Source of the DNA: a bacterium D16-76 | GTDB lineage: Bacteria; Bacillota; Clostridia; Oscillospirales; Acutalibacteraceae | Length of the DNA: 64,000 nt | Assembly: GCA_009917445.1 (NCBI GenBank) | Contig: QZEE01000008.1 | Location: 1-64,000 of the forward strand | Direction: 5' to 3' | Shown: one piece after another, positions 1 through 64,000 of the stretch | Position numbering within the stretch: the first letter of the stretch is position 1 | Layout: the number at the start of each line of letters is the position of its first letter | Notes under the pieces: generated by a model | What the model was told of the DNA's origin: nothing | The model's database searches: none | What the model saw: only the letters and a program-made list of their open reading frames with translations | Made by a program: the position numbers and the translations under genes

Positions 1-266
1 AAGCCGATATGGTAGCCGGTGCGCTGGTAAAAGTCCGAGACAGTACGGGCAAAGAATATGTCCCAATCGGGAGCCTCCACCTCGCCGCTAGCCACGTCAT
101 AGGCCAGGTCTTGCAGCTCGCTGGGGATATCCAGGTTCGGCACCTTGACGTCGTTGGCATAGGACGTGGAGCGGTTCCAGGAGTTCATGGTGTTGTAGCG
201 GTAATGCTGGGTCAGGAATCCGGTCATGGCTGCCCGGCTGCGTTTGTTTACTTTCTGGTAGAACAT
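1..266 (-). CDS. Hypothetical protein of mobile-element type, 3' part cut by window edge
   Basis: The reading frame runs leftwards from an ATG at 266-264 preceded by a strong AAAGGAGG site six bases away, and stays open for 88 codons to the window edge. The product starts MFYQKVNKRSRAAMTGFLTQ and continues with a conserved-looking HYRYNTMNSWNRSTSYAND stretch. I recall similar openings in hypothetical proteins of Clostridia conjugative and integrative elements, but no function is known to me. Its place next to integrase 1 fits cargo of the leftmost element. The C-terminal part lies outside the window. Confidence 0.6.
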   Translation of the reverse strand, partial: MFYQKVNKRSRAAMTGFLTQHYRYNTMNSWNRSTSYANDVKVPNLDIPSELQDLAYDVASGEVEAPDWDIFFARTVSDFYQRTGYHIG

Positions 267-333
267 GGCGTTCCTCCTTTGCGCCCGTAAGGGGGTGGGA
301 TTTTTCTAAGGAACGCCTGGCATCGGGAGATGC

Positions 334-371
334 AAAGGAGGAGCCTGCCCGGGTGGGCAAACTCCTTTTTT
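334..371 (+). terminator. Hairpin with T-run
   Basis: AAAGGAG (334-340) pairs with CTCCTTT (362-368), with an inner TGCCC/GGGCA pair, followed by T residues on the plus strand. No plus-strand gene ending here is visible, so its client is unknown. On the minus strand the same hairpin would sit in the leader of the gene starting at 266. Confidence 0.35.
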
Positions 372-1641
372 GGGGATAGTGTGGAAGCGGGTGTTAGCGG
401 CCCTTTTCAGCTTTTTTGATATTTTCGGACAACTTCATAGTGAATGTAATGGCAAAACCTTTAAGCGCACAGATAACCGCTGGGGCGGCACAGTATGGTA
501 CATGGACGAAAAGGGAGAGCGCAAGCGCAAATCTTTCTCTGGTACGACAAAGGTTGAAGTCACGAAAAAGATGACCGACTACATTGCGGCTTTCAACGAT
601 GCCCTGCAGGAGTCAGATGAATCCCACAAGACCTTGAAAGAGAGCGTGACCCACTGGCTCCATGTTTTCAAGTTCCCCTCGGTGGAACGCACAACCTACG
701 ACCGTTGCGAATGTACGGTAGAGCATCAGATTTTTCCTCTGATCGGTGAGAAAGTAGTCGGTGACATCACCGCCGCTGACCTCAAGGAAGTGCTGAATTA
801 TTGGATGAACCAGGGCTACGCTTACACTACAGTCAAGAAAGTATACATCGTCCTCAACGAATACTTCCGCTACCTGACCCAGCAGGAAATCCTTGCCAAG
901 AACCCCATGAACAGTGTCCCCATGATAAAGAAGTCAAACTTCATGGCGGCACAAAACAAAGAGGATCTACCTACGCAGGAAATGGTTACGGTGTTCACGC
1001 CAGAGGAAATAGAAAAATTCAAGGCCGAGGCGTTCAGTAAATTCAGCAACGGCAAGCCGAAATACCAGCAACCAGCGGCCTATATCCTTATGCTGAACAC
1101 CGGCCTGCGCACCGGGGAACTGCTGGGTTTGCTCAACAGCGACATCGACCTGGAGTATAAATTCCTGGAGGTGCGCCAAGGAGTAAAAGAAGTTTGCAAG
1201 CGTGACGGTGTGAATTTTGAGCCAGGCAGAGAGGTCAAAGTCGGCAAAACCAAAACGGCCACCAGCAAGCGCCGTGTGCCCCTGAATCAGGCCGCAGTGC
1301 AGGCGATAGAGGAACTACGCCAGGAACGCAACTTCGGCCCCGCAGCGCCCCTCGTGAGCGACGAGAAGGGCGACTACACCCGCCCAGTGAACTTCCGCAA
1401 ACGGTACTACCGGATTCTCAAGGCCGCCGGCATAGAACAGAAGGGCCTGCACGCTTTTCGTCACACGTTCGGAAGTGCCTTGGTAAACGGGATAAAACAG
1501 CCCGATGGCACCATCAAGGCTCTCTCACCTCGCCAAGTAGCTGACCTCTTGGGCCACAGTACCTCACAAATCACCGAGCTATACTATGTCAAGAAAGATA
1601 CCACCCGCCTGCAAGGGATAACAGACGGGTTCAACTTTTGA
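370..1641 (+). CDS. Tyrosine recombinase/integrase 1, chimeric 5' end
   Basis: Phage-type tyrosine integrase closely related to the copies at 12293 and 20428. Similarity to them begins only at NGKTFKRTDNRWGG (about base 449). The first nine or so native residues and the native ribosome binding site are replaced by unrelated sequence, and the open frame starts at a TTG with no clear binding site. The catalytic set is present: R in GLRTG, K in KTKTATSK, HxxR in HAFRHTF, H in LGHSTS, Y in ELYYVKK. The HAFRHTFGSALVNG patch differs from HSLRHHFATQLING of the other copies, suggesting mosaic origin. It lies just left of an att core at 1828. It may be inactive for lack of a proper start. Confidence 0.8.
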   Translation: MGIVWKRVLAALFSFFDIFGQLHSECNGKTFKRTDNRWGGTVWYMDEKGERKRKSFSGTTKVEVTKKMTDYIAAFNDALQESDESHKTLKESVTHWLHVFKFPSVERTTYDRCECTVEHQIFPLIGEKVVGDITAADLKEVLNYWMNQGYAYTTVKKVYIVLNEYFRYLTQQEILAKNPMNSVPMIKKSNFMAAQNKEDLPTQEMVTVFTPEEIEKFKAEAFSKFSNGKPKYQQPAAYILMLNTGLRTGELLGLLNSDIDLEYKFLEVRQGVKEVCKRDGVNFEPGREVKVGKTKTATSKRRVPLNQAAVQAIEELRQERNFGPAAPLVSDEKGDYTRPVNFRKRYYRILKAAGIEQKGLHAFRHTFGSALVNGIKQPDGTIKALSPRQVADLLGHSTSQITELYYVKKDTTRLQGITDGFNF

Positions 1642-1642
1642 T

Positions 1643-1658
1643 TGATGCGTTTTTGATG
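1643..1658 (+). repeat. Arm-type repeat, degenerate copy
   Basis: TGATGCGTTTTTGATG, a degenerate copy of the 16-mer TGATGATTTATTGATG found beyond integrases 2-4 and at the other end of the elements. It may be an integrase arm-binding site; this is inference from position. Confidence 0.4.
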
Positions 1659-1797
1659 CTGTACCAGACGGAATTTTTACGAACGGATACGACCAGATAC
1701 GAAACCCCCGATGCTCTGGTGATGATATGGCAGAAGGGGAAGAAACTGTCAGCCCTCACAGCACCCAAACATATGCCAGAATATAGCCAAAAAACAA

Positions 1798-1825
1798 GCG
1801 CCGTAGACACCCACGTCTACGGCGC
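1798..1825 (-). terminator. Element-end hairpin, former tRNA-side terminator
   Basis: GCGCCGTAGAC (1798-1808) and GTCTACGGCGC (1815-1825) form a perfect 11-bp stem with a 6-base loop. On the minus strand it is followed by TTGTTTTTT, the layout of a Rho-independent terminator. It occupies the same place as the hairpins at 13681, 18092 and 21817, between an integrase end and an att core. Confidence 0.65.
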
Positions 1826-1827
1826 AT

Positions 1828-1872
1828 TGGCAGGGGCAGAAGGATTCGAACCCTCGGCACGCGGTTTTGGAG
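1828..1872. repeat. att core 1 (copy of tRNA-Trp 3' part)
   Basis: These 45 bases are identical to 21851-21895, the 3' portion of the intact tRNA-Trp gene including its CCA end and T arm up to the anticodon loop. After base 1872 the sequence leaves the tRNA and follows the left-end sequence that also follows att core 2 (TGGATGTGGGAAAAGCAT). It is the junction between element A (left) and element B (right). Confidence 0.9.
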
Positions 1873-1965
1873 TGGATGTGGGAAAAGCATTAACGGACAT
1901 ACAACAGCCGGTTTTCCGCGCCGTTGAGCCGTTTGTGTTTCCAGGACACATGCCTAAAAGATTTC

Positions 1966-1981
1966 TGATGCTTTATTGATG
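1966..1981 (+). repeat. Arm-type repeat, left end of element B
   Basis: TGATGCTTTATTGATG, one base different from the 16-mer near the integrase ends. It lies about 95 bases right of the att core, as does the copy at 18264. Confidence 0.5.
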
Positions 1982-2014
1982 ATATCCAAATTTCTCCATC
2001 CAAAAGGAAAGTGA

Positions 2015-2058
2015 AAAGCACCTGCAATATGGGTATGTTACCATACTGCAGGTGCTTT
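2015..2058. terminator. Long hairpin near left end of element B
   Basis: AAAGCACCTGCA (2015-2026) pairs with TGCAGGTGCTTT (2047-2058), with an inner GTATG/CATAC stem. The A and T ends would allow termination in either direction. It could shield the element end; no gene directly abuts it. Confidence 0.45.
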
Positions 2059-2086
2059 GTCAAATTGATTTATATGTGTTTGTGTT

Positions 2087-2117
2087 CAAATTTTGCGCTG
2101 CAAAGCAAAGAAAAGAG
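2087..2117 (+). repeat. Element repeat TTTGCGCYGC-A-rich, copy 1
   Basis: One of four copies (here, 12168, 18411, 20291) of a 30-base sequence with core ATTTGCGCYGC followed by AAACAAAGAAA-like bases. Two copies lie 215-240 bases right of an att core and two lie 100-130 bases before an integrase start. Role unknown. Confidence 0.55.
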
Positions 2118-2134
2118 TTTCTTTTAGAGCGTGT

Positions 2135-2374
2135 TCACAAAAGCCACAAATCTTTGTTGAGCAGCTGATAGAAGACAAGGCCGCAGGCCATGGCAGTAAA
2201 CTGCCCCACTACGGTAGTAGCCTCTCTTGCCCCCAAAGCGGGAAGCTCCCTAAAATCGAATATGTGAAGTGGGCCCAGAAAAAGATTGGCCGCCGCTCCC
2301 ACGGCTGAGAGGCCATGGAGGCCGCCTATAGCCAAGCCAACGGCAAGGCCGAACACATCCAAGAATACAGCCAC
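2135..2374 (-). pseudogene. Probable MATE efflux transporter fragment
   Basis: A 79-codon hydrophobic frame on the minus strand that begins next to the end of the chemoreceptor gene. Its second half (FDFRELPALGAREATTVVGQ) resembles the MATE motif in which a loop with an aspartate and phenylalanine leads into G-A-A-x-A-T-V-I-G-Q. Full MATE proteins are about 450 residues with twelve helices, so this is at most one repeat segment. No convincing ribosome binding site. The family assignment rests on short motif resemblance only. Confidence 0.35.
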
Positions 2375-2381
2375 GCGCTTG

Positions 2382-4381
2382 TCAATCCGCGCCCTTTATT
2401 TTAAAGGTAGCCACCAGGTTTTTCAGCATCTCCGCCTGGCCGGACAGCTCTTCGCTGGCTGCGGCGCTGCGCTGTGCGTTATCCGCGTTGCTGTCCACCA
2501 CGCTTGAGATCTGCTCTATGCCTTGGGCAATCTCTGCGGCGCCCTCCGCCTGGCGGCTGGTGTTTTCAGCAATACTGTCGATGAGCCCACTCATCTCGTC
2601 GGCATGGGTAACCACTGCTAACATGGACTCCGAAGTCTCCTGCGCGGCCCTGGTCCCCTCATCTATAGAGTCAACGGTTTCACCCAGCAGGACCGTTGTT
2701 TCCCGGGCAGCCTCCGCAGACCGGCTGGCAAGGGAGCGCACCTCTTCCGCTACCACGGCAAAGCCCTTGCCGGCTTCACCGGCCCTGGCTGCCTCTACCG
2801 AGGCGTTCAATGCCAGGATATTGGTCTGGAAAGAGATGTCCTCGATGGTCTTGACAATCCCGTGAATCTCACTGGATTTGTCGCTGATGCGCTGGATGAC
2901 GCCTGTCATATTCCGCATTTTATCGCTGCTGTCCAGCAGCCCCTGTTTGACCTCTCTGGTAAGCCGGCTGGCCTCCTGGGCATTTTGGGCCGTTTCCTGC
3001 ACGCTGCCGGACATGGACGTGATGTGGCCGGCCAAAGCGTCTACAGAGGCCGCCTGTTCTGCGGAACCCTGGGACAGGGCCACCGCCCCGCTGGAAACCT
3101 GCTGCGCACCTGAGGCTACCTCATGAGAAGCGGTGTTCAGCTGGCCGATGGTACCGCTTAGGCGCCGGGAAATCTCTTCCAGGGAGTCCCGGATCTTCTC
3201 AAACTCCCCCGTATAATCATGCTCAAGGGTAAAGGCCAGGTTGCCTCCCGCAATTTCCCGGAGCTTTTGGGAGATCTCGTCGATATACTGCACATATTCC
3301 CGCAGGCGCAGGGTGGTGCGGTTAAAGTTATAGGCCAGCATCCCCAGCTCGTCCTTGGACTGGTATTTTATGGACTGTTCCAGCTCGCCCTCCGCAATCC
3401 GCGCAGCCACCTGGCTCATTTCAGCCACAGGCCGTCCGATGATACGCCTGGCCAGGATTACCACCAGCAGGATCAGGACGATAACCGTAACCACCGCCAC
3501 AGACACCATCAGGGCCGTCAACTGCCCCAGCTCCGCCAGGACTTCCCCCCGGGACACATAGGCCACAGCAATCCAGTCGCTGTCTGGAACCTGGGCCACC
3601 TGTATGTAGCTGCCCTCAAACTGGGAGAGCCCGGTTTTGCCGTTGTCAATCTGCTGCGCGGTATAGGCATACATACTGTCCTGCACCTCGCTCAGCTTCT
3701 GGCCGGCCACCTCGGGGTCGCGGTGCCCGATGATCGTATCCGTGCGTTTATCCACAAGGAAAATGCCGCCGCTTTCCTCAAGCTGGACTTTGCTGACGAT
3801 TTGGGAGATGGAATCCAGGTATACATCGGCGGCCGCTACGCCGCGCACCGTGCCGTCAGCGCTTTTCAGCATGCCCGAGGCGCCAACCACATAGGACTGG
3901 CTGTCCTCGTCAAAGTACACATCGCCCAAAATAAATTTCTCCGAGGCGATGCCATCCTGATACCAACTTTTAGAGGCGGCGTCGAAATCCGGGCCGGGTA
4001 CAAAGCTGGCATGGTACAGGGAGCCGTCCGTCAAGGCAACATACAGCCCGGCGGGGTAAGCCTCGTTCTGATCCACTGTGTGCTTGATGTATGCCTCCAT
4101 CTCCGGGATGTTCATATCTTCATATTCGATGGTATCCCGCTGTGTTTCCAACATTGTAAGGGTTCTGTTCATCCACGAGCTGGTCTCTTGGATAGTCTTA
4201 CCCATAGTGGCCTGAAGCAGCTCTTCACTTTTTGTCAAGAGTGCGTCAGACACTCTTGAATAGACTACCACAAGCAGCACTGACACTGCCAGGACAACAC
4301 TAATAACGATTGCCGAAACAAGCTTAGCCGTTATCCCCTTGGCCTTGCTGACTTTTTTTTCGCAACCCGGTTTTCTTGCAT
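2382..4381 (-). CDS. Methyl-accepting chemotaxis protein with apparent N-terminal frameshift
   Basis: Transmembrane chemoreceptor: N-terminal membrane helix, an extracellular double-Cache-type sensor, a second helix ([19 protein letters not shown]), a HAMP linker, and a signalling domain with the hairpin-tip signature [20 protein letters not shown]. It would pass ligand signals to CheA/CheW. The main frame is open from 4286 but has no usable start. Just upstream an ATG (4381-4379) with an AGGAGAG site encodes [10 protein letters not shown] in another frame; one extra A in the A8 run (4353-4360) would join it to [18 protein letters not shown] and complete the first helix. So the gene as read is frameshifted: mutation, sequence error, slippage or phase variation. 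No other chemotaxis gene is near; it is element B cargo. Confidence 0.85.
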
Positions 4382-4601
4382 ACCCTTATTCTCTCCTATC
4401 TTTCCCGCAGACTGCTGGGACAAAAATCACCTTGCCATATTTCATTTTGAGTATACACTTTTTTGTGGAAAAAATCGACTGCTTTTTTGGGTACCGCGAT
4501 AAGGAAAGCGTGAGCAGCAAGCTATAGCATAAAACTGCGGCAGTGGAGAAGTTATCAAAAAAAGCAGGCAGCGCTTTTCACGCCGCCTGCTCGAAGCAAG
4601 A

Positions 4602-6107
4602 TCACTTTTGCGTTTCCCCGACGAACGCCCTGTCCCGGAAGCACACGTTCCGGTCGCTGGTGGCGCCAAAGAGCTGGAACATCCCTTTCACCCCGTCGGT
4701 GACCCACAGGAAGAGTTTCTCCCCGTCGAATTGGAATTTCCAGGTCTGGTAATGGCCGGTTTCCCGCCAGCAGACCGTGAGCAGCAGAGTGTCCTGATCC
4801 ACCCAGGTGTGGTGGGCGGAGTAGGCCCAGGCCCGGGAGCGCTGTTCCGGCCCCCGCAGGGGGCTGTTGCTGGGGATTTCAATGGCAAAGGTCGTCTCCC
4901 CGTGCCGATCCGTTACGCAGGAGCTCTCCAGAGACTGGATGCCGTCCACGGCAATGGCCAGCCGGCTGTTTGCCAGCTGCAGCCGGAGCCAGTGCTGTTC
5001 CTGACTGTCCACTGATTTTAAGAGGTATATCTTGTCCTGCAGCAAGGCCTGCAAATAGGAGGAGCTTGGCTCATACACAGCAGGGGCTTCCCATTGGCAG
5101 AGTACCTTTTGCAAATGCTCATAGGCCCAAGCGTCCCGCCCCTTTTGGGGATCTGTCAAGTTCGCAAGCAGGTATTGTTCCACCAGAGGGAAGACCCGGG
5201 TGCCATCGATTTCTTCCGCTGTGGTGACGATGACCATGTCCTTTTGTGGAAACACCATAATATACTGACCAAAAGCGCCGTCTGCCCGGTAGCTGCCGGG
5301 GCTGTTTTCCCAGATTTGATAGCCGTACCGCTGGCCCCAGCCGGCGCAGCCCTGTCCCAGGGTGGGGACGTGGGGAGCGGCGGCCTCATCAATCCACTCC
5401 TCCGAAAGGAGCCGCTGGCCATTCCATAGGCCCTTGTTCAGGTAGAGCGCGCCCAACTTGCACAGATCCCTGGGGGCGATAAGCAATCCCCAGGCGCCGG
5501 TGTTTACTTTGCCGTTGACGTCCCAGCTCACGTCGGTGATTCCCAGGGGTTCAAAGAGCTTCTCCTGCAGCCACTGAAACAGGCTCTTACCCGTTGCCCG
5601 GCTGATGACCTCCGAGAGCATATAGGTGCCGCCGGAGTTGTACACAAAATGTTCCCCCGGCGCGTAGGCCATTTTCCGGGTGAAGAAGATTTCCGGCCAA
5701 GGGATGCCCTCGCTGTTGCACATATCCCCTACGGTGTCCCGTTCATGGCCGGTACTCATGGTCAGCACGTCCCGCAGGGTGATCTCCCTTGCTCGGGGGT
5801 CCATGTCTAGGTCTTTGCATTCCGGGAAATGGTCCAGCAGCTTATCGTTCACATTCACAAGACCCTCCTGCACGGCGAATCCAATGGCTGTGGAGGTGAA
5901 GGTCTTGCTCACCGAGTACACCAGCCGCTTATCGCTGGCCCGGAAGGGATAGCGGGCGGCCTCCACCACGGCTTTCCCGTGGCGGATGATGTGGAGCGTG
6001 CGCAGCTTGTAGTGGGTCTTGTCGCACTCCTGCAGGAAGTTCGCGACGGCGATAGAGGAAATGCCCGCGTCCTCCGGTAAGTAGAAACGGTCGAATAGGT
6101 CTGCCAT
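4602..6107 (-). CDS. Beta-lactamase-fold serine hydrolase
   Basis: 501-residue member of the beta-lactamase/penicillin-binding (class C-like) hydrolase family. S65-V-S-K68 is the nucleophile and general base motif and Y156-N-S the second motif. About 340 residues form the catalytic domain; the remaining C-terminal part is beta-rich in appearance and may be a lipocalin-like extension. No signal peptide, so probably cytoplasmic. Members act on peptides, esters or D-amino-acid compounds; the substrate here is unknown. It starts one base after the transporter stop codon (6109), so the two are co-transcribed, and hydrolysis of the imported compound is a reasonable inference. Confidence 0.8.
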   Translation of the reverse strand: MADLFDRFYLPEDAGISSIAVANFLQECDKTHYKLRTLHIIRHGKAVVEAARYPFRASDKRLVYSVSKTFTSTAIGFAVQEGLVNVNDKLLDHFPECKDLDMDPRAREITLRDVLTMSTGHERDTVGDMCNSEGIPWPEIFFTRKMAYAPGEHFVYNSGGTYMLSEVISRATGKSLFQWLQEKLFEPLGITDVSWDVNGKVNTGAWGLLIAPRDLCKLGALYLNKGLWNGQRLLSEEWIDEAAAPHVPTLGQGCAGWGQRYGYQIWENSPGSYRADGAFGQYIMVFPQKDMVIVTTAEEIDGTRVFPLVEQYLLANLTDPQKGRDAWAYEHLQKVLCQWEAPAVYEPSSSYLQALLQDKIYLLKSVDSQEQHWLRLQLANSRLAIAVDGIQSLESSCVTDRHGETTFAIEIPSNSPLRGPEQRSRAWAYSAHHTWVDQDTLLLTVCWRETGHYQTWKFQFDGEKLFLWVTDGVKGMFQLFGATSDRNVCFRDRAFVGETQK

Positions 6108-6108
6108 G

Positions 6109-7491
6109 TTATTGCACCCCTTCCTTTTTCATGTTGGCCACCTCTTTGTCGGCATCCATCCGGCTGCTGAACAGCACCAGCAAAATACTGCACACCAGGG
6201 GGATTACGGCGTAGCCCACAGTCTCCATCACCAGGGTGAAGGAGGACTGGGCCAGGCCTGCGCTGGCCGCTTCGCCGCTGTAGCCGCCAATGGCCAGCAC
6301 AGCCGCCACGCCCACGCTGCCCAGGAGCATCCCAAACCGCATACCGAATTGGGCGATGCTGGTGGAAAGGCCGGAGAGGTCGGTTTTGTTTTTCAAGTTG
6401 ATGTAGTCAGCCACATCGGCGGTAGCGGTGCCCAGCAGTACGCCAAAGAAAGCGCTGCCAATGCCGTACACCGCATTGCCGATCATGACGAAGGCCAAGT
6501 TGGGAACGATCATCAAGGCGTAGCCCACCACCTGGAATAAGGAACCCAGCACAAGCACCTTTCGCTTTCCCAGCTTGGCATTAGCAATGGGTACAATGCC
6601 AAGCAGGCAGCAGAGGATACCAGGCACCAGCTTTGCATAGCTAATCTGGGTCATGTAGCCGGCATTGCCCAGCACGTCCCGCAGGAAGTAGATGGCCATA
6701 GAGCCGAAAATCATCCCGGCAAAGTTGTAAGTGAGGAACATACCAAACAGAGGGAGGGCGTATTTGCAGCCAAAGACATACTTCAGCTGGGTTTTGACGG
6801 GCAGGGAGGGGCGCTTCTGGGCCGCGCTGAGCTGCTGGGCGGCGTCGGCCCACACCTCCGGGGTCTCCCGGCAGATAACGCCGGTGAGGAAGGGCAGGAT
6901 AAAGCCAATGGAGCAGAAAATCAGGCTCAGACCGAAGTAGCCTTTTTCATAGCCGCCAAAATACATAAGCACCGGCACACCGTAGGCACTAACGATCAAG
7001 TTGGAGATCTGTCCCAAAAGGCTGCCCAAGTTAGTGACCTTTGCCCGTTCCACAGAGTTGGAAGTCATCTTGATGAGCAGGGTTGCGGTGGCGATACTGA
7101 TAACGGCACCGAAAACAGCTACATGGAGCAGGTAGTTTACAAACACCCAGATCATCCGCCCGGTGGGGCTGAAGCTGGTAGGGGTGTTGAAGATCAGGAA
7201 CACGGGCAGGGCCACAAAAAAAGCGGTGCCCAGGATCCAGGGACGGGCCTTACCCATCTTGGTGTGAGTCATGTCAATGAGGAAACCGCTCAGGCCTTCT
7301 GTAACGGCGTTGATGATCCGGGCGGCGGTCATCATGGCGGTGATGAAGCCCATGGAAAGCAGCAGGTTGTCCGTCAGATAGACGGTGAGGAAGCTGCCCA
7401 AAATGCCGGCAATGCAGCTGGAACCGCAGCCGTTAAGGGCAAAGCCGATCATTTGGGACACAGGGAGCTTGTCTTGTTTCTTTTCTGTCAT
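6109..7491 (-). CDS. GPH-family (MFS_2) sugar/glycoside:cation symporter
   Basis: About 460 residues with twelve predicted membrane helices. The segment ARIINAVTEGLSGFLIDMTH and the following KMGKARPW match the conserved first cytoplasmic loop of the glycoside-pentoside-hexuronide transporters (D-x-x-x-G-x-x-x-D and G-K-x-R-P). The start ATG at 7491 follows GGAGGG; an in-frame start 21 bases upstream lacks a good site. It lies between an AraC regulator and a serine hydrolase on the same strand. The substrate cannot be read from sequence; sugars or glycosides are typical. Confidence 0.8.
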   Translation of the reverse strand: MTEKKQDKLPVSQMIGFALNGCGSSCIAGILGSFLTVYLTDNLLLSMGFITAMMTAARIINAVTEGLSGFLIDMTHTKMGKARPWILGTAFFVALPVFLIFNTPTSFSPTGRMIWVFVNYLLHVAVFGAVISIATATLLIKMTSNSVERAKVTNLGSLLGQISNLIVSAYGVPVLMYFGGYEKGYFGLSLIFCSIGFILPFLTGVICRETPEVWADAAQQLSAAQKRPSLPVKTQLKYVFGCKYALPLFGMFLTYNFAGMIFGSMAIYFLRDVLGNAGYMTQISYAKLVPGILCCLLGIVPIANAKLGKRKVLVLGSLFQVVGYALMIVPNLAFVMIGNAVYGIGSAFFGVLLGTATADVADYINLKNKTDLSGLSTSIAQFGMRFGMLLGSVGVAAVLAIGGYSGEAASAGLAQSSFTLVMETVGYAVIPLVCSILLVLFSSRMDADKEVANMKKEGVQ

Positions 7492-7622
7492 TTTTTCAAC
7501 CCTCCAAGTCAAAGGAATGTGGCAGGCGGTGCGCGCACTCCGCTTGCGGCTATACTGTTAGAATACCATGGGGAGAGTTGAGAAAATATGGTGGAATTGA
7601 CTGCTCTTTAGGGAAAAACTGA

Positions 7623-8486
7623 CTAATCTTGCCGGAAAAAAGGGTTTTGAGTAATCTCTTTTCGATAATTTCTGGGGGTGCGGCCATAGTATTTCCGGAA
7701 ATACTGGATAAAGCTGCCTTCATCGGCAAAGCCCGTTTCCAGGGCGATTTCCGAGATTTTTTTGGATGTCTGAGCGAGCAGCTGCTCTGCCTGAAGAACC
7801 CGGTATTTGGCTAGGTATTGGGAGAAAGTGGCTCCCGTATACTTTTTGAAAAAGCGGCAGAAATACTCTTTCGAGAAGAAAAACTGCTGCGCCATCTGGG
7901 CGGTGTGCAGGGGCTCGCTGTAATGGTCATGAATGTAAGCCAGGATCCCCTCCAGCTTTCGGAAGGGCTCCTGAGAGGTGCTGTCTTTGGCCCGGTCCCA
8001 CTCCTGGCAGCACTGGGTGAGCAGGACATAGACAATCTCGCAAATCTGCCGGATGACAAGCACTGACAGGAAGGGAGTGCCCTCCTGCTCATACCACTCG
8101 TTAAGCGCAAGGATCAGGGATTGAATTTTCGTATTAGCCTCCTCTGTGAGGACGAAATAGCATGTATCGAAATTGGGGATCAGGCTTTTTAAGAAGGAGT
8201 AGCTGATTTGCAGCGTGATGCCGGTGATGGCAAAGCCGTCTGTGGCGAAATAGGGGATGGAGGAGTGGACCTCCCGGCTATTGACCAGCACAATGTGCTG
8301 AGGTGTCACATCTTCCACCCGGCCGTTGATAAAAAAACGCGAGGAGCCTTCAAAAGCTGTATTGATCTCCAATTCCGGATGCCAATGGCTTTTGACAATT
8401 TTGCTTCCCGGCCTGGTGTGCCGGATGATGAAGCCCGGGACAGTCCCGTGTATCTCCACTTTTTCAAAAATGCCGTGGTCGGGCAT
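7623..8486 (-). CDS. AraC-family transcriptional regulator
   Basis: 287 residues from the ATG at 8486, which follows AAGGAG; the longer upstream open frame lacks support. The N-terminal half is a cupin-like sensor (HWHPELEINTAFEG), the C-terminal 100 residues hold two helix-turn-helix motifs of the AraC/XylS type (MAQQFFFSKEYFCRFFKKYTG and ISEIALETGFADEGSFIQYFRK). It precedes the transporter and hydrolase genes by 131 bases on the same strand and most likely controls them in response to their substrate. Confidence 0.88.
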   Translation of the reverse strand: MPDHGIFEKVEIHGTVPGFIIRHTRPGSKIVKSHWHPELEINTAFEGSSRFFINGRVEDVTPQHIVLVNSREVHSSIPYFATDGFAITGITLQISYSFLKSLIPNFDTCYFVLTEEANTKIQSLILALNEWYEQEGTPFLSVLVIRQICEIVYVLLTQCCQEWDRAKDSTSQEPFRKLEGILAYIHDHYSEPLHTAQMAQQFFFSKEYFCRFFKKYTGATFSQYLAKYRVLQAEQLLAQTSKKISEIALETGFADEGSFIQYFRKYYGRTPRNYRKEITQNPFFRQD

Positions 8487-8577
8487 GGGAATCAGCTCCT
8501 TCCTGTGTTTGTTAATTATACCGGAATCCGTCGAATGATGCAAGATGCTGCAGAGAGTTTTTGACAAGCCAGCATAG

Positions 8578-8638
8578 GGGAGAGATGAAAAATATCGGCG
8601 CACAGTGAACAGGGTAGGCCAGGAGATTGAAGAATTAG
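8578..8638 (+). pseudogene. DUF6809-like gene, 5' piece before the IS
   Basis: An open stretch (GRDEKYRRTVNRVGQEIEEL) that continues in frame with 9830-9997 when the insertion sequence and one TTAG copy are removed. A TAG at 8575 blocks it upstream, so the original start is already lost. See the 3' piece. Confidence 0.6.
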
Positions 8639-9829
8639 GGAACCGCTGAATAAAGCACCTGGCAAACACATATGAAATCGAAATTAAAGGAAAAAATGAA
8701 AGGAGAGGCTCATATAGGAAGCAAAAGGCCCAATGTCCCCCCTACCTGTCCTAAAGGGCGCAGGAACACAAGGCGGATTGTAGTGAACCGCCCGCCCTGG
8801 AAAGCAGATACAGATTTGCGCTGGCAAAGAGTACATGTAATCGGTTGAGATTTTTTCGCAGTCCGCGATAAACGGTCTTCCGGAACCCAAAGATATTCTT
8901 CACGATTCGGTAAGGGTGTTCCACTTTGCAGCGTACAGCGGATTTTCGGTTCTCAATGTACCGCTCCCAATCAATGGCGTTGTCGGAAACCTTGGGCAGT
9001 CTGCCCGGACGGCGGTTGATACGATATTCAATGGCAGAAAACTGTGGGCTGTTTTTGATTTCATGTCGCTTTTCCAGTCCCAGATATGCGCTGTCCCCAT
9101 AGACCACCTCGTCATCTTCCCGCAGAAGTTCCGCCGCCACAGTGACATCGTGGACGTTGGCGGACGTGGCCACCACTGTGTGGACAAATCCGCTGCCCGC
9201 GTCCACGCCGGTATGGCACTTCATGCCAAAATGCCACTGGTTCCCCTTCTTCACCGAGTGCATCTCCGGATCTCGCTTTTTCTCCGCGTTCTTCGTGGAG
9301 CTGGGCGCGCTGATCAGCGTGGCGTCTACAATACTGCCGCCCCGCATCATCCGTCCCGCACGCTCCAGGCAGCGGCTGATTGCGTCAAAAAACAGTTTCC
9401 CGATTCCCTGCTCCTCCAGCAGGTGCCGGAAATGCAGCAGGGTCGTGGCATCCGGCACATCCTGCTCAAAAAAGTTGTTCCCCATGAATTTCCGCATGGC
9501 GTAACTGTCGTAAATCGCGTCCTCCACCCCCTCGTCCGACAGATTGAACCAGCATTGCAGCAGATACATCCGAAGCATGGTCTCAATCTCAATGGGCGGC
9601 CGGCCACGTTTCCCGGTGGGGTAGTGCGGCACAATCAGGGATACCCATTCATCCCATGGGATCATCTCGTCCATGATTTCCAGAAATTCTTCCCGCTTCG
9701 TTTTCTTCTTCCGGCACCTGTATTCCATATCACTGAAACTTTCCTGCTTCATTTCTTTCGCCCTCTTTCACTTATCACTTATATTATATCACATTTCCCT
9801 TCCTGCGGGGAGATTAAATCAGCGGGTCC
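8639..9829 (-). mobile_element. IS5-family insertion sequence, complete
   Basis: The 1191-bp element has imperfect terminal inverted repeats, GGAACCGCTGAATAAA at the left and GGACCCGCTGATTTAA read inward from the right (12 of 16 match). It is flanked by the direct repeat TTAG (8635-8638 and 9830-9833), which fits the YTAR target of the IS5 family. One transposase gene fills it. Confidence 0.88.
8751..9752 (-). CDS. IS5-family transposase
   Basis: 333 residues, the usual size. The N-terminal part carries the IS5 marker RGRPPIEIETMLRMYLLQCW; the DDE core includes IVDATLISAPSS (first D), VVYGDSAYLG (second D) and the Y(2)R(3)E(6)K-type region around VEHPYRIVKNIFGF. The frame is intact from an ATG, so the copy may be active. 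It interrupts a DUF6809-like gene. Confidence 0.93.
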   Translation of the reverse strand: MKQESFSDMEYRCRKKKTKREEFLEIMDEMIPWDEWVSLIVPHYPTGKRGRPPIEIETMLRMYLLQCWFNLSDEGVEDAIYDSYAMRKFMGNNFFEQDVPDATTLLHFRHLLEEQGIGKLFFDAISRCLERAGRMMRGGSIVDATLISAPSSTKNAEKKRDPEMHSVKKGNQWHFGMKCHTGVDAGSGFVHTVVATSANVHDVTVAAELLREDDEVVYGDSAYLGLEKRHEIKNSPQFSAIEYRINRRPGRLPKVSDNAIDWERYIENRKSAVRCKVEHPYRIVKNIFGFRKTVYRGLRKNLNRLHVLFASANLYLLSRAGGSLQSALCSCAL

Positions 9830-9997
9830 TTAGAGGAATTATTAACCAAGGAGCAATACAAAAAGCTGGAACACATGATGGACATGAATGCGGAAATATT
9901 CAATATGGAAAACAGGGCAGTTTTTGCAGAGGGACTACGCTTGGGGATTCTGCTGATGGTTGAAATTTATCGCATGGATGAACACAGAGAAAGGTAA
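9830..9997 (+). pseudogene. DUF6809-like gene, 3' piece after the IS
   Basis: Encodes LEELLTKEQYKKLEHMMDMN and then a segment ending AEGLRLGILLMVEIYRMDEH, the C-terminal pattern of small DUF6809-type proteins common in Firmicutes elements. Joined to 8578-8638 it gives one continuous frame, so the IS5 copy landed inside this gene. Function of the family unknown to me. Confidence 0.6.
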
Positions 9998-10059
9998 CGG
10001 AAGGCCAATATTAGATATTCGAGGGCCGCAATAGTTCTGCGGCCCTTGGCGTTTTCCAT

Positions 10060-10320
10060 AGAAGATTACACAAAGGGCTGTCGAGGCGTGTAAGGGCCGT
10101 GTCAGGCGATTTGGGGCAGCGGCCGAGAAAGTACCGCCCGCAGGCAAAGAACGCCGTGTGAGGGCATTTGTGACGATTTGTGAGGGCGGATTTTAACGGA
10201 GAAATGGACAACCTACTATCCACTACTCTGCACAAACAGCGCAGATTCTCAGCCCTCCGATTTTTAAGCAGGAGAAATGTAAGTCCACTGCACACCGGCA
10301 ACGCCGTGTCCCTCAATAAC
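10060..10320 (+). repeat. Degenerate repeat shared with 19735-20035
   Basis: A gene-free stretch that resembles 19735-20035: both hold CCGTGTGAGGGC, then GGGCATTTGTG, GATTTGTGAGGG, a run ending TTTTCAAGCAGGAG or TTTTTAAGCAGGAG, and CGGCAACGCCG. Both keep part of one reading frame (AFVTICEG here, AFVVICEG there), so they look like two decayed copies of a small gene plus flank. Confidence 0.5.
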
Positions 10321-10349
10321 TGCGCCGCCTAAAACAAAGAAAAGCCAGC

Positions 10350-11393
10350 CTAAAGTTCAGCCAGCTTTTCCCGCAATTCGCTGTCAGACAGCTTCCCTTG
10401 TTCCGCCAAACCCTTCCACTCCTGGGCCTGCGCGACTTTCTCGTTCCACTCGTCATTTGAAATTTTCTTGCGGTTCTTCCTCACCTTCAATCGGTTATAA
10501 GCCTTCCGATATTCCCGCTGTGCTGGGGTCTCGAAGGCTTTTTCTTTTTCTGCTTTATTATGAGCGCCTACCTTGCGACAGGTGCGTACAGTTTCTCCCG
10601 GCGCGACATTGTTACAGTAACAAGTGTTGTAACCAGCAGTCAGCAGGAAATACTTGCCGCAGTTGTGGCAGCGGCGGGGGCAGTTGCCGTGAATCAGGCC
10701 GCGATAAAAGTCAGCATAGAGAAAGCTGATTAGGCTATTGATTTGCAGCTTTTCCGCAATCACAGGCCGATGTGTCTCATCCAAATTGTTCACAGGCACA
10801 AACTCGATGGCCACCTCTGTACTCACTTCCCAATCCGCATCAGGCGAAAAAATAGGTGCATTCTTCAGCGCATCCATGTACCAGCGGGTGAAAGCAAAGG
10901 CGTATGCGTCTTTGGTTCTTTTACCCAAAGGCTCAAAATAGAGGGTGAGCGTTGCATCCACCTGATTCAGAAAAGCCAGCAGATTTTGCGAAAGGCCGCC
11001 AACCATATCGAGCAACCACTCTGTGCGTTTGCTTCCTTCTGTGCCTGGAGTAGTAATCTCCTGCCATTTTTTAGAATCGCTTACCAGCAAGGGGAACAGG
11101 TGGTAGGCGGTCTTTATGTCCAGTCCTAAATCACGATATGGCGGTAGCTCAAGCAACAAATCCCAAACCACATTAAGCCTCTCCTGCACAGCGGGAGCGG
11201 CTTTTTCATTTTTGCTTGCAAGCATTTCGCGAGCGGCAGGGACAAAATTATCAGATGCACTTTGCAGCTTCTCAAACCACTCATGGTTCAAATTCAGTAA
11301 TTCCGTAGTAATTTCTCCCAATGGGTAAGTACGCCTGCCAGCAATCAGCTTGTCGCCCGAAAAGAATATTGAGAACCTGTCAAAGTAATCCAT
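10350..11393 (-). CDS. DUF6076-type zinc-finger-like protein
   Basis: 347 residues. The C-terminal third carries a likely metal site with CPRRCHNCGKYFL, CYC and TCRKVGAHNKA, followed by a charged helical tail (KAYNRLKVRKNRKKISNDEW). The N-terminal two thirds show no motif I know. The pattern fits DUF6076 proteins, which recur in Firmicutes integrative elements and have no assigned function. It is divergent from the HTH gene at 11529 with a 135-bp gap between them. A DNA- or RNA-binding role is a guess from the cysteines and basic tail. Confidence 0.65.
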   Translation of the reverse strand: MDYFDRFSIFFSGDKLIAGRRTYPLGEITTELLNLNHEWFEKLQSASDNFVPAAREMLASKNEKAAPAVQERLNVVWDLLLELPPYRDLGLDIKTAYHLFPLLVSDSKKWQEITTPGTEGSKRTEWLLDMVGGLSQNLLAFLNQVDATLTLYFEPLGKRTKDAYAFAFTRWYMDALKNAPIFSPDADWEVSTEVAIEFVPVNNLDETHRPVIAEKLQINSLISFLYADFYRGLIHGNCPRRCHNCGKYFLLTAGYNTCYCNNVAPGETVRTCRKVGAHNKAEKEKAFETPAQREYRKAYNRLKVRKNRKKISNDEWNEKVAQAQEWKGLAEQGKLSDSELREKLAEL

Positions 11394-11528
11394 AGTATCT
11401 CCTGTTACCGATATGAAATCGACATTTACCCATCATAGCCGTCAGCTATTGAAAAAGGCGAGAAGCCCTGCTAGACTATTGTAACAGACAAAGGGGAATC
11501 TGTCAAATAGAATTAGGAGGTGCATTTG

Positions 11529-11894
11529 ATGGAGTGCTATGGATTTAAGGGTGAGGACAGGCCCAGAAATTATTTTCCTCTGCCCAATGCTGTGTTTTAC
11601 TTGGGGCTTAGTGCAGGCGCACTTGCCGTGTATGCCTATCTTCTTTTCTGCGAAGATAGAAAAACCCACAAGTGCTACCCAAGCTACAAAACCATTGGAA
11701 AGGCCGTTGGAATGAGCGTAAACACAGTTCGGAAATATGTGTACGAGTTGCTGGAAAAGGAGCTGATTGAGGTGGAGCCGACGAAGGTTTACACCCAGAC
11801 GGGCCGGGTCTGGAACGGCAATTTGATGTATCGGATTTTGCCAATCCAACAAGCGGTGGACTACTACAACGAAAGCCAGCTGTGGGCCTTTTGA
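11529..11894 (+). CDS. Helix-turn-helix protein (HTH_36 type)
   Basis: 121 residues starting at the ATG 8 bases after AGGAGG (11515-11520). The N-terminal part (NYFPLPNAVFYLGLSAGALAVYAYL) and the winged helix (SYKTIGKAVGMSVNTVRKYV with LLEKELIEVEPTKV) match the HTH_36 proteins of mobile elements, which resemble replication-initiator DNA-binding domains. It could control integrase or cargo genes or bind an element origin. It lies 400 bases before integrase 2 on the same strand. Confidence 0.75.
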   Translation: MECYGFKGEDRPRNYFPLPNAVFYLGLSAGALAVYAYLLFCEDRKTHKCYPSYKTIGKAVGMSVNTVRKYVYELLEKELIEVEPTKVYTQTGRVWNGNLMYRILPIQQAVDYYNESQLWAF

Positions 11895-12292
11895 GGGCCA
11901 TTCTGGACGGGTAAGAGAGACACTAGGGGGAACACAAACTGAAGGAATCAGGGCATCCCGTAGGCGATTTTAGATGAAGTTACCGGGCAAAACCTATTTT
12001 TTATTTAGAACAGAAATCCTCCGGTTAGCAGAGTGGTGGGGCAGAAGAAAATCCTCCCGTTTCGGGAGGGCAAGCATAGCGTCCGGCTATACGCCGTCCG
12101 CATGAGCCGGGAAGACCCGGCTCTCCCCCTGCCCCTAAAGGGGAGTTGTAAGGGCTTCGATGAGCACTCAAAATTTGCGCCGCATAAACAAAGAAAGAGG
12201 TTTTTCAGCGGGCAGAAAAGTAAGAAAAATGTCAGTGGACTTTCGGAACGAGGTGTGGTATGTTGTGTTGTTGACGAAAGGAGGGCTGACAG
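11895..12292 (+). promoter_or_regulatory. Conserved leader of integrase 2
   Basis: No gene seen. The stretch matches 20060-20427 before integrase 4: a CCTCCC/GGGAGG hairpin (12051-12069), a GC-rich palindromic segment, the ATTTGCGC repeat, then GTAAGAAAAATGTCAGTGGA and a candidate promoter TGGACT (12236-12241), 17 bases, TATGTT (12259-12264). AAAGGAGG at 12277-12284 sets the integrase start at 12293. The shared structure suggests a regulated leader or recombination-related DNA. Confidence 0.5.
12168..12199 (+). repeat. Element repeat TTTGCGCYGC-A-rich, copy 2
   Basis: AAATTTGCGCCGC followed by ATAAACAAAGAAAGAG; about 95 bases before the integrase 2 start. Same family as 2087, 18411 and 20291. 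Confidence 0.55.
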
Positions 12293-13510
12293 ATGGCTCA
12301 GAAGAAATTGTTGACAAACGGAAAAGCCTTTAAGCGCACTGATGACCGCTGGGGAGGTACGGTCTGGTACATGGACGAGAGAGGGGAACGACAACGGAAA
12401 TCATTCTCTGGCACCACCAAGGCAGAGGTCACGAAGAAGATGACCGACTATGTTGCAGCTTTCAACGCTACCTTGCAAGAATCGGACGAATCACGTAAAA
12501 CTTTGAAAGAGAGCATGACCCACTGGCTCCAAGTGTTCAAATTCCCCTCGGTGGAACGCACCACTTACGATAGATGTGAATGTACAGTAGAGCATCAGAT
12601 TTTTCCTCTGCTTGGTGAAAAGGTAGTAGGTGATATTACCGCCGCCGATCTCAAGGAGGTGCTGAACCACTGGATGGGCGAAGGCTACGCTTACACCACC
12701 GTCAAGAAAGTGTACATCGTGCTCAACGAATATTTCCGCTACCTGACCCAACAGGAAATCCTGGCAAAGAACCCCATGAACAGTGTACCCATGATAAAGA
12801 AATCGAACTTCATGGCTGCGCAAAACAAGGAAGATATACCCACTCAGGAAACGGTTACTGTGTTCACGCCAGAGCAAATCGAGAAGTTCAAGGCAGAGGC
12901 GTTCAGTAAATTTTCAAACGGCAAGCCCAAATACCAGCAACCAGCGGCCTACATCCTCATGCTGAACACTGGCCTACGCACCGGGGAGCTGCTGGGCCTC
13001 CTCAACAGCGACATCAACCTGGAGGACAGGTACTTGGAAGTCCACCAGAACGTCAAAGAGGTGTGCAGGCGTGAGGGAATAGATTATGTCCCCGGCAGAG
13101 AGGTCAAAGTCGGCAAAACGAAAACCGCCACCAGCAAGCGCCGTGTGCCCCTGAATGTGGCCGCAGTGCAGGCGGCAAGGGAGTTGCGCCAGGAACGCGA
13201 CTTCGGCCCCACGGCGCCACTTGTGAGCGACGAGAAGGGCGACTACACCCGACCGGTCAACTTCCGCAAGAGGTACTACCGAATTCTCAGGGCAGCGGGG
13301 ATAGAGCAGAAAGGTCTCCACAGCCTAAGACATCATTTCGCCACCCAACTGATAAACGGTGTGAAACAGCCAGACGGCACAATTCTCGCCTTATCGCCCC
13401 GCCAAGTGGCCGACCTCCTGGGTCACAGCACTTCGCAGATAACCGAAATGTACTATGTCAAGAAAGATACCGCCCGCCTACAAGGAATCACAGACGGGTT
13501 CAATTTTTGA
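12293..13510 (+). CDS. Tyrosine recombinase/integrase 2
   Basis: Complete 405-residue phage-type integrase. The first 65 residues form an AP2-like arm-binding domain (KAFKRTDDRWGGTVWYMDE), residues 70-170 the SAM-like core-binding domain, and the rest the catalytic domain with R229 (GLRTG), K in KTKTATSK, H343-x-x-R346 (HSLRHHF), H378 and the nucleophile in EMYYVKK. Strong binding site 8 bases before ATG. It is highly similar to integrases 1, 3 and 4. Unlike them it no longer has an att core downstream: homology stops at about 13712. Confidence 0.92.
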   Translation: MAQKKLLTNGKAFKRTDDRWGGTVWYMDERGERQRKSFSGTTKAEVTKKMTDYVAAFNATLQESDESRKTLKESMTHWLQVFKFPSVERTTYDRCECTVEHQIFPLLGEKVVGDITAADLKEVLNHWMGEGYAYTTVKKVYIVLNEYFRYLTQQEILAKNPMNSVPMIKKSNFMAAQNKEDIPTQETVTVFTPEQIEKFKAEAFSKFSNGKPKYQQPAAYILMLNTGLRTGELLGLLNSDINLEDRYLEVHQNVKEVCRREGIDYVPGREVKVGKTKTATSKRRVPLNVAAVQAARELRQERDFGPTAPLVSDEKGDYTRPVNFRKRYYRILRAAGIEQKGLHSLRHHFATQLINGVKQPDGTILALSPRQVADLLGHSTSQITEMYYVKKDTARLQGITDGFNF

Positions 13511-13548
13511 CAGGGGACAGTGAAACAGGAGAGGGCACCCCGAAATTT

Positions 13549-13564
13549 TGATGATTTATTGATG
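13549..13564 (+). repeat. Arm-type repeat beyond integrase 2
   Basis: TGATGATTTATTGATG, identical to the copies at 17960, 18264 and 21675. Confidence 0.55.
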
Positions 13565-13680
13565 CTGTGCCAGACGGAAAGGTTAGAAGCGGATGCGACC
13601 AGATGCGAAAAAAGCGCAAAATACACGCCATAGAGAGCGGCTCGACAGACCGCAGCCCACCGCCCCAAAACACGAGAAAA

Positions 13681-13706
13681 TCCCGGAATTCCAAGGAATT
13701 TCGGGA
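13681..13706 (-). terminator. Element-end hairpin beyond integrase 2
   Basis: TCCCGGAATTCC pairs with GGAATTTCGGGA around two bases, with one G-T pair, and a T-run (TTTTC) follows on the minus strand. Same element-end hairpin as at 18092 and 21817. Six bases further right the expected att core is absent and unrelated sequence begins. Confidence 0.6.
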
Positions 13707-13828
13707 TTTATCTGTGTGAGGTGGATACAAAAAAGATATCTTTGACTAGCTGGTAGATGTATCTGAACTCTTGCAATATGAACCAGCATTAAAAAATTTG
13801 TAGCATTGAAAAGAAAAAGGTAGAAATC

Positions 13829-13856
13829 TTGACAAATAACAAATAAATGGTATACT
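13829..13856 (+). promoter_or_regulatory. Promoter of the NACHT gene
   Basis: TTGACA (13829-13834), 16 bases, TATACT (13851-13856): a near-consensus sigma-A promoter. The transcript would have a leader of about 190 bases before the ATG at 14056. The leader starts with an imperfect stem, CGTACTTC with GAAGTTACG, and holds two similar ACCTTT motifs; no reading frame of note is seen in it. Confidence 0.65.
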
Positions 13857-14055
13857 AAGGGCGTACTTCGCAACCTTTCCCAAAAAGAAGTTACGTATGA
13901 AAGTGCAGAAATAATCTAAAACAACCTTTGCAGCCTTGCCGAAATGTAGAAACATGTGAAAATTACGACTCATTCCTGTCTTCATACGGAGGGCGATTTG
14001 TTAAGTGTATGGGCTTTGAGATGTTTCCCAAAAATTGCTATGGAGGAGAAAATTT

Positions 14056-16854
14056 ATGATGAATTCACTTATTGACTTAGTTAAGCAGTTACTTTCATTT
14101 TCCTGGATTAATGATATCAATATGATAATAGACACTTTAACTCCTGCAACAAAAATTGTTAGTACTTTGGTGCTCATACTACTTGCACTTAGTAAAAAGA
14201 TATATAAGTTCCTTTGCTGGAGTTTCAGAAAAAAGCCTGCAGATTCACTTTATCAAGCTTTATCCACATATTCTATTGCTTCTTGGGCTGAAGTAATCTA
14301 TCAGATAAAATGTTATAGACCTCTTAGATTTACCAGAGATGGAAAAAGTATAAGACAAATTATAAGAAGAATCTTAAAGTGTTCAGGGAATAAGCAAACT
14401 TCTACTTCCAATATTTTTATAGTTGGAGATGCAGCTTGTGGCAAAACTACTACTATGCGATATTTGTACTGCAAATTATACGGCAAACGGCAATGTGTAT
14501 ATTTTCAAATGCAAAGCATCACGTGTATGGAGGATTTAAATCAATGTCTGAAGAGGCAAAAAATAAGAAATGATTTATCTAGTAAAGATCCTGTTGTGGC
14601 ATTTTTTGATGGGTTGGATGAAGCCTGTGCTTTTTTTCAGAGCGTAAATGCTAATTCAATTGAAGAAGCCTTTATTTCACTTTTTGGTCATGGGAAAAAG
14701 ACTAAGGTTCACGAACTATTCCTTCAGTATGACTTAGATCTGGTTTGTTCAATAGCTGCTTTGCGACCTGAATTTCTAGAACATTCAATCAATAGTCTGA
14801 ACGATACCAAAAATAAGAATTGTTATACATATGTGTATGAAATTTGCCCTTTGAGAAATAGAGATGCTATCCGTATTTTTAAATCCTTAAATGTGTTAAA
14901 AAGGCTGGATTCAAAACTTGAGAAGAAAGAGCGCCGACACCAGGAAAGGTGTCCTTCAATATTTATTCGGTGGAGATATGTTTACCTATTTCGAAAGATT
15001 TTGAAAGATAATCCTAAAGGATTATTTCATTACCCAATGTATATTAGGTATGCATATTCTTTTTTGCGTGAATATCTTAGGAAAAAGAAAAAGGGCGAAA
15101 AACTCTATATTAACGATGATTTTCTGTTTTCTTTTAAAATTTTGTTAGATGCCATTGTGAAATGGGAATTCCATGTATATTATGATAAAAGCAGTGCTAT
15201 AAACGACGGTGAAAATGACAGCTTTGAATCAGCATATGACTGGGAGAAAATGATGAAACCCTTAAAATGCTGTGCACAGGAAATTGCCGTTGAAGTTTCA
15301 AAACAAGCCAATCGCTCGTTATCAAGGGGTAAAGTCAAAGAGATTATACAAAAAAAGTTTCCCGAAAAAGAAGCGTTAGCTGTAGCACATGTTTTTATGA
15401 ATTCATCTGAGGATGGCGCTTCATTTTCTTTTTGTCATAATGTCTTTTACGAATATTTTTTTGCTGAATACTTATTTGAAAAAGGAACTTATGATATAAG
15501 AAAACAATTTTTAAGTGAGAAAGATAAGATTGAAATTAATGTTAGAAAAATGTATTACTATTTGCTTTGCCAGGAAAAAATCCAAGAAAGAGATAGTAAG
15601 TCTGTTAGTGAAAAAATTTCTGCAAGTCTATATATAGAGGGAATAAAGGTTTTATCTCCTAATAACTATCTGGAGTTAGAAAATCAAACTCAGCTAGAGG
15701 TAAGGGAGTATCCTGAGTTAACAATAGTGGAGATTTTCGAGTATTTACCTTGGATTAGTAATTTCAAATATCATGGTTACTTTCTTTCGCGAGAATATTT
15801 AGAAAATGCAATGAGCCTCGGACATGTAAACATGATGAGGACAAAATGGGAACTTCTAGAATATGCTTTCGGAATTATTTCAAGAGAAAGAATTATTGAA
15901 CTCAAAATATCAGATTTAGCCATAAAGGATCTAAATAATCTGAAAGAATTTACAAACCTGAAAAGATTGTATGCATGTTACAATAATGAGAAATCAGAAA
16001 GCATAATAAGCATTTTAGATGAACTTGAATGCTTTGAAATGGATTGGATTGTAATCCGTTCGATAACCGGTTTATTATGTGAAGAAATCTATAATCGCAT
16101 TTCAAGAGGAAAGCTTCATCTCGATAAAATATACGTGGAGACGCCTGATTACAGTCAATCACATTTGAAAATGTGGCAATTGAATCAATTAATGCACAAT
16201 TCGGAAATTGATTCTCGTTTTTGCCTTTTGTGTCGCTCTGATTCAGATATCGCTAAAGACCTCTTTCTTAAGCAGAAACTAGATTATAGTCTTCTATTAG
16301 CTGTTTTTGAGTTAGAAACAGATGAAAATGGAATTCTTGGATTGACCTCGAAAAATTCTGAAGCTACCATTTGGAATGCTTTAAATTTAGCTAGATGTTC
16401 TCAGATTCAAAATGGAAACGATGACCACGCATATCAAGTATTGAAGCTAATTTCGAAACATATTGAGCTACATAAGCCAGTGTGTTCGGAGTGCGTCTTT
16501 ATAAGATTTGGACTTGCGTATGGAAAAATACTGTTACATTATGCAGAGTATTCCACTGCAAAGATGTGGCTTCTTAACTCGTATGAACTCGGTGCTAACT
16601 GTATGACCTGTGTGTCTTTGGAAGATCGTGTCGGATATGGATTAGATATTTATGAGGCATGGATATACTCTGGAGAAACTGGAATAGATTGCTTTGAAAG
16701 AGAATTGGAGGATAAGATGAAGATGTTAGATAGTGGTGATGAGACAGACGCCCTTTACTTTCGGTTTTTTGAGTTGAAAAAGCATATGCATATACATGAA
16801 GTTAACGATATGGATCCTAAAAAGTATGAAAAGTCATATATGGACGAAGGTTGA
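14056..16854 (+). CDS. Membrane-anchored NACHT/STAND NTPase, candidate defence protein
   Basis: 932 residues from the ATG 7 bases after GGAGGAG. Order: a short N-terminal segment, one hydrophobic helix (about residues 32-47, IVSTLVLILLAL), a NACHT-type NTPase with Walker A GDAACGKT (124-131) and Walker B VVAFFDGLDEA (180-190), a sensor-like AALRPEF, a GLFHYPMYIRYAYSFL helix, and the winged-helix-type motif FCHNVFYEYFFAEYL (about 459-473). The remaining 450 residues include leucine-rich-like stretches (NLKEFTNLKRLYACYNN) and helical repeats, a likely sensor. Such NLR-like proteins act in antiphage defence by ligand-triggered oligomerisation. Codon use is strongly AT-rich, unlike all neighbours, and it is the only gene in its sub-element. 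Target and effector action are unknown. Confidence 0.8.
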   Translation: MMNSLIDLVKQLLSFSWINDINMIIDTLTPATKIVSTLVLILLALSKKIYKFLCWSFRKKPADSLYQALSTYSIASWAEVIYQIKCYRPLRFTRDGKSIRQIIRRILKCSGNKQTSTSNIFIVGDAACGKTTTMRYLYCKLYGKRQCVYFQMQSITCMEDLNQCLKRQKIRNDLSSKDPVVAFFDGLDEACAFFQSVNANSIEEAFISLFGHGKKTKVHELFLQYDLDLVCSIAALRPEFLEHSINSLNDTKNKNCYTYVYEICPLRNRDAIRIFKSLNVLKRLDSKLEKKERRHQERCPSIFIRWRYVYLFRKILKDNPKGLFHYPMYIRYAYSFLREYLRKKKKGEKLYINDDFLFSFKILLDAIVKWEFHVYYDKSSAINDGENDSFESAYDWEKMMKPLKCCAQEIAVEVSKQANRSLSRGKVKEIIQKKFPEKEALAVAHVFMNSSEDGASFSFCHNVFYEYFFAEYLFEKGTYDIRKQFLSEKDKIEINVRKMYYYLLCQEKIQERDSKSVSEKISASLYIEGIKVLSPNNYLELENQTQLEVREYPELTIVEIFEYLPWISNFKYHGYFLSREYLENAMSLGHVNMMRTKWELLEYAFGIISRERIIELKISDLAIKDLNNLKEFTNLKRLYACYNNEKSESIISILDELECFEMDWIVIRSITGLLCEEIYNRISRGKLHLDKIYVETPDYSQSHLKMWQLNQLMHNSEIDSRFCLLCRSDSDIAKDLFLKQKLDYSLLLAVFELETDENGILGLTSKNSEATIWNALNLARCSQIQNGNDDHAYQVLKLISKHIELHKPVCSECVFIRFGLAYGKILLHYAEYSTAKMWLLNSYELGANCMTCVSLEDRVGYGLDIYEAWIYSGETGIDCFERELEDKMKMLDSGDETDALYFRFFELKKHMHIHEVNDMDPKKYEKSYMDEG

Positions 16855-17013
16855 GTCGCTTAAGGTAATCTTGAAAAAGTATCGAAAACATGGGCCCTCC
16901 GTAAAATTACGTGTAAGCGAAATTCGACAAAGTCAAGAATTTGCGCAGAGAAAGCAGTGCAGACTGACTGGCTGGAACCCTTGCCTACCTCCGGGACAGC
17001 CTAAGACAAGGAA

Positions 17014-17124
17014 TCAGCCGGCGGCGCGGTCAGCGAACATGAGCTGGAGCTGGCTGAGCATCAGGTCCCAGTTTTGGCACCTGGCATGCCAGTGTTTCAC
17101 GATCCGCTGGGAGGCCGGATGCTC
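17014..17124 (-). pseudogene. Transposase C-terminal remnant (IS256-like)
   Basis: On the minus strand 36 codons read EHPASQRIVKHWHARCQNWD and then LMLSQLQLMFADRAAG before a stop. The tryptophan followed by a leucine-rich helix, an aromatic residue and a DR ending resembles the tail of IS256/mutator-type transposases. The frame abuts exactly the point where integrase 3 becomes recognisable, so an IS insertion and deletion probably removed the integrase 5' part. Family call is tentative. Confidence 0.4.
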
Positions 17125-17126
17125 TA

Positions 17127-17920
17127 TCGTCCTCAACGAGTATTTTCGCTACCTGACCCAGCAGGAAATTCTGGTCAAAAATCCCATGAATAGCGTACCC
17201 ATGATAAAAAAGTCAAATTTCATGGCGGCACAGAACAAAGAAGACTTGCCTACGCAGGAAACGGTTACAGTTTTCACATCAGAGGAAATAGAGAAATTCA
17301 AGGCCGAAGCATTCAGCAAGTTTTCAAACGGCAAGCCCAAGTACCAGCAGCCGGCGGCCTACATCCTCATGCTGAACACAGGGCTACGCACCGGGAAACT
17401 GCTTGGCCTCCTCAACAGCGACATCAACCTGGAGGGCAGGTACTTGGAAGTCCACCAGAACGTCAAAGAGGTGTGCAGGCGTGAGGGAACAGAGTACATC
17501 CCCGGCAGGGAGGTCAAGGTGGGCAAGACCAAAACAGCCACCAGTAAGCGCCGTGTGCCCCTGAATGGGGCCGCAGTGGCCGCGATAGAGGAGTTACGCC
17601 AGGAACGCAACTTCGGCCCCACAGCGCCCCTCGTGAGCGACGAGAAAGGCGGCTACACCAGGCCGGTGAACTTCCGAAAGAGGTACTACCGGATTTTGAA
17701 AGCAGCGGGCATAGAGCAGAAAGGATTGCACAGTTTAAGACATCATTTTGCGACCCAACTGATAAACGGCGTGAAACAGCCCGACGGCACCATCAAAGCA
17801 CTCTCGCCCCGGCAGGTGGCCGACCTCCTGGGCCACAGCGCCTCACAAATCACCGAGATGTACTACGTCAAAAAAGACACAACCCGCCTGCAAGGAATAA
17901 CAGACGGATTTAATTTTTAG
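17127..17920 (+). pseudogene. Tyrosine recombinase/integrase 3, lacking first 141 codons
   Basis: From IVLNEYFRYLTQQEIL onward it matches integrases 2 and 4, including R, K, HSLRHHF, GHSASQ and MYYVKK catalytic positions. The arm-binding domain and most of the core-binding domain are gone. An open frame extends upstream to 16796 through the end of the NACHT gene and an IS remnant, but that part has no integrase similarity and no ribosome binding site. GLRTGKLLG has K in place of the usual E. Probably inactive by itself. Confidence 0.85.
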
Positions 17921-17959
17921 CAGGAGCAAGCTGGCACAAGGGAGAGCGCCCCGGATTTT

Positions 17960-17975
17960 TGATGATTTATTGATG
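17960..17975 (+). repeat. Arm-type repeat beyond integrase 3
   Basis: TGATGATTTATTGATG; same spacing to the integrase stop as the other copies. Confidence 0.55.
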
Positions 17976-18091
17976 CTGTGCCAAACGGAAAAGTTAGAAA
18001 CGGATACGACCAGATACGAAAAAAGCGCAAAATACACGCCATAGAGAGCGGCACAGTAAACCGCAAGTCGCCGCCCCAAAACACAAGAAAA

Positions 18092-18117
18092 GCCCGGAAT
18101 TCCAAGGAATTCCGGGC
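18092..18117 (-). terminator. Element-end hairpin beyond integrase 3
   Basis: GCCCGGAATTCC and GGAATTCCGGGC form a perfect 12-bp stem around AA. On the minus strand TTTTCTTGTGTTTT follows. Identical stem to 21817-21842, where it lies right behind the intact tRNA-Trp. Confidence 0.7.
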
Positions 18118-18125
18118 CAAGTCTG

Positions 18126-18170
18126 TGGCAGGGGCAGAAGGATTCGAACCCTCGGCACGCGGTTTTGGAG
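18126..18170. repeat. att core 2 (copy of tRNA-Trp 3' part)
   Basis: Identical over 45 bases to 1828-1872 and to the tRNA-Trp gene. It separates element B (left, ending with integrase 3) from mini-element C (right). The following 60 bases match those after att core 1, marking the shared left end of the element family. Confidence 0.92.
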
Positions 18171-18263
18171 TGGATGTGGGAAAAGCATGAACGGACATAC
18201 AACGGCCTGCTTTCCGCGCGGTTGTACCGTTTGTGTTTCCGAAACCCACGCCCCAAAAAGTTT

Positions 18264-18279
18264 TGATGATTTATTGATG
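18264..18279 (+). repeat. Arm-type repeat, left end of element C
   Basis: TGATGATTTATTGATG, about 95 bases right of att core 2; identical to the copies beyond integrases 2-4. Confidence 0.55.
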
Positions 18280-18410
18280 ATATTAGAAATTCTCAGACCC
18301 AAATCAGAGCAGTTTCCAACCGCTCAGCATGGCATTTTAGAGCGGCAAGAGATAATTTCGTTTGAAATAGTAGCATGGAAATCGGGGTGTGTCAAGCAGG
18401 AATTTCTCGC

Positions 18411-18440
18411 TCAAAATTTGCGCCGCTAAACAAAGAAAGA
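18411..18440 (+). repeat. Element repeat TTTGCGCYGC-A-rich, copy 3
   Basis: AAAATTTGCGCCGC followed by TAAACAAAGAAAGAG, 240 bases right of att core 2. Same family as 2087, 12168 and 20291. Confidence 0.55.
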
Positions 18441-18497
18441 GAAACCAACCGAAACAGGGGACGAAATATTTTTTCTTCTGTGCCCTTTAGCATACTC

Positions 18498-18827
18498 TTA
18501 CATTCTGTTCTCATTACCCCAATCACAAAGTTGATCCAGCACCACCATCAGCGACTTTCCTCTTTCTGTCAGACTGTACTCCACCTTGGGCGGTATCTGC
18601 GGGTAAACCTCCCGGTGGATAAGTTCGTCATGCTCCAATTCCTTTAGGTGCTGGCTCAGTGTCTTGTCAGAAACCTTGCCCAGATACCGCTGCAGCTCAT
18701 TGAAACGCACTGGCTGGTATTCCATCAGGCAGTAGAGGATTACCATCTTGTACTTGCCTGAAATCAGCGAAAGGGTATAGCTGAACCCGGTATCCTCAAA
18801 GCAGGCTGCTGAAATGCATTTTTTCAT
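18498..18827 (-). CDS. HxlR-family transcriptional regulator
   Basis: 109-residue winged-helix protein with the HxlR pattern: N-terminal cysteine (C4), LSLISGKYKMVILYCL, RFNELQRYLGKVSDKTLSQHLKEL, and the wing YPQIPPKVEYSLTERGKSL. HxlR proteins such as YodB and HypR sense quinones, aldehydes or disulfide stress through an N-terminal cysteine. It is divergent from a flavin reductase-like gene and probably represses it. The start at MKKC is chosen over one 18 bases upstream by spacing. Confidence 0.88.
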   Translation of the reverse strand: MKKCISAACFEDTGFSYTLSLISGKYKMVILYCLMEYQPVRFNELQRYLGKVSDKTLSQHLKELEHDELIHREVYPQIPPKVEYSLTERGKSLMVVLDQLCDWGNENRM

Positions 18828-18843
18828 TTTATCACTTCCCTGC

Positions 18844-18874
18844 AAGTAAGTATCTAACTATAAAGTGGGTACTT
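18844..18874. promoter_or_regulatory. Candidate HxlR operator
   Basis: In the divergent intergenic region AAGTA (18848-18852, also 18844-18848) faces TACTT (18870-18874), an imperfect inverted repeat of the type bound by HxlR-family dimers. Position between the two starts supports autoregulation and control of the reductase gene; not proven. Confidence 0.35.
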
Positions 18875-18955
18875 GTATTCCTTTCCAACTCTCAGTATAA
18901 TACATAAAGACGGGAAAGTAAAGCGTTTCCCTACAAAATAACCGGAGGTATCACG

Positions 18956-19528
18956 ATGAAGAAAGATCTTGGAGTAAACCCCTATCTGTTTCCTATGCCC
19001 ACGCTGATGATTGCCACCTACAACGAGGACGATACCGTAGATGACATGATGATGGCCTGGGGAGGCATCTGCGCGGGAAATATGGTAGCGCTGAACCTTG
19101 AAAAAGACCACAAGACCTGTGCAAACCTGGAAAAGCGCAAGGCTTTCACCATCAGCGTCCCGGATGTGGCGCATATCAAGGAGGCCGACTTTTTAGGAAT
19201 CGCCAGCGCCAACAAGATGCCGGACAAATTTGCGCGCAGCGGCCTACACGCCGAAAAGAGCGGAAAGGTGGACGCGCCCATCGTTACTGAGTTCCCCCTC
19301 ACCGTGGAGTGCAAGGTTGTGAGCATGGAGGAACTCGGTGGCGACTATCATGTGGTAGGCGAGATCGTAGGCGTACTGGCGGAGGAATCCGTCCTGGACG
19401 AGAAAGGCCGGGTGGATGCCTCCAAACTCAACGCCTTCGTGTTCGACCAGTTCCGCAACGGCTACTACGTCATCGGTGAAAAAGTCGGCCAGGCTTGGAA
19501 CAGCGGCGCTGGGCTGATGAAGGAGTAA
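18956..19528 (+). CDS. Flavin reductase-like FMN-binding protein
   Basis: 190 residues of the flavin-reductase-like split-barrel family: PTLMIATYNEDDTVDDMMMA at the N-terminus and a central AFTISVPDVAHIKEADFLG where FMN binds in relatives. Such proteins are cytoplasmic FMN proteins, often with redox roles under electrophile stress. The ATG follows GGAGG by 7 bases. It pairs with the divergent HxlR regulator, which suggests a small quinone/aldehyde-response cassette carried as the sole cargo of element C. Confidence 0.85.
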   Translation: MKKDLGVNPYLFPMPTLMIATYNEDDTVDDMMMAWGGICAGNMVALNLEKDHKTCANLEKRKAFTISVPDVAHIKEADFLGIASANKMPDKFARSGLHAEKSGKVDAPIVTEFPLTVECKVVSMEELGGDYHVVGEIVGVLAEESVLDEKGRVDASKLNAFVFDQFRNGYYVIGEKVGQAWNSGAGLMKE

Positions 19529-19734
19529 AAATCTGCCAATGCTAAGATAAGCACTATAGACCTTGCAATTGGTTTACTAAAATTTATCATGCCAGAAACG
19601 GGAGCATTGATCTGCAACGCAATGCTCCTTGTGTTGTCCCAGGATACTGCAAGAATATCCATGAAAATTGAGCATAATAGTCGGTCAAAAGGACAAGGAG
19701 GCTAAAGCGCGTGCCGCCCATAAAGATAGCAGAC

Positions 19735-20035
19735 TGTTGAGCCGTGTGAGGGCGCTGTCGGCGGTTTTGTGGCAGGAATAAGGGTGGGACAGGGCAAAGC
19801 ACGACAGCGGCCCTTGTGGGGCATTTGTGGTGATTTGTGAGGGAGAGATAGTCAAACAGGATTTTGCGGCGTATCAGATTCGGATTTTGGAACCGATTTT
19901 GAGAGAAGATATACCGCAAGAGCGCCGCTATATTGCACAACCCTCAAAGATTCCCGGATGGTCGATTTTCAAGCAGGAGAAAGAGTAGGGGTCGCGGTGC
20001 GTCCCCTACTCGATTCACAACGCCCGGCAACGCCG
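19735..20035 (+). repeat. Degenerate repeat shared with 10060-10320
   Basis: Holds the better kept reading frame of the pair: AFVVICEGEIVKQDFAAYQI then a stretch ending RRYIAQPSKIPGWSIFKQEK and a stop at 19986-19988. A TAA upstream and lack of a binding site argue that it is a gene remnant. It was probably a small element protein; I do not recognise the family. Confidence 0.45.
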
Positions 20036-20059
20036 GTCGTTTCAAGGGATTCCGGGATT

Positions 20060-20427
20060 CTTAGTGCAAAATCACGATAGGGGTTGCTAATGAGGATTTG
20101 GCGTGAAATGTGGGGTTGCTATCGCGAAAAACGACAAGGTTGCGAGGAATTTCCAGGGGTTGCAAATGAAGTGCTGATGTCCTATAAAAATCCTCCCCTT
20201 TTGGGGAGGGCAAGCAGAGCGCTCGTCCGACGTTGGGCACGGTTACCGGGCAGTAGCCCGGACCCACTTTTGTAAGGGCAAGGCACCTAGCTCAGAATTT
20301 GCGTTGCAAAACAAAGAATACGGCCTTTAGAAATCTGAGAATATCAGTGCAAAGAGTAAGAAAAATGTCAGTGGACTTTCGCGGCAAGGTGTGGTATCGT
20401 GGTGTGCTGAGAAAGGAGGGCTGACAA
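20060..20427 (+). promoter_or_regulatory. Conserved leader of integrase 4
   Basis: Gene-free stretch matching the leader of integrase 2: CCTCCCC/GGGGAGG hairpin (20192-20209), GC-rich palindromes with CCGGGCAGTAGCCCGG, the ATTTGCG repeat, GTAAGAAAAATGTCAGTGGA, then TGGACT-17-TATCGT as candidate promoter and AAAGGAGG before the ATG at 20428. Hairpin sequence changes between the two leaders keep the pairing. Confidence 0.5.
20291..20320 (+). repeat. Element repeat TTTGCGCYGC-A-rich, copy 4
   Basis: CAGAATTTGCGTTGC followed by AAAACAAAGAATA, about 110 bases before integrase 4. The most diverged copy of the four. Confidence 0.5.
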
Positions 20428-21645
20428 ATGGCTCAGAAGAAGTTGTTGACTAACGGAAAAGCCTTTAAGAGAACCGATGACCGCTGGGGCGGCACCGTCT
20501 GGTACATGGACGAAAAAGGAGAGCGTAAGCGTAAATCATTCTCAGGCACTACCAAGGCTGAAGTCACCAAGAAAATGACCGATTACGTTGCGGCTTTCAA
20601 CAATGCCTTGCAGGAGTCAGATGAATCCCATAAGACTCTCCGCGAGAGCATGACCCACTGGCTCCAAGTGTTCAAGTTTCCATCGGTGGAACGTACCACC
20701 TACGACCGCTGTGAATGTACGGTAGAACACCAAATTTTTCCTCTGCTTGGAGAGAAAGTAGTAGGTGACATCAGCGCCGCAGACCTCAAAGAAGTGCTGA
20801 ACCACTGGATGAACCAGGACTACGCTTACACCACAGTCAAAAAGGTTTACATTGTCCTCAACGAATACTTCCGCTACCTGACCCAGCAGGAAATCCTGCA
20901 AAAGAACCCCATGAACAGCGTACCCATGATAAAGAAGTCAAACTTCATGGCAGCGCAGAACAAAGAAGACCTACCCACACAGGAAACTGTCACGGTATTC
21001 ACGCCAGAAGAAATTGAGAAATTCAAAGCCGAGGCATTCAGCAAATTCAGCAATGGCAAGCCCAAATACCAGCAGCCAGCGGCCTATATTCTCATGCTGA
21101 ACACCGGCCTGCGCACCGGGGAACTGCTGGGTTTGCTCAACAGCGACATCAATTTAGAGGGCAGATACTTGGAGGTACGCCAAGGGATAAAGGAAGTCTG
21201 CAAGCGAGATGGCGTGAATTTTGAGCCAGGTAGAGAAGTCAAAGTCGGCAAGACGAAAACGGCCACCAGCAAGCGACGTGTGCCGCTGAATGAGGCCGCA
21301 GCGCAGGCGGTAAGGGAGTTGCGCCAGGAGCGAGACTTCGGCCCCACAGCGCCCCTCGTGAGCGACGAGAGGGGCGACTACACCCGCCCGGTGAACTTCC
21401 GCAAGAGGTACTACCGGATTTTGAAAGCAGCGGGCATAGATCAGAAAGGATTGCACAGTTTAAGACATCATTTTGCCACTCAACTGATAAATGGTGTGAA
21501 ACAGCCCGACGGCACCATCAAGGCTCTCTCACCTCGCCAAGTAGCTGACCTCCTGGGCCACAGCACATCGCAAATCACCGAGATGTACTACGTCAAGAAA
21601 GATACGACCCGTCTGCAGGGAATCACGGACGGGTTCAATTTCTAG
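20428..21645 (+). CDS. Tyrosine recombinase/integrase 4, next to tRNA-Trp
   Basis: Complete 405-residue integrase with AP2-like arm-binding domain, core-binding domain and catalytic domain (R229, K in KTKTATSK, H343-R346, H378, Y387 or Y388). AAAGGAGG lies 8 bases before ATG. As the copy nearest the intact tRNA-Trp it belongs to the last element to arrive and is the most likely functional enzyme for excision and for mobilising its neighbours, since all att cores are identical. Confidence 0.93.
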   Translation: MAQKKLLTNGKAFKRTDDRWGGTVWYMDEKGERKRKSFSGTTKAEVTKKMTDYVAAFNNALQESDESHKTLRESMTHWLQVFKFPSVERTTYDRCECTVEHQIFPLLGEKVVGDISAADLKEVLNHWMNQDYAYTTVKKVYIVLNEYFRYLTQQEILQKNPMNSVPMIKKSNFMAAQNKEDLPTQETVTVFTPEEIEKFKAEAFSKFSNGKPKYQQPAAYILMLNTGLRTGELLGLLNSDINLEGRYLEVRQGIKEVCKRDGVNFEPGREVKVGKTKTATSKRRVPLNEAAAQAVRELRQERDFGPTAPLVSDERGDYTRPVNFRKRYYRILKAAGIDQKGLHSLRHHFATQLINGVKQPDGTIKALSPRQVADLLGHSTSQITEMYYVKKDTTRLQGITDGFNF

Positions 21646-21674
21646 CCAGAGCAAGCCAACACAGGGGAGAGCCC

Positions 21675-21690
21675 CCCAAATTTTTGATGA
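21675..21690 (+). repeat. Arm-type repeat beyond integrase 4
   Basis: TGATGATTTATTGATG, 30 bases after the integrase stop. Confidence 0.55.
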
Positions 21691-21816
21691 TTTATTGATG
21701 ATGTGCCAGACGGAAAAGTTAGAAACGGATGGCACCGGATGCGAAAAAAGAGCAAAATATACGCCATAGAGAACGGCAAAGTAGACCGCATCCAACCACC
21801 CCAAAACACGAGAAAA

Positions 21817-21842
21817 GCCCGGAATTCCAAGGAATTCCGGGC
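21817..21842 (-). terminator. Terminator of tRNA-Trp supplied by the element
   Basis: Starting 8 bases past the tRNA 3' end on the minus strand, GCCCGGAATTCC and GGAATTCCGGGC form a 12-bp stem followed by TTTTCTCGTGTTTT. It has no T-run on the plus strand, so it serves the tRNA rather than the integrase gene. It belongs to the element, because the same hairpin lies beyond integrases 2 and 3. Confidence 0.75.
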
Positions 21843-21850
21843 CAAGTCTG

Positions 21851-21926
21851 TGGCAGGGGCAGAAGGATTCGAACCCTCGGCACGCGGTTTTGGAGACCGC
21901 TGCTCTACCAGCTGAGCTATACCCCT
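21851..21926 (-). tRNA. tRNA-Trp (CCA), intact, att site
   Basis: Full cloverleaf of 76 nt with encoded CCA. Acceptor AGGGGTA pairs with TGCCCCT, discriminator G, D arm GCTCAGCTGGTAGAGC, anticodon stem GCGGT/ACCGC around CTCCAAA (anticodon CCA), T arm GAGGGTTCGAATCCTTC. Its 3' part is the crossover target of the integrative elements to the left. It encodes the tryptophan acceptor, normally essential, and each integration restores it. Confidence 0.97.
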
Positions 21927-21942
21927 ATTTGACTGCCTTTCT

Positions 21943-21971
21943 ATTTTACCACTTCCCTGCCCTCCTGTCAA
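21943..21971 (-). promoter_or_regulatory. Promoter of tRNA-Trp
   Basis: On the minus strand TTGACA (21971-21966), 17 bases, TAAAAT (21948-21943), about 17 bases before the tRNA 5' end. Confidence 0.75.
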
Positions 21972-21990
21972 CCATTTTTTCCAATAACCC

Positions 21991-22638
21991 TCAAAATTTC
22001 CCCATAAAAAACCCCGGCAGTTCCCCCAGCTCCCGCAAGACCGCCCCACCGGCCTGCCTTAGCCTCCCCACACTCTGGTGCCCCTGTGCTACCAGGACGC
22101 ACCGGCAGCCCATCTCCTGGGCCACTTCATAGTCGTGCAGGGTGTCCCCCACGCACCAGGCCTGCCCAGGGCTTACGCCTGCCGAATCCAAATACCCCCG
22201 GGCCATCCCCGCCTTCCCGGCGCCCAGCACGTCCCGCACCCCCAGCACCGCTTCAAAAAACTCCCCGATACCCAGCGCCTCCACCTGTTCCTCCAAGGCC
22301 CCCTGGTGGGACGCCGAAACCACCACCTGCCGGACCCCCTGCCCCCGCAGCCAGTCCAGCGCCTGCCGGGCCCCTGGGCACAAGCCGCACCCCAGCGCCG
22401 CCCGGTTGTAAGGCAAAATGTACTCTTGGGCCAACAGAGAAAAGGGCTCCACCGCAAAATCAAACCCCACGGCCTTATAATATTCTTCTACCGGAAAAGT
22501 GAAAACCTCCCGGTACCGCCCCATATCCAGCCGGGGAAGGCCCCGCTTTTCCAGCATGCCGTTCATCACGTCCACACACACCTGGGCGTCGTCCAGCAGC
22601 GTCCCGTTCCAATCCCAAATACAAACCTCCGGCAGCAT
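21991..22638 (-). CDS. HAD-family hydrolase
   Basis: 215 residues. Motif I is DWNGTLLDD (first D the nucleophile; N stands where many members have the second D), motif II VVVSASHQ, K in GAGKAGMARG, motif IV WCVGDTLHDYEVA. Most like phosphoglycolate-phosphatase-type small-molecule phosphatases; substrate not deducible. It starts three bases after the rsmI stop with GGAGGG before the ATG, so it is co-transcribed with rsmI. Confidence 0.82.
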   Translation of the reverse strand: MLPEVCIWDWNGTLLDDAQVCVDVMNGMLEKRGLPRLDMGRYREVFTFPVEEYYKAVGFDFAVEPFSLLAQEYILPYNRAALGCGLCPGARQALDWLRGQGVRQVVVSASHQGALEEQVEALGIGEFFEAVLGVRDVLGAGKAGMARGYLDSAGVSPGQAWCVGDTLHDYEVAQEMGCRCVLVAQGHQSVGRLRQAGGAVLRELGELPGFFMGKF

Positions 22639-22641
22639 CCC

Positions 22642-23486
22642 TTATCCCTCCATCAGCAATTTATAGATTTCCCCCTTGCGCACCCCCGTAGCCTTGGCCG
22701 CCTCCTTAGCCGCCTCGCTGGCCGAAAACCCTTTTTCCATCCATCCCCTTGCGATCTCCACCGCCTCTTCAGGCCCCTGGGCCTCTTCCTCCCGCGGGGC
22801 GGGCTGCGCCCCGGCTATGACCAGCACATATTCCCCTCGGGGCTCCTGTTCCCGGTACCGGGCGGCCGCTTCACCCAGGGTCGTCCGCCAGACTTCCTCG
22901 TGCACCTTGGTCAATTCCCTTACCACCGCCACCCGCCTGTCCTGCCCAAAAGTTTTGGCAAAATCCCCCAAGGTCCGCCGCAGCTTATGGGGCGCTTCGT
23001 AAAAGACCATCGTCCTTTCCTCCCCCTCCACAGCCGCCAGGTGTTCCCGGCGGCTGCGCTTATTGACGCTTAAAAACCCTTCAAAGGTAAAGCGCCCCGT
23101 AGGCAGCCCGCTCACCGCCAGTGCCGAGACCACCGCCGTAGGCCCCGGCACCACGTAAACCGGTATACCTCTTTCCGCGCACCCGGCCACCAGCGTTTCC
23201 CCCGGGTCTGAGATAGCCGGCATCCCCGCGTCCGACACCAGCGCCGCAGACTCGCCCCCCGCCAGCCTGGCCAATATCCGTTCCCCCCGGTCCACCTTAT
23301 TATGTTCAAAAAAGCTGATCAGCGGCTTATGGATATCAAAGTGCGTCAGCAGCCCCCGGGTCACCCGGGTGTCTTCCGCGGCGATGAAATCCACTTCCCC
23401 CAGCACTTCCCGGGCCCGGGGCGAAAAGTCCCCCAGGTTGCCGATGGGCGTCCCTACTACATACAGCGCTCCTTTTTCCAGCATAC
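22642..23486 (-). CDS. rsmI: 16S rRNA (cytidine(1402)-2'-O)-methyltransferase
   Basis: 281 residues with the SAM-dependent tetrapyrrole-methylase fold: LYVVGTPIGNLGDFSPRA at the N-terminus, AAEDTRVTRGLLTHF, then SDAGMPAISDPG and the glycine-rich VPGPTAVVSALAVSGLP. These are hallmark RsmI motifs. It modifies the ribosomal P site in the cytoplasm. The ATG at 23486 follows AAAGGAG; the longer frame upstream runs through an intergenic hairpin and is not used. Confidence 0.93.
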
Positions 23487-23515
23487 GCGGCTCCTTTCTT
23501 TCGGTCGTCTCCGAC

Positions 23516-23552
23516 GGCCAGAGGGGCCTAGCCCCTCTGGACACCCACGCTT
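23516..23552. repeat. Intergenic hairpin repeat of the CCGYCGGAGRC family
   Basis: Read on the minus strand, CCAGAGGGGC and GCCCCTCTGG pair around TAG and are followed by CCGTCGGAGA. Same layout as 30760, 48106, 54495 and 61310 but a different stem sequence. Confidence 0.55.
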
Positions 23553-23583
23553 CGCTTCCCGCGTTGGGGGTGGCAGTGGTTTT

Positions 23584-24324
23584 TTACGGGGCACCCGCGC
23601 CGGTACGGTAGTCGCCGTAGATTTGGATGATTTCGTCTGTGGCGCGGCCGTCGGGGGTTTCCAGCAGGAGTGTGGGTTCGGCGTCCAGGCCGGGCCTGCC
23701 GCCCTTTCGACATTCTAGCAGGAAGAGGTAGGGGGCACGGTTTGTGCGTAGCTGCACCAGGCGCAGGCGTTTGGGTTCCAGGCCGGTGCTGGCAAAGGTA
23801 TTTATGGCCTGGGCCAGCCGCTGCACCCGCAGGCAGATGCACAGCCGTCCCCCAAAGCGCAGCGCGTACCGTGCCGCCCCCGCCAGCTCTTCCAGAGAGA
23901 GCGTGCCGCCTACCCGCGCCACCGCCCGGGCTGCGCGGGGGCTTACGTGCCCTGCCCCCGCCTGCTGGTATGGGGGGTTGCACGCGACTAAATCCAGCTT
24001 TTCCGGCCCCAGCAGGGCCTTTATGTTCCGCACGTCCCCCTGTAAAATGGTGATTCGCCCCGAAAGCCCGCTTTCTTCTACCGACTGCGCCGCAAGCCTG
24101 GCCCCAGCCTCTTGTATCTCTACGCCCCACACGGCCTTGGGCTGGCCCCGGGCGGCCCACAGCAGCGGTATGGTGCCGCAGCCCGTGCCAAAGTCCGCGC
24201 ACAGCTCGCCCTTTTTTGGCAGGGAAAAATGTGCCAGCAGAAGGGTGTCTGTGTTAAAGCTGTGCTCTTTTGTCACCAGCACCCGGCAGCCCTTTGCCAG
24301 CTGTTCCCAGCGGCCGTCCATCAT
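23584..24324 (-). CDS. TrmN6-like tRNA1(Val) adenine-N6 methyltransferase
   Basis: Class I SAM methyltransferase of about 246 residues. FGTGCGTIPLLWA is the SAM-binding motif, GVEIQEAG the acidic loop and CNPPYQQAG the NPPY motif of adenine-N6 enzymes. The N-terminal KEHSFNTDTLLLAHF matches the YfiC/TrmN6 signature. Likely target A37 of tRNA1-Val, though Gram-positive members are less studied. Start ATG at 24324 or 24321 behind AAGGAGG. Confidence 0.85.
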   Translation of the reverse strand: MMDGRWEQLAKGCRVLVTKEHSFNTDTLLLAHFSLPKKGELCADFGTGCGTIPLLWAARGQPKAVWGVEIQEAGARLAAQSVEESGLSGRITILQGDVRNIKALLGPEKLDLVACNPPYQQAGAGHVSPRAARAVARVGGTLSLEELAGAARYALRFGGRLCICLRVQRLAQAINTFASTGLEPKRLRLVQLRTNRAPYLFLLECRKGGRPGLDAEPTLLLETPDGRATDEIIQIYGDYRTGAGAP

Positions 24325-24351
24325 ACGCCCCTCCTTAAAATCAAAGAAAAA

Positions 24352-24383
24352 ACAGGGCCTACACCTGGCAGGCCCCGCTTTTT
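24352..24383 (-). terminator. Terminator after ferredoxin gene
   Basis: On the minus strand a GGGGCCTGCC / AGGCCC hairpin is followed by TGTTTTTTC, 20-50 bases past the ferredoxin stop and just before the methyltransferase start. Confidence 0.55.
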
Positions 24384-24404
24384 TCATCTGTGCTTTGCCG
24401 AGAA

Positions 24405-24575
24405 TCAGCCCTCAACAGGAGCGCCTACAGGGCAGGTGCCAGCGCAAGCGCCGCAGCTGATGCAGGTATCGCCGTCGATGACATACTTGCCGTCGCCCTC
24501 AGAGATGGCGTCAACAGGGCAGTCGCTGGCGCAAGCGCCGCAAGCGATGCACTCGTCATTGATAACATAAGGCAT
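24405..24575 (-). CDS. 2[4Fe-4S] ferredoxin
   Basis: 56-residue clostridial-type ferredoxin with two CxxCxxCxxxCP clusters, CIACGACASDCP and CISCGACAGTCP, each binding one [4Fe-4S] cluster. It is a small cytoplasmic low-potential electron carrier for hydrogenase, pyruvate:ferredoxin oxidoreductase and similar enzymes. The start at MPYVIND follows GGAGG; a six-residue longer start upstream lacks a site. Terminator behind it suggests a single-gene transcript. Confidence 0.95.
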   Translation of the reverse strand: MPYVINDECIACGACASDCPVDAISEGDGKYVIDGDTCISCGACAGTCPVGAPVEG

Positions 24576-25138
24576 AGGGAACACCTCCATATAAATTTAC
24601 AAGCTCACTATATCACATTTATCTGAAAAAAGCAATGCCCTGGGTGGATTTACCCAAGGGAATTTCTGTTTCCCCCTGGATTCGCCTTTTTACAGGCTTT
24701 TAAAAGATGTCAAAAAAGGAAATAGGAGGTGTCAAATGGGTTACAATGGTTACGAATTGTTTACAAAATGGCACTTTTTGGTGGATTTCTGCGTATTTTT
24801 GGGGTGATTTTGGCGGCTGCGCGGGGGCGTTTTGGGGGTAAAATTTTTGCTGTTTTGGCTGATTTTGCAAGAAGCCATCCACAAACTTGCAAAATGGAAG
24901 GATTAACCGCTTCCCTAACGGGGGACCAAGTTACGCGGTCAAGGGGCGTAAACGTTCGCAAGGCGAACGTTTGACCCCTTGTAGGGGTCTCGGGGGCAAA
25001 GCCCCTGAGTGGGGGTTGGGGGTTGCTGCGTCCCAGTGGGACGCGTCCAGCAACCGACCGAGCCGGCAGGCGAGACAAGCCCCAAGGTCTTCCAATTATA
25101 TAGAGGAAAGAGCGGCTTTTTGCGGCGCATACCTGCCT
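24576..25138. other. Gene-free stretch with palindromic repeats
   Basis: No coding sequence seen. It holds AAACGTTCGC/GCGAACGTTT (24947-24971), a GGGGTCTCGGGGGCAAAG/CCCC hairpin-like segment and a GC-rich tract resembling the intergenic tracts at 36520-36710. The first part (24700-24880) is AT-rich with T- and G-rich runs and no motif I recognise. Confidence 0.5.
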
Positions 25139-26005
25139 TTACTTTTCCAGCCCCTTTAACTCTTCCATTTCCTTCCGGTCAATTTTCATTTTCCCGTCCC
25201 GCAGCACCTTTACCTGGTCGGCGGTGTACACCTTGGGGGCGGCGTCAGGGTCTTTGTCCAGGCGCACGGTGAGCTTGCGGGTCAACAGGTTGGTGTCAAT
25301 GACAATGCCTTTGCCATCTGGCGTAGAGACCAGGGCGTTTACCTTGGGGGTGGTGCGCAGCAAGTCCTGGTAAGCCTCTTGCTCGTACTTCAGGCAGCAC
25401 ATAAGCCGCCCGCAGGTGCCGCTGATTTTTACGGGGTTCAGCGAAAGCCCCTGTTCTTTGGCCATTTTAATGGAAACCGGCTGGAAGCCCCCTAAAAACG
25501 ACCCGCAGCAAAAGGGCCGCCCGCAGATGCCCATGCCGCCCAGCATCTTGGCTTCGTCGCGCACGCCAATCTGCCGGAGCTCGATGCGGGTGTGGAACAT
25601 GCCGGCCAGGTCTTTCACCAGCTCGCGGAAATCGACCCGCCCGTCGGCGGTAAAGTAGAACAGGATTTTGCTGTTATCAAAGGTGTACTCTACGTCCACC
25701 AGCTTCATTTCCAGGCCGCGGCTGGCGATTTTCTTCTCGCAGGCCCGGAAAGCCGAGCGCTCCTTTTTGTGGTTGTCCTCTACCTTCTGGATATCTTCAC
25801 GGGTGGCCTTGCGCACCAGCTTGCGCAGGGGCTGTATAATGGCCCCGTCGTTGATTTCCCGGTTCTCCATAGCCACCTCGCCGCACTCCATGCCCCGTGC
25901 GGTCTCTACAATGGCCATATCGCCTTTTTCCAGGGTGGCTTCCCCTGGGTCGAAATAATAGATCTTGCCGGTATTTTTAAAGCGTACCCCGATTACCTCG
26001 GCCAT
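25139..26005 (-). CDS. ricT: RicT/YaaT-like PSP1-domain protein
   Basis: 288 residues of the PSP1 family. The central part holds the cysteine pattern MGICGRPFCCGSFL and SGTCGRLMCCLKYE, which in the Bacillus RicAFT complex helps bind [4Fe-4S] clusters. RicT (YaaT) there aids RNase Y-dependent mRNA maturation and phosphorelay steps leading to sporulation, competence and biofilm. Size and motifs fit fully; RicA and RicF are not in the window. Read from the same strand as tRNA-Leu but behind a terminator. Confidence 0.9.
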   Translation of the reverse strand: MAEVIGVRFKNTGKIYYFDPGEATLEKGDMAIVETARGMECGEVAMENREINDGAIIQPLRKLVRKATREDIQKVEDNHKKERSAFRACEKKIASRGLEMKLVDVEYTFDNSKILFYFTADGRVDFRELVKDLAGMFHTRIELRQIGVRDEAKMLGGMGICGRPFCCGSFLGGFQPVSIKMAKEQGLSLNPVKISGTCGRLMCCLKYEQEAYQDLLRTTPKVNALVSTPDGKGIVIDTNLLTRKLTVRLDKDPDAAPKVYTADQVKVLRDGKMKIDRKEMEELKGLEK

Positions 26006-26044
26006 ACACGTTCTCCCCTTTCTTTTGCGGGACTATATACGAAA

Positions 26045-26083
26045 AAGCCCGAACCCCTCCCCTGCCGGGGCACCTGGGTTCGG
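26045..26083 (-). terminator. Terminator after tRNA-Leu
   Basis: On the minus strand CCGAACCC and GGGTTCGG pair around a loop with its own CCCC/GGGG pair and are followed by GCTTTTT. It lies 10 bases past the tRNA 3' end and before ricT. Confidence 0.75.
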
Positions 26084-26092
26084 ACTTCTCTT

Positions 26093-26179
26093 TGGTGCAG
26101 GTAACAGGACTTGAACCTGCATGAACTTGCGCTCATATGGACCTGAACCATACGCGTCTGCCAATTCCGCCATACCTGC
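26093..26179 (-). tRNA. tRNA-Leu (CAG)
   Basis: 87-nt class II tRNA with encoded CCA: acceptor GCAGGTA pairs with TACCTGC, discriminator A, anticodon stem TATGG/CCATA around TTCAGGT (anticodon CAG), long variable arm, and T arm GCAGGTTCAAGTCCTGT. It reads the CUG leucine codon, very frequent in this GC-rich genome. Confidence 0.96.
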
Positions 26180-26214
26180 GCACCATATTTGCGATCTCGT
26201 TTGACCGCTTGTTT

Positions 26215-26243
26215 ATTATAGCACCTGCGTGGCCAAAAGTCAA
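26215..26243 (-). promoter_or_regulatory. Promoter of tRNA-Leu
   Basis: On the minus strand TTGACT (26243-26238), 17 bases, TATAAT (26220-26215), about 30 bases before the tRNA. Confidence 0.8.
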
Positions 26244-26288
26244 CATGTTTTGCAAATTTTTTTCGGCCTTTCCTTCTCTTCTTTTTTA

Positions 26289-26297
26289 TGCTATACT
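26289..26297 (+). promoter_or_regulatory. Extended -10 promoter before mtnN
   Basis: TGCTATACT (extended -10) in a T-rich region 74 bases before the mtnN start; no good -35 hexamer, as is common with TGn promoters. Confidence 0.45.
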
Positions 26298-26370
26298 GTT
26301 TTTTGATTTTGCAGCCTGCGGGGCGGGCGAATCGGGAAGAAAAATTTGGATTGACCAGGAGGTATAGGAT

Positions 26371-27111
26371 ATGAAAGTGAAGCCGGTTTGTGTGAGCAAA
26401 AAGCCTATTGGGATTATTGGCGCTATGGCGGTGGAAGTGGAGGCCCTGATTGCGGGCATGGAAGGGGTCTGCGTGGAGGAAGCGGCCGGGCTGGCGTTTC
26501 ACCGGGGCACGCTGGAAGGGGTGCCCTGCGTGGTGGCAGAGTGCGGGCCCGGGAAGGTCAACGCGGCGGTGTGCGCCCAGACTATGCTGCTGCGGTATGA
26601 GCCCAGGCTGATTATCAACGTGGGCGTGGCCGGGGGCGTGGGCAGCCAGGTGCATATTGGCGATTTGGTGGTGGCGGCTGCCTGCGTGCAGTATGATTTT
26701 GACACCACGGCTATGGGGGACCCGCTGGGGACGGTATTTATTCGCCGGGCCAGCGGGGACAACGAGGATGTACGGCTGCTGCCCTGCTGTGAGGAGGCCG
26801 CGGCTGTGCTGCTGGGGGAGGCCCGCTCGATTTATGGGGGAGCACATTTTGGGGTGGTGTGCACGGGGGATACCTTTGTGGCAGACCCGGAAAAGAACCG
26901 GTTTTTGGATGAGGCGTTCCAGGCCCAGGCGGTGGAGATGGAGGGCGGGGCTATTGCCCAGGTGTGCTACATGGGGCAGGTGCCCTGCGCGGTGCTGCGG
27001 GCGATTTCGGACTGTGCGAATGATGAATCGCCGATGGATTTCCCGGCGTTTACGAAGGTGGCGGCAGAGAAAAGCAGCCAGCTGCTTAAGGCGGCGATTG
27101 GGAAGCTGTAA
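26371..27111 (+). CDS. mtnN: 5'-methylthioadenosine/S-adenosylhomocysteine nucleosidase
   Basis: 246 residues of the purine phosphorylase-like nucleosidase family. IGIIGAMAVEVEAL at the start, INVGVAGGV, the purine-ribose site VEMEGGAIAQVC and the catalytic aspartate in LRAISDCAND are all present. It cleaves MTA and SAH, feeding methionine salvage and making the AI-2 precursor. ATG follows AGGAGG. Followed by a clear terminator, so probably monocistronic. Confidence 0.93.
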   Translation: MKVKPVCVSKKPIGIIGAMAVEVEALIAGMEGVCVEEAAGLAFHRGTLEGVPCVVAECGPGKVNAAVCAQTMLLRYEPRLIINVGVAGGVGSQVHIGDLVVAAACVQYDFDTTAMGDPLGTVFIRRASGDNEDVRLLPCCEEAAAVLLGEARSIYGGAHFGVVCTGDTFVADPEKNRFLDEAFQAQAVEMEGGAIAQVCYMGQVPCAVLRAISDCANDESPMDFPAFTKVAAEKSSQLLKAAIGKL

Positions 27112-27188
27112 AGGTAATTGGCTTTATTTGTATGTAAAGTGTAATAGCTTGTCGGATCGCGCCGGAAAGGGGCGGCGGGAAGCTGGGA

Positions 27189-27217
27189 AGGGGCGGCGCA
27201 GGCCGCTCCTTTTTTTG
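27189..27217 (+). terminator. Terminator after mtnN
   Basis: AGGGGCGGC (27189-27197) pairs with GCCGCTCCT (27202-27210) with one G-T pair, followed by a run of T. Confidence 0.75.
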
Positions 27218-27223
27218 TGGGGC

Positions 27224-27276
27224 TTGACAGGGCGAACGATTGATAGTATACTGGGTGATAGACTAACAGTTGTTCG
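27224..27276 (+). promoter_or_regulatory. Promoter and likely TetR operator
   Basis: TTGACA (27224-27229), 17 bases, TATACT (27247-27252). GAACGATTGATAG before the -10 and CTAACAGTTGTTC after it form an imperfect inverted repeat (10 of 13 positions) spanning the -10 box, a typical autoregulatory TetR site. Confidence 0.6.
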
Positions 27277-27291
27277 TGTGGAGGTGTTTAA

Positions 27292-27912
27292 TTGGAGACG
27301 CGGGAGAGGATTTTGTGGGAGGCGCTGGGGCTTTTTGCCCAGAAGGGCTTTGAGGCGGTTTCGGTGCGGGAGTTGGCTGGGGCTGTGGGGATACGGGAAA
27401 GCTCGCTGTACAACCACTTTAAGAGCAAGCAGGATATTTTTGACTGCCTGGTGGACACCTGCTGGGGGAGGGCCCAGGATTATTTTCAGCAGCAGAGGCT
27501 GCCGTTTTCGGCGGGGGACGACCTTAGCGCTTTTTCGGAGAGGGATTTTGGCAGGCTGGGGGAGGCGGTTTCGGGGGTTTTCCGCTATTTTTTTGAGGAC
27601 CCTTGGGCGCGGCTGTTCCGGCAGGTGCTGGTGGTTAGCCAGTATCATGATTGTAAGGCTAGAGAGCTTTACAACAGATTGTATAGGGATTACCCTTTGC
27701 ATATGCAGGAGGTTATTTTTAGTGGGCTGATGGAAAGCGGGAAGTGCCCGTCCGGCGACCCGGCGGCGATGGCCCTGGGGTTTTATGGCGGGGTGTTTTT
27801 ATTGCTGCACACCTGTGGGTCTTGGGAAGAGGCAAGGCCGCTGTTTATGCAGCATCTGGCGCAATTTACGCGACAAATGGGTATATCTTGTGAAAGGGAG
27901 GACGAAAAGTGA
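27292..27912 (+). CDS. TetR-family transcriptional regulator
   Basis: 206 residues; the N-terminal 50 form the TetR helix-turn-helix (LGLFAQKGFEAVSVRELAGA then RESSLYNHFKSKQDIFDCLV), the rest a helical ligand domain. Starts with TTG behind GGAGGTG. It overlaps the flavodoxin gene by four bases (GTGA), so both are one operon and the regulator likely controls the flavodoxin and itself. Ligand unknown. Confidence 0.9.
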   Translation: METRERILWEALGLFAQKGFEAVSVRELAGAVGIRESSLYNHFKSKQDIFDCLVDTCWGRAQDYFQQQRLPFSAGDDLSAFSERDFGRLGEAVSGVFRYFFEDPWARLFRQVLVVSQYHDCKARELYNRLYRDYPLHMQEVIFSGLMESGKCPSGDPAAMALGFYGGVFLLLHTCGSWEEARPLFMQHLAQFTRQMGISCEREDEK

Positions 27913-28430
27913 AGACGTTGGTGGTTTTTTATTCGAAGACGGGGTTTACGCGGCAGTATGCCCAATGGCTGGCGGAGGACCTGGGAGCGGAGTGCGTAGC
28001 TTACGAGAAGCGTAAAGGGATAAAGCTTGACAGGTATGACGCGATTGCTTTTGGCGGGCGGCTGCACGCGGGGGTGATTTGCGGGGCCAAGTGGTTCTTT
28101 AAGCGGGCGGCAGGCTTGGAGGGGAAACGGCTGGCGCTGTTTTTTACGGGGGCTACGCCTCCGGGGGATAAGGTTGTGGAGGCTGCGGTTAGGCAGAATA
28201 TGCCCCCGGAGCTGCGGGGGCGCATACCGGCTTTTTACCTGTGGGCGGGGCTGAATTATGAGAAAATGGGCGCTGTAGACCGGATTATGATGGCAATGCT
28301 GCGGAAAATGCTAGCAGCAAAGAAAGGCCCGAGCCCGGAAGAACAGGAAATGGCGCGGATGGTGGCGGGGTCTTATGACAAGGTGGACAGGGGGTATTTG
28401 CGGGAAGTGGAGGCGTATTTGCGGGGATGA
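27909..28430 (+). CDS. Flavodoxin-domain protein
   Basis: 173 residues starting with VVFYSKTGFTRQYAQWL, where S-K-T-G-F-T is the FMN phosphate loop, followed by a flavodoxin-like fold (AIAFGGRLHAGVI). The family includes protoporphyrinogen-oxidase-like HemG relatives and small FMN redox proteins. Starts with GTG overlapping the TetR stop. Role probably redox stress or detoxification, from the operon with a TetR sensor. Confidence 0.8.
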   Translation: MKTLVVFYSKTGFTRQYAQWLAEDLGAECVAYEKRKGIKLDRYDAIAFGGRLHAGVICGAKWFFKRAAGLEGKRLALFFTGATPPGDKVVEAAVRQNMPPELRGRIPAFYLWAGLNYEKMGAVDRIMMAMLRKMLAAKKGPSPEEQEMARMVAGSYDKVDRGYLREVEAYLRG

Positions 28431-28440
28431 GGGATAGAAA

Positions 28441-28471
28441 AAGGCAGGGCGCTTGGAAAGCGCCCTGCCTT
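28441..28471. terminator. Bidirectional terminator between flavodoxin and lexA
   Basis: AAGGCAGGGCGCTT and AAGCGCCCTGCCTT form a 14-bp stem with a GGA loop, with A and T tails on both sides, between two converging genes. Confidence 0.85.
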
Positions 28472-28525
28472 TACAGATGCGGGGGAGTGGAGGCGAATCG
28501 GCAAAACACGACAAGGTTTGCAGCT

Positions 28526-29107
28526 TTACAGGTATCGGACTACGGCGATGACTTTGCCCAGGATGGAGACGTCTTGGGCGTAGATGGGCTCGTAGTCGGG
28601 GTTTTCGGGTTGGAGGCGCACACGGCCTTCCTCCCGGTAAAGGGTCTTGACGGTGGCTTCGTCGCCCAGGAGGGCTACTACGATCTGGCCGTCGTCGGTG
28701 GTGGGGACCTGTTCGGCGATTACATAGTCGCCGTCCAAGATGCCGGCGTCGCGCATGCTTAGGCCGCTGACGTGGAGGGCGAAAAGCTCTTTGCCGGCTT
28801 TTTGGGGGAAGGGGATGTAGCCTTCAATGTCCTCTACCGCCAAGATAGGCATGCCTGCCGTGACTTTGCCCAGGATGGGCACCTGCACGGCCGCCTGGCT
28901 GCCTTCGATGCGGATGGAGCGGTTGAGGCCCGCCTCGCGGGTGATGTAGCCCAACTTTTCCAGGGTCTTTAAATGGGCATGCACAGTGGAGGTAGACCGC
29001 AGGCCTGTGGCGTTGCAGATCTCCCGGACAGTGGGGGGGATGCCGGAGGGCATGGCCTCCCGCAGATAGTCGTATACCTTTTGCTGGCTTTTTGTCAATG
29101 GTTCCAT
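28526..29107 (-). CDS. lexA: LexA repressor
   Basis: 193 residues. N-terminal winged helix (TVREICNATGLRSTSTVHAH) and C-terminal S24 autoprotease with cleavage site A84-G85 (VTAGMP), nucleophile S117 (SGLSM) and K154 (ATVKTL). It represses the SOS regulon and self-cleaves with RecA filaments. The start at MEPLTKSQ has GGGAGG 8 bases upstream; an ATG six bases earlier is too close. An SOS box lies in its own promoter. Confidence 0.96.
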   Translation of the reverse strand: MEPLTKSQQKVYDYLREAMPSGIPPTVREICNATGLRSTSTVHAHLKTLEKLGYITREAGLNRSIRIEGSQAAVQVPILGKVTAGMPILAVEDIEGYIPFPQKAGKELFALHVSGLSMRDAGILDGDYVIAEQVPTTDDGQIVVALLGDEATVKTLYREEGRVRLQPENPDYEPIYAQDVSILGKVIAVVRYL

Positions 29108-29165
29108 GACCATGCCTCCCTATGGAAAAATGGGCGTTGCTTCCTCTGCCTAAACCTTTATTACT

Positions 29166-29208
29166 AACAGTATAACACAAAGGAAGGAAAAACGCAAACG
29201 TTTGTTTG
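29166..29208 (-). promoter_or_regulatory. lexA promoter with SOS box
   Basis: CAAAC-GTTT-GTTTG at 29195-29208 fits the Gram-positive LexA box CRAAC-N4-GTTYG. It overlaps the -35 region of a minus-strand promoter whose -10 is TATACT (about 29174-29169). This points to autoregulation as in Bacillus. Confidence 0.65.
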
Positions 29209-29326
29209 AAATTTTTTCGGGATTTTTACGCCTCTTTTCGTCAAGTTTCGGGAAAGTTCACAAATGAAGGTGAATTTCTTTAAGGTTTATTCACAGGGCG
29301 GTAACAACTTATGGAGGCGCAGGGGT

Positions 29327-29332
29327 TATAAT
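29327..29332 (+). promoter_or_regulatory. -10 box of candidate small RNA
   Basis: TATAAT, about six bases before a stem-loop that starts at 29337. No convincing -35 hexamer is visible, so strength or sigma factor is uncertain. Confidence 0.4.
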
Positions 29333-29337
29333 AGGGA

Positions 29338-29453
29338 TGTACTCAAAGGAAACGGGATGGACCTTTTCTTGAGATACATGTTCTACCCTCCTCAATAATA
29401 CCCCTCAAGCAAAAGTGAGAAAGGCTGGAAGTTTTCCGGCCTTTCTCACTTTT
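29338..29453 (+). ncRNA. Candidate small RNA with C-rich single strand
   Basis: About 116 nt between a TATAAT box and a strong terminator. The 5' stem joins ATGTA-CTCAA (29337-29346) to TTGAG-A-TACAT (29379-29389). A stretch with no pairing follows and contains CCCTCC and CCCCTC, complementary to Shine-Dalgarno sequences. The terminator stem AAAAGTGAGAAAGGC/GCCTTTCTCACTTTT ends it. No reading frame with a binding site is seen. The layout resembles Firmicutes sRNAs that block translation starts with C-rich loops. I do not recognise a named family. Confidence 0.5.
29411..29453. terminator. Strong terminator of the small RNA
   Basis: AAAAGTGAGAAAGGC (29411-29425) pairs with GCCTTTCTCACTTTT (29439-29453), with an inner GGAA/TTCC; T-run on the plus strand. 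Confidence 0.85.
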
Positions 29454-29455
29454 GT

Positions 29456-29485
29456 GTATAATTTCTTTCCGGGCGGGCTACAATA
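29456..29485 (+). promoter_or_regulatory. Sigma-F-type promoter of the spoIIQ-like gene
   Basis: GTATA (29456-29460), 15 bases, GGCTACAATA (29476-29485). This fits the sigma-F pattern GYATA-N15-GGnnAnAnTR at every fixed position and lies 46 bases before the ATG. spoIIQ is a forespore sigma-F gene in Bacillus. Confidence 0.65.
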
Positions 29486-29531
29486 CAGTCACGAAGCCAG
29501 TGTATTTTACTCCGAAAGGAATGGAACCTCT

Positions 29532-30344
29532 ATGAATGGAAAAAGATTTTCAGAAGATAAGGCAAGGCGCAACGGGTTTTACCTGGCGCTGGCGGTGTGC
29601 CTGGTGGCGGTGGGCATTGCCGCCTGGAGCACCTATGACGCGGTGCAGGGCTATTTGAGCCCGGAGGACGGGGCCAGCGACCCGGCGCTGGTGTCCCAGC
29701 AGGAGGAGGACGTGCGGAAGGGCCAGGAGGACAGCGACCCCGAGGCCGCCAAAAAGGCCGGCAGCGCGGGGACGGTGTCTAAGGCTTCTTCGGCGGCGGA
29801 GGCGGGGGCCCAGACGGTGAGCAAGTCCCCTAAGGCTGCGCCGACTAAGAGCCCGGCCCCTACGCCTACGCCAGAGCCGGAAAGCAGCCAGGCCCCCCAG
29901 GTGCCGGCAACGGCGCCGCTGTATGAGATCAGCACGGAGATGATTTACCCGGTGCAGTCTAAGCAGGTGGACAAGGCGTACAGCTCGGGGGCGCCTATGT
30001 ATTCGGAGACCATGAAGGATTGGCGGGTACACGCGGGGTGCGATATCGCTGCCGAAGCCGGGGAACAGGTGCTGGCCTGCGGCAACGGCATGGTGAAGGA
30101 GACGTATACCGACAGCATGTTAGGCAACGTGGTGGTCATTGAGCATGGAGACTATATGTTCTATTACTGCGGCGTGGGGGAAGATTTCCTGGTGCAGCCG
30201 GAGGAGGTAGTCTCTATGGGGCAGGCCATTGGCACGGTGACGGCGGTGCCGGTGGAGGCGGCCCAGCAGCCCCACCTGCATTTGGAAGTGCGGCGGGACG
30301 GGGCGTGTTTAGATCCCCGGGGCCTGCTGGACGGGAAAAATTAA
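29532..30344 (+). CDS. spoIIQ: SpoIIQ-like M23/LytM protein
   Basis: 270 residues: short basic N-terminus, one membrane helix (FYLALAVCLVAVGIAAW), a long Ala/Pro/Thr-rich linker, and a C-terminal LytM domain (WRVHAGCDIAAEAGEQVLA to HLHLEVRRDGACLDP). The HxxxD and HxH metal ligands are kept, as in clostridial SpoIIQ. SpoIIQ on the forespore side binds SpoIIIAH on the mother-cell side to form the engulfment channel. A sigma-F-type promoter and neighbouring bofA support this over a vegetative cell-wall hydrolase. Confidence 0.8.
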   Translation: MNGKRFSEDKARRNGFYLALAVCLVAVGIAAWSTYDAVQGYLSPEDGASDPALVSQQEEDVRKGQEDSDPEAAKKAGSAGTVSKASSAAEAGAQTVSKSPKAAPTKSPAPTPTPEPESSQAPQVPATAPLYEISTEMIYPVQSKQVDKAYSSGAPMYSETMKDWRVHAGCDIAAEAGEQVLACGNGMVKETYTDSMLGNVVVIEHGDYMFYYCGVGEDFLVQPEEVVSMGQAIGTVTAVPVEAAQQPHLHLEVRRDGACLDPRGLLDGKN

Positions 30345-30406
30345 CAGGAAGCTAGAGGGCGGCGTGCCTTTGCGGGCGCGCCGCTTTTTTGCGGGGGGAT
30401 GCGGGG

Positions 30407-30583
30407 TTAGAGGAGGAAGCCCTGGCACAGCACCAGCAAAGTCACCCCGGGGATGCCCAGCAGGCCGGCACCCAGGAGGCTTAGGCGGTTGACGGGAAGG
30501 AAGACCCCGGTATAAGGCCCGCAAAGGTTTACCAGCGCCAAGGCCCCCAAGCCCAGCGCCGCGGACAGAAGAAAGCTTTTCAC
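30407..30583 (-). CDS. bofA: BofA-family pro-sigma-K processing inhibitor
   Basis: 58 residues with two hydrophobic segments and the family pattern GPYTGVFLPVN followed by GIPGVTLLVL. BofA sits in the outer forespore membrane and holds the SpoIVFB protease inactive until the forespore signal arrives. The GTG start at 30583 is preceded by GGAAAGG; the earlier in-frame ATG lacks support. It faces the spoIIQ-like gene tail to tail. Confidence 0.75.
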   Translation of the reverse strand: MKSFLLSAALGLGALALVNLCGPYTGVFLPVNRLSLLGAGLLGIPGVTLLVLCQGFLL

Positions 30584-30734
30584 ATGCCCACGTCCTTTCC
30601 TTGTGAGGAGATGTCCATACCTCAACATATGCGGGTCGGGGGGGCGTTATGATTAAACCCACCAGGGCTGTCTCGCCCGCCGGATCTGGCTGCCGTACCC
30701 CACTGGGGCACACCACTCCCTGGCCCCACTACCC

Positions 30735-30812
30735 AAAGAACGGTAAAGGTTTTTTGAAGGGTGCAGGGGAACTTTTTTCCTCAAAAAAAGTTCCCCTGCC
30801 CGCCGGAGGCAA
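30735..30812 (+). repeat. Intergenic hairpin repeat of the CCGYCGGAGRC family
   Basis: AAAGGTTTTTTGAAG, then a stem GCAGGGGAACTTTTTT with AAAAAAGTTCCCCTGC, then CCGCCGGAGGC. Flanks match the repeats at 48106 and 54476 while the stem differs but pairs. Confidence 0.65.
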
Positions 30813-30852
30813 AAAAAGGCCCCTGGCTTTGGGCCGGGGCCTTTGGATGGGG

Positions 30853-33057
30853 TCAGGTTTCTTCGGGCATGAAGTCGATGCGGCCGGTGGCTACGTCGGC
30901 GGCGGCTACGATGATGGGGAGCTGGTCGCCCATCATGAGGACGCGGCCGGAACGGAGGTCGCGGTGGAGGATCTCGCCGTCAAATTCGAAGTCGGCGCCT
31001 TCAAAGTCGCTGAGGCTGATGAAGCCTTCGGCGTTGTTGGAGAGCTTGACAAAGATGCCTTTGGGGGTGACGCCGCTGATGACGCCTACGTGGTGTTCGC
31101 CCAGGTGGGCCCGCATGTATTCGGCCATGTAGCAGTCTTCGGCGTCACGCTCGCCGGTGACGGCGCGGACCTCGTTTTTGGAGGACTCGAAGGCCGATTC
31201 TTCGGCGAAGACGGCGTAGCGCTTGGAGAGGGTGGCTTTATCGACGCCGGCTACCAGGTCGGTGAGGATGCGGTGGATGGAGGTGTCTGGGTAGCGGCGG
31301 ATGGGGGAGGTGAAGTGGCTGTACTCCCCCAGGGCCAGGCCGAAGTGGCCCAGCTCTTTATGGTTATATTTGGCTTTTTCCATGGTGCGCAGGATGCGCT
31401 GGTTGACAAGGGAGGCCCGGGGGGTGTCTTTGACGCGGTCCAGGACGGCGGCAAAGTCCAGGGTGGTGGGGTCGCCCTTTTTCAGCTCTTTACAGGGGAT
31501 GCCCAGCTTGTCCAGGAGCTCGTAGAGCTCGACCACGCGGTCGGGCTGGGGGCGCTCGTGGACGCGGTAGAGGAAGGGGATGCCGGCGTCTAGGGAGGCG
31601 CGGGCGGCGGCGATGTTGGCGGCGATCATCAGCTGCTCGATCAGCTGTTCGGCTTCGCCCTGGGTGCGGGGCATAAGGTCGATGCAGACGCCGTCTTCGT
31701 TTAGCACGAACTTGGTCTCGTCGCTGGAAAGGTCCATTTCGCCGCGCTTTTTGGCGCGGGCCCGCAGCAGGTCTGCAAGCTCTTTGGTGCAGGCCAGGCT
31801 ATCTTTTACAGGGGCGTACTTTTCCAGGATATCGGGGGTGGCGGAGCCGTCGAAGATGGTGTTGACTTCTTTATACACGCCGCGGACTTTGGAATTGATA
31901 ACGGATTTGCAGAACTTATAGCTGGTCATTTCGCCTTCTAAGTCAAACTCCATCAGGGCGGAGAAGGTGAGCTTCTCGGTGCCGGCGTTTAGGGAACAGA
32001 CGCCATTGGAGAGGGCTTCGGGCAGCATGGGTATGACGCGGTCGGCAAAATAGACGGAGGTGCCGCGCTTGTAGGCCTCCTGGTCGATGGGGGTTTTGGC
32101 TTTTACATAGTGGGAGACATCGGCGATATGGACGCCCAGCTGGTAGCCGCGGGGGGTCTTTTGAGCGGAAACGGCGTCGTCCAGGTCTTTGGCGTCGGCG
32201 CTGTCGATGGTGAAGATGGGCCAGTCCCGCAGGTCCAGGCGGGCGTCGATGTCGGCCTGGGTGACGGCCATTTGGGAAATCTTCTCGGCCTGCTCCATGA
32301 CTTCCGGGGGGAAGACGGTGGGGATGCCGCAGCGCTCGATAATGGCGTCGGCGCAGACACGGGCGCGGCTGCCGCTGCCAAAGACAGCCTGCACCTCGCA
32401 CTGGGACCAGTCGCCCCGGGTGTCCATTTTTGGGGTGATGAGGACTTTGTCGCCGTCTTTGGCGCCGCCGGTTTTGCCGGGGAGGACCAAAAGGTCGAAA
32501 CGGACGGGGCCGTCTGGGGCGACGGCGGGGCCCTGGGGGCCTAAGCGGAAGGTGCCGGTGACCGAGCTTTGGCTGCGCTTTACCACGCGCTTGACGCGGC
32601 CGCTGGGACCGCGGTCCCGCTTTTGCAGGCCGGTGATAAGGATCTCATCGCCGATAAAGGCCCCGTTTAGGGCGCTGCCGGGGATGAAGATATCCTCGGT
32701 GCCGGATTTGGGGCGGGCGAAGCCGAATTTTTCGGAGAGGGAGACCAGGGTGGCTTCGATATCGCCGGTGCGGGGCACCAGCTGCACCCAGTGGTCTTTG
32801 TCCACCTTGATTTCGGCGGCGTCTTCCAGGGTGTGGAGGGCGTCGTAAAAGGCGGCTTTGTCGCTGATGCCGGCCTCGCGCATGAGGGATTTTGAGGGGA
32901 TGCCGTCGCCGGCGCAGCGCTTGAGGGCGGCGACGATGAGTTTTTCCTCGATGGTTTTGGCGGCGCTGGGCAGCTCGTAGGGCTGGGAGGAAGAGACGGT
33001 GCGGGGCTTGCGGCCGCTGCTCTTGAATTTCTGGTTGCCGAATTTTTTAGGTTTCAT
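30853..33057 (-). CDS. rnr: Ribonuclease R
   Basis: 734-residue 3'-5' exoribonuclease of the RNB family. A basic N-terminus (KPKKFGNQKFKSSGRKPR) and helix-turn-helix, then cold-shock domains, the RNB core with FTIDSADAKDLDDAVS (metal-binding aspartates) and HIADVSHYVK, and a C-terminal S1 domain (GVISGVTPKGIFVKLSNNAE). It degrades structured RNA and acts in trans-translation and rRNA quality control; SmpB/ssrA are not seen next to it. Start ATG has only a weak binding site. Confidence 0.95.
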   Translation of the reverse strand: MKPKKFGNQKFKSSGRKPRTVSSSQPYELPSAAKTIEEKLIVAALKRCAGDGIPSKSLMREAGISDKAAFYDALHTLEDAAEIKVDKDHWVQLVPRTGDIEATLVSLSEKFGFARPKSGTEDIFIPGSALNGAFIGDEILITGLQKRDRGPSGRVKRVVKRSQSSVTGTFRLGPQGPAVAPDGPVRFDLLVLPGKTGGAKDGDKVLITPKMDTRGDWSQCEVQAVFGSGSRARVCADAIIERCGIPTVFPPEVMEQAEKISQMAVTQADIDARLDLRDWPIFTIDSADAKDLDDAVSAQKTPRGYQLGVHIADVSHYVKAKTPIDQEAYKRGTSVYFADRVIPMLPEALSNGVCSLNAGTEKLTFSALMEFDLEGEMTSYKFCKSVINSKVRGVYKEVNTIFDGSATPDILEKYAPVKDSLACTKELADLLRARAKKRGEMDLSSDETKFVLNEDGVCIDLMPRTQGEAEQLIEQLMIAANIAAARASLDAGIPFLYRVHERPQPDRVVELYELLDKLGIPCKELKKGDPTTLDFAAVLDRVKDTPRASLVNQRILRTMEKAKYNHKELGHFGLALGEYSHFTSPIRRYPDTSIHRILTDLVAGVDKATLSKRYAVFAEESAFESSKNEVRAVTGERDAEDCYMAEYMRAHLGEHHVGVISGVTPKGIFVKLSNNAEGFISLSDFEGADFEFDGEILHRDLRSGRVLMMGDQLPIIVAAADVATGRIDFMPEET

Positions 33058-33116
33058 AATTTTATCTTTCCCGGAGAAAACTCCGCGTTAAAGGGTGTAA
33101 GGGCGGTTTTTCGATC

Positions 33117-33139
33117 AAACCTTCCCTGCGGGAAGGTTT
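33117..33139. terminator. Hairpin between murD and rnr
   Basis: AAACCTTCCC pairs with GGGAAGGTTT around TGC. The following 60 bases hold short tandem repeats (ACCTTTCTTTT twice, CAAAAAGGGCTTGTG twice). It may reduce read-through from murD into rnr on the minus strand. Confidence 0.45.
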
Positions 33140-33229
33140 ACCTTTCTTTTACCTTTCTTTTCAAAAAGGGCTTGTGTCAAAAAGGGCTTGTGGGGTTTGC
33201 GGCGATGCCCCAAGGCCTTGCCGCGGGCT

Positions 33230-34615
33230 CTAAAGGGCGTTTACAAGCTCTTTAAAGTGGCGGCCGCGGACTTCGAAGTTAGGGTAAAGGTCAAAGGCGG
33301 CGGAGGCGGGGGAGAGGGAGACGACGTCGCCGGGGACGGCCTCGCGGTGGGCCAGGGAGACGGCTTCCTCCATAGTGCCCGCGTGGAGGATGCGGGGGGC
33401 GCCGGGCTGGTAGTTGGGGGCGGCGGTGACGGCTTCCTCAATCTTGGGGGCGGTGGCGCCCAGGAGGATGAGGGTCTTTACTTTATCGCAAATGGCCGGG
33501 CCCAAGGGGGCGTAGGGGATGTGCTTGTCGTAGCCGCCGCAGATGAGAAGGATTTTCTCTTTATAAAGGGAGAGGGTGCCGGAAATGGTGCGGGTGGGGG
33601 AGCTGGCGATGGAATCGTTATAATATTTTACACCGCCGAGCTCCCGGACCAGCTCGGCCCGGTGCTCGACACCGCCGAAATCTTTTGCCACCTGGCGGAT
33701 GCTTTCGGGGCTTACATCGCCCCAGACGGCGGCGATGGCGGCCATGTAGTTTTCTACGTTGTGCCAGCCGGGAAGCTTGATATCGCGGATATCCAGGACG
33801 GCTTCGCCGTTTACGAGGATGGTTTCCCCGCTGCACCAGACGCCGCGGGGGGGCTGGTTTTGGCGGCTGAAAAGCCAGGTGTCGCCCCGGGTCTCGGCGG
33901 CAAAGGAGGCGGTGGTTTCGTTATCGGCGTTGAGCACGGTGCGGGAAAAAGCGTTCTGGTGCTGGTAGATGTTGCGCTTCGAGTCGATATACTCCTGCAT
34001 GTCCTTGTGCACGTCCAGGTGATTGGGGGAGAGGTTGGTGACCACCGCCACGTGGGGGGGCTGGCGCATGGAGATGAGCTGGAAGCTGGAAAGCTCGACT
34101 ACGGCGCAGTGGGTGGGGGCGATGGTTTCAATCTCGGGCAAAAGGGGCTTGCCGATGTTGCCGCCCAGGTGGACGGTTTTGCCCTCTGCTTTTAAAAATT
34201 CGGAGATGAGGGTGGTGGTGGTGGTCTTGCCGTCGCTGCCGGTGACGGCGTAGAGCTTGCAGGGGCAGAGGTCGAAGAAGACCTCCAGCTCGCTGGTGAC
34301 GGCCTGGCCCCTTTGGCGGGCGGCGGCAAGCTGGGGCAGGGTGTATTTCATGCCGGGGGTGCGGAAAATCACATCCTCGGACAAATTTTGCAGGTAGCTT
34401 TCGCCCAGGTGCATGGGCACGCCCAGGGCCAGGAGCTGCCGGCCGTTTTCGCCCAGCTCTTCTAAGGGGCGCTTATCACGGGCGGAGACAAGGGCCCCTT
34501 TTTCGCGGAACAGCCGGATGAGGGGCATATGGCTGCGGGCAATGCCGCAGAAGGTTACGGTTTTGCCTTGCAGGGCGTGGAAAAAATCTTCACATTTTTG
34601 GTTTTTAAAGTCCAT
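33230..34615 (-). CDS. murD: UDP-N-acetylmuramoyl-L-alanine--D-glutamate ligase
   Basis: 461 residues of the Mur ligase family: N-terminal UDP-binding domain (TVTFCGIARSHMPLIRLF), ATPase P-loop AVTGSDGKTTTTTL, catalytic VVELSSFQL and NLSPNHLDVH, and a C-terminal domain with LICGGYDKHIPYAPL. It adds D-glutamate to the peptidoglycan precursor in the cytoplasm. It lies alone from the usual dcw cluster, 16 bases after the ABC transporter gene on the same strand. Confidence 0.94.
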   Translation of the reverse strand: MDFKNQKCEDFFHALQGKTVTFCGIARSHMPLIRLFREKGALVSARDKRPLEELGENGRQLLALGVPMHLGESYLQNLSEDVIFRTPGMKYTLPQLAAARQRGQAVTSELEVFFDLCPCKLYAVTGSDGKTTTTTLISEFLKAEGKTVHLGGNIGKPLLPEIETIAPTHCAVVELSSFQLISMRQPPHVAVVTNLSPNHLDVHKDMQEYIDSKRNIYQHQNAFSRTVLNADNETTASFAAETRGDTWLFSRQNQPPRGVWCSGETILVNGEAVLDIRDIKLPGWHNVENYMAAIAAVWGDVSPESIRQVAKDFGGVEHRAELVRELGGVKYYNDSIASSPTRTISGTLSLYKEKILLICGGYDKHIPYAPLGPAICDKVKTLILLGATAPKIEEAVTAAPNYQPGAPRILHAGTMEEAVSLAHREAVPGDVVSLSPASAAFDLYPNFEVRGRHFKELVNAL

Positions 34616-34631
34616 GGGGTACCGCCTCTCC

Positions 34632-36410
34632 TTACTGGGTGTCTTCTGTATAGCTGTTGTACAAATGGTAATATACGCCGCGCTTTTCCATCAATTCCTG
34701 GTGGGTGCCCTTTTCCTCGATGCCCTTATCGGTAAGCACCAGGATGACGGTGGCCCCGCGGATGGTGGTGAGGCGGTGGGCGATGGTAAAGGTGGTGCGG
34801 CCCTTGGAGAGCTTTTCCAGGGAGGCCTGCACCAGCTTTTCGCTTTCGTTATCCAGGGCGGAGGTAGCTTCGTCCAGGATCATAATAGGCGGGTTTTTTA
34901 AGAAGGCGCGGGCTATGCTGATGCGCTGCTTCTGCCCGCCGGAGAGCTTGACGCCGCGCTCGCCTACATATGTATCGTAGCCGTTTGCGAGGCCCAGGAT
35001 GAAATCGTGTGCGCCGGCCTGGCGGGCGGCCTCCATGACTTCCTCGCGGGAGGCGCCGGGCTTGCCGTACTGGATGTTTTCAAAGACCGTGCCGGAAAAA
35101 AGGTAGACGTCCTGCTGGACAAAACCGATTTGGCCCCGCAGGGAGGAGAGGGTCACGCCCCGGACGTCCTGGCCGTCGATAAGGATGCGGCCGGTGGTTA
35201 CGTCGTAAAAGCGGGGGATGAGGTTGCAAAGGGTGGTCTTGCCGCCGCCGGAGGGGCCCACCAGGGCCACGTTTTCGCCGGGGTTTACGTGGAGGTTGAT
35301 ATGGGACAGGACCTTTTTGCCATCATCGGCATAATGGAAGCTGACGTTTTCAAAGGTGACGCTGCCTTTTTTAATAGAAAGGGGCTTTGCGCCGGGCTCG
35401 TCGAAAATCTCCACGTCGGCGTCCATGACCTGGAAGAAGCGCTCGACGCCGGTCATGCCCTGCTGGAACTGCTCGGCGAACTGCACCAGGCGGCGGATGG
35501 AGGTGATGAGGGTGCCTACGTAGAGCATATAGGCCACTAAATCGGCGGGCTGCACCTGGCCGTTGATCATAAACAGTGCGCCGGCAATGAGCACCAGGAG
35601 GTTCATGAGGCCGTCAAAGAGGCGGTTGGAGGCTTCGAACCCGCCCATGAAGAAGTAGCGTTTGCGCTTTACATTGTAAAAGGTACGGTTGCCTTTTTCG
35701 AATTTCTCGGTTTCGAGGCCTTCGTTTGCAAAGGATTTGACTACGCGCACGCCTAAGAGGCTGTCTTCGACCTGGGCGTTGATTTCGCCCAGCTGCTTGC
35801 GCTGGGAACGGAACTGCTCTTTCATCTGGTGGTTAAAGTAGATAGCCACGGCCACCATGGGGGGCACCACGGCAAAGACGATGAGGGTGAGCCAGAGGTT
35901 TACGCCGCAAAGGATGATGAAAGAGCCGAGGATCTTAATGGCGGCGATGAAGAACTCTTCGGGGCAGTGGTGGGCGAATTCGGTGATGTCGAAGAGGTCG
36001 GTGGTGATGCGGGTCATGATCTGGCCGACTTTGGTATTGTCGAAATAGTTGAAGCTGAGCTTTTGCAGGTGGGCGAACATGTCGGAGCGCATGTCGGTTT
36101 CGATGCGGGTGCCCATGATGTGGCCGATGGAGGCCATGAAGAAGTTGGCGCCGGCGTCTACCAGGCGCAGGAATAAGTAGAGGCCGCCGATTTTTAAGAC
36201 GGTGGCTACGGTGAGGGCCGCCAGGTTGTTGATGCCCATGTCGGTGATGTAGCGCACCAGCATGGGGAGGGCCAGCTCGCAGACAGTGGTGAGGGCGGCG
36301 CAGAACAGGTCGAAGGCCAGCACGGCCCGGTACTTTTTAAAGTAGGGCAGGAAGCGGCGGATGAGGCCTTTCTTCCTGGGGGGGCTGGGCTTATGGGTTG
36401 GGTTGCTCAA
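34632..36410 (-). CDS. ABC exporter, fused membrane and ATPase domains
   Basis: 592-residue half-transporter of the MsbA/LmrA type. Six membrane helices in the first 320 residues, then an ATPase with Walker A GPSGGGKTTL, signature [10 protein letters not shown], Walker B IMILDEATSALD and H-loop TIAHRLTT. It works as a dimer exporting lipids, drugs or peptides; substrate unknown. Starts with TTG behind AAGGA at a rather long spacing, so the start is less sure. Operon with murD. Confidence 0.92.
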   Translation of the reverse strand: MSNPTHKPSPPRKKGLIRRFLPYFKKYRAVLAFDLFCAALTTVCELALPMLVRYITDMGINNLAALTVATVLKIGGLYLFLRLVDAGANFFMASIGHIMGTRIETDMRSDMFAHLQKLSFNYFDNTKVGQIMTRITTDLFDITEFAHHCPEEFFIAAIKILGSFIILCGVNLWLTLIVFAVVPPMVAVAIYFNHQMKEQFRSQRKQLGEINAQVEDSLLGVRVVKSFANEGLETEKFEKGNRTFYNVKRKRYFFMGGFEASNRLFDGLMNLLVLIAGALFMINGQVQPADLVAYMLYVGTLITSIRRLVQFAEQFQQGMTGVERFFQVMDADVEIFDEPGAKPLSIKKGSVTFENVSFHYADDGKKVLSHINLHVNPGENVALVGPSGGGKTTLCNLIPRFYDVTTGRILIDGQDVRGVTLSSLRGQIGFVQQDVYLFSGTVFENIQYGKPGASREEVMEAARQAGAHDFILGLANGYDTYVGERGVKLSGGQKQRISIARAFLKNPPIMILDEATSALDNESEKLVQASLEKLSKGRTTFTIAHRLTTIRGATVILVLTDKGIEEKGTHQELMEKRGVYYHLYNSYTEDTQ

Positions 36411-36850
36411 GTTGATACACGTCCTTCTCTCCTAAATATTCTATTCAGTAAAATTATGCCATAAATGGAGGGAATAATCAAGCTTTTTCGGCCTAAAGGA
36501 AGGGAAGCGGCGGGTATGGGGCGGGGGGCATCCGCGAAGCGGGGATGGGTTCTTAGGGCCGCGCCCTAAGTGGGGTGCAGGGGCAAAGCCCATGCCGGGG
36601 TTTGGGGCGGAGCCCCGGGGTCTTGCCGCAGGCGCGGTCTTTGCGCCGGAGGCTCTAAACGCGTGGGCGGGGGTTGGGGGCAAAGCCCCCAGGTCTTTTG
36701 GAAGGGCGGGCTTGTCACCTGGGGGCCTTGACGCGGGGGGCGGGTTTGGGATAGAATGAAATAGGAAGAGGGGCGGGGAGGCTGCTTGGCTTTTGCCTGG
36801 CGGGCGCGGCAGGCAAAAGGGGCGGGGGGTATCCCACCCCTTTTGCGCTT
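36411..36850. other. GC-rich intergenic tract with repeats
   Basis: No gene supported; the open frames here are GC-driven. It holds stacked short palindromes (GGGGCGGAGCCCC, GGGGGCAAAGCCCCC, CTTAGGGCCGCGCCCTAAG at 36553-36571) like those at 24960-25060. They could act as terminators between ypeB and the ABC gene. Confidence 0.5.
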
Positions 36851-38191
36851 TTACACGGCCAGGACGCCGTGGGCGTCTTCCTGCAGAAGATAGAGCTGCT
36901 CTTCCAGGCCGGTTTCGGCGTTGATATAGCTGAGTACCTGGCGGCCGCCTTTGCCTTTGCAGGAAAACTCCCAGCAGAGGACTTCTTCCAGGCCGGGGGT
37001 GGGGATGACGGCCAGGCGGGCGGACTGCAGGGTGAGGAGGGGGCTGAGGGATTCTTCAGCCTGCCGCTGGGTAAGGGCGGGGGCCGCAAGGGCGCGCTGG
37101 TGGTGGTTCATCAGGTAGCCGGCGGCGTCGTACTCTACCAGGCCGCCCTGTTCCAGCTCTACGGAGACTTTGATAAGGTCGGGGTAACAGAGGGCTTCTT
37201 GCTGCCCGATGGCTGTGGTGGTGTGGAAATTGATGGTAAGGACACCGTCGTTTTTGACATAGTAGCTTTCCTCCATGGGGGGGAGGCCCTTTAGGGCGGA
37301 ACGGGCGGCGGTGAGGGCCTCCTCTTGGGTGAGGTTTTCGGAGCCGCGGTGTTCTTTTTTATAATAGGCGGGCTGGCCGCCCTGGCGGGTGATGTGGATC
37401 TGCTGGCCGTCCCGGCTAAACTGGAAGACCGGCAGCTGGGCCCCGCCTTCGCCGGTGAAGGTGAGGGAGGAGGGGTCGCACTGAAGGAAGGCGGCGGCTT
37501 TTTGGGCGGCCTGCTCTTGGGTGAGGGCGGGCTTGTTTTGCAGGTGCAGGGGCTGGCGCTGGGGGATGTGGTCGGAGAAGGGGCCGTCGTACAGGAGGGC
37601 GGGGATGGAGGCGAATTCTTTTGCCACGTTGTCAAAGCCGTCGTCCAGCAGGGAAAGGGGGCCGGCGCTGTCTAAGCGGTTTAAGAGGGTTTCCATCTGG
37701 TAGAGGCTGCCGCCCTCGGCGGTAAGGCGGGCCTGGATAGCGGTAAGGGAACCGTAAAGCTTTTCGGCGTATTGGGCGAGGGTGGAAAAGCCCTCTAGGT
37801 CCTCTTGGGCCAGGGGCTGGGAGGAAAAGGAACGGCGGGTGAGGGAAAGGGCGTAGTCCCCGGCCTGGGAAAGAAAGCGGCTGATGGCCTCGGTCTTTTC
37901 CTGGGAAAAGGGGAGGGTGGCCATAGCGGATTTGGCGCTGCCGCTTTGCTCTAAAAGCTGGGCGGAAAGGGCGCTTTGCATGACGGGGGTGGAGGCGTAC
38001 TGGGCTTTTTCCAGGGTGCGGCACATGCCGCCTACGCCGTCGGTAAGGTCGCCCAGGGCACGGCGGTAGCTGTACTCCAGGCGGGTGCTGCTGTGGGCCA
38101 GGGCCAGGCGGGCGTCGGCCAGGAGCCCCGCGCCCACCAGGAGCAGGGAAAGGGCAAAAGTGGTAAAGCGTATTTTAGCGCGTCGTTTCAT
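36851..38191 (-). CDS. ypeB: Germination protein YpeB
   Basis: 446 residues: an N-terminal membrane anchor or signal (FTTFALSLLLVGAGLLADARL), a helical domain, and two or three PepSY-type repeats at the C-terminus (TQEQAAQKAAAFLQCD, TQEEALTAARSALKG, LSYINAETGLEEQLYLL). YpeB stabilises the cortex-lytic enzyme SleB in the spore. The usual partner sleB is not next to it here, which is unusual. It is divergent from ruvC. Confidence 0.85.
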   Translation of the reverse strand: MKRRAKIRFTTFALSLLLVGAGLLADARLALAHSSTRLEYSYRRALGDLTDGVGGMCRTLEKAQYASTPVMQSALSAQLLEQSGSAKSAMATLPFSQEKTEAISRFLSQAGDYALSLTRRSFSSQPLAQEDLEGFSTLAQYAEKLYGSLTAIQARLTAEGGSLYQMETLLNRLDSAGPLSLLDDGFDNVAKEFASIPALLYDGPFSDHIPQRQPLHLQNKPALTQEQAAQKAAAFLQCDPSSLTFTGEGGAQLPVFQFSRDGQQIHITRQGGQPAYYKKEHRGSENLTQEEALTAARSALKGLPPMEESYYVKNDGVLTINFHTTTAIGQQEALCYPDLIKVSVELEQGGLVEYDAAGYLMNHHQRALAAPALTQRQAEESLSPLLTLQSARLAVIPTPGLEEVLCWEFSCKGKGGRQVLSYINAETGLEEQLYLLQEDAHGVLAV

Positions 38192-38351
38192 AGTACATCC
38201 TGCCTTTTTTGTAAGAATACCTGTAGTTTCAGCGGGAAGGGGCGGGAAAATTCATGGGGCGTTGGCGATTTTTTATCTGTTCAAGCCAGGCAAATTGTGG
38301 TATACTGTAATGTGATTATGCGGCCGGCTTGCGGCCCAAGGAGGGCTGCTT

Positions 38352-38849
38352 TTGCGTATTTTAGGCATTGACCCGGGGTATGCCATTGTGGGATATGGGG
38401 TCATTGAGGCGAAAAACGGGGCCTACAGGCCTGTGGAATATGGGGCGGTGACCACGCCGGCAGGGGCGGATTTTGGGCTGAGGCTTAAGGAAATCTACGA
38501 CGGGATGGCGCAGCTGCTGGACACCCTGCGGCCCCAGGCGGCTTCGGTGGAGAAGCTGTATTTTACCAACAACAAGACTACGGGCATTGGCGTGGCGGAG
38601 GCCCGGGGGGTCATTTTGCTGGCGCTGGCCCAACGGGGGGTGCCCCTGTATGAGTACACCCCGCCCCAGGTGAAGCAGGCGGTGACCGGCTATGGCAAGG
38701 CGCTGAAGCCCCAGGTGCAGGAAATGACGCGGCGATTATTGTGCCTGCCGGGGGTGCCAAAGCCGGATGACGCGGCGGACGCCCTGGCGCTGGCTATTTG
38801 CCACGGGCAGGCGGCGGGGTCGCCGCTGCGCCGGTCGCTGCTGCGGTGA
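38352..38849 (+). CDS. ruvC: Holliday junction endonuclease RuvC
   Basis: 165 residues of the RNase H fold: ILGIDPGYAIVGYGVIE with the first catalytic D, VEKLYFTNNKTTGIGVAEARG with the E, and DDAADALALAICH with the last acidic residues. It resolves Holliday junctions cut free by RuvAB. Starts with TTG six bases behind AAGGAGGG. First gene of the ruvC-ruvA-x-ruvB operon. Confidence 0.95.
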   Translation: MRILGIDPGYAIVGYGVIEAKNGAYRPVEYGAVTTPAGADFGLRLKEIYDGMAQLLDTLRPQAASVEKLYFTNNKTTGIGVAEARGVILLALAQRGVPLYEYTPPQVKQAVTGYGKALKPQVQEMTRRLLCLPGVPKPDDAADALALAICHGQAAGSPLRRSLLR

Positions 38850-38880
38850 AGGGCCCGGTTTGTGTAAGGGAGATTTTTCT

Positions 38881-39486
38881 ATGTTTTATAGTTTGACGGG
38901 GAAGGTAGTCCATACGGAGCCAGGGATGGCGGTGGTGGATGTGGGCGGCGTGGCGTTTAAGTGCGCTACGTCTATGGGGACGCTGCGGGTGCTGCAGCTG
39001 AACAAGGCGGCGACCTTGTACACGCATTTGAACGTGCGGGAGGACGCGTTGGACCTGTTTGGCTTTGCCAGCCAGCAGGAGCTGAACTGCTTTAAGCTTT
39101 TGACGGCCATTAGCGGCGTGGGGCCTAAGGTGGGGCTGGCGATTTTGTCGGAGATGGCGCCGGAAGAGGTGGCGCTGGCAGCCGCCGGGGGGGACGTGAA
39201 GCGGTTTTGCCGGGCTAACGGCGTGGGGCCTAAGCTGGCCCAGCGCATTGTGCTGGAAATGAAGGACAAGGCGGTGGATTTTTCTACCGGCGGGCTGGGC
39301 GCGGATTTTATCCAGCCGGGGGGGGGCTCGGCCTCGGGCAACGCGGCCCAGGCGGTGGAGGCCCTTACGACGTTGGGCTATTCGCCTACGGACGCGGCTG
39401 CGGCTGTGGGGCGGCTGGACAGCACTTTGCCGGTGGAGGAGCTGATCCGGCTGGCCTTGAAGGGCTTTGCCGGGAACGGGGCTTAG
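38881..39486 (+). CDS. ruvA: Holliday junction helicase subunit RuvA
   Basis: 201 residues: OB-fold (FYSLTGKVVHTEPGMAVVDV), two helix-hairpin-helix motifs (LLTAISGVGPKVGLAILSEM and RANGVGPKLAQRIVLEMK) and a C-terminal RuvB-binding domain (EALTTLGYSPTDAAAAV). The tetramer binds the junction and loads RuvB. The open frame extends upstream into ruvC, but the ATG at 38881 matches the family start. Confidence 0.95.
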   Translation: MFYSLTGKVVHTEPGMAVVDVGGVAFKCATSMGTLRVLQLNKAATLYTHLNVREDALDLFGFASQQELNCFKLLTAISGVGPKVGLAILSEMAPEEVALAAAGGDVKRFCRANGVGPKLAQRIVLEMKDKAVDFSTGGLGADFIQPGGGSASGNAAQAVEALTTLGYSPTDAAAAVGRLDSTLPVEELIRLALKGFAGNGA

Positions 39487-39496
39487 GGGGGATTTT

Positions 39497-39775
39497 ATGT
39501 GGAAAAACCTGAAGCGGTTTTTGCAGACCGCTATGGGGTCTACGGTCGGCGTATATTTGGGCCGCAGCCTTTGGCTGTGGCAGGATTACAAGGCGCGGCC
39601 CGGCCTTTATGCTATGGCTGGCTCCCCCTGGTATCTGCCCTTGCTGGCGGGGGCGCTGGTGGCGGCGGGGCTGCTTCTGGTAGAGGGCTGGGGGCTGTTT
39701 TTGGTGAACAGGCATATAAAAAAGAAGCAGGACGCCAAAGCGCCGGGCCCAGGGAAGGGGACACAGGAAGACTAG
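39497..39775 (+). CDS. Small membrane protein in the ruv operon
   Basis: 92 residues with a probable membrane helix (WYLPLLAGALVAAGLLLVEGW) and basic tail (NRHIKKKQDAK), plus a first weak hydrophobic segment. ATG follows GGGGGA. It lies 10 bases after ruvA and about 140 before ruvB, inside the operon. I do not recognise the family. Confidence 0.65.
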   Translation: MWKNLKRFLQTAMGSTVGVYLGRSLWLWQDYKARPGLYAMAGSPWYLPLLAGALVAAGLLLVEGWGLFLVNRHIKKKQDAKAPGPGKGTQED

Positions 39776-39918
39776 CCGGCTGCCCTGGGGCGGCTTGCGC
39801 CGGCTTATGGGGCTGGGCAGGATGTGGTTTTGGCGGTATGGGGCTGTGGTTCTAAAAGTTGGAGAAAAACCGACCCACTGGCTTAGGCAGCGGCGGGGTG
39901 GGAAAGGAGCGGAGCGTC

Positions 39919-41025
39919 ATGATAGAAAAAAGCGGCGGTACGGAGTATGGCATGGACTGGGACGCCCAGGATGAGCTGGACCTGGAAAACCGCCTGACCG
40001 ATACGGGCTACACGCCAGGGGACTTGGAGACTGAGAACCCCTTGCGGCCCCGGACCTTCTCGGAGTACATTGGGCAGGAGAAGGTGAAGGAGAACCTGAA
40101 GGTTTATATTGGGGCGGCGCTGAGCCGGAAGGAATCTTTGGACCATGTGCTGCTGTATGGGCCCCCGGGGCTGGGCAAGACCACCCTGGCGGGGATTGTG
40201 GCCAGCGAGATGGGCGTGAACCTGCGGGTGACAAGCGGGCCGGCTATTGAGAAGCCGGGGGATTTGGCGGCGCTGCTGACAAACCTTTCGCCGGGGGATG
40301 TGCTGTTTATTGACGAGGTGCACAGGCTTTCCCGGCAGGTGGAGGAAATCTTGTACCCGGCTATGGAGGACTTTGCCCTGGATATTATTACCGGCAAGGG
40401 GCAGATGGCGGCAAGCTACCATTTGCCGCTGCCGCGGTTTACCCTGGTGGGGGCTACTACCCGGGCCGGGCAGCTTTCGGCGCCCTTGCGGGACCGGTTT
40501 GGGGTGGTGCTGCGGCTAGAGCTTTACGACCCCCAGCAGCTGGGGCGGATCGTTACCCGCAGCGCGAAGATTTTGGGGGCGGACATTGAGGCGGACGCGG
40601 CTTTGGAGATTGCCAGCCGGGCCCGGGGCACCCCCCGCATTGCCAACCGGCTTTTGAAGCGGGTGCGGGATTTTGCGGAAGTGATGAGCGGCGGGGTGAT
40701 TACCTTGAATACCGCGAAGATAGCCTTGGACCGGATGGAGATCGACGAGCTGGGGCTGGACCAGAGCGACCGCCGGATGCTTCGGGCGATTATACAGTTT
40801 TACGGCGGGGGGCCTGTGGGCTTGGAGACTTTGGCGGCGGCTATTGGGGAAGAGGCGGTGACCATTGAGGACGTCAACGAGCCTTATTTGATGCAGGTGG
40901 GGTTCCTCTCCCGGACGCCCCGGGGGCGCTGCGCTACGGCGGCGGCTTACCTGCATTTGGGGCTGCCGGCGCCGGCTGCTTTGCAGCAGGGGGGGGCTTT
41001 GCCGGAACAGACGGTGCTGGAGTGA
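39919..41025 (+). CDS. ruvB: Holliday junction helicase ATPase RuvB
   Basis: 368-residue AAA+ motor: family mark [20 protein letters not shown], Walker [13 protein letters not shown], Walker [11 protein letters not shown], sensor and arginine finger region [20 protein letters not shown], and C-terminal winged helix ending [10 protein letters not shown]. It drives branch migration with RuvA. The ATG at 39919 (MIEKSGGTE) is chosen because a GGAG precedes it; the open frame upstream is not similar to RuvB. Confidence 0.96.
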
Positions 41026-41034
41026 GGAAGGCCT

Positions 41035-41100
41035 CGGGACGCTGTCCCGAACCCTGCAACTTTCTTTCGGAGAAAGTTGACAAAGAACTTGGGGGCGCGC
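41035..41100 (+). repeat. Paired palindromes after ruvB
   Basis: CGGGAC/GTCCCG and CAACTTTCT/AGAAAGTTG form two hairpins right after ruvB. They resemble other intergenic palindromes of this genome; they may end the ruv transcript. Confidence 0.4.
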
Positions 41101-41156
41101 TGGGGCGCGCGTGTTTACGGTTATATTACCTCTGAACAAAATAGTAGGAAGCAGAG

Positions 41157-41191
41157 GTATACTCCCCCGCCCGTAGGGCGGGGGAGTATAC
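41157..41191. terminator. Perfect 16-bp hairpin before glmM
   Basis: GTATACTCCCCCGCCC and GGGCGGGGGAGTATAC pair perfectly around GTA. ACCTCTG and CAGAGGT just upstream form a second, overlapping stem, so alternative pairings are possible. No long T-run follows on either strand, so a regulatory or repeat role is as likely as termination. Confidence 0.5.
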
Positions 41192-41258
41192 GGCAAATTT
41201 TTCCTATTATTTCTTACAGAAATAATAACAATTTATTTTTTAAACGAGGTGTTTTTTT

Positions 41259-42611
41259 ATGGGACGGCTTTTTGGTACAGATGGGATTAGGGGGATTGCC
41301 AACAAGGATTTGACCTGCGAGCTGGCTACCCAGCTGGGGCGGGCTGCGGCGCGGGTGCTGACCAATAAATCCAACCGGCACCCGCGGGTGCTCATTGGCA
41401 AGGACACGCGGCTTTCTTCGGATATGCTGGAAAGCGCTATGGCGGCCGGGCTGTGCAGCATTGGGGCCAGCGTGGTGACGCTGGGCGTGGTGCCTACCCC
41501 GGCGGTGGCGTATTTGGTGGAAAAGTATAAGGCGGACGCGGGGGTTATGATTTCGGCTTCCCATAACTCCTTCGAGTATAATGGGATTAAGATTTTTTCG
41601 GGAGATGGGTATAAGCTGCCCGATGATTTGGAGGAGCGCATTGAGGATATCATTTTGGGCAAGTCGGATATCTCGGGGGAGTTCCCCCAGGAGGACGGCA
41701 TTGGCACGGTTACCCATGCGGACGGCGCGGTGCGGGATTATATTGACCATGTGAAGAATACGGTGCATTTTTCTTTGGATGGGCTTAGGATTGTGATGGA
41801 CTGCGCCAATGGGTCGGCCAGCGCTACGGCGCAGGCCTTGTTTACGGAGCTGGGGGCGGAGGTCACCATGCTTAACGACAGCCCCGATGGAATCAATGTG
41901 AATTTGGATTGCGGCTCTACCCATATGGAGGGGCTTGTTGAATATGTGAAGGCCCATGAGGTGGACGCGGGTGTGGCTTTTGACGGGGATGCCGACCGGT
42001 GCCTGATGGTGGATGAGAAAGGGAATTTTATTGACGGCGACTTTATTATGGCCATTTGCGCCCTGGACATGAAGAGCCGGGGGAAGCTGGCGGGCAATGC
42101 CGTGGTGGGCACGATTATGACGAATTTGGGCTTCCAGCGGTTTTGCGAGGAGAACGGCATGCGGTTTGAGGCCACGAAGGTGGGCGACCGCTATGTGCTG
42201 GAACAGATGCGGCTGGATGGGTATAATTTTGGTGGAGAGCAGAGCGGGCATGTGATTTTCAGGGACTTTGCCACTACTGGCGACGGGCAGCTGACGGCCT
42301 GCCAGCTGCTGAGCCTTTTGCGCCGCAGGGAGGCGAAGCTTTCAAGCCTGGCTACGCTGATGCAGAGGTATCCGCAGACTATGGTGAACTTGAAGGTGAG
42401 CCCGGAAGGGAAGCTGGCTTTTTATACGGACCATACGGTTAAGGCAGCTATTGACAAGGCGGCGGCGGAATTGGGCAAGGAGGGCCGGGTCATTGTGCGG
42501 CCCAGCGGCACCGAGCCCTTGCTGCGGGTGATGGTGGAAGGCCGGGATGAGGGGCAGATCCAGCGGATTGCCCAGGAGGTGGCGAAGGTCATTCAGGAGG
42601 AATTGTCGTAA
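41259..42611 (+). CDS. glmM: Phosphoglucosamine mutase
   Basis: 450 residues: GRLFGTDGIRGIANKDLT at the start, phosphoserine loop MISASHNSFEYNGIK, metal loop VAFDGDADRCL, sugar-binding GGEQSGHVIF and phosphate-binding RPSGTEPLLRVMVEG. It converts glucosamine-6-P to glucosamine-1-P for peptidoglycan. Stop codon directly abuts the next ATG. Confidence 0.96.
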   Translation: MGRLFGTDGIRGIANKDLTCELATQLGRAAARVLTNKSNRHPRVLIGKDTRLSSDMLESAMAAGLCSIGASVVTLGVVPTPAVAYLVEKYKADAGVMISASHNSFEYNGIKIFSGDGYKLPDDLEERIEDIILGKSDISGEFPQEDGIGTVTHADGAVRDYIDHVKNTVHFSLDGLRIVMDCANGSASATAQALFTELGAEVTMLNDSPDGINVNLDCGSTHMEGLVEYVKAHEVDAGVAFDGDADRCLMVDEKGNFIDGDFIMAICALDMKSRGKLAGNAVVGTIMTNLGFQRFCEENGMRFEATKVGDRYVLEQMRLDGYNFGGEQSGHVIFRDFATTGDGQLTACQLLSLLRRREAKLSSLATLMQRYPQTMVNLKVSPEGKLAFYTDHTVKAAIDKAAAELGKEGRVIVRPSGTEPLLRVMVEGRDEGQIQRIAQEVAKVIQEELS

Positions 42612-43469
42612 ATGAGGACGGCACTGTGGCGGGATTATGAGCTTTTAGATACGGCGGGCGGGGAACGGCTGGAACGGTGGGGGGATATCCTTTTGATACG
42701 GCCGGACCCGCAGATCATTTGGGAGGGGGATAAAGGCGGCTTGTGGGGGGAGGCCCATGCCCGGTATGTGCGCTCGAACAAGGGCGGGGGGCACTGGGAG
42801 GCTTATCGGAAGCTGCCGGAGGTGTGGCAGATTGGCTGGGAGGGGCTTACGTTCCGGCTGAAGCCGATGGGGTTTAAGCATACGGGGCTCTTCCCGGAAC
42901 AGGCGGTGAACTGGCGGTTTGCCGGGGAGAAGATCCGGCGGGCGGGGAGGCCGGTGAAGGTGCTGAACCTGTTTGGCTACACGGGGGCGGCTACACTGGC
43001 CTGCATGCAGGCGGGGGCAGCGGTTACCCATGTGGACGCTTCGAAGGGCATGGTGCAGTGGGCAAAGGAAAATGCTGCGGCCAGCGGCTTGGGGGATAGG
43101 CCGGTGCGGTGGCTGGTGGACGACTGTGTGAAGTTTGTACAGCGGGAGAAGCGCCGGGGGAACATCTATGACGCTATTATTATGGACCCGCCCTCTTATG
43201 GGCGGGGGCCTGGGGGCGAGGTGTGGAAGCTGGAAGAACAGCTTTATGGGCTGATTGCCATGTGCCTGCCTATTTTGGCGGAGGAGCCGCTGTTTTTCCT
43301 TTTAAATTCGTATACCACGGGGCTTTCGCCGGCGGTGATGGAATATTTGCTGGGGGTGGTGCTGGGCTCCAGGTTTGGCGGCGGGGTGTCTTCGGATGAG
43401 ATCGGGCTGAAGGTGACGAGTACGGGGCTGGCGCTGCCTTGCGGCAGCACGGCTATTTGGCAGGCGTGA
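42612..43469 (+). CDS. SAM-dependent methyltransferase, RlmI/RlmK-like
   Basis: 285 residues of class I methyltransferase. LNLFGYTGAATLACMQAGA is the SAM motif, THVDASKGMVQWAKENAA the ribose-binding loop and IIMDPPSYGRGPGGE the DPPSYG motif shared with RlmI/RlmK 23S rRNA methyltransferases. The RNA-binding PUA domain of RlmI is missing, and the C-terminus is short, so target uncertain. Start codon follows glmM with no gap. Confidence 0.85.
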   Translation: MRTALWRDYELLDTAGGERLERWGDILLIRPDPQIIWEGDKGGLWGEAHARYVRSNKGGGHWEAYRKLPEVWQIGWEGLTFRLKPMGFKHTGLFPEQAVNWRFAGEKIRRAGRPVKVLNLFGYTGAATLACMQAGAAVTHVDASKGMVQWAKENAAASGLGDRPVRWLVDDCVKFVQREKRRGNIYDAIIMDPPSYGRGPGGEVWKLEEQLYGLIAMCLPILAEEPLFFLLNSYTTGLSPAVMEYLLGVVLGSRFGGGVSSDEIGLKVTSTGLALPCGSTAIWQA

Positions 43470-43590
43470 CGCTTGGCCCGGGACGCGCGTAAGGCTGCGG
43501 GGGGCTTTCGCCGCGCAAAGGGCTTGCGCGCTTATGTGTGCGCCGCGCCTGTCGGACGGGCTTGCGTGGGCGGGGCGCAGGAGGAGGGAT

Positions 43591-43950
43591 ATGATGGCAA
43601 GGTGGATTTACGCGGCCCTGGCTGTGGGCTGGGTGCTGAGCATGGTATATGAGTGTGTGCAGTCTGGCGTGGGCGTGGCGCTGTATTTTGCGCTGGCTGT
43701 TTTGGGGGTGACGGTGTTTGCCATCCTTTTTGTGAAGGACATGAACCGGGGCGGGGAACAGCAGCCGGTGCCCAGGATGCTACACTTTTTGGGGGCGGCG
43801 GTTTCGGCGGCGCTGTTTTACATGGCGCTGGAAAACGCGGCTAAGGCGGGAAGCTATGTGCGGTTTATGCCGTTTTACCTGGTGATGTTCCTGTATTTTA
43901 TGGGCGCGGGAGGGTACATGTGGTGGAAAGAGCTGCAGAAGAAAAAGTGA
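43591..43950 (+). CDS. Four-helix membrane protein, unknown
   Basis: 119 residues with four hydrophobic helices (YAALAVGWVLSMVY, ALYFALAVLGVTVFAILFV, FLGAAVSAALFYMAL, FYLVMFLYFMGAGGYMWW) and basic ends. ATG follows GGAGG. Its stop overlaps the start of the DUF5655 gene (TGATG). Family not recognised. Confidence 0.7.
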   Translation: MMARWIYAALAVGWVLSMVYECVQSGVGVALYFALAVLGVTVFAILFVKDMNRGGEQQPVPRMLHFLGAAVSAALFYMALENAAKAGSYVRFMPFYLVMFLYFMGAGGYMWWKELQKKK

Positions 43951-44324
43951 TGGATGGGGAAGTTTTGCTTTTCTTTGGGGAAAGGCCGGGGGCCCTGCCG
44001 CTGTATGAAGCGCTGGAAAGGGCGGTTTTGCAGGCAGAGCCTGGGGCTGCCCGGCGGGTGCAGAAGACGCAGATTACCTTTGCGAATAAGAGGGTGTTTG
44101 CCTGTGCTTCGTTTTTGCGGCCGGTAAGGGGGCTTTCCGGGGCGTTTTTGACGGTGAGCTTTGGGCTGGGGCGGCCGGTGGATTCCCAGCGGGTGGCCGG
44201 GCGGGTGGAGCCTTACCCGGGCCGGTGGACACACCATGTGGTGGTGCGCCGGGAGGGGGAGATCGACCGGGAGCTGCTGGGGTGGATACAGGAGGCGGCC
44301 GCTTTTTCGGCGGGGAAGAGGTAG
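43950..44324 (+). CDS. DUF5655 protein
   Basis: 124 residues ending RWTHHVVVRREGEIDRELLG and WIQEAAAFSAGKR; with VQKTQITFANKRVFACASFL this fits DUF5655, a small domain of unknown function also found attached to predicted transporters and YdhG-like proteins. Translationally coupled to the membrane protein gene before it. Confidence 0.75.
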   Translation: MDGEVLLFFGERPGALPLYEALERAVLQAEPGAARRVQKTQITFANKRVFACASFLRPVRGLSGAFLTVSFGLGRPVDSQRVAGRVEPYPGRWTHHVVVRREGEIDRELLGWIQEAAAFSAGKR

Positions 44325-44381
44325 GCGGAAAATCTAACAGGAAGGGAGCGGCGCGGGGGCCCGGGCCGTCAGGTTTTTTAT

Positions 44382-45221
44382 ATGGCTTTTATTGATGTGA
44401 GGGACGTGCGGTTCTCTTATGACCTGGAAGCGGGGGTTGGCCAGGAGGTGCTGCATGGGGTCAGCCTGCAAATAGAGCAGGGGGAGTTTGTGGCGCTTTT
44501 GGGGCACAATGGGTGCGGGAAGTCCACCATGGCTAAGCTTTTAAACGGCATGCTTACCCCCAGCGCGGGGCAGGTGGTTGTGGACGGGCTGGACGCCGGG
44601 AAAGAGGAGAACCAGCTGGAGGTGCGCCGGCGGGTGGGCCTGGTGCTGCAAAACCCGGACAACCAGCTGGTGGCGGGCATTGTAGAGGAGGATGTGGCCT
44701 TTGGGCCGGAAAACCTGGGGGTGCCGCCGGAGGAGATACGGCGCCGGGTGGACGCCGCTTTGAAGGCGGTGGGCATGTACCCTTACCGGGAGCACGCGCC
44801 CCACAAGCTTTCGGGGGGGCAGAAGCAGCGGGTGGCCATCGCGGGGGTGATTGCCATGGAGACAAAGTGCCTGGTGCTGGACGAGCCTACCGCCATGCTG
44901 GACCCCCGGGGGCGGCAGGAGGTTATGGAGGCTATTACACGGCTGAACCGGGAAAAGGGCATTACGGTGGTGCTGATCACCCACTATATGGACGAGGCTG
45001 TGCAGGCCGGCCGGGTGGTGGTGATGGACGGGGGCCGGGTGCTGATGGACGGCGGGCCGGGGGAAGTCTTTAAGCAGGTGGAGAGGCTGAAACGCCACGA
45101 TTTGGACGTGCCCCAGGCTACGGAGCTTTGCTACCGGCTGCGGGCGGCGGGGGTGGAGCTGCCGGGGATACCGCTTTCGGTGGAGGAGTGCGTGGGGATG
45201 TTTCGGGAATTGCTGGGGTAG
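44382..45221 (+). CDS. ecfA1: ECF transporter ATPase A1
   Basis: 279 residues: Walker [14 protein letters not shown]-loop [11 protein letters not shown], signature [13 protein letters not shown], Walker [14 protein letters not shown]-loop [10 protein letters not shown]. The QNPDNQ motif is typical of ECF-type CbiO/EcfA1. With EcfA2 and EcfT it powers vitamin uptake through exchangeable S components. Unusually, about 1.2 kb with other small genes separates it from ecfA2. Confidence 0.93.
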
Positions 45222-45282
45222 GGGCTGGAGGATCCCACTGGGGATATGGGGATTAGGAAATGCTATTTTGGAGGGACCTTAT

Positions 45283-45681
45283 ATGACGGCTTTAGTAGAA
45301 TTGTTGGAAGCCTGCGGGACGTTTTTTCTGGCTACGGCCAGCGGGGCCCAGCCTAAGCTGCGGCCAGTGGGGGCTTATATGGAAAGGGATGGGAAGGTGC
45401 TGTTCAGCATTGGGGCCCACAAAGAGGTATATAGGCAGCTTGTGGAAAACCCCAACTGCGAGATTGCCGGCATGGTGGACAAAGCCAGGTGGTTCCGGCT
45501 GACGGGCCGGGCGGTTTTTGAAGAGGACCCGGCTTATGCCCGGGAATTTTTGGAGATGCGGCCGGGGCTGAGGAAAATCTATAATGAAGAAAGCGGGCTT
45601 ACTTTGGCTATATTCCATCTGGAAGGGGCCAGGGCCCAGCTGTACACGATGGGCGAGGTGACGGGGGAGATTGGCCTTTGA
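45283..45681 (+). CDS. Pyridoxamine-5'-phosphate oxidase-like split-barrel protein
   Basis: 132 residues: LLEACGTFFLATASGAQPKL RPVGAY followed by FSIGAHKEVYRQLVENP and CEIAGM, the usual FMN- or F420-binding split-barrel layout of the PPOX family. Catalytic role unknown; clostridial members are often predicted redox flavoproteins. ATG behind GGAGG. It is inserted between the two ECF ATPase genes. Confidence 0.85.
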   Translation: MTALVELLEACGTFFLATASGAQPKLRPVGAYMERDGKVLFSIGAHKEVYRQLVENPNCEIAGMVDKARWFRLTGRAVFEEDPAYAREFLEMRPGLRKIYNEESGLTLAIFHLEGARAQLYTMGEVTGEIGL

Positions 45682-45786
45682 CCCTTTTTGCCATAGGGGG
45701 CATGGGGCGGCGTGCGGCTGGTTTGGAACAGGCCCGCGTTGAAGGGCGGAATACGAGGGCGGTTTGGGATTTAGGAGGATGGCGAG

Positions 45787-45873
45787 ATGGATAGGAAATG
45801 GCTGAAGAATGACCTGCGTTCTTATGGCGCGGCGGCCCTGTGCGGGCTGCTGGCAGGGGTGGGGACCGCCTGA
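45787..45873 (+). pseudogene. Short membrane-protein remnant
   Basis: A good binding site (TAGGAGG) starts MDRKWLKNDLRSYGAAALCG then LLAGVGTA and a stop. One frame over, the sequence continues RLTDFFPAVGEEGG, which would extend the membrane protein naturally (GVG-RLTDFFP). This suggests a frameshift and truncation of a small polytopic protein. It may also be a genuine 28-residue peptide. Confidence 0.35.
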
Positions 45874-46015
45874 CGGATTTTTTCCCGGCGGTTGGGGAAG
45901 AAGGCGGCGTATGGCGCTTTTTGTGTGTTTGGCGGGGCTTACCGGCCGGCCTTGCCCTGCGGATGAAAACGGGGCGGTTATGGCTTTGTGGAATAGGAAA
46001 GGAGGGCGGATAATC

Positions 46016-46360
46016 ATGGATAAGGAACAAAGGAAAGCGCTGCGGGAACAGTATGAACGGCGGAAGCCGGATATGGGGGTGGTCTGCTGGGAGAATGGCG
46101 GGAGAAGGTGGATCGCTACGTCTAAGGACGCGGCGGCGGATTATAACAGCAGCTTGTTCCAGCTGAAGCTGGGGTCTTGGCCGAACCGGGAGATGCAGGC
46201 GGCTTTTACGAAGGACCCGGAGGGGTTCCGGTGGTCGCTGCTGAAAAAGCTGGATTACGAGGAGCCTGGGGAGGACCACGGGGAGGATTTGGAGCTGCTT
46301 TATATGATGTGCATGGAAGAATACCCGGAGGCGCGGCAGATGCGCCCCGGGAGGAAATAA
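46016..46360 (+). CDS. Small GIY-YIG-like protein
   Basis: 114 residues: YERRKPDMGVVCWENGG, IATSKDAAADYNSSLFQLKL, then PNREMQAAFTKDPEGFRWSL and LKKLDYEEP. The order and spacing resemble the small GIY-YIG nuclease-family proteins of Firmicutes, though the GIY and YIG signatures themselves are degenerate, so nuclease activity is doubtful. It precedes ecfA2 by 42 bases. Confidence 0.55.
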   Translation: MDKEQRKALREQYERRKPDMGVVCWENGGRRWIATSKDAAADYNSSLFQLKLGSWPNREMQAAFTKDPEGFRWSLLKKLDYEEPGEDHGEDLELLYMMCMEEYPEARQMRPGRK

Positions 46361-46402
46361 GGGCTGGATGCCGGGCGCGGCGGATTTAAGAGGAGGGAAA
46401 CG

Positions 46403-47275
46403 TTGACCATTTTAGAGACAAAAGGCCTGACCTACCGGTATGGCACGGGCACGCCCTTTGAGAAGACGGCGGTGGACGGGGTGTCGATTGCCCTGGAAAA
46501 AGGCGAATTCTTGGGGGTGATTGGGCACACGGGCAGCGGGAAATCTACGCTGATACAGATGCTTAACGGCTTGCTGCGGCCTACGGGGGGGCAGGTACTG
46601 CTGGAGGGCCGGGATATTTGGGCCGAGCCGAAGAAGATACGGGACGTACGGTTCCGGGTGGGCATGGTGTTCCAGTATCCGGAATACCAGCTGTTTGAAG
46701 AGACGGTGCTTAAGGATATTATGTTTGGGCCTAAGAACATGGGGCTTTCGGACCGGCAGGCCCGGCAGCGGGCGGAAGAGGCCGCGGCTTTTACGGGGCT
46801 GAAGCCGGAGCTTTTGGAGAAGTCCCCTTTTGAGCTTTCGGGGGGCGAGAAGCGGCGGGCGGCTATTGCCGGGGTGATTGCCATGGACCCGGAGGTGCTG
46901 GTTTTGGACGAGCCTACCGCCGGGCTGGACCCCCGGGGGCGGGACGTGCTTTTGGCCCAGATCACCCAGTACCACAAGGAGCGGGGGAATACGGTGCTGC
47001 TGGTGTCCCACAGCATGGAGGACATTGGCCGCACGGCGGACCGGCTGCTGGTGATGCACGGGGGCCACGCGGCTATGCTGGCCCCTACCCGGGAGGTCTT
47101 TTCGAAGGGGCAGGAGCTGGAGGGGATGGGGCTGCGGGTGCCGCAGATTACCAAGATTGCCCAGGAGCTGGGGGCCATGGGATGCCCGGTGGACCCCAGC
47201 ACCTTGACTGTGGACGACGCGCTGAAACAGCTTATCCCGTATTTTAAGCGGAAGCTGCCGGTAAAGGAGGTGTGA
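46403..47275 (+). CDS. ecfA2: ECF transporter ATPase A2
   Basis: 290 residues: Walker A GHTGSGKSTLIQ, MVFQYPEYQLFEETV, signature LSGGEKRRAAIAG, Walker [14 protein letters not shown]-loop LLVSHSMED. The FQYPEYQLF motif marks EcfA2. Starts with TTG behind GAGGG. Forms the ATPase heterodimer with EcfA1. Confidence 0.94.
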   Translation: MTILETKGLTYRYGTGTPFEKTAVDGVSIALEKGEFLGVIGHTGSGKSTLIQMLNGLLRPTGGQVLLEGRDIWAEPKKIRDVRFRVGMVFQYPEYQLFEETVLKDIMFGPKNMGLSDRQARQRAEEAAAFTGLKPELLEKSPFELSGGEKRRAAIAGVIAMDPEVLVLDEPTAGLDPRGRDVLLAQITQYHKERGNTVLLVSHSMEDIGRTADRLLVMHGGHAAMLAPTREVFSKGQELEGMGLRVPQITKIAQELGAMGCPVDPSTLTVDDALKQLIPYFKRKLPVKEV

Positions 47276-47279
47276 GGCC

Positions 47280-48098
47280 ATGCTTTCGGATATTACGCTG
47301 GGCCAGTTTTTCCCGGCGAAAAGCTGGATACACCGGGCTGACCCCAGGCTGAAGATCTGTTTGACGGTGTTTGCCATTGTGCTGATTTTTGCGGCGGGGA
47401 ATTTCTTCTCTTTGGCGGCGGCGGTGGCTTATGTGGGGCTGGGCATGGCTTTGTCCAAGATACCGCTGAAAATGTATGGCAGGGCTTTGAAGCCCATCCT
47501 TTTCCTGGTGGTGTTTACGGCGGTGCTGAATGTGTTTTATGGCACGGGGGAGCCGCTTTTCCAGTGGGGGTTTTTGAAGGTTACCCAGAATGGGCTATTG
47601 AACAGCGCTTTTGTTTCTATACGGATTGTGGCGCTGATTTTGGCCAGCTCGGTGCTGACGTTTACGACGTCGCCTACCCAGCTGACGGACGCTTTGGAAC
47701 GGCTGCTGCGGCCCCTGGCAAAGCTGCGGGTGCCGGTACATGAGTTTGCCATGATGATGACTATTGCCCTGCGCTTTGTGCCCCTTTTGATGGAGGAGAC
47801 GGACAAGATTATGAGCGCCCAGAAGGCCCGGGGCGCGGACATGGAAAGCGGCGGCCTTACCCAGCGGGTGAAGGCGCTGATACCGGTGCTGATACCGCTG
47901 TTTGTGTCGGCGTTCCGGCGGGCGTATGATTTGGCTACGGCTATGGAGAGCCGGTGCTATCATGGGGGTGAGGGCCGCACGAAAATGAAAGTCTTGCGGT
48001 TTGGAGCTTTGGATTATGGGGTTGTGGGGTCGGCGGTTTTGGCGCTGGCGGTGTTTGTGGCCCTAAATATTTTGTTTCCGGCGGCGATTGTGCGGTGA
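47280..48098 (+). CDS. ecfT: ECF transporter membrane subunit T
   Basis: 272 residues with several membrane helices and the two coupling-helix motifs that contact the ATPases: SAQKARGADMESG and YDLATAMESRCYHGG. WIHRADPRLKICLTV at the N-terminus is also typical. Four bases after ecfA2. Confidence 0.93.
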   Translation: MLSDITLGQFFPAKSWIHRADPRLKICLTVFAIVLIFAAGNFFSLAAAVAYVGLGMALSKIPLKMYGRALKPILFLVVFTAVLNVFYGTGEPLFQWGFLKVTQNGLLNSAFVSIRIVALILASSVLTFTTSPTQLTDALERLLRPLAKLRVPVHEFAMMMTIALRFVPLLMEETDKIMSAQKARGADMESGGLTQRVKALIPVLIPLFVSAFRRAYDLATAMESRCYHGGEGRTKMKVLRFGALDYGVVGSAVLALAVFVALNILFPAAIVR

Positions 48099-48105
48099 GC
48101 TTGCC

Positions 48106-48170
48106 TCCGGCGGCTTAAGGGACTTTTTTGAGGAAAAAGTCCCTTAAGAATCTTCAAAAACCTTTGCGGG
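48106..48170 (-). repeat. Intergenic hairpin repeat of the CCGYCGGAGRC family
   Basis: On the minus strand: GCAAAGGTTTTTGAAGATT, stem CTTAAGGGACTTTTT with AAAAAGTCCCTTAAG, then CCGCCGGAGGC. The reverse orientation of 54476-54543; the GGGAC/GTCCC stem corresponds to GGAAC/GTTCC there, a compensated change. Confidence 0.75.
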
Positions 48171-48184
48171 GAAAGGGGGATTTT

Positions 48185-48931
48185 ATGCGGAATTTGCTGA
48201 TTACCCTTAGTTATGATGGGGCCAGGTATCATGGCTGGCAGATACAGGAGAATGCTTTGACGGTGCAGGAGGTCTTTCAGGGGGCTTTGGAAAGGGTGAC
48301 GGGGGGCGGGGAGGATATTAAGGCTTGCTCCCGCACGGACACGGGGGTGCACGCCCGGGAGTTTGCGGTGAGCTTGAAGACGGAAAGCCGTATTCCGGTG
48401 GAGAGGCTGCCTGCGGCTTTGAACCGGTATCTTCCGGCGGATATGGCGGTGAAGGGCTGCCGTGTGGTGCCGGAGGGGTTTCATGCCCGGTACTCTTGCC
48501 GGGGGAAGGAATATGGTTATGAGATTTGGAACCATCCGGTGCGGGACCCTTTCCTTTATAACCGGGCGCTGCATTATTGGTACCCTTTGGATGAGGGGCT
48601 TTTGGATGAGGCGGCGGCTTTTTATGTGGGGGCCCATGATTTTACCTCCTTTTGCACCCTGGACAGCCGGGATGTGGGGGATTTTACCCGCAGGGTCACC
48701 AAGGCCCGGGTGGAGCGGGTGGGGGATAAGGTTATTTTTACGGTGGCGGCGGATGGGTTCCTGTATAACATGGTGCGCATTATGGTGGGCACCCTTTTGC
48801 GGGTGCAGCAGGGGAAGATACGGCCGGGGGACATACCGGGCATATTGGAGGCGCGGGACCGGCGGGCCGCTGGGCCTACGGCCCCGGCCTGCGGGCTGTA
48901 TTTGAACCAGGTCTTTTACGATTTGCCCTGA
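48185..48931 (+). CDS. truA: tRNA pseudouridine(38-40) synthase
   Basis: 248 residues: ITLSYDGARYHGWQIQ, the catalytic aspartate in CSRTDTGVHA, RYSCRGKEYGYEIW and FLYNMVRIMVGTLL. It makes pseudouridine in the anticodon arm. truA next to ecfT is a conserved Firmicutes arrangement. Start ATG at 48185 behind GGGGG. Confidence 0.95.
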   Translation: MRNLLITLSYDGARYHGWQIQENALTVQEVFQGALERVTGGGEDIKACSRTDTGVHAREFAVSLKTESRIPVERLPAALNRYLPADMAVKGCRVVPEGFHARYSCRGKEYGYEIWNHPVRDPFLYNRALHYWYPLDEGLLDEAAAFYVGAHDFTSFCTLDSRDVGDFTRRVTKARVERVGDKVIFTVAADGFLYNMVRIMVGTLLRVQQGKIRPGDIPGILEARDRRAAGPTAPACGLYLNQVFYDLP

Positions 48932-48958
48932 GGCGGGACCGGGAAAGGAAGGGTGGAT

Positions 48959-50257
48959 ATGGGAAAACACGACAGGAAGGAAGAGCCCAGGATCATCCGG
49001 TTGCAGGACTACCGAGAGGCACGGGCTGAGCCTGGGGAGGAAGAGGCCCGGGCGGTCATTGAATATGGCGGGGACGAGGCGGGGGAGGGGGCTGCCCCGG
49101 GGGGGAAGGCCCGCCATGGGGCGAAGTCTGTGCCCAAGGCGGTGTACCAGGTGGCGGTGATCCTGCTGGTGCTGGTGGTGGGGCTGGCGGTGTGGATGAA
49201 CCGCACCAACCTGAGCCCGGAGAATATTGGGTCTTGGCTGAAGCTGCAGGTGATGGGCTCGGAGGCAGGGGACGGGTTCCCGGTGCAGATTACGGGGTCG
49301 GAGGTGCTGGAGGCGAATTTTTTGGCCCAGGGGGGCAACGCGGTGGTGCTTAGCGACACGGCCTTGTGTATTTTGAACGCTACGGGGAAGGAAGAGCTTT
49401 CTTTGCGCCATAGCTTGAACCAGCCGGTTTTGCAGAAGGCTGGGGGACGGTATTTGCTTTACAACAGCGGCAGCACCGGGTATATGGCTTTGTCTGGGGT
49501 GGACACGGTGGTGAGCGCTGTGGAGGAACGGGATATACTGGCCGGGGCCATTGCCCAGAACGGGCGGCACGCGCTGGGGGTGCAGGGGGCCAATGGGGCT
49601 TCGGAGCTGCATGTGTACCAAAAGGATGGGACGCTGCAATACCGGTACTCCCTGGCGTGGGATTATATTACGGCCATTGCCCTCAATTATGACGGGGCTT
49701 ATGGGGCGGTGTGCACGGTGCGCAGCGACAAGGGGACGCTGGTGTCCAAGGTGATGATTTTTGATTTTATGGACCCGGAGCCTATTGCCGAATATGAGAC
49801 GGCGGAAAACCTGCTTTTGGCCGCATATTGGGGGGAAGACGGGTCGATTTATGCGGTGGGGGACACGGCGCTGCTGATGGCGGGGTCATCGGACTACCAG
49901 TTTACCGAATATAATTACCAGGGGCGGCAGCTGACGGCTTTCCGGCTGGATGCCGGGCGGGCGTTTTTGTCGATTTCGGCTTATGAGCATGCGGGGCCCA
50001 GCACGCTGCTGGTGTATGCTTTGGGCCAGGAGGAGCCGGTGCGGGTGGAGATGGAGAAGCGGATTGAGTCGATTTCTGCCTATGGGGGGGCTGTGGGCCT
50101 GCTGGTGGGGGAAGAGGCGGTGTTCTGCGATTACTCTACAGGGGCTGAGCTGGGCCGGGCCCAGGCCGGGGGCGACGCGAAGGCCCTGGCCCTTTCCAGC
50201 GAAAGCGCGGCCTATGTGCTGGGGGTAAGCGAGGTGCGGGCCGTGCGGGCCGGGTAG
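48959..50257 (+). CDS. DUF5711 membrane-anchored beta-propeller-like protein
   Basis: 432 residues. Cytosolic basic N-terminus, one membrane helix (VYQVAVILLVLVVGLAVWM), then an extracellular region of repeated strands (ANFLAQGGNAVVLSDTALCI, ILAGAIAQNGRHALGV, TAIALNYDGAYGAVCTV) like a WD40/YVTN propeller. Fits DUF5711, often encoded before cvpA in Clostridia. No function known. ATG at 48959 is chosen by spacing to AAGGAAGGG. Confidence 0.75.
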   Translation: MGKHDRKEEPRIIRLQDYREARAEPGEEEARAVIEYGGDEAGEGAAPGGKARHGAKSVPKAVYQVAVILLVLVVGLAVWMNRTNLSPENIGSWLKLQVMGSEAGDGFPVQITGSEVLEANFLAQGGNAVVLSDTALCILNATGKEELSLRHSLNQPVLQKAGGRYLLYNSGSTGYMALSGVDTVVSAVEERDILAGAIAQNGRHALGVQGANGASELHVYQKDGTLQYRYSLAWDYITAIALNYDGAYGAVCTVRSDKGTLVSKVMIFDFMDPEPIAEYETAENLLLAAYWGEDGSIYAVGDTALLMAGSSDYQFTEYNYQGRQLTAFRLDAGRAFLSISAYEHAGPSTLLVYALGQEEPVRVEMEKRIESISAYGGAVGLLVGEEAVFCDYSTGAELGRAQAGGDAKALALSSESAAYVLGVSEVRAVRAG

Positions 50258-50387
50258 GGGCGCGGAGCCTGTAAGATTTCTGTAAGACGGCGGGGGTTGT
50301 GGAAAGGGAGGAATTGTGCTATATTTATAAGGTAGTTTTGCGGATGCCGGGATGCGCGGCAAATCTGGAAAAGGGAGGGTGGTACCG

Positions 50388-51089
50388 GTGCCTTATGTGT
50401 TGGACCTGGTGCTGTTTGGCGTATTCGTGCTGTTTGTGGCGGTGGGGGTGTTCCGGGGGTTCGTGCGGTCGGCGGTGCACTTTTTGGGGTCGATCATCGC
50501 GGCGTGCCTGGCGGCGCTGCTGGGGGGCATGGCGGCCCAGTGGCTGTTTGACACCATGTTCCGGGGGGCGCTGGTGGAGCGGGTGCAGGGGTCTTTGAAC
50601 ATGTTGGGCACCAGCGACGCTTTTTCCTCGGTGGACAATGTGCTGGCTTCGCTGCCGGATTTTATTGTGCGGGCTTTGGAGGACGCGGGGGTGACGGCCT
50701 CTTCCATACAGGGGGGCATAACCAGCGGCAGCGGCATGGCGGCGGAAACGGTGGTGGCTTTGCTGGCGCCTACGTTTGTGAGCTTTTTGAAGGTGCTGGC
50801 GGTGATTGTGATTTTTGCCCTGCTGATGGTGGTGGTGCGCATTTTGGCCCAGGTGCTGGGCAGCGCTTTGCGGCTGCCGGTGCTGGGGCAGCTGGACAGC
50901 ATTTTGGGGGGTGTGTGCGGTTTTTTGCTGGCGCTGGTGCTGGTTTGGGTAGTGCTGGCGGCGGTGCGGGTGTTTGTGCCCATGCTGGACACGGGGGCAC
51001 AGGAGCAGATTTATTCTGCGCTGGACCGCTCGATTGTAGCGGGGATTTTTGTGAACATGAACCCTTTGGGGAGCATGTTCACGGCATAA
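50388..51089 (+). CDS. CvpA-family membrane protein
   Basis: 233 residues, four to five membrane helices: VLDLVLFGVFVLFVAVGVFR, LGSIIAACLAALLGG, VIFALLMVVVRILAQVL and a C-terminal LLALVLVWVVLAAV with the GGVCGF turn typical of CvpA. CvpA is named for colicin V production; true role unclear, in some bacteria bile or envelope resistance. Start is GTG at 50388, 9 bases behind GGGAGG. Confidence 0.75.
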   Translation: MPYVLDLVLFGVFVLFVAVGVFRGFVRSAVHFLGSIIAACLAALLGGMAAQWLFDTMFRGALVERVQGSLNMLGTSDAFSSVDNVLASLPDFIVRALEDAGVTASSIQGGITSGSGMAAETVVALLAPTFVSFLKVLAVIVIFALLMVVVRILAQVLGSALRLPVLGQLDSILGGVCGFLLALVLVWVVLAAVRVFVPMLDTGAQEQIYSALDRSIVAGIFVNMNPLGSMFTA

Positions 51090-51149
51090 ACCGGAAGAAG
51101 CTGTGGCAGGCTGTTTAAGGGGCCTGCACTGGAGAAAAAGGAAGGGAAA

Positions 51150-51800
51150 ATGAAGGGAATGTCCCGAGAAAAGAAGCCTAGGAACCAGAACCTGACGGTG
51201 CCCAACGCGCTTTCTGTGCTGCGTATTTTGATGGTGCCTTTTTTCGCTTGGTATTTTTTGCATGGACGGCTCGTTGTGGCGGCGGCGCTGCTGGTGCTTT
51301 CGGGCCTTACGGATATGTTTGACGGGCTGATTGCCCGGAAGTTTAACCAGATTACAGAGGTGGGGAAGATTTTGGACCCCTTTGCCGACAAGCTGACCCA
51401 GGGGGTGGTGGCTTTCTGTTTGGCGGTGCGGTTCCCTATGATTGGCCCGGTGCTGGGGCTGTTTATTGCCAAGGAGCTTTTGATGCTGTGCTGCGCCCTG
51501 GTGCTGCTGAAGAAACGCAAGCGCCCCGGCGGCGCCAAGTGGTATGGCAAGGTGGCCACGGTGCTGTTTTATGTATCGGTTTCGGTGATTGTGGTGATGG
51601 ATGGGCTGCATTTGGCGCCTTCGCCGGCGGTTTTTTATGGGGTCTGCTTTTCCATGCTTACGGTTACGGGCGTATTTATGTTTTACGCGGCGTTCCGGTA
51701 CTCCCAGGTGTTTTTTGCCCTGCTCCATTCTACGGACAAGGAAAACGAGCTGGACTTGCCGGGGGAGATACACACCAAGAAGGGGCCTCCGGCGGCTTAA
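51150..51800 (+). CDS. pgsA: CDP-alcohol phosphatidyltransferase (PgsA type)
   Basis: 216 residues with six membrane helices. The diagnostic D-G-x2-A-R-x8-G-x3-D-x3-D motif reads DMFDGLIARKFNQITEVG then KILDPFADK. Likely phosphatidylglycerophosphate synthase. The last codons (GPPAA stop) are contributed by a copy of the intergenic CCGCCGG repeat, so the C-terminus has been shaped by that repeat. Confidence 0.85.
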   Translation: MKGMSREKKPRNQNLTVPNALSVLRILMVPFFAWYFLHGRLVVAAALLVLSGLTDMFDGLIARKFNQITEVGKILDPFADKLTQGVVAFCLAVRFPMIGPVLGLFIAKELLMLCCALVLLKKRKRPGGAKWYGKVATVLFYVSVSVIVVMDGLHLAPSPAVFYGVCFSMLTVTGVFMFYAAFRYSQVFFALLHSTDKENELDLPGEIHTKKGPPAA

Positions 51801-51823
51801 GGGGTGGGGCCCCTTAAGGATAC
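51785..51823 (-). repeat. CCGYCGGAGRC-family repeat overlapping the pgsA end
   Basis: On the minus strand a CTTAAGGGG/CCCCTTAAG stem is followed by CCGCCGGAGGC. The flank encodes the last codons and stop of pgsA on the plus strand. Confidence 0.55.
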
Positions 51824-51994
51824 CGCGCTTCGCTTCCCGGGGTTTGGACGGCTGCGGGGAGGGGGAGTTGGGGCACGCGTTTGGGTGTGGGCGGCTGCGC
51901 GGCTGGATGGAGTAATCCCGTGGTTTATGGGGAACACTAGCGGCAGCTGCTTTTTTGCGCCTTTTGGCGGGGCTTATTTGTTAATTTTTTTCTT

Positions 51995-52038
51995 TCCCCC
52001 ACAGGGTACTTGCGTGGGGGCGTTTTCGTTAGTATAAT
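51995..52038 (+). promoter_or_regulatory. Hairpin and promoter before the Clp gene
   Basis: CCCCCAC/GTGGGGG hairpin (51996-52020) overlaps a promoter TTGCGT (52010-52015), 17 bases, TATAAT (52033-52038). The hairpin followed by CGTTTTCGTT may end pgsA transcription. No CtsR heptad or CIRCE repeat is seen. The 51824-51994 stretch holds nothing else I can name. Confidence 0.5.
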
Positions 52039-52105
52039 AATATGCGTGTATAGGCCGGTGGCTTTGCCGGTTATGGATGGACCATTTCGATTTGAGAAAG
52101 GAACA

Positions 52106-54409
52106 ATGGCTATGATGATGTGTACACGGTGCCATAAGCGTCCGGCTACCGTTTTTGTTTCCCAGGCAATGGACAGCAAGGAGATCAAGGGGTTTTGCTT
52201 TGTGTGCGCGAAGGAATTGGGAATACAGCCTGTGAACGATTTTATGAATAACATGATGTCTACCTTGAAGGAGCAGACCGGCATGAGCGAGGAGGAATTT
52301 GCCGAAGCTACGGAGCAGATGGCGGAGATGCTGGGCTTGGCCGGGGAGGAAGCAAGCGGGGAGCCTGGCTTGTTTTCGCCGGGCGGGGCCCAGACCTTGA
52401 ACCCGGAAGTGATGCTGGGCGGCGCACCGGGGGAGAACGGCGGCATGGGCGGGGCCCAGGTACGGGAGAAGAGGGAGAATGTCCATAAGAAAAAAAGGAA
52501 GCATATCCAGAATTTTTGCACGGATTTGACGGCTAAGGCCCGGCGGGGGGAGTTGGACAACATCATCGGCCGGGAAAAGGAAGTGCAGAGGGTGGTGCAG
52601 ATCCTTTCGAGGCGGACGAAGAACAACCCTTGTTTGATCGGCGAGCCCGGCGTGGGCAAGACCGCGGTGGCGGAAGGGCTGGCGCTGCGCATTGCCCGGG
52701 GGGACGTGCCGGGGAAATTGAAGGACAAGGAAGTGCAGCTGCTGGATTTGACAGCTTTGATTGCGGGGACCCAGTTCCGGGGGCAGTTTGAGAGCCGGAT
52801 CAAGGGGCTGGTGGACGAAGTAAAGGCAGATGGGAATATCATCTTGTTTTTGGACGAGGTGCACAACCTGGTGGGCACCGGCGACGCGGAGGGCAGCATG
52901 AACGCCGCCAACATTTTGAAGCCCGCGCTGTCCCGGGGGGAGATCCAGATGGTGGGGGCCACGACCTTTACGGAGTACCGGAAATACATTGAAAAAGATG
53001 CGGCGCTGGAAAGGCGGTTTCAGCCGGTGACCATTGCGGAGCCCTCTTTGGAGGACGCGGTGGAGGTGCTTTTGGGCATTAAAAAGTATTACGAGGACTA
53101 CCACAAGGTGACGGTTTCGGAAGAGACGGCCCGGCGCATGGTGGTGCTTTCGGAGCGGTATATCAGCGATCGGTGCCTGCCGGATAAGGCCATTGACCTG
53201 CTGGACGAGGCCTGCGCCTGCGCGGCTTTGCGCAACAAGCGGCTGGAAGAGTATGAGGACAAGGAGCGGGCTTTGGGCAAGGAACGGGTGCGGGAACAGG
53301 ATTTGACAGCCCTGACCGGATCGCCGGTGGATTATGAGGAGCTGGCCAAGACCCATTACCGCATTGCCACCCTGGAAGAAAGCCTGGATCAGATGCGGCA
53401 GGAGGGGGTCTTCTCGGCGGTGGAGGAAGAGGATTTGGCCCATGTCATTGAGCTGTGGACCGGCATACCCGCCGCGCGGGTGGCAGAAAACGAGCTGCAA
53501 AAGCTGGCGGGCTTGGAAGAGGTGCTGGGGGCGAAAATCGTAGGGCAGCAGGAGGCCATAGACGCGGTGGCCGCCGCAGTACGCCGCAGCCGGGTACAGA
53601 TCAGCCCACGGAGGCACCCGGCCTCGTTTATCTTTGTGGGGCCTACGGGCACGGGCAAGACGGAGCTGGTACGGGCGCTGTCCCAGGAGCTGTTTGACAC
53701 GCCGGAGACGTTGATACGGCTGGACATGTCGGAGTTTATGGAGAAGCACTCGGTGTCGAAAATCATAGGCTCGCCCCCGGGGTATGTGGGGTATGACGAA
53801 GCCGGGCAGCTGACGGAAAAGGTGCGGCGCCGGCCGTACTCGGTGCTGCTGCTGGATGAGATCGAAAAGGCGCACCCGGACGTGCTGAACATCTTATTGC
53901 AGATTTTGGACGAGGGGCGCATTACCGACGCCCACGGCCGCCGGGTGAACTTTGAGAACACGGTGATTGTTATGACCTCTAACGCGGGCAGCGACCGGAA
54001 GGAAGGGGCCCTGGGCTTTGCCAAGACAGCGGCGGACATGAGCCGGGAAAAAGCCATGAAAGCCTTGAAAGACTTTTTGCGGCCGGAATTTTTAAGCCGG
54101 ATTGACGAAATTGTGGTGTTTAGGCCGCTGGACGTGGAGGACTATAAAAAAATCGCGGCGCTGATGCTGGACGAATATACCGGGGCGCTGGGGGAACGGG
54201 GTATTGCCCTGCGGTACAGCGAAGAGGTGTGCGGGCTGCTGGCGGAAAAGTCCATACACGGGCAGAGCGGGGCCCGGGACCTGCGGAACAACCTGCGGCG
54301 CATGGTAGAGGATAAACTGGCCAGCCTGCTGGTACAGGTGGGCGAGGGCTCCATCTCGGCCATTGCGCTGGGGGCAAAAGAGGGCGAATTGACCCTGGAA
54401 GCCCTGTAA
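52106..54409 (+). CDS. ClpE-like AAA+ unfoldase with N-terminal zinc finger
   Basis: 767 residues. The N-terminus has CTRCHKRP and FCFVCAKE, a ClpE/UvrB-type four-cysteine zinc finger, then a linker rich in Gly/Glu in place of Clp_N repeats. Two ATPase modules follow: [13 protein letters not shown] with [10 protein letters not shown], and [13 protein letters not shown] with [12 protein letters not shown], plus the [14 protein letters not shown] loop. No clear IGF/LGF ClpP-binding loop could be picked out by eye. It acts on misfolded proteins, probably with ClpP. Alternative starts at 52112 or 52115 fit the AAAGGA spacing better. Confidence 0.88.
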
Positions 54410-54475
54410 AAAATCCATAAAATCTCCCTTTCCTCCCACCGCACAATGTGCTATAATAGTAGAAGACGCACACTG

Positions 54476-54543
54476 GCAAAGGTTTTTTGAAGATTCTTAA
54501 GGAACTTTTTTCCTGAAAAAAAGTTCCTTAAGCCGCCGGAGGC
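54476..54543 (+). repeat. Intergenic hairpin repeat of the CCGYCGGAGRC family
   Basis: GCAAAGGTTTTTTGAAGATT, stem CTTAAGGAACTTTTTT (54496-54511) with AAAAAAGTTCCTTAAG (54517-54532), then CCGCCGGAGGC. Best reference copy. Confidence 0.75.
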
Positions 54544-54569
54544 CAGGTAGAAGAAAGGATGTATGGGAA

Positions 54570-55109
54570 ATGAGCAAGGTGTACGAGCTGGAGATTGCGG
54601 GGTGCAAAAGGGCGCTGCCCATCTGCCCCATTGACGAGAAGCTGGATATAGCCGGGTTTGTGATGTTCGGGGACGTGGAGGTCACGGAGAAGGCGGCCCA
54701 GGCGCTGCTGAAAAAGTGCCCGGAGCACGATGTGATTGTAACGGCAGAGTCTAAGGGCATACCGCTGGCCTATGAAATGGCGCGGCTGGGGTGCCGGGAT
54801 TATGTGGTAGCCCGTAAGGGCGTCAAGGCGTACATGGAGGACCCGATACACGTGGAGGTGAAGTCCATTACCACGGGGCATGTGCAGAAGCTGTACCTTT
54901 CTAAAGCGGATTGCGAAAATTTGAAGGGCAAGCGCATCCTCATTGTGGACGATGTGATCTCTACGGGGGAATCTTTGGCCGCTATGGAAGAACTGCTGCA
55001 CGCCATTGGCGGGCAGGTGGTGGCTAAGGCCTGTGTGCTGGCCGAGGGGGATGCCAAGGACCGGGACGACATCCTGTTCTTGGAGCCTTTGCCGCTGTTC
55101 TTCAAATAA
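54570..55109 (+). CDS. Adenine phosphoribosyltransferase-like protein
   Basis: 179 residues of the type I phosphoribosyltransferase fold. RILIVDDVISTGESLAAM is the PRPP-binding motif and TAESKGIPLAYEMAR the pyrophosphate loop region typical of APRT. It would salvage adenine to AMP, though the sequence is somewhat diverged from classical Apt and could be a purine-regulator-type paralogue. Two bases before comEC. Confidence 0.8.
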   Translation: MSKVYELEIAGCKRALPICPIDEKLDIAGFVMFGDVEVTEKAAQALLKKCPEHDVIVTAESKGIPLAYEMARLGCRDYVVARKGVKAYMEDPIHVEVKSITTGHVQKLYLSKADCENLKGKRILIVDDVISTGESLAAMEELLHAIGGQVVAKACVLAEGDAKDRDDILFLEPLPLFFK

Positions 55110-55111
55110 CC

Positions 55112-57328
55112 GTGGCCCGGCCTTTTGCGGTATGGGGGTTTTCGGTTTACGGCGTGCTGCTGTTGGCAGCTTGGGGCGGGCCTGATGCCGCAAGGGCTGC
55201 CTTTTGGGTATGCGCTGGGGCTGGGCTGTGTTTGGCCTGCCTGGCCAAATGGTCTGGAATCCGGCGGCTTGGGCCGCTTACAGGGGCGTTCGCGGGGCGG
55301 GCGCCCTTGTTTTGTGCTGCCTGCTTTTTTATGATGGCGGCGCTGGCCTTGTATTTGGTCCAGTTTTCGGCGCAGGCTGCGCCGGTGGGGCAATGGGCTG
55401 GGAAAAAGGCTGTGATAAAGGCCCGGATGCTGGATTACCCACAGCGGCGCTATCACCGGTACTATTACCGGCTGCGGGTGGAAGAGGTGGACAAGACGGC
55501 AGTGGAGCCTTTTACCCTGCGGCTTTCGGCTGCTGTGCCTTTGTATGGCGAGCCTTATGACTGGGTGGAGTGCCCGGTGGGGTTTTATGCTTTTGATACG
55601 GAGGGAGGGGCTTACTCCCAGAGGAACGCCCAGCTGGCCGGCGGGTATCAGATCGGCGGGTATTTGGCTGGGGGCGGGGGTGTGCGGACAGCCTGCGGGG
55701 ATATGACCGTGGAAAAGGCCCTGGCCCTTTTGCGCAGGGGGCTGGCGCGGCAGTTTTCCCGGCTGCTGCCGGAAGAGGACGCGGGGTTTTTGCAGGCCAT
55801 GCTGCTGGCGGACCGGGATAATCTTTTGGAAGAGGCTTATGGCGACTTCCGTCTGATTGGCTGCGCCCACCTGCTGGCGGTGTCGGGGCTGCACATGGGC
55901 GCGGTGCAGAGGCTGCTTTCCTCCCTGCTGGGGCGGGTGGGGATGCGCAGGCGGCCCAGGGCTTTGGTGTGCGGGTTGGCTTTGGCGGGCTACTTATGCG
56001 TGACGGGGTTCCCGGTGTCGGCGGTGCGGGCCTTTGCCATGTGCGGGGTCTATTTGCTGGGAAGCTGGTCGGGCAGGCGGGCGGACAGCCTGAACTCTTT
56101 GGGGTTTGCGCTTTTGCTGATCTGTTTGGGGGACCCTTTTTCCGGCGGGGACCTTTCTTTGGCGCTGTCGGCTTTTGCTACGTTGGGCATCCTTACCTTG
56201 TCGCCTAAAATTACCGGGGCACTTTTGCGGCCGCTTGAGGCTTGGCCCAGGGTACGGCGGCTGTGCATGCCCATAGCGGCGGGGCTGGGGGTGACGTTGT
56301 CGGCTATGGCGGCTACGGCGCCGTGGCAGGTTTTTGCTTTCCGGGGCGTTTCTTTATTGGCGCCGGTGGCGAACCTGCTGCTGGTTTTGCCCTGCACCTT
56401 GCTTTTATACTGCGCGCTGCTGGCTTTGGTCTTTTCGGTGATGCCGGGGCTGGGCGGGCTGGCAGAGCCCTTTGCCTTCTGCGCGGGGTGGCTGGGCCGG
56501 TTCTCCCGGCAGGCGGCGGGATGGCTGGCGGATGTGCCACGGGCTTACGTGTATTTGGGGGCGGGCGAGACGGTGGTTTTCGTGGGAATTTTGCTGATAG
56601 GGCTTCTGCTGTGCGTGCCGGGGAAGCGCCGGCTGCGGGGGAGGGTCCTGGCGGGGATGCTGGGGGCTTGCCTGCTGGTTTTTGTGTCAGTACAGGGGGT
56701 GCGGGAACGGGGGGAAGTCGCCTTGGCTGTGTGGGGAAGCGGGGAGGAAGCCTGCGTGGTTTTGGTGCGGGGGCAGGATGCCGCGGTTTTACGGGCCGGG
56801 GCCCGGGAGGGCAGCTGCACGGGGCTGCTGCGGCGGTACCGGGTGGGCAGGGTGCGGGCTTTGTTTTTGCCGTGGGACGGGGCGGGGGAACGGCGGTGCG
56901 GGGCGCAGGTTTTGGGGGATTACCCGGTGGGGCAGGTGGTCTTGCCGGAGGGGGCTTATGTGGGCCGGGAGTTTGACCCGGAGGAAACCGGCGTGCCAGT
57001 GGCTTTTGTGGGGGCTGGCGGGGCTTTTGAGGTTTTGCCGGGGATATGGGCGGGTTATGGGGAAGAGGGGGATGGGCTGGCGTTTATGGTAAACGGCGTG
57101 GGCTTTTGGCTGCCCTTGGAAAAAGAAGGGTCTTTGGTGCGGGTAGAGGGGGGTTGGGAAAATTCCCCATTTACTGTTTTGCCGGCAGATGCTATAATAG
57201 AGGTAACGCCCGGCGGGCCGGGTTGGAAGGAGCTGGCGGCAGGGCAGTATGCACGCTTTGAGCCGGGCAGGGGCCTGGAGCTGGCCGTGGGCCCGGATGG
57301 CAAAGTAACGGTACGGGAGGGGAGCTAG
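55112..57328 (+). CDS. comEC: ComEC/Rec2 DNA uptake channel with degenerate lactamase domain
   Basis: 738 residues. N-terminal helices, an OB-like domain (residues about 95-190), the Competence domain with CAHLLAVSGLHMGAV and many membrane helices, and a C-terminal region where the metallo-beta-lactamase-like nuclease should be. That region keeps the fold pattern (VALAVWGSGEEACVVLVRG) but has LFLPWDGAGERR where HxHxDH is expected, so metal binding is lost. DNA transport is likely; strand degradation must come from elsewhere. GTG start without a clear binding site, probably coupled to the gene before. Confidence 0.88.
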   Translation: MARPFAVWGFSVYGVLLLAAWGGPDAARAAFWVCAGAGLCLACLAKWSGIRRLGPLTGAFAGRAPLFCAACFFMMAALALYLVQFSAQAAPVGQWAGKKAVIKARMLDYPQRRYHRYYYRLRVEEVDKTAVEPFTLRLSAAVPLYGEPYDWVECPVGFYAFDTEGGAYSQRNAQLAGGYQIGGYLAGGGGVRTACGDMTVEKALALLRRGLARQFSRLLPEEDAGFLQAMLLADRDNLLEEAYGDFRLIGCAHLLAVSGLHMGAVQRLLSSLLGRVGMRRRPRALVCGLALAGYLCVTGFPVSAVRAFAMCGVYLLGSWSGRRADSLNSLGFALLLICLGDPFSGGDLSLALSAFATLGILTLSPKITGALLRPLEAWPRVRRLCMPIAAGLGVTLSAMAATAPWQVFAFRGVSLLAPVANLLLVLPCTLLLYCALLALVFSVMPGLGGLAEPFAFCAGWLGRFSRQAAGWLADVPRAYVYLGAGETVVFVGILLIGLLLCVPGKRRLRGRVLAGMLGACLLVFVSVQGVRERGEVALAVWGSGEEACVVLVRGQDAAVLRAGAREGSCTGLLRRYRVGRVRALFLPWDGAGERRCGAQVLGDYPVGQVVLPEGAYVGREFDPEETGVPVAFVGAGGAFEVLPGIWAGYGEEGDGLAFMVNGVGFWLPLEKEGSLVRVEGGWENSPFTVLPADAIIEVTPGGPGWKELAAGQYARFEPGRGLELAVGPDGKVTVREGS

Positions 57329-58387
57329 TTGGGCCGGATAAGCGAAAAGGAACTGGATGGGCAGATAAAGGCCGGGGGGCTCTCCACGCTGTACGTGGTG
57401 GCGGGGGAAGAGAAATTTATGGTGCGGCAGGCGGCCCGGCGGCTTATGGATGCGGCGGCGGGGGAGGTGTTCCCGGAATTTAACCGCAATGAGCTGGGCG
57501 GGGGATGTGAGATGGATGCCCTCGTTGACGCTTGCACGGCGTTGCCTTTTATGGCAGAGCATAAATGCGTGGCGGTGCAGGATATGGAAATCCAGGAGCG
57601 GGACCAGGGGGATTTTGACAAGCTTTTGGCGCTTATGGAGGATCTGCCGGAGACGACTACGTTGGTGCTGTGGTTCCCTACGGCCAGCCCGGGGGGGAAG
57701 CCGGGGTCTAAGTGGGCGAAATTTTTGCAGAAAGCGGAAAAGTGCGGCCATGTGCTGATGCTGGGCAAAAGGCCCCCGGAGGAGCTGCGGGCCCTGTTGG
57801 AGAAGCAGGCGAAAAAGGCGGGGTGCACCCTGCCGGCCCGCAGCGGCCGTTTACTGCTGGAATATGCCGGGACGGATCTGAACCGCTTGACAGGGGAGTT
57901 AGAAAAGCTGTGCGCCTATACGCTGGGGCGGGGAGGGGCGGAAATTACCCCGGGGGCGGTGGAGGAGCTGGTGCCGAAGGGGACGGAGGTCACGGTGTTT
58001 TTGATGGTGGACGCGCTGGTGGAGGGGAATTACCAGCGGGCGTATGGGCTTTTGGAACAGCTTTTTGTCCAGAAGGAAAAGCCCACGATGATCCTGGCGG
58101 CGCTGTCTACGGCTTATGTGGACATGTACCGGGTGCTGGGGGCTTTGGACAGCGGCTTGCCGGTGGCCGCGCCCATGGAGTATGGGGACTATAAAGGCAA
58201 GGATTTCCGGCTGCGCCGGGCCCAGAAAAACCTGCGGAGGCTGAGCGCGCCGGTGCTGCACCGGTGCCTGGGACTGCTGCTGGAAGCGGACTTGGCATTG
58301 AAGGGGTCGCGGCTGCCGGAAAGGCTGATACTGGACAGCCTGGTGGCCCGGCTGCTGGTGGCATGCACACAGGGGGCGCAGGGATGA
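57329..58387 (+). CDS. holA: DNA polymerase III subunit delta
   Basis: 352 residues with the HolA pattern: GGLSTLYVVAGEEKFMVRQA, LPFMAEHKCVAVQDM, LVLWFPTASPGG, AGTDLNRLTGELEKLCAY and a C-terminal clamp-loader domain ending RLPERLILDSLVARLL. It is the clamp-opening wrench of the loader. TTG start directly after the comEC stop; comEC-holA order is common in Firmicutes. Confidence 0.93.
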   Translation: MGRISEKELDGQIKAGGLSTLYVVAGEEKFMVRQAARRLMDAAAGEVFPEFNRNELGGGCEMDALVDACTALPFMAEHKCVAVQDMEIQERDQGDFDKLLALMEDLPETTTLVLWFPTASPGGKPGSKWAKFLQKAEKCGHVLMLGKRPPEELRALLEKQAKKAGCTLPARSGRLLLEYAGTDLNRLTGELEKLCAYTLGRGGAEITPGAVEELVPKGTEVTVFLMVDALVEGNYQRAYGLLEQLFVQKEKPTMILAALSTAYVDMYRVLGALDSGLPVAAPMEYGDYKGKDFRLRRAQKNLRRLSAPVLHRCLGLLLEADLALKGSRLPERLILDSLVARLLVACTQGAQG

Positions 58388-59022
58388 TACAGGTAAAAGA
58401 GGCCATTGTGGTGGAGGGGCGGTACGACAAAAGCCGGCTTTCCTCGCTGGTGGACGGGGTTATTATAGAGACAAGGGGCTTTGGCATTTTCCGGGACCGG
58501 GAACGGATGGGGCTTTTGCGCAGGCTGGCCCGGGAGAGGGGGCTTGTGGTGCTGACGGACAGCGACGGGGCGGGGTTTTTGATACGGTCGAAAATCTCGG
58601 CGTGCATACCGCCTGGGCAGCTGAAGCACGCGTATATACCCGATGTGTACGGCAAGGAAAGGCGCAAAAGGAGGCCCTCGAAGGAAGGGAAGCTGGGGGT
58701 GGAGGGAATCCCCCTGCCGGTGCTGCGGGATGCCCTGCTGCGGGCTGGGGCACAGGTGCAGGGCGGGGAGGCCCCGGAAAGCGGCGGCCCGGCGGAAAAG
58801 GTGACAAAGGCGGATTTTTATGAGCTGGGCTTGTCCGGCCGCCCGGACAGCGGGGGAAGACGCCTGGCTTTGCAAAAGGCCCTGGGCCTGCCGGAACGCC
58901 TTTCGGCTAACGGCTTGCTGCAGGCGGTGAACGCCCTGTATGGGCGGGAGGAATTTATCCGGCTGGCCCAAAGGGCGGCGGCTGCAGGAGAGAAGGAGGA
59001 CGCGGAAGATGGAGCTGAATAG
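58384..59022 (+). CDS. rnmV: Ribonuclease M5
   Basis: 212 residues; TOPRIM domain with EAIVVEGRYDKSRLSSLVDG and VLTDSDGAGFLIR, then the C-terminal DUF4093 rRNA-binding part (LGLSGRPDSGGRRLALQKAL). It trims 5S rRNA precursor with ribosomal protein L18. Overlaps holA by four bases (ATGA). Confidence 0.92.
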   Translation: MIQVKEAIVVEGRYDKSRLSSLVDGVIIETRGFGIFRDRERMGLLRRLARERGLVVLTDSDGAGFLIRSKISACIPPGQLKHAYIPDVYGKERRKRRPSKEGKLGVEGIPLPVLRDALLRAGAQVQGGEAPESGGPAEKVTKADFYELGLSGRPDSGGRRLALQKALGLPERLSANGLLQAVNALYGREEFIRLAQRAAAAGEKEDAEDGAE

Positions 59023-59371
59023 ACAGGTGCTGGATGATGTGAAGTTTGAGACAAAGGGCCGCTGGTATAATGCCGACCAGGTGGACGAATTTTTGGAGGA
59101 GCTGGCGGAAAGCGTGGACCAGGCCCAGGTGGAGACGGCCCGGCTGCGACAGGAGCTGCGGGGCTTGAAAAGCGAGGTGCGCACCCTGCGGGCAGAGAAG
59201 AGCCAGCTGGAGCACCGGCACGACTATGAGCTGGAACGGGAACAGGCCCGGCTTTTGGAGGACGTGAAGGCCCTTAAGCAGTTTAGGGAACAGTTTAGGC
59301 GGGCGGTGGAACAGGACGCCAGGCAAGTGTTGGACCAGGTGCGCTCTATGGGCTCGGACCGGCTGCTGTAG
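59009..59371 (+). CDS. DivIVA-domain coiled-coil protein
   Basis: 120 residues. DDVKFETKGRWYNADQVDEF is the DivIVA lipid-binding opening, followed by an uninterrupted coiled coil (about residues 33-110). Shorter than DivIVA itself, more like GpsB- or SepF-neighbour type DivIVA-domain proteins. It probably marks curved membrane or the division site. Starts inside the end of rnmV behind GAAGGAGG. Confidence 0.82.
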   Translation: MELNRQVLDDVKFETKGRWYNADQVDEFLEELAESVDQAQVETARLRQELRGLKSEVRTLRAEKSQLEHRHDYELEREQARLLEDVKALKQFREQFRRAVEQDARQVLDQVRSMGSDRLL

Positions 59372-59389
59372 GGATTATAAGGAGGGAAC

Positions 59390-59914
59390 ATGGAGAGAAT
59401 CGAGACGGCCCGGCTGACCCTGCGGGCCCCGGAAAAGAAGGACGCGCCGGCTATGCTGGAAATCCGCAACAGCGGGTATGTACGCCGGTATAACCCTATG
59501 GCGCTGTGGGAGCTGCCCCGGATGGAGAAGGAGATCGCCCAGGAGATAGAGAGGGGGTCGGCCCTTTACATAGAGGGGAAGGAGACAGGCGCCCTTATAG
59601 GCGGCATCTGGCTGGAGCCGGACGGGCTGCGCTATGGGCCTAAGGCGTATACGATTTCTTATTATTTGGCGCAGGAGGAGGCCGGGAAGGGGTATATGAC
59701 GGAGGCGCTTTTGGCGTTTATCCCCTGGGCCTTCGAGGAATTGCGTGCGGATCTGCTTTCTGCACGGGTATTTGCCCCCAACAAGGGATCGGCCAGGTTG
59801 CTGCAAAAGGTGGGGTTTGTGCATGAGGGCACCCTGCGCCGGGCGGTGGCGGCAGGGGGCGTTACTTATGACGACATGCTCTTTTCGCTGCTGCCGGAGG
59901 ATTGGAAGGTTTGA
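59390..59914 (+). CDS. GNAT acetyltransferase, RimJ/RimL type
   Basis: 174 residues: ETARLTLRAPEKKDAPAML at the start, ISYYLAQEEAGKGYMTEALL as the acetyl-CoA loop and PNKGSARLLQKVGFVHEGTLRR at the end. RimJ/RimL relatives acetylate protein N-termini or small molecules; substrate unknown. Sits behind divIVA in the operon. Confidence 0.88.
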   Translation: MERIETARLTLRAPEKKDAPAMLEIRNSGYVRRYNPMALWELPRMEKEIAQEIERGSALYIEGKETGALIGGIWLEPDGLRYGPKAYTISYYLAQEEAGKGYMTEALLAFIPWAFEELRADLLSARVFAPNKGSARLLQKVGFVHEGTLRRAVAAGGVTYDDMLFSLLPEDWKV

Positions 59915-60019
59915 GCGCGGCTTGCCTGGCTTTTTGTGCTTTTGGCGGGGGCGAATCCGGCAGGGAAATTATTTTCTGTTTGGAAGGAAGCATATATGAT
60001 AAGAAAGGATGTATTAGTT

Positions 60020-60580
60020 ATGAGCAAGCCCTATGTTGTGGCCATTGCGGGGGGGACCTGCAGCGGCAAATCGACCCTGACCGACCGCTTAGAGGCGATT
60101 TTGGCCCCCAAGTACAAGCTGGAGGCCCTGCGCATGGACAGGTACTTTAAGAAGGAGCCGCCCATGACGACTGCGCCCATTACCCGCAAGGAGTATGTGG
60201 AGCACAACAGCCCGGATACGTTGGAGCTGGAACGGATGTATGAGGATTTTGCCCGCGTGACTGCCGAGGACAGCGATGCCCAGCTGGTGCTGGTGGAGGG
60301 GCTTTTTGCCCTGTACCTGGACAAGATACGGGAAGGGGCGGATTTAAAAATCTTTGTGGATCTGCCTTCGGATGAGCGGCTGGCCAGGCGCATTGTGCGG
60401 TTTATGGCGTGGGGGCAGACCTTTGAAGAGGTGACGGAGCGGTATTTGGACACGGTGCGTTTCCGGCACAACGAGCTGATTGAGCCCACCCGCTGGCATG
60501 CGGACCTGGTGGTAAACGGCACCTTGGACCGGGGGCAGGGGGTGGAGATTGTCCGGAGCTTTATTGAAAAAAACCTGTAA
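60020..60580 (+). CDS. Uridine kinase-like P-loop kinase
   Basis: 186 residues: Walker A GGTCSGKSTLTD, the uridine-kinase-like ALRMDRYFKKEPPMT with catalytic D, EHNSPDTLELERMY, LVEGLFALYLDKI and the LID-type RIVRFMAWGQTFEE. It belongs to the uridine kinase/phosphoribulokinase family; nucleoside specificity uncertain. An ATG at 59996 with GGAAGG upstream would add eight residues and is an equal choice. Confidence 0.82.
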   Translation: MSKPYVVAIAGGTCSGKSTLTDRLEAILAPKYKLEALRMDRYFKKEPPMTTAPITRKEYVEHNSPDTLELERMYEDFARVTAEDSDAQLVLVEGLFALYLDKIREGADLKIFVDLPSDERLARRIVRFMAWGQTFEEVTERYLDTVRFRHNELIEPTRWHADLVVNGTLDRGQGVEIVRSFIEKNL

Positions 60581-60694
60581 GCTTAGGGTCTGTTTTAAAA
60601 CGCTGAAACGCCGTCTTTTCGTTTAAAATGGACGGCTTCTGCGTCAAAAACCCGTCATTCCCTCTATTTTCAAACAAGCCCTGGCAAAAAACCT

Positions 60695-60724
60695 TTGACT
60701 TTTGCTGGGCGCAGGTACTATAAT
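60695..60724 (+). promoter_or_regulatory. Promoter of the MarR gene
   Basis: TTGACT (60695-60700), 18 bases, TATAAT (60719-60724), 36 bases before the start codon. Confidence 0.7.
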
Positions 60725-60759
60725 ATTTCGTATACCCGGTTGGTGTGGAGGTGAGGCCC

Positions 60760-61221
60760 ATGGGAGAATCGGCAAAGAAAACGGAAAAGCGGGACCATTT
60801 TGTACGGGAATTTGGCCGGGCGCTGACTTTTTTGCAGCGCAGCCGCAGCAAATTTATGGGGGAGAGGCTGCGGGACTACGGGTTTTCTGGGGCCATGTAC
60901 ATGATTTTGCTGCATGTAGACCGGCACCCCGGCGCCAGCCAGGACAGCATTGCCAACCACATGTACATCAACAAATGCAACGTGGCCAGGCACACGAAAA
61001 AGCTGGAAGCCCTGGGCTACCTGCGCCGGGAGACCGACCGGGCTGACCGCCGCCAAAACAACCTGTACCTGACCGACGAGGGCAAGGCTTTAGCCCCGGA
61101 AATACGGGGGTATCTGGGCCAGTGGGGAAAAGAAATCACCGCTGGGCTGCAGGAAGAGGAAAAAGCCACGCTGCTGGCCCTGCTGACCAAAACAACGGGG
61201 CAGGCCCCCAAAAATCCATAA
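60760..61221 (+). CDS. MarR-family transcriptional regulator
   Basis: 153 residues with the winged helix SQDSIANHMYINKCNVARHT and wing LRRETDRADRRQNNLYLTDEGK. Start at MGESAKK, 8 bases behind GGAGGTG. It has its own promoter and terminator; no obvious target gene lies next to it. Confidence 0.9.
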   Translation: MGESAKKTEKRDHFVREFGRALTFLQRSRSKFMGERLRDYGFSGAMYMILLHVDRHPGASQDSIANHMYINKCNVARHTKKLEALGYLRRETDRADRRQNNLYLTDEGKALAPEIRGYLGQWGKEITAGLQEEEKATLLALLTKTTGQAPKNP

Positions 61222-61233
61222 AAACAGCCAAAA

Positions 61234-61265
61234 AGGGCCGGTATGTCTGCACATACCGGCCCTTT
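61234..61265. terminator. Terminator after the MarR gene
   Basis: GGGCCGGTATGT pairs with ACATACCGGCCC around CTGC, with AAAAA before and TTT after: works in both directions. Confidence 0.85.
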
Positions 61266-61309
61266 CGCGGTTTTCGGGTCAACCCCTTTTCCAAAAGGGG
61301 TTGTGGGGT

Positions 61310-61345
61310 TCTTAGGGGCAAAGCCCCTAAGCCGTCGGAGGCGGC
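61310..61345 (+). repeat. Intergenic hairpin repeat of the CCGYCGGAGRC family
   Basis: CTTAGGGGC and GCCCCTAAG pair around AAA and are followed by CCGTCGGAGGC. Same flank as other copies with another stem. Confidence 0.6.
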
Positions 61346-61357
61346 CTTGCCGCAGGC

Positions 61358-62074
61358 TCAGTCCAGGTTGCCTAAAACATCCCAGGGGGTGAGCATGCCT
61401 AAAAGCTTTTGGTCCAGGCGGCCGTGTTCGGTGATGAAGATGACGGAGACGCGCTGGTTGCGGCCTTTTACCTTCTCAAACATCTCCCGCACGGTTAGGT
61501 AGCTGGTGTCTTTGGCGACGAACTCGTAGTTTTCTGCATGCTTTTCTACGGCTATGTAGTCGCGCAGGTCGCCGATAGTGGTTTCGGGGGTGATGCCCTG
61601 GGCGTGGCTGCGCAGCATATAGCGCATGATAACGCCAGAGCTGAACACCCCCAAAAAGGCCCCGTTGTTCATGACCGGGATGTGGGAGAAGCCGTTTTTA
61701 TCCATGATATCCATGACCCGCAGCACCTTCTGCTGGGTAGAGGCTTTCATGACCTGTTCGCCCCGGGTGGCGAACTCCAGGGCCAGGGGGGGCTTGCGCA
61801 CAAAGTCTAAAATCTCCCGCATGGCGTCCACCAGGGGCCCGGAGGGCTCTGCCACGGGGATGCCCCCCAGGTTGGCGTTGTGGGTGAGCAGGTTGCGCAA
61901 CTCCCGGCAGACGTTGAGCTTATCCCGGATGGGGGCGCTTTCGGGGTCTTTGGTGAATTCAAAGACGACACTGGAACACTTGCGCCGGGCGTGGCGGTAT
62001 TTGTCCTCCAGCTCGTCTTCCAGCTGTTTGTACATGTCTAAAAAAATGTGTACCTTTGTCCCGTTCCTTTGCAT
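61358..62074 (-). CDS. CBS-domain protein
   Basis: 238 residues from the ATG at 62074 behind GGAGGTG. An N-terminal helical part (LEDELEDKYRHARRKCSSVV, CRELRNLLTHN) is followed by two CBS motifs (VMDIMDKNGFSHIPVMNNGA and VREMFEKVKGRNQRVSVIFI), usually adenine-nucleotide sensors. The frame is open upstream to 62233, where another ATG overlaps the stop of the hydrolase gene (TAATG). Using it would add 53 basic residues with an AT-hook-like PGRPRK. Which start is used is open. Confidence 0.8.
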   Translation of the reverse strand: MQRNGTKVHIFLDMYKQLEDELEDKYRHARRKCSSVVFEFTKDPESAPIRDKLNVCRELRNLLTHNANLGGIPVAEPSGPLVDAMREILDFVRKPPLALEFATRGEQVMKASTQQKVLRVMDIMDKNGFSHIPVMNNGAFLGVFSSGVIMRYMLRSHAQGITPETTIGDLRDYIAVEKHAENYEFVAKDTSYLTVREMFEKVKGRNQRVSVIFITEHGRLDQKLLGMLTPWDVLGNLD

Positions 62075-62232
62075 ATTCCCACCTCCGGCCCCAGGGGTGT
62101 TTTCCTGGGGAATGGGGCCACGTTTATAGGTTTTTGGTTTTCCCGGCGGCGCGGCCTTCCCGACGGCCCGGTTTTTCCGGGGCCTGCCGGGCTTGGGCTT
62201 GCGGCCGCTGTGGGAGGGGCCCCGCCCGCCCA

Positions 62233-63150
62233 TTACAGCTTCTCCCGTAGCCAGTGGAGTACATCGGCGTATACTTGCTCTTTCCCGTTTTCGTTTAAGA
62301 TCTCGTGGCGCATGGCTGGGTAGAGCTTTAGGGCTACGTCCTCTATGCCGGCTTCTTCCAGCCAACCGGTCACCTGCCGGGGGCCTTGGCCGTAGCTGCC
62401 CACGGGGTCTTCTTCGCCGGCAATGAGGTAGATGGGCAGTCCCTTGGGCACTTGGCGGGCCCAGTGGGGGCCGGTGATCTGGCTGAGGCCGGTGAAGAGA
62501 TCTAAGTACCCGGAGGCGGTGAAGGGGAAGCCGCACATGGGGTCGGCTTCAAAATCGATACAGACCTGGTCTACGGTGGAGAGCCAGGCTGATTTGTTTA
62601 CGGGGTTTTCAATGCGGCTGTTGTATGCGCCGGTGGCGATTTTATCCAGCAGGCGGCCTGGGGATTTGGGGCCTTTTATCCTGCACTGCAGGGCGGCCAG
62701 GGCTTTGCCGGCTTTTACGCCGGGGTTTTCGCCCATGGTGCCGCAGAGGACGCAGCCGGTAAGGCCCTGCCCATAGCGGGCAAGGTAAGACCGGGACAAA
62801 AACGACCCCATGCTGTGGCCCAGCAGGAACAGGGGCAGGCCGGGATGCCGGGCGGCGGCTTGCTCCGTAAGGGCGTGGATGTCTTGGACGACGGATGCCC
62901 AGCCGTTGCGGGCGGCAAAGTAGCCCTGCTGCCGGGCAGACATGCCGTGGCCGGCGTGGTCGTTGGCGTAGACGGCAAAGCCGTTTTCCGCTAGAAAGCG
63001 GGCAAAATGGCCGTAGCGGCCGCTGTGCTCGGCCATGCCATGGACCAGCACCAACACAGCGGCGGGGGACTCCCCCACCCAGCTGCGGGAGAAGATTTCC
63101 CCTTCGCCGCTGCTGGCGGGGCGGGTCCATTCTTGATAGGCGGTTTTCAT
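62233..63150 (-). CDS. Alpha/beta hydrolase, monoacylglycerol-lipase type
   Basis: 305 residues: oxyanion region LVHGMAEHSGRYGHFARFL, DHAGHGMSARQQG, nucleophile elbow LLGHSMGSFLS, acid in AGEEDPVGSYG and histidine in YPAMRHEILNE. Serine_aminopeptidase_S33/lysophospholipase class, cytoplasmic. Probably acts on monoacyl lipids; exact substrate unknown. Followed by the overlapping CBS-protein frame. Confidence 0.9.
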   Translation of the reverse strand: MKTAYQEWTRPASSGEGEIFSRSWVGESPAAVLVLVHGMAEHSGRYGHFARFLAENGFAVYANDHAGHGMSARQQGYFAARNGWASVVQDIHALTEQAAARHPGLPLFLLGHSMGSFLSRSYLARYGQGLTGCVLCGTMGENPGVKAGKALAALQCRIKGPKSPGRLLDKIATGAYNSRIENPVNKSAWLSTVDQVCIDFEADPMCGFPFTASGYLDLFTGLSQITGPHWARQVPKGLPIYLIAGEEDPVGSYGQGPRQVTGWLEEAGIEDVALKLYPAMRHEILNENGKEQVYADVLHWLREKL

Positions 63151-63199
63151 GGCGGTCCCTCCTTTTGCTTGTGGCTAGGATACGTTTTGGTTGGGGGTT

Positions 63200-64000
63200 T
63201 TAGAACAGCTCGGCCAGGTGGCAGGGCTTGGGGTAAAAGACCTGGGCAAAGGGGGCGGCGGGGTTGTGGATGGTGATGTCGGGCATCCAGCGCAGCTCTT
63301 GAATGTGGTGGACGCCGCAAAGCAGCGCCGCTAAGCGGCCGGGGCCCAGGGTGATGTCGGGCGGGGCCTGCACACGCCCTACCTGGTTGGGAGCGCCCGC
63401 TTGGAATGTAAGGCGGAAGGGGCCCTGGTTTTGGGGGAGCATGGGGTCGTTTACTTGCAGCGTAAGGGCGCCGTCGCCTTTGCATACGCACAGGGCCAGG
63501 AGCTTTTCCGTGTTGACGGCCCGCACCATGCCGTTAAAGAAGCTTTCCACTTTTACGTCGGCACATTCTGCCAGAAGGGGGGCTACGGCGGCCCAGTTGG
63601 GCAGGGAGAAGCGCAGGGCCTTATAGTAAGCGGAGAAGGAGCGGCGCAGGAAAGCGGCCAGGGCTTGGAAGGCATGGGCGTCCCGGAAAAGGAAGGCGTT
63701 GCGGGCGCCAAAGTCTGGGCGGGCGTTTAATTCGCTGCCGTCGCGCCCGACGATGCAGAAGGAGGCGGGCTGGCCTTTTTCGTCTTCCCAAAGGTAGATA
63801 TAGCGCTTTTCTGCCAGCAGGTCCTTTTCCAGCAGCTCGGGGTCGTAGGCTTCCCGGCGGGCGGCTAGGTTGCAGCCGGCGTAAAAGGCATTGTAGACGT
63901 CCAGCAGGGGCGACAGGCCGTCGCCGGGGAAAAGCTGGCGTACCTTGCCGCCAAAGTCCCCGGTGGGCAGGCTGCCCATGGGCACGTGCCACAGCTGGCA
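63200..64000 (-). CDS. Eis-like GNAT acetyltransferase, 5' part outside window
   Basis: At least 266 residues open to the right window edge. The visible part fits the second half of Eis-type proteins: a degenerate GNAT domain (LEKDLLAEKRYIYLWEDEKG, AFLRRSFSAYYKALRFSLPN) and a C-terminal SCP2-like domain (VNTEKLLALCVCKGDGALTL). Eis proteins acetylate amines such as aminoglycosides or lysines. The catalytic N-terminal GNAT domain lies beyond the window, so activity cannot be judged. Confidence 0.7.
   Translation of the reverse strand, partial: CQLWHVPMGSLPTGDFGGKVRQLFPGDGLSPLLDVYNAFYAGCNLAARREAYDPELLEKDLLAEKRYIYLWEDEKGQPASFCIVGRDGSELNARPDFGARNAFLFRDAHAFQALAAFLRRSFSAYYKALRFSLPNWAAVAPLLAECADVKVESFFNGMVRAVNTEKLLALCVCKGDGALTLQVNDPMLPQNQGPFRLTFQAGAPNQVGRVQAPPDITLGPGRLAALLCGVHHIQELRWMPDITIHNPAAPFAQVFYPKPCHLAELF

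Follow-up and report, generated by a model that had tools for sequence, protein, structure and literature searches.

We propose that the stretch of DNA studied here probably represents the tRNA-proximal end of a series of related integrative elements, derived from integrative mobilizable elements (IMEs), which entered serially at a tRNA-Trp gene. The window, i.e., the whole 64,000 nt analyzed, corresponds to positions 1–64,000 of the forward strand of contig QZEE01000008.1 (assembly GCA_009917445.1) from the gut bacterium D16-76 (Acutalibacteraceae). Tandem accretion of IMEs is already described and genome growth by elements stacking at one tRNA is known, but it is unusually clear and extensive here, in the congeners too. 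An earlier note on this DNA had suggested that elements of one family entered one after another at a single attB, and this is supported by congeners showing the same ends with other cargo.

The tRNA-Trp gene (CCA) was predicted at 21851–21926 on the minus strand. A search of the 64 kb with the last 45 bp of this gene, tolerating up to 3 mismatches, gave exactly three matches, all perfect, against zero expected from shuffles. Core copy 1 (1828–1872, +) forms the right end of element 1 and the left end of the middle interval, and copy 2 (18126–18170, +) the right end of element 3 and the left end of element 4. Copy 3 (21851–21895) belongs to the tRNA gene itself. The complete tRNA gene adjoins an element end, which indicates that the tRNA was restored by element sequence. 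Searching the genome with positions 1780–1900 revealed no further full core; the only further match was a partial core with an element-type hairpin on contig C11. It had also been claimed that the leftmost element is the oldest. This does not follow, because the internal cores hold the same 45 bp and could be targets too.

The integrase family has four members in the host genome, all in the window, and the next-best match to int4 in this genome is 28% identical. The gene int1 (370–1641, +) belongs to the leftmost element; its homology starts at 445 and its first ~7 residues are unlike int4. Both int2 (12293–13510, +), recognized by Pfam and homology to int4, and int4 (20428–21645, +), recognized by Pfam and used as the reference for comparisons, are full length. 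The truncated int3 (17126–17920, +) is homologous to int4 from residue 141 onward. PF00589 and the N-terminal/central integrase families were detected in int1, int2 and int4, and PF00589 only in int3; the TGLRTG, GLHxxRH, LLGHS and YYVKKD stretches are kept in all four. No excisionase was recognized. Thus, four homologous tyrosine recombinase genes do aim at the tRNA, but one of them lacks its first 140 residues.

The ends of the elements are conserved too. The left end TGGATGTGG lies immediately 3′ of both internal cores, and the left ends of the middle interval (TGGATGTGGG..., 1873–2005, +) and of element 4 (18171–18303, +) carry an arm-like 16-mer at 1966–1981 (1 mismatch) and 18264–18279, respectively. 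Motif search located this 16-mer also at the int2 right end (13549–13564, +) and at the right end of element 4 (21685–21700, +). In total, the window contains 5 matches, compared with 0.02 expected. Their geometry is fixed, at +138 from cores 1 and 2 and at −166 from cores 2 and 3, with one behind int2. A hairpin completes each right end: at 1798–1825 in element 1, where it is of a second type also found at cores in the genomes G013, G018, G010 and G027; at 13682–13705 in element 2; at 18092–18117 in element 3, found by repeat search; and at 21817–21842 in element 4, where the stem and the T's after it score as terminator-like when read along the tRNA strand. The conserved ends described in the earlier note are far above chance. 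On the int1 side of core 1, the 16-mer is absent even at up to 2 mismatches.

Element 4 comprises int4 between the cores at 18126 and 21851. Element 1 shows an integrase followed by a core, and is visible by its right end only because the window begins at the contig end. The middle interval holds a full int2 without a core and a truncated int3 with one. The cargo of element 2 (2382–8669, −; Pfam) encodes a methyl-accepting chemotaxis protein, a beta-lactamase-fold hydrolase, a GPH-type symporter and an AraC regulator. It is followed by an IS5-family transposase (8751–9752, −; Pfam) and by an HTH_36 protein (11520–11894, +) 66% identical to proteins of two elements in congener G022. Further on, an AT-rich gene (14035–16854, +) encodes a 939-aa NTPase-like protein, with AAA_14/nSTAND3 matches below the curated cut-offs; NCBIfam returned no family for this protein and PADLOC none for the 5 proteins submitted. 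Element 4 carries an HxlR regulator (18498–18845, −) and a flavin reductase-like protein (18956–19528, +), both identified by Pfam.

The 16-mer at 13549–13564 predicts a core at 13715, which is missing: the hairpin of element 2 is followed by non-element DNA. This agrees with the earlier view of int2 as the mark of a further element, with hairpin and arm site present and the core gone. The suggested loss by plain deletion is improbable, however, as the core ends abruptly at its first bases and the same break point occurs in two congener stretches. In G022, the opposite strand of the DNA past the break seems, by eye, to encode the C-terminal part of a recombinase. Because the break recurs and this flank is recombinase-like, another transposon inserting here, with subsequent rearrangement, is the better explanation. 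A second attachment specificity of int2 was also considered and dropped, since in its G022 counterpart the hairpin is followed by what looks like the end of a recombinase-like gene; the window itself has no visible coding part there.

Regions resembling an origin of transfer lie beside int2 and int4, and these oriT-like regions are new here. The first (12046–12155, +) resembles the region preceding NikA and a relaxase in a G022 element, where the order is oriT-like region, NikA, relaxase, integrase. The second (20170–20290, +) ends 138 bp before int4 and lacks part of one arm of its first inverted repeat, so it may be a relic. They match each other over 34 bp only. Among 30 loci with such a region (query included), the next gene is an integrase in 13 (at 52–212 bp), a relaxase in 11 and neither in 6; NikA stands 21–46 bp away in 10 of the 11 relaxase-next loci, and inverted repeats are present. 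None of the 16 relaxase (PF03432) and 18 coupling protein (PF02534) matches of the host genome falls on the window's contig, at whose end element 1 is cut, so neither of these two ICE hallmarks was found on it. The two candidate helpers of the host genome resemble the oriT-like region of element 4 over only 73 bp at 76% and 33 bp at 88%. With their own integrase and att sites, the int2 and int4 elements look like "iOriT" elements, which could be mobilized in trans. Their oriT-like regions suggest a route by which cargo that lacks transfer genes may be passed between members of the gut Oscillospiraceae.

These observations also bear on a fossil array, in which cores and oriT-like regions would be remnants and nothing moves, as in CIME-like decay. 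The truncation of int3, the lost core of int2, the damaged repeat of element 4 and the truncation of two of the eight G022 integrases, one of them also frameshifted, would fit such a reading. But int1, int2 and int4 are open with their catalytic motif stretches, the window cores are identical, and a hybrid tRNA and between-species integrase identities discussed below point to movement in the genus; a wholly fossil array thus has a minor, though real, share of the probability. Elements that have lost integration and transfer genes while keeping attL and attR would qualify as CIMEs, but elements 1, 2 and 4 keep an open integrase. The int3 remnant alone approaches this state, and its left att was not found.

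Related genomes contain the same integrase, up to 94% identical, at tRNA-Trp with the same ends and other cargo. The earlier note had asked whether the whole block might be one invariable unit, and this was not seen: in seven stretches from six congeners, int4 was covered to 0.19–1.0, the cargo of the middle interval to 0–8% and that of element 4 to 0–3%. Among the matches listed, the single contig of G022 bears nine cores (including the tRNA) over 154 kb and eight integrase genes, and an integrase of the int4 family, truncated in two cases, directly precedes seven cores. Some of its neighbors are nearly identical to each other, at 96% over 14.7 kb, 91% over 5.1 kb and 98.6% over 1.6 kb; growth there thus owes something to one element entering repeatedly or being duplicated.

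Such near-identical neighbors, and the ease with which tandem copies ~85% alike may recombine, are what would be expected if the block were a single composite island, acquired in one piece or enlarged by local duplication of a segment with an integrase and an end, rather than the product of separate site-specific entries. We consider this improbable. In the window, int1–int3 are just 91–92% identical to int4, and repeat search found no shared cargo genes and only short repeats besides integrases and ends. The exact geometry of left ends, arms and cores and the other cargo of other genomes also argue against it, as does the integrase tree: genome labels need 7 changes compared with a shuffled mean of 7.3, and integrases of the same genome are unclustered (26 chosen rows, 3 partial, most broken integrases left out; labels counted on 15).

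The serial-entry reading is further illuminated by the spread of the family. Of the 14 congeners that have an integrase match, 12 show a higher identity to int4 than for RsmI and two (G011, G019) the reverse, with RsmI as the single yardstick and five of the integrase matches partial. The best 80 of 91 integrase relatives were kept (76 loci), and some cross-genome comparisons scored 10 candidates per genome. A core lies within 500 bp of the C-terminus in 21 of 69 integrase rows of named loci, and in 11 of 19 at ≥80% identity, some rows being contig ends or fragments; many relatives at 60–73% evidently use other sites. Also, an unrelated tyrosine integrase uses the same tRNA-Trp site in congeners, and the 20-kb stretches of G003 and G007 hold tRNA-Trp without a recognizable int4 relative. 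Because the chromosomal flanks of tRNA-Trp differ among the congeners compared, synteny yielded no true pre-insertion pair.

The tRNA-Trp gene of G018 combines a 5′ half identical to that of the window with a different 3′ half. Of 200 family genomes, 4 have the latter (with a mismatch in one); all four belong to other genera and carry it in tRNA-Trp genes. Elements thus seem to bring new tRNA 3′ halves, and the hybrid gene suggests that such halves move between genera. Among 53 distinct cores (identical rows merged; stretches retrieved for examination), the next feature is the TGGATGT left end in 31, the tRNA in 11 and something else in 11; positions 31–40 are invariant in all of them.

Judging from this anatomy, each right end would combine a tyrosine integrase with a hairpin, a copy of the last 45 bp of the tRNA and, in most cases, an arm-type site. 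An incoming element would supply a new tRNA 3′ part and terminator, and the old 3′ copy would be shoved outward to become the next core, strand exchange most likely falling within the segment of the 45 bp that encodes the anticodon stem-loop. The elements presumably derive from IMEs, those of int2 and int4 having kept the oriT-like region without NikA or relaxase; excision would be ensured by an integrase of the family, and transfer would depend on a relaxase and conjugation machinery that the cell provides from elsewhere. Locating strand exchange by linkage between core variants and flanks failed: in 32 internal cores, the T-arm variant was tied to the flank on the integrase side (a value as high arose in 34 of 2000 shuffles) and more strongly to the other, wrong flank (2 of 2000), and species relatedness probably confounds this test. 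A bolder and rather unlikely proposal is that tRNA-Trp serves in the genus as the entry point to an open-ended array of cassettes. Interchangeable integrases of the family would share the 45-bp core with one or more unrelated tyrosine integrases, and any intact integrase would add or remove oriT-only cassettes, singly or as blocks. Relaxases elsewhere in the genome would mobilize them, and each arrival would rewrite the 3′ half of tRNA-Trp. If this is true, the tRNA-Trp allele keeps a record of the element that came last and of the host it had before.

Prophages and phage satellites typically have a tyrosine integrase at a tRNA 3′ end, and one 62-kb interval in the stack of G009 encodes proteins that look phage-like by eye. 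A stack of prophages or satellites at tRNA-Trp is nevertheless very improbable. No match to int4 at E ≤ 1e-20 was found in 50,697 phage records, just 2 related loci occur in viral contigs, a Pfam scan of 20 proteins detected no phage structural family, and a relaxase-linked region adjoins the integrase. Plasmid records gave no int4 match at the same threshold.

The elements of the window thus offer a clean natural series for tandem accretion, in which several species share the ends but differ in cargo. Among the listed papers on Acutalibacter and mobile elements, none deals with this tRNA-Trp stack, judging by titles and the first lines of abstracts, which is no claim of its absence from print. 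Tycheposons of marine cyanobacteria are similar in being tRNA-flanked, with a tyrosine recombinase and varied cargo.

Tandem accretion of ICEs, IMEs and CIMEs at tRNA or gene ends is known in streptococci and others, and according to a review the integrases in tandems of functional elements are generally distantly related (PMC5704250). In contrast, the stacked integrases of the window are >90% identical and the G022 row is long. SGI1 forms tandem arrays of up to six copies of one mobilizable island (PMC5704250; PMC2297512), whereas relatives with different cargo are lined up here. iOriT elements are described as integrative elements with an oriT and without a relaxase (PMC11389934); the int2 and int4 elements seem to share this composition, with an oriT function predicted from homology. 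In Islander, each island also joins a tDNA fragment and an integrase, and anticodon-centered attP sites form one of its two classes; its table for 2168 genomes includes 125 tandems with at least two members and 4 with at least three (PMC4383910), compared with the seven G022 cores that each follow a family integrase, two of them truncated, among the matches listed. Finally, the ssrA islands of Dehalococcoides are likewise placed in tandem downstream of one RNA gene, with more than a dozen direct repeats; all lie within 100 kb, and an integration module is present in many but absent from 15 (PMC3146451). That system relies on a tmRNA gene, a 20-bp repeat and the recombinase DsiB, placed in a tree with Ccr recombinases, whereas a tyrosine integrase, tRNA-Trp, a 45-bp core and an oriT-like region characterize the present one.

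The window covers the opening 64 kb of contig C137 in a draft genome of 3.78 Mb and carries a tRNA-Trp gene at 21851-21926 on the minus strand (tRNA calling). Its last 45 bp (core 3, start 21851) are perfectly repeated at 18126 (core 2) and 1828 (core 1) and nowhere else within the 64 kb, and a genome search found no further full copy. The four genes of the integrase family, int1 (370..1641), int2 (12293..13510), int3 (17126..17920) and int4 (20428..21645), are all oriented toward tRNA-Trp; their next relative in the genome has only 28% identity. The left end TGGATGTGG is present behind each internal core. Five copies of the 16-mer TGATGATTTATTGATG were counted in the window, where 0.02 would be expected: two at +138 (cores 1 and 2), two at -166 (cores 2 and 3) and a fifth behind int2. 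Core 1 has no copy on its int1 side. The congener G022 has 13 matches to the 16-mer in 180 kb, of which 12 sit at core distances of +138, -166 or -187 and the last at -165. Such a layout of arm-type and core-type sites is expected for a lambda-like integrase. These data confirm the earlier observation of three cores, four integrases facing the tRNA and conserved ends. Three Pfam integrase families were each recognized in int1, int2 and int4; int3, listed in the earlier note as one of four homologs, is indeed homologous but lacks a counterpart of residues 1-140 of int4.

On the tRNA strand, the hairpin that separates int4 from the core scored as a terminator; the element thus appears also to supply a replacement terminator. 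An orphan right-end piece, with the second hairpin type and the core's first ~20 bp, was seen on another contig of the genome (C11:112185-112250; L005:8186-8251) at 89% identity to window 1783-1847; no match on C11 was listed when the genome was searched with int4.

A search with int4 in 60 genomes, the own genome and its relatives, gave matches at E <= 1e-100 in 15, every one inside the genus. In seven stretches from six congeners, coverage of the window reached 0.19-1.0 for int4, 0-1.0 for the left end and 0-0.99 for the right end, and cargo coverage was low (0-0.08 for the middle interval between cores 1 and 2, 0-0.03 for element 4, between 18126 and 21851). This recurrence of int4 and the ends, with cargo at 0-0.08, lends support to one part of the earlier interpretation, the serial entry of one family at one site, and we regard the whole explanation, serial accretion at tRNA-Trp included, as quite probable. 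With 10 candidates scored per genome, relatives of the HxlR/flavin-reductase pair (69-79%) were found in G008, G027, G016 and in part G005, and chemoreceptor relatives (72-75%) in six other genomes. Further cargo includes a beta-lactamase-fold hydrolase adjoining a GPH-type symporter (4602-7512); the best NCBIfam model for the hydrolase is 3-succinylated cholic acid synthase, at 223.8 bits far under the cut-off of 800. A gene for a 939-aa NTPase-like protein (14035-16854) has 31-38% GC in surroundings of ~50%, and the protein gave 0 PADLOC and 0 NCBIfam matches.

In G022, a single contig, cores lie between 2024708 and 2178963 (nine including the tRNA among the matches listed), together with eight integrase genes of the window family. 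A family integrase stands just before seven of the nine cores, two of the seven being truncated; the two other cores are preceded by a right end of another kind, and one full-length integrase has no core. Near-copies share 96% over 14.7 kb, 91% over 5.1 kb and 98.6% over 1.6 kb. Two large elements, whose intervals end at cores 108848 and 149982 (reverse-complement coordinates), have 14.7 kb in common at 96%, and one protein scanned in them is a coupling protein (PF02534). From the match of window 1-1639 to their right end (79-86%), the leftmost element, element 1, probably belongs to the same large type.

The earlier note took int2 to mark a further element whose att was lost by deletion. The arm site of int2 predicts a core at 13715, and this core is indeed missing: only its initial bases still follow the element pattern. 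Int d of G022 and a G018 stretch (L081) are broken at the same point, and beyond it, in G022, the other strand resembles the C-terminal part of a recombinase (judged by eye). The best reading we have is that a second transposon inserted here and the DNA was then rearranged, which fits better than plain deletion.

A 121-bp oriT-like stretch before int4 gave 32 matches in 8 genomes, itself counted, of which 30 were made into loci. A family integrase comes next at 52-212 bp in 13 loci and a relaxase at 193-362 bp in 11, ten of these with NikA 21-46 bp off; in the remaining 6 neither was found. The two matches without a locus lie about 267 bp ahead of relaxase matches containing a stop codon. Relative to the query, six relaxase-side loci match over 91-99 bp (80-87%), three over 70-71 query bases (76%) and two over 33 bp (88%). 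The loci share GGCAAGCA (in one case GGCAGGCA), nearly all have the second inverted repeat, and ACCCACT is present in all except the subtype of element 2, the int2-bearing element. The region of element 2 shares 34 bp with that of element 4, and about 110 bp at 85% with one G022 element that unites oriT-like region, NikA, relaxase (PF03432, 131.9 bits) and integrase. By this comparison, elements 2 and 4 appear to derive from mobilizable elements and to have lost the relaxase. Against this, element 4 has lost part of one repeat arm, and its region may be a relic. Two relaxase genes on contigs C61 and C63 of the window's own genome (frames of 477 and 478 aa), where a partly matching region precedes NikA, are candidate helpers.

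Across 53 distinct cores (identical rows merged), positions 31-40 show zero variants, and most variants fall at 13-30, in the T-arm. The G018 tRNA-Trp has a 5' half identical to that of the window and two compensated pair changes in the T-stem; its 3' half occurs in 4 of 200 family genomes (one with one mismatch), always in tRNA-Trp genes and always in other genera. Its neighbour is a second-type right-end hairpin closing a 1-kb interval without integrase. Most likely, therefore, an element brought this 3' half, and the exchange then most likely took place right of the T-arm. Among 32 internal cores, such a position was not borne out: the T-arm variant went with the integrase-side flank (34 of 2000 shuffles equally high), but its link to the opposite flank was stronger (2 of 2000), and identical flank types co-occur with two or more core variants. 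Species relatedness probably confounds this test. RNAfold gave a normal cloverleaf for the G018 tRNA, and none for a variant G022 core joined computationally to the tRNA 5' half.

Eleven of the 53 cores were classed as other: AACG- or AGCG-type left ends stand behind seven of them, variants or shifts of TGGATG behind three, and a contig end behind one. The tRNA-proximal integrase of G027 is a different tyrosine recombinase (24% identity to int4 over 175 residues). In G009 (C11, about 3857-66133), phage-looking proteins (by eye) occur in a 62-kb interval between two stack cores, and a prophage may therefore share the site. A GC-rich palindromic repeat (GTCTCGCCTGYCGGCTCGGTCGG...) was seen within or beside broken tRNA-Trp 3' copies (G006 10340-10500; G007 10001 and 10169; G013 1625-1750) and elsewhere, e.g., at window 25067 on the minus strand.

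Genome labels were counted on 15 rows of a tree built from 26 chosen integrases; they need 7 changes (shuffled mean 7.3; as low in 114 of 200), so the integrases within one genome look like draws from a genus-wide pool. The tree leaves ten of its 23 inner branches open, and the signal could also be blurred by recombination between tandem copies. Identity to int4 exceeds that of RsmI, the single yardstick used, in 12 of the 14 congeners with a match (94 vs 78 in G022, 94 vs 72 in G004, 93 vs 77 in G009). The reverse holds in G011 and G019; taken together, the comparison agrees with transfer. Against generality, a core lies within 500 bp of only 21 of 69 C-terminal integrase rows (named loci), and of 11 of the 19 at >=80% identity.

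Tandem accretion of ICEs, IMEs and decayed elements has been described (PMC5704250), as have rows of islands behind one RNA gene in Dehalococcoides (PMC3146451), and integrative elements with only an oriT have been named iOriT (PMC11389934). Thus, the stack in the window belongs to an already described kind. Islander reports 4 tandems of three or more among 2168 genomes (PMC4383910), and G022 is an extreme relative.
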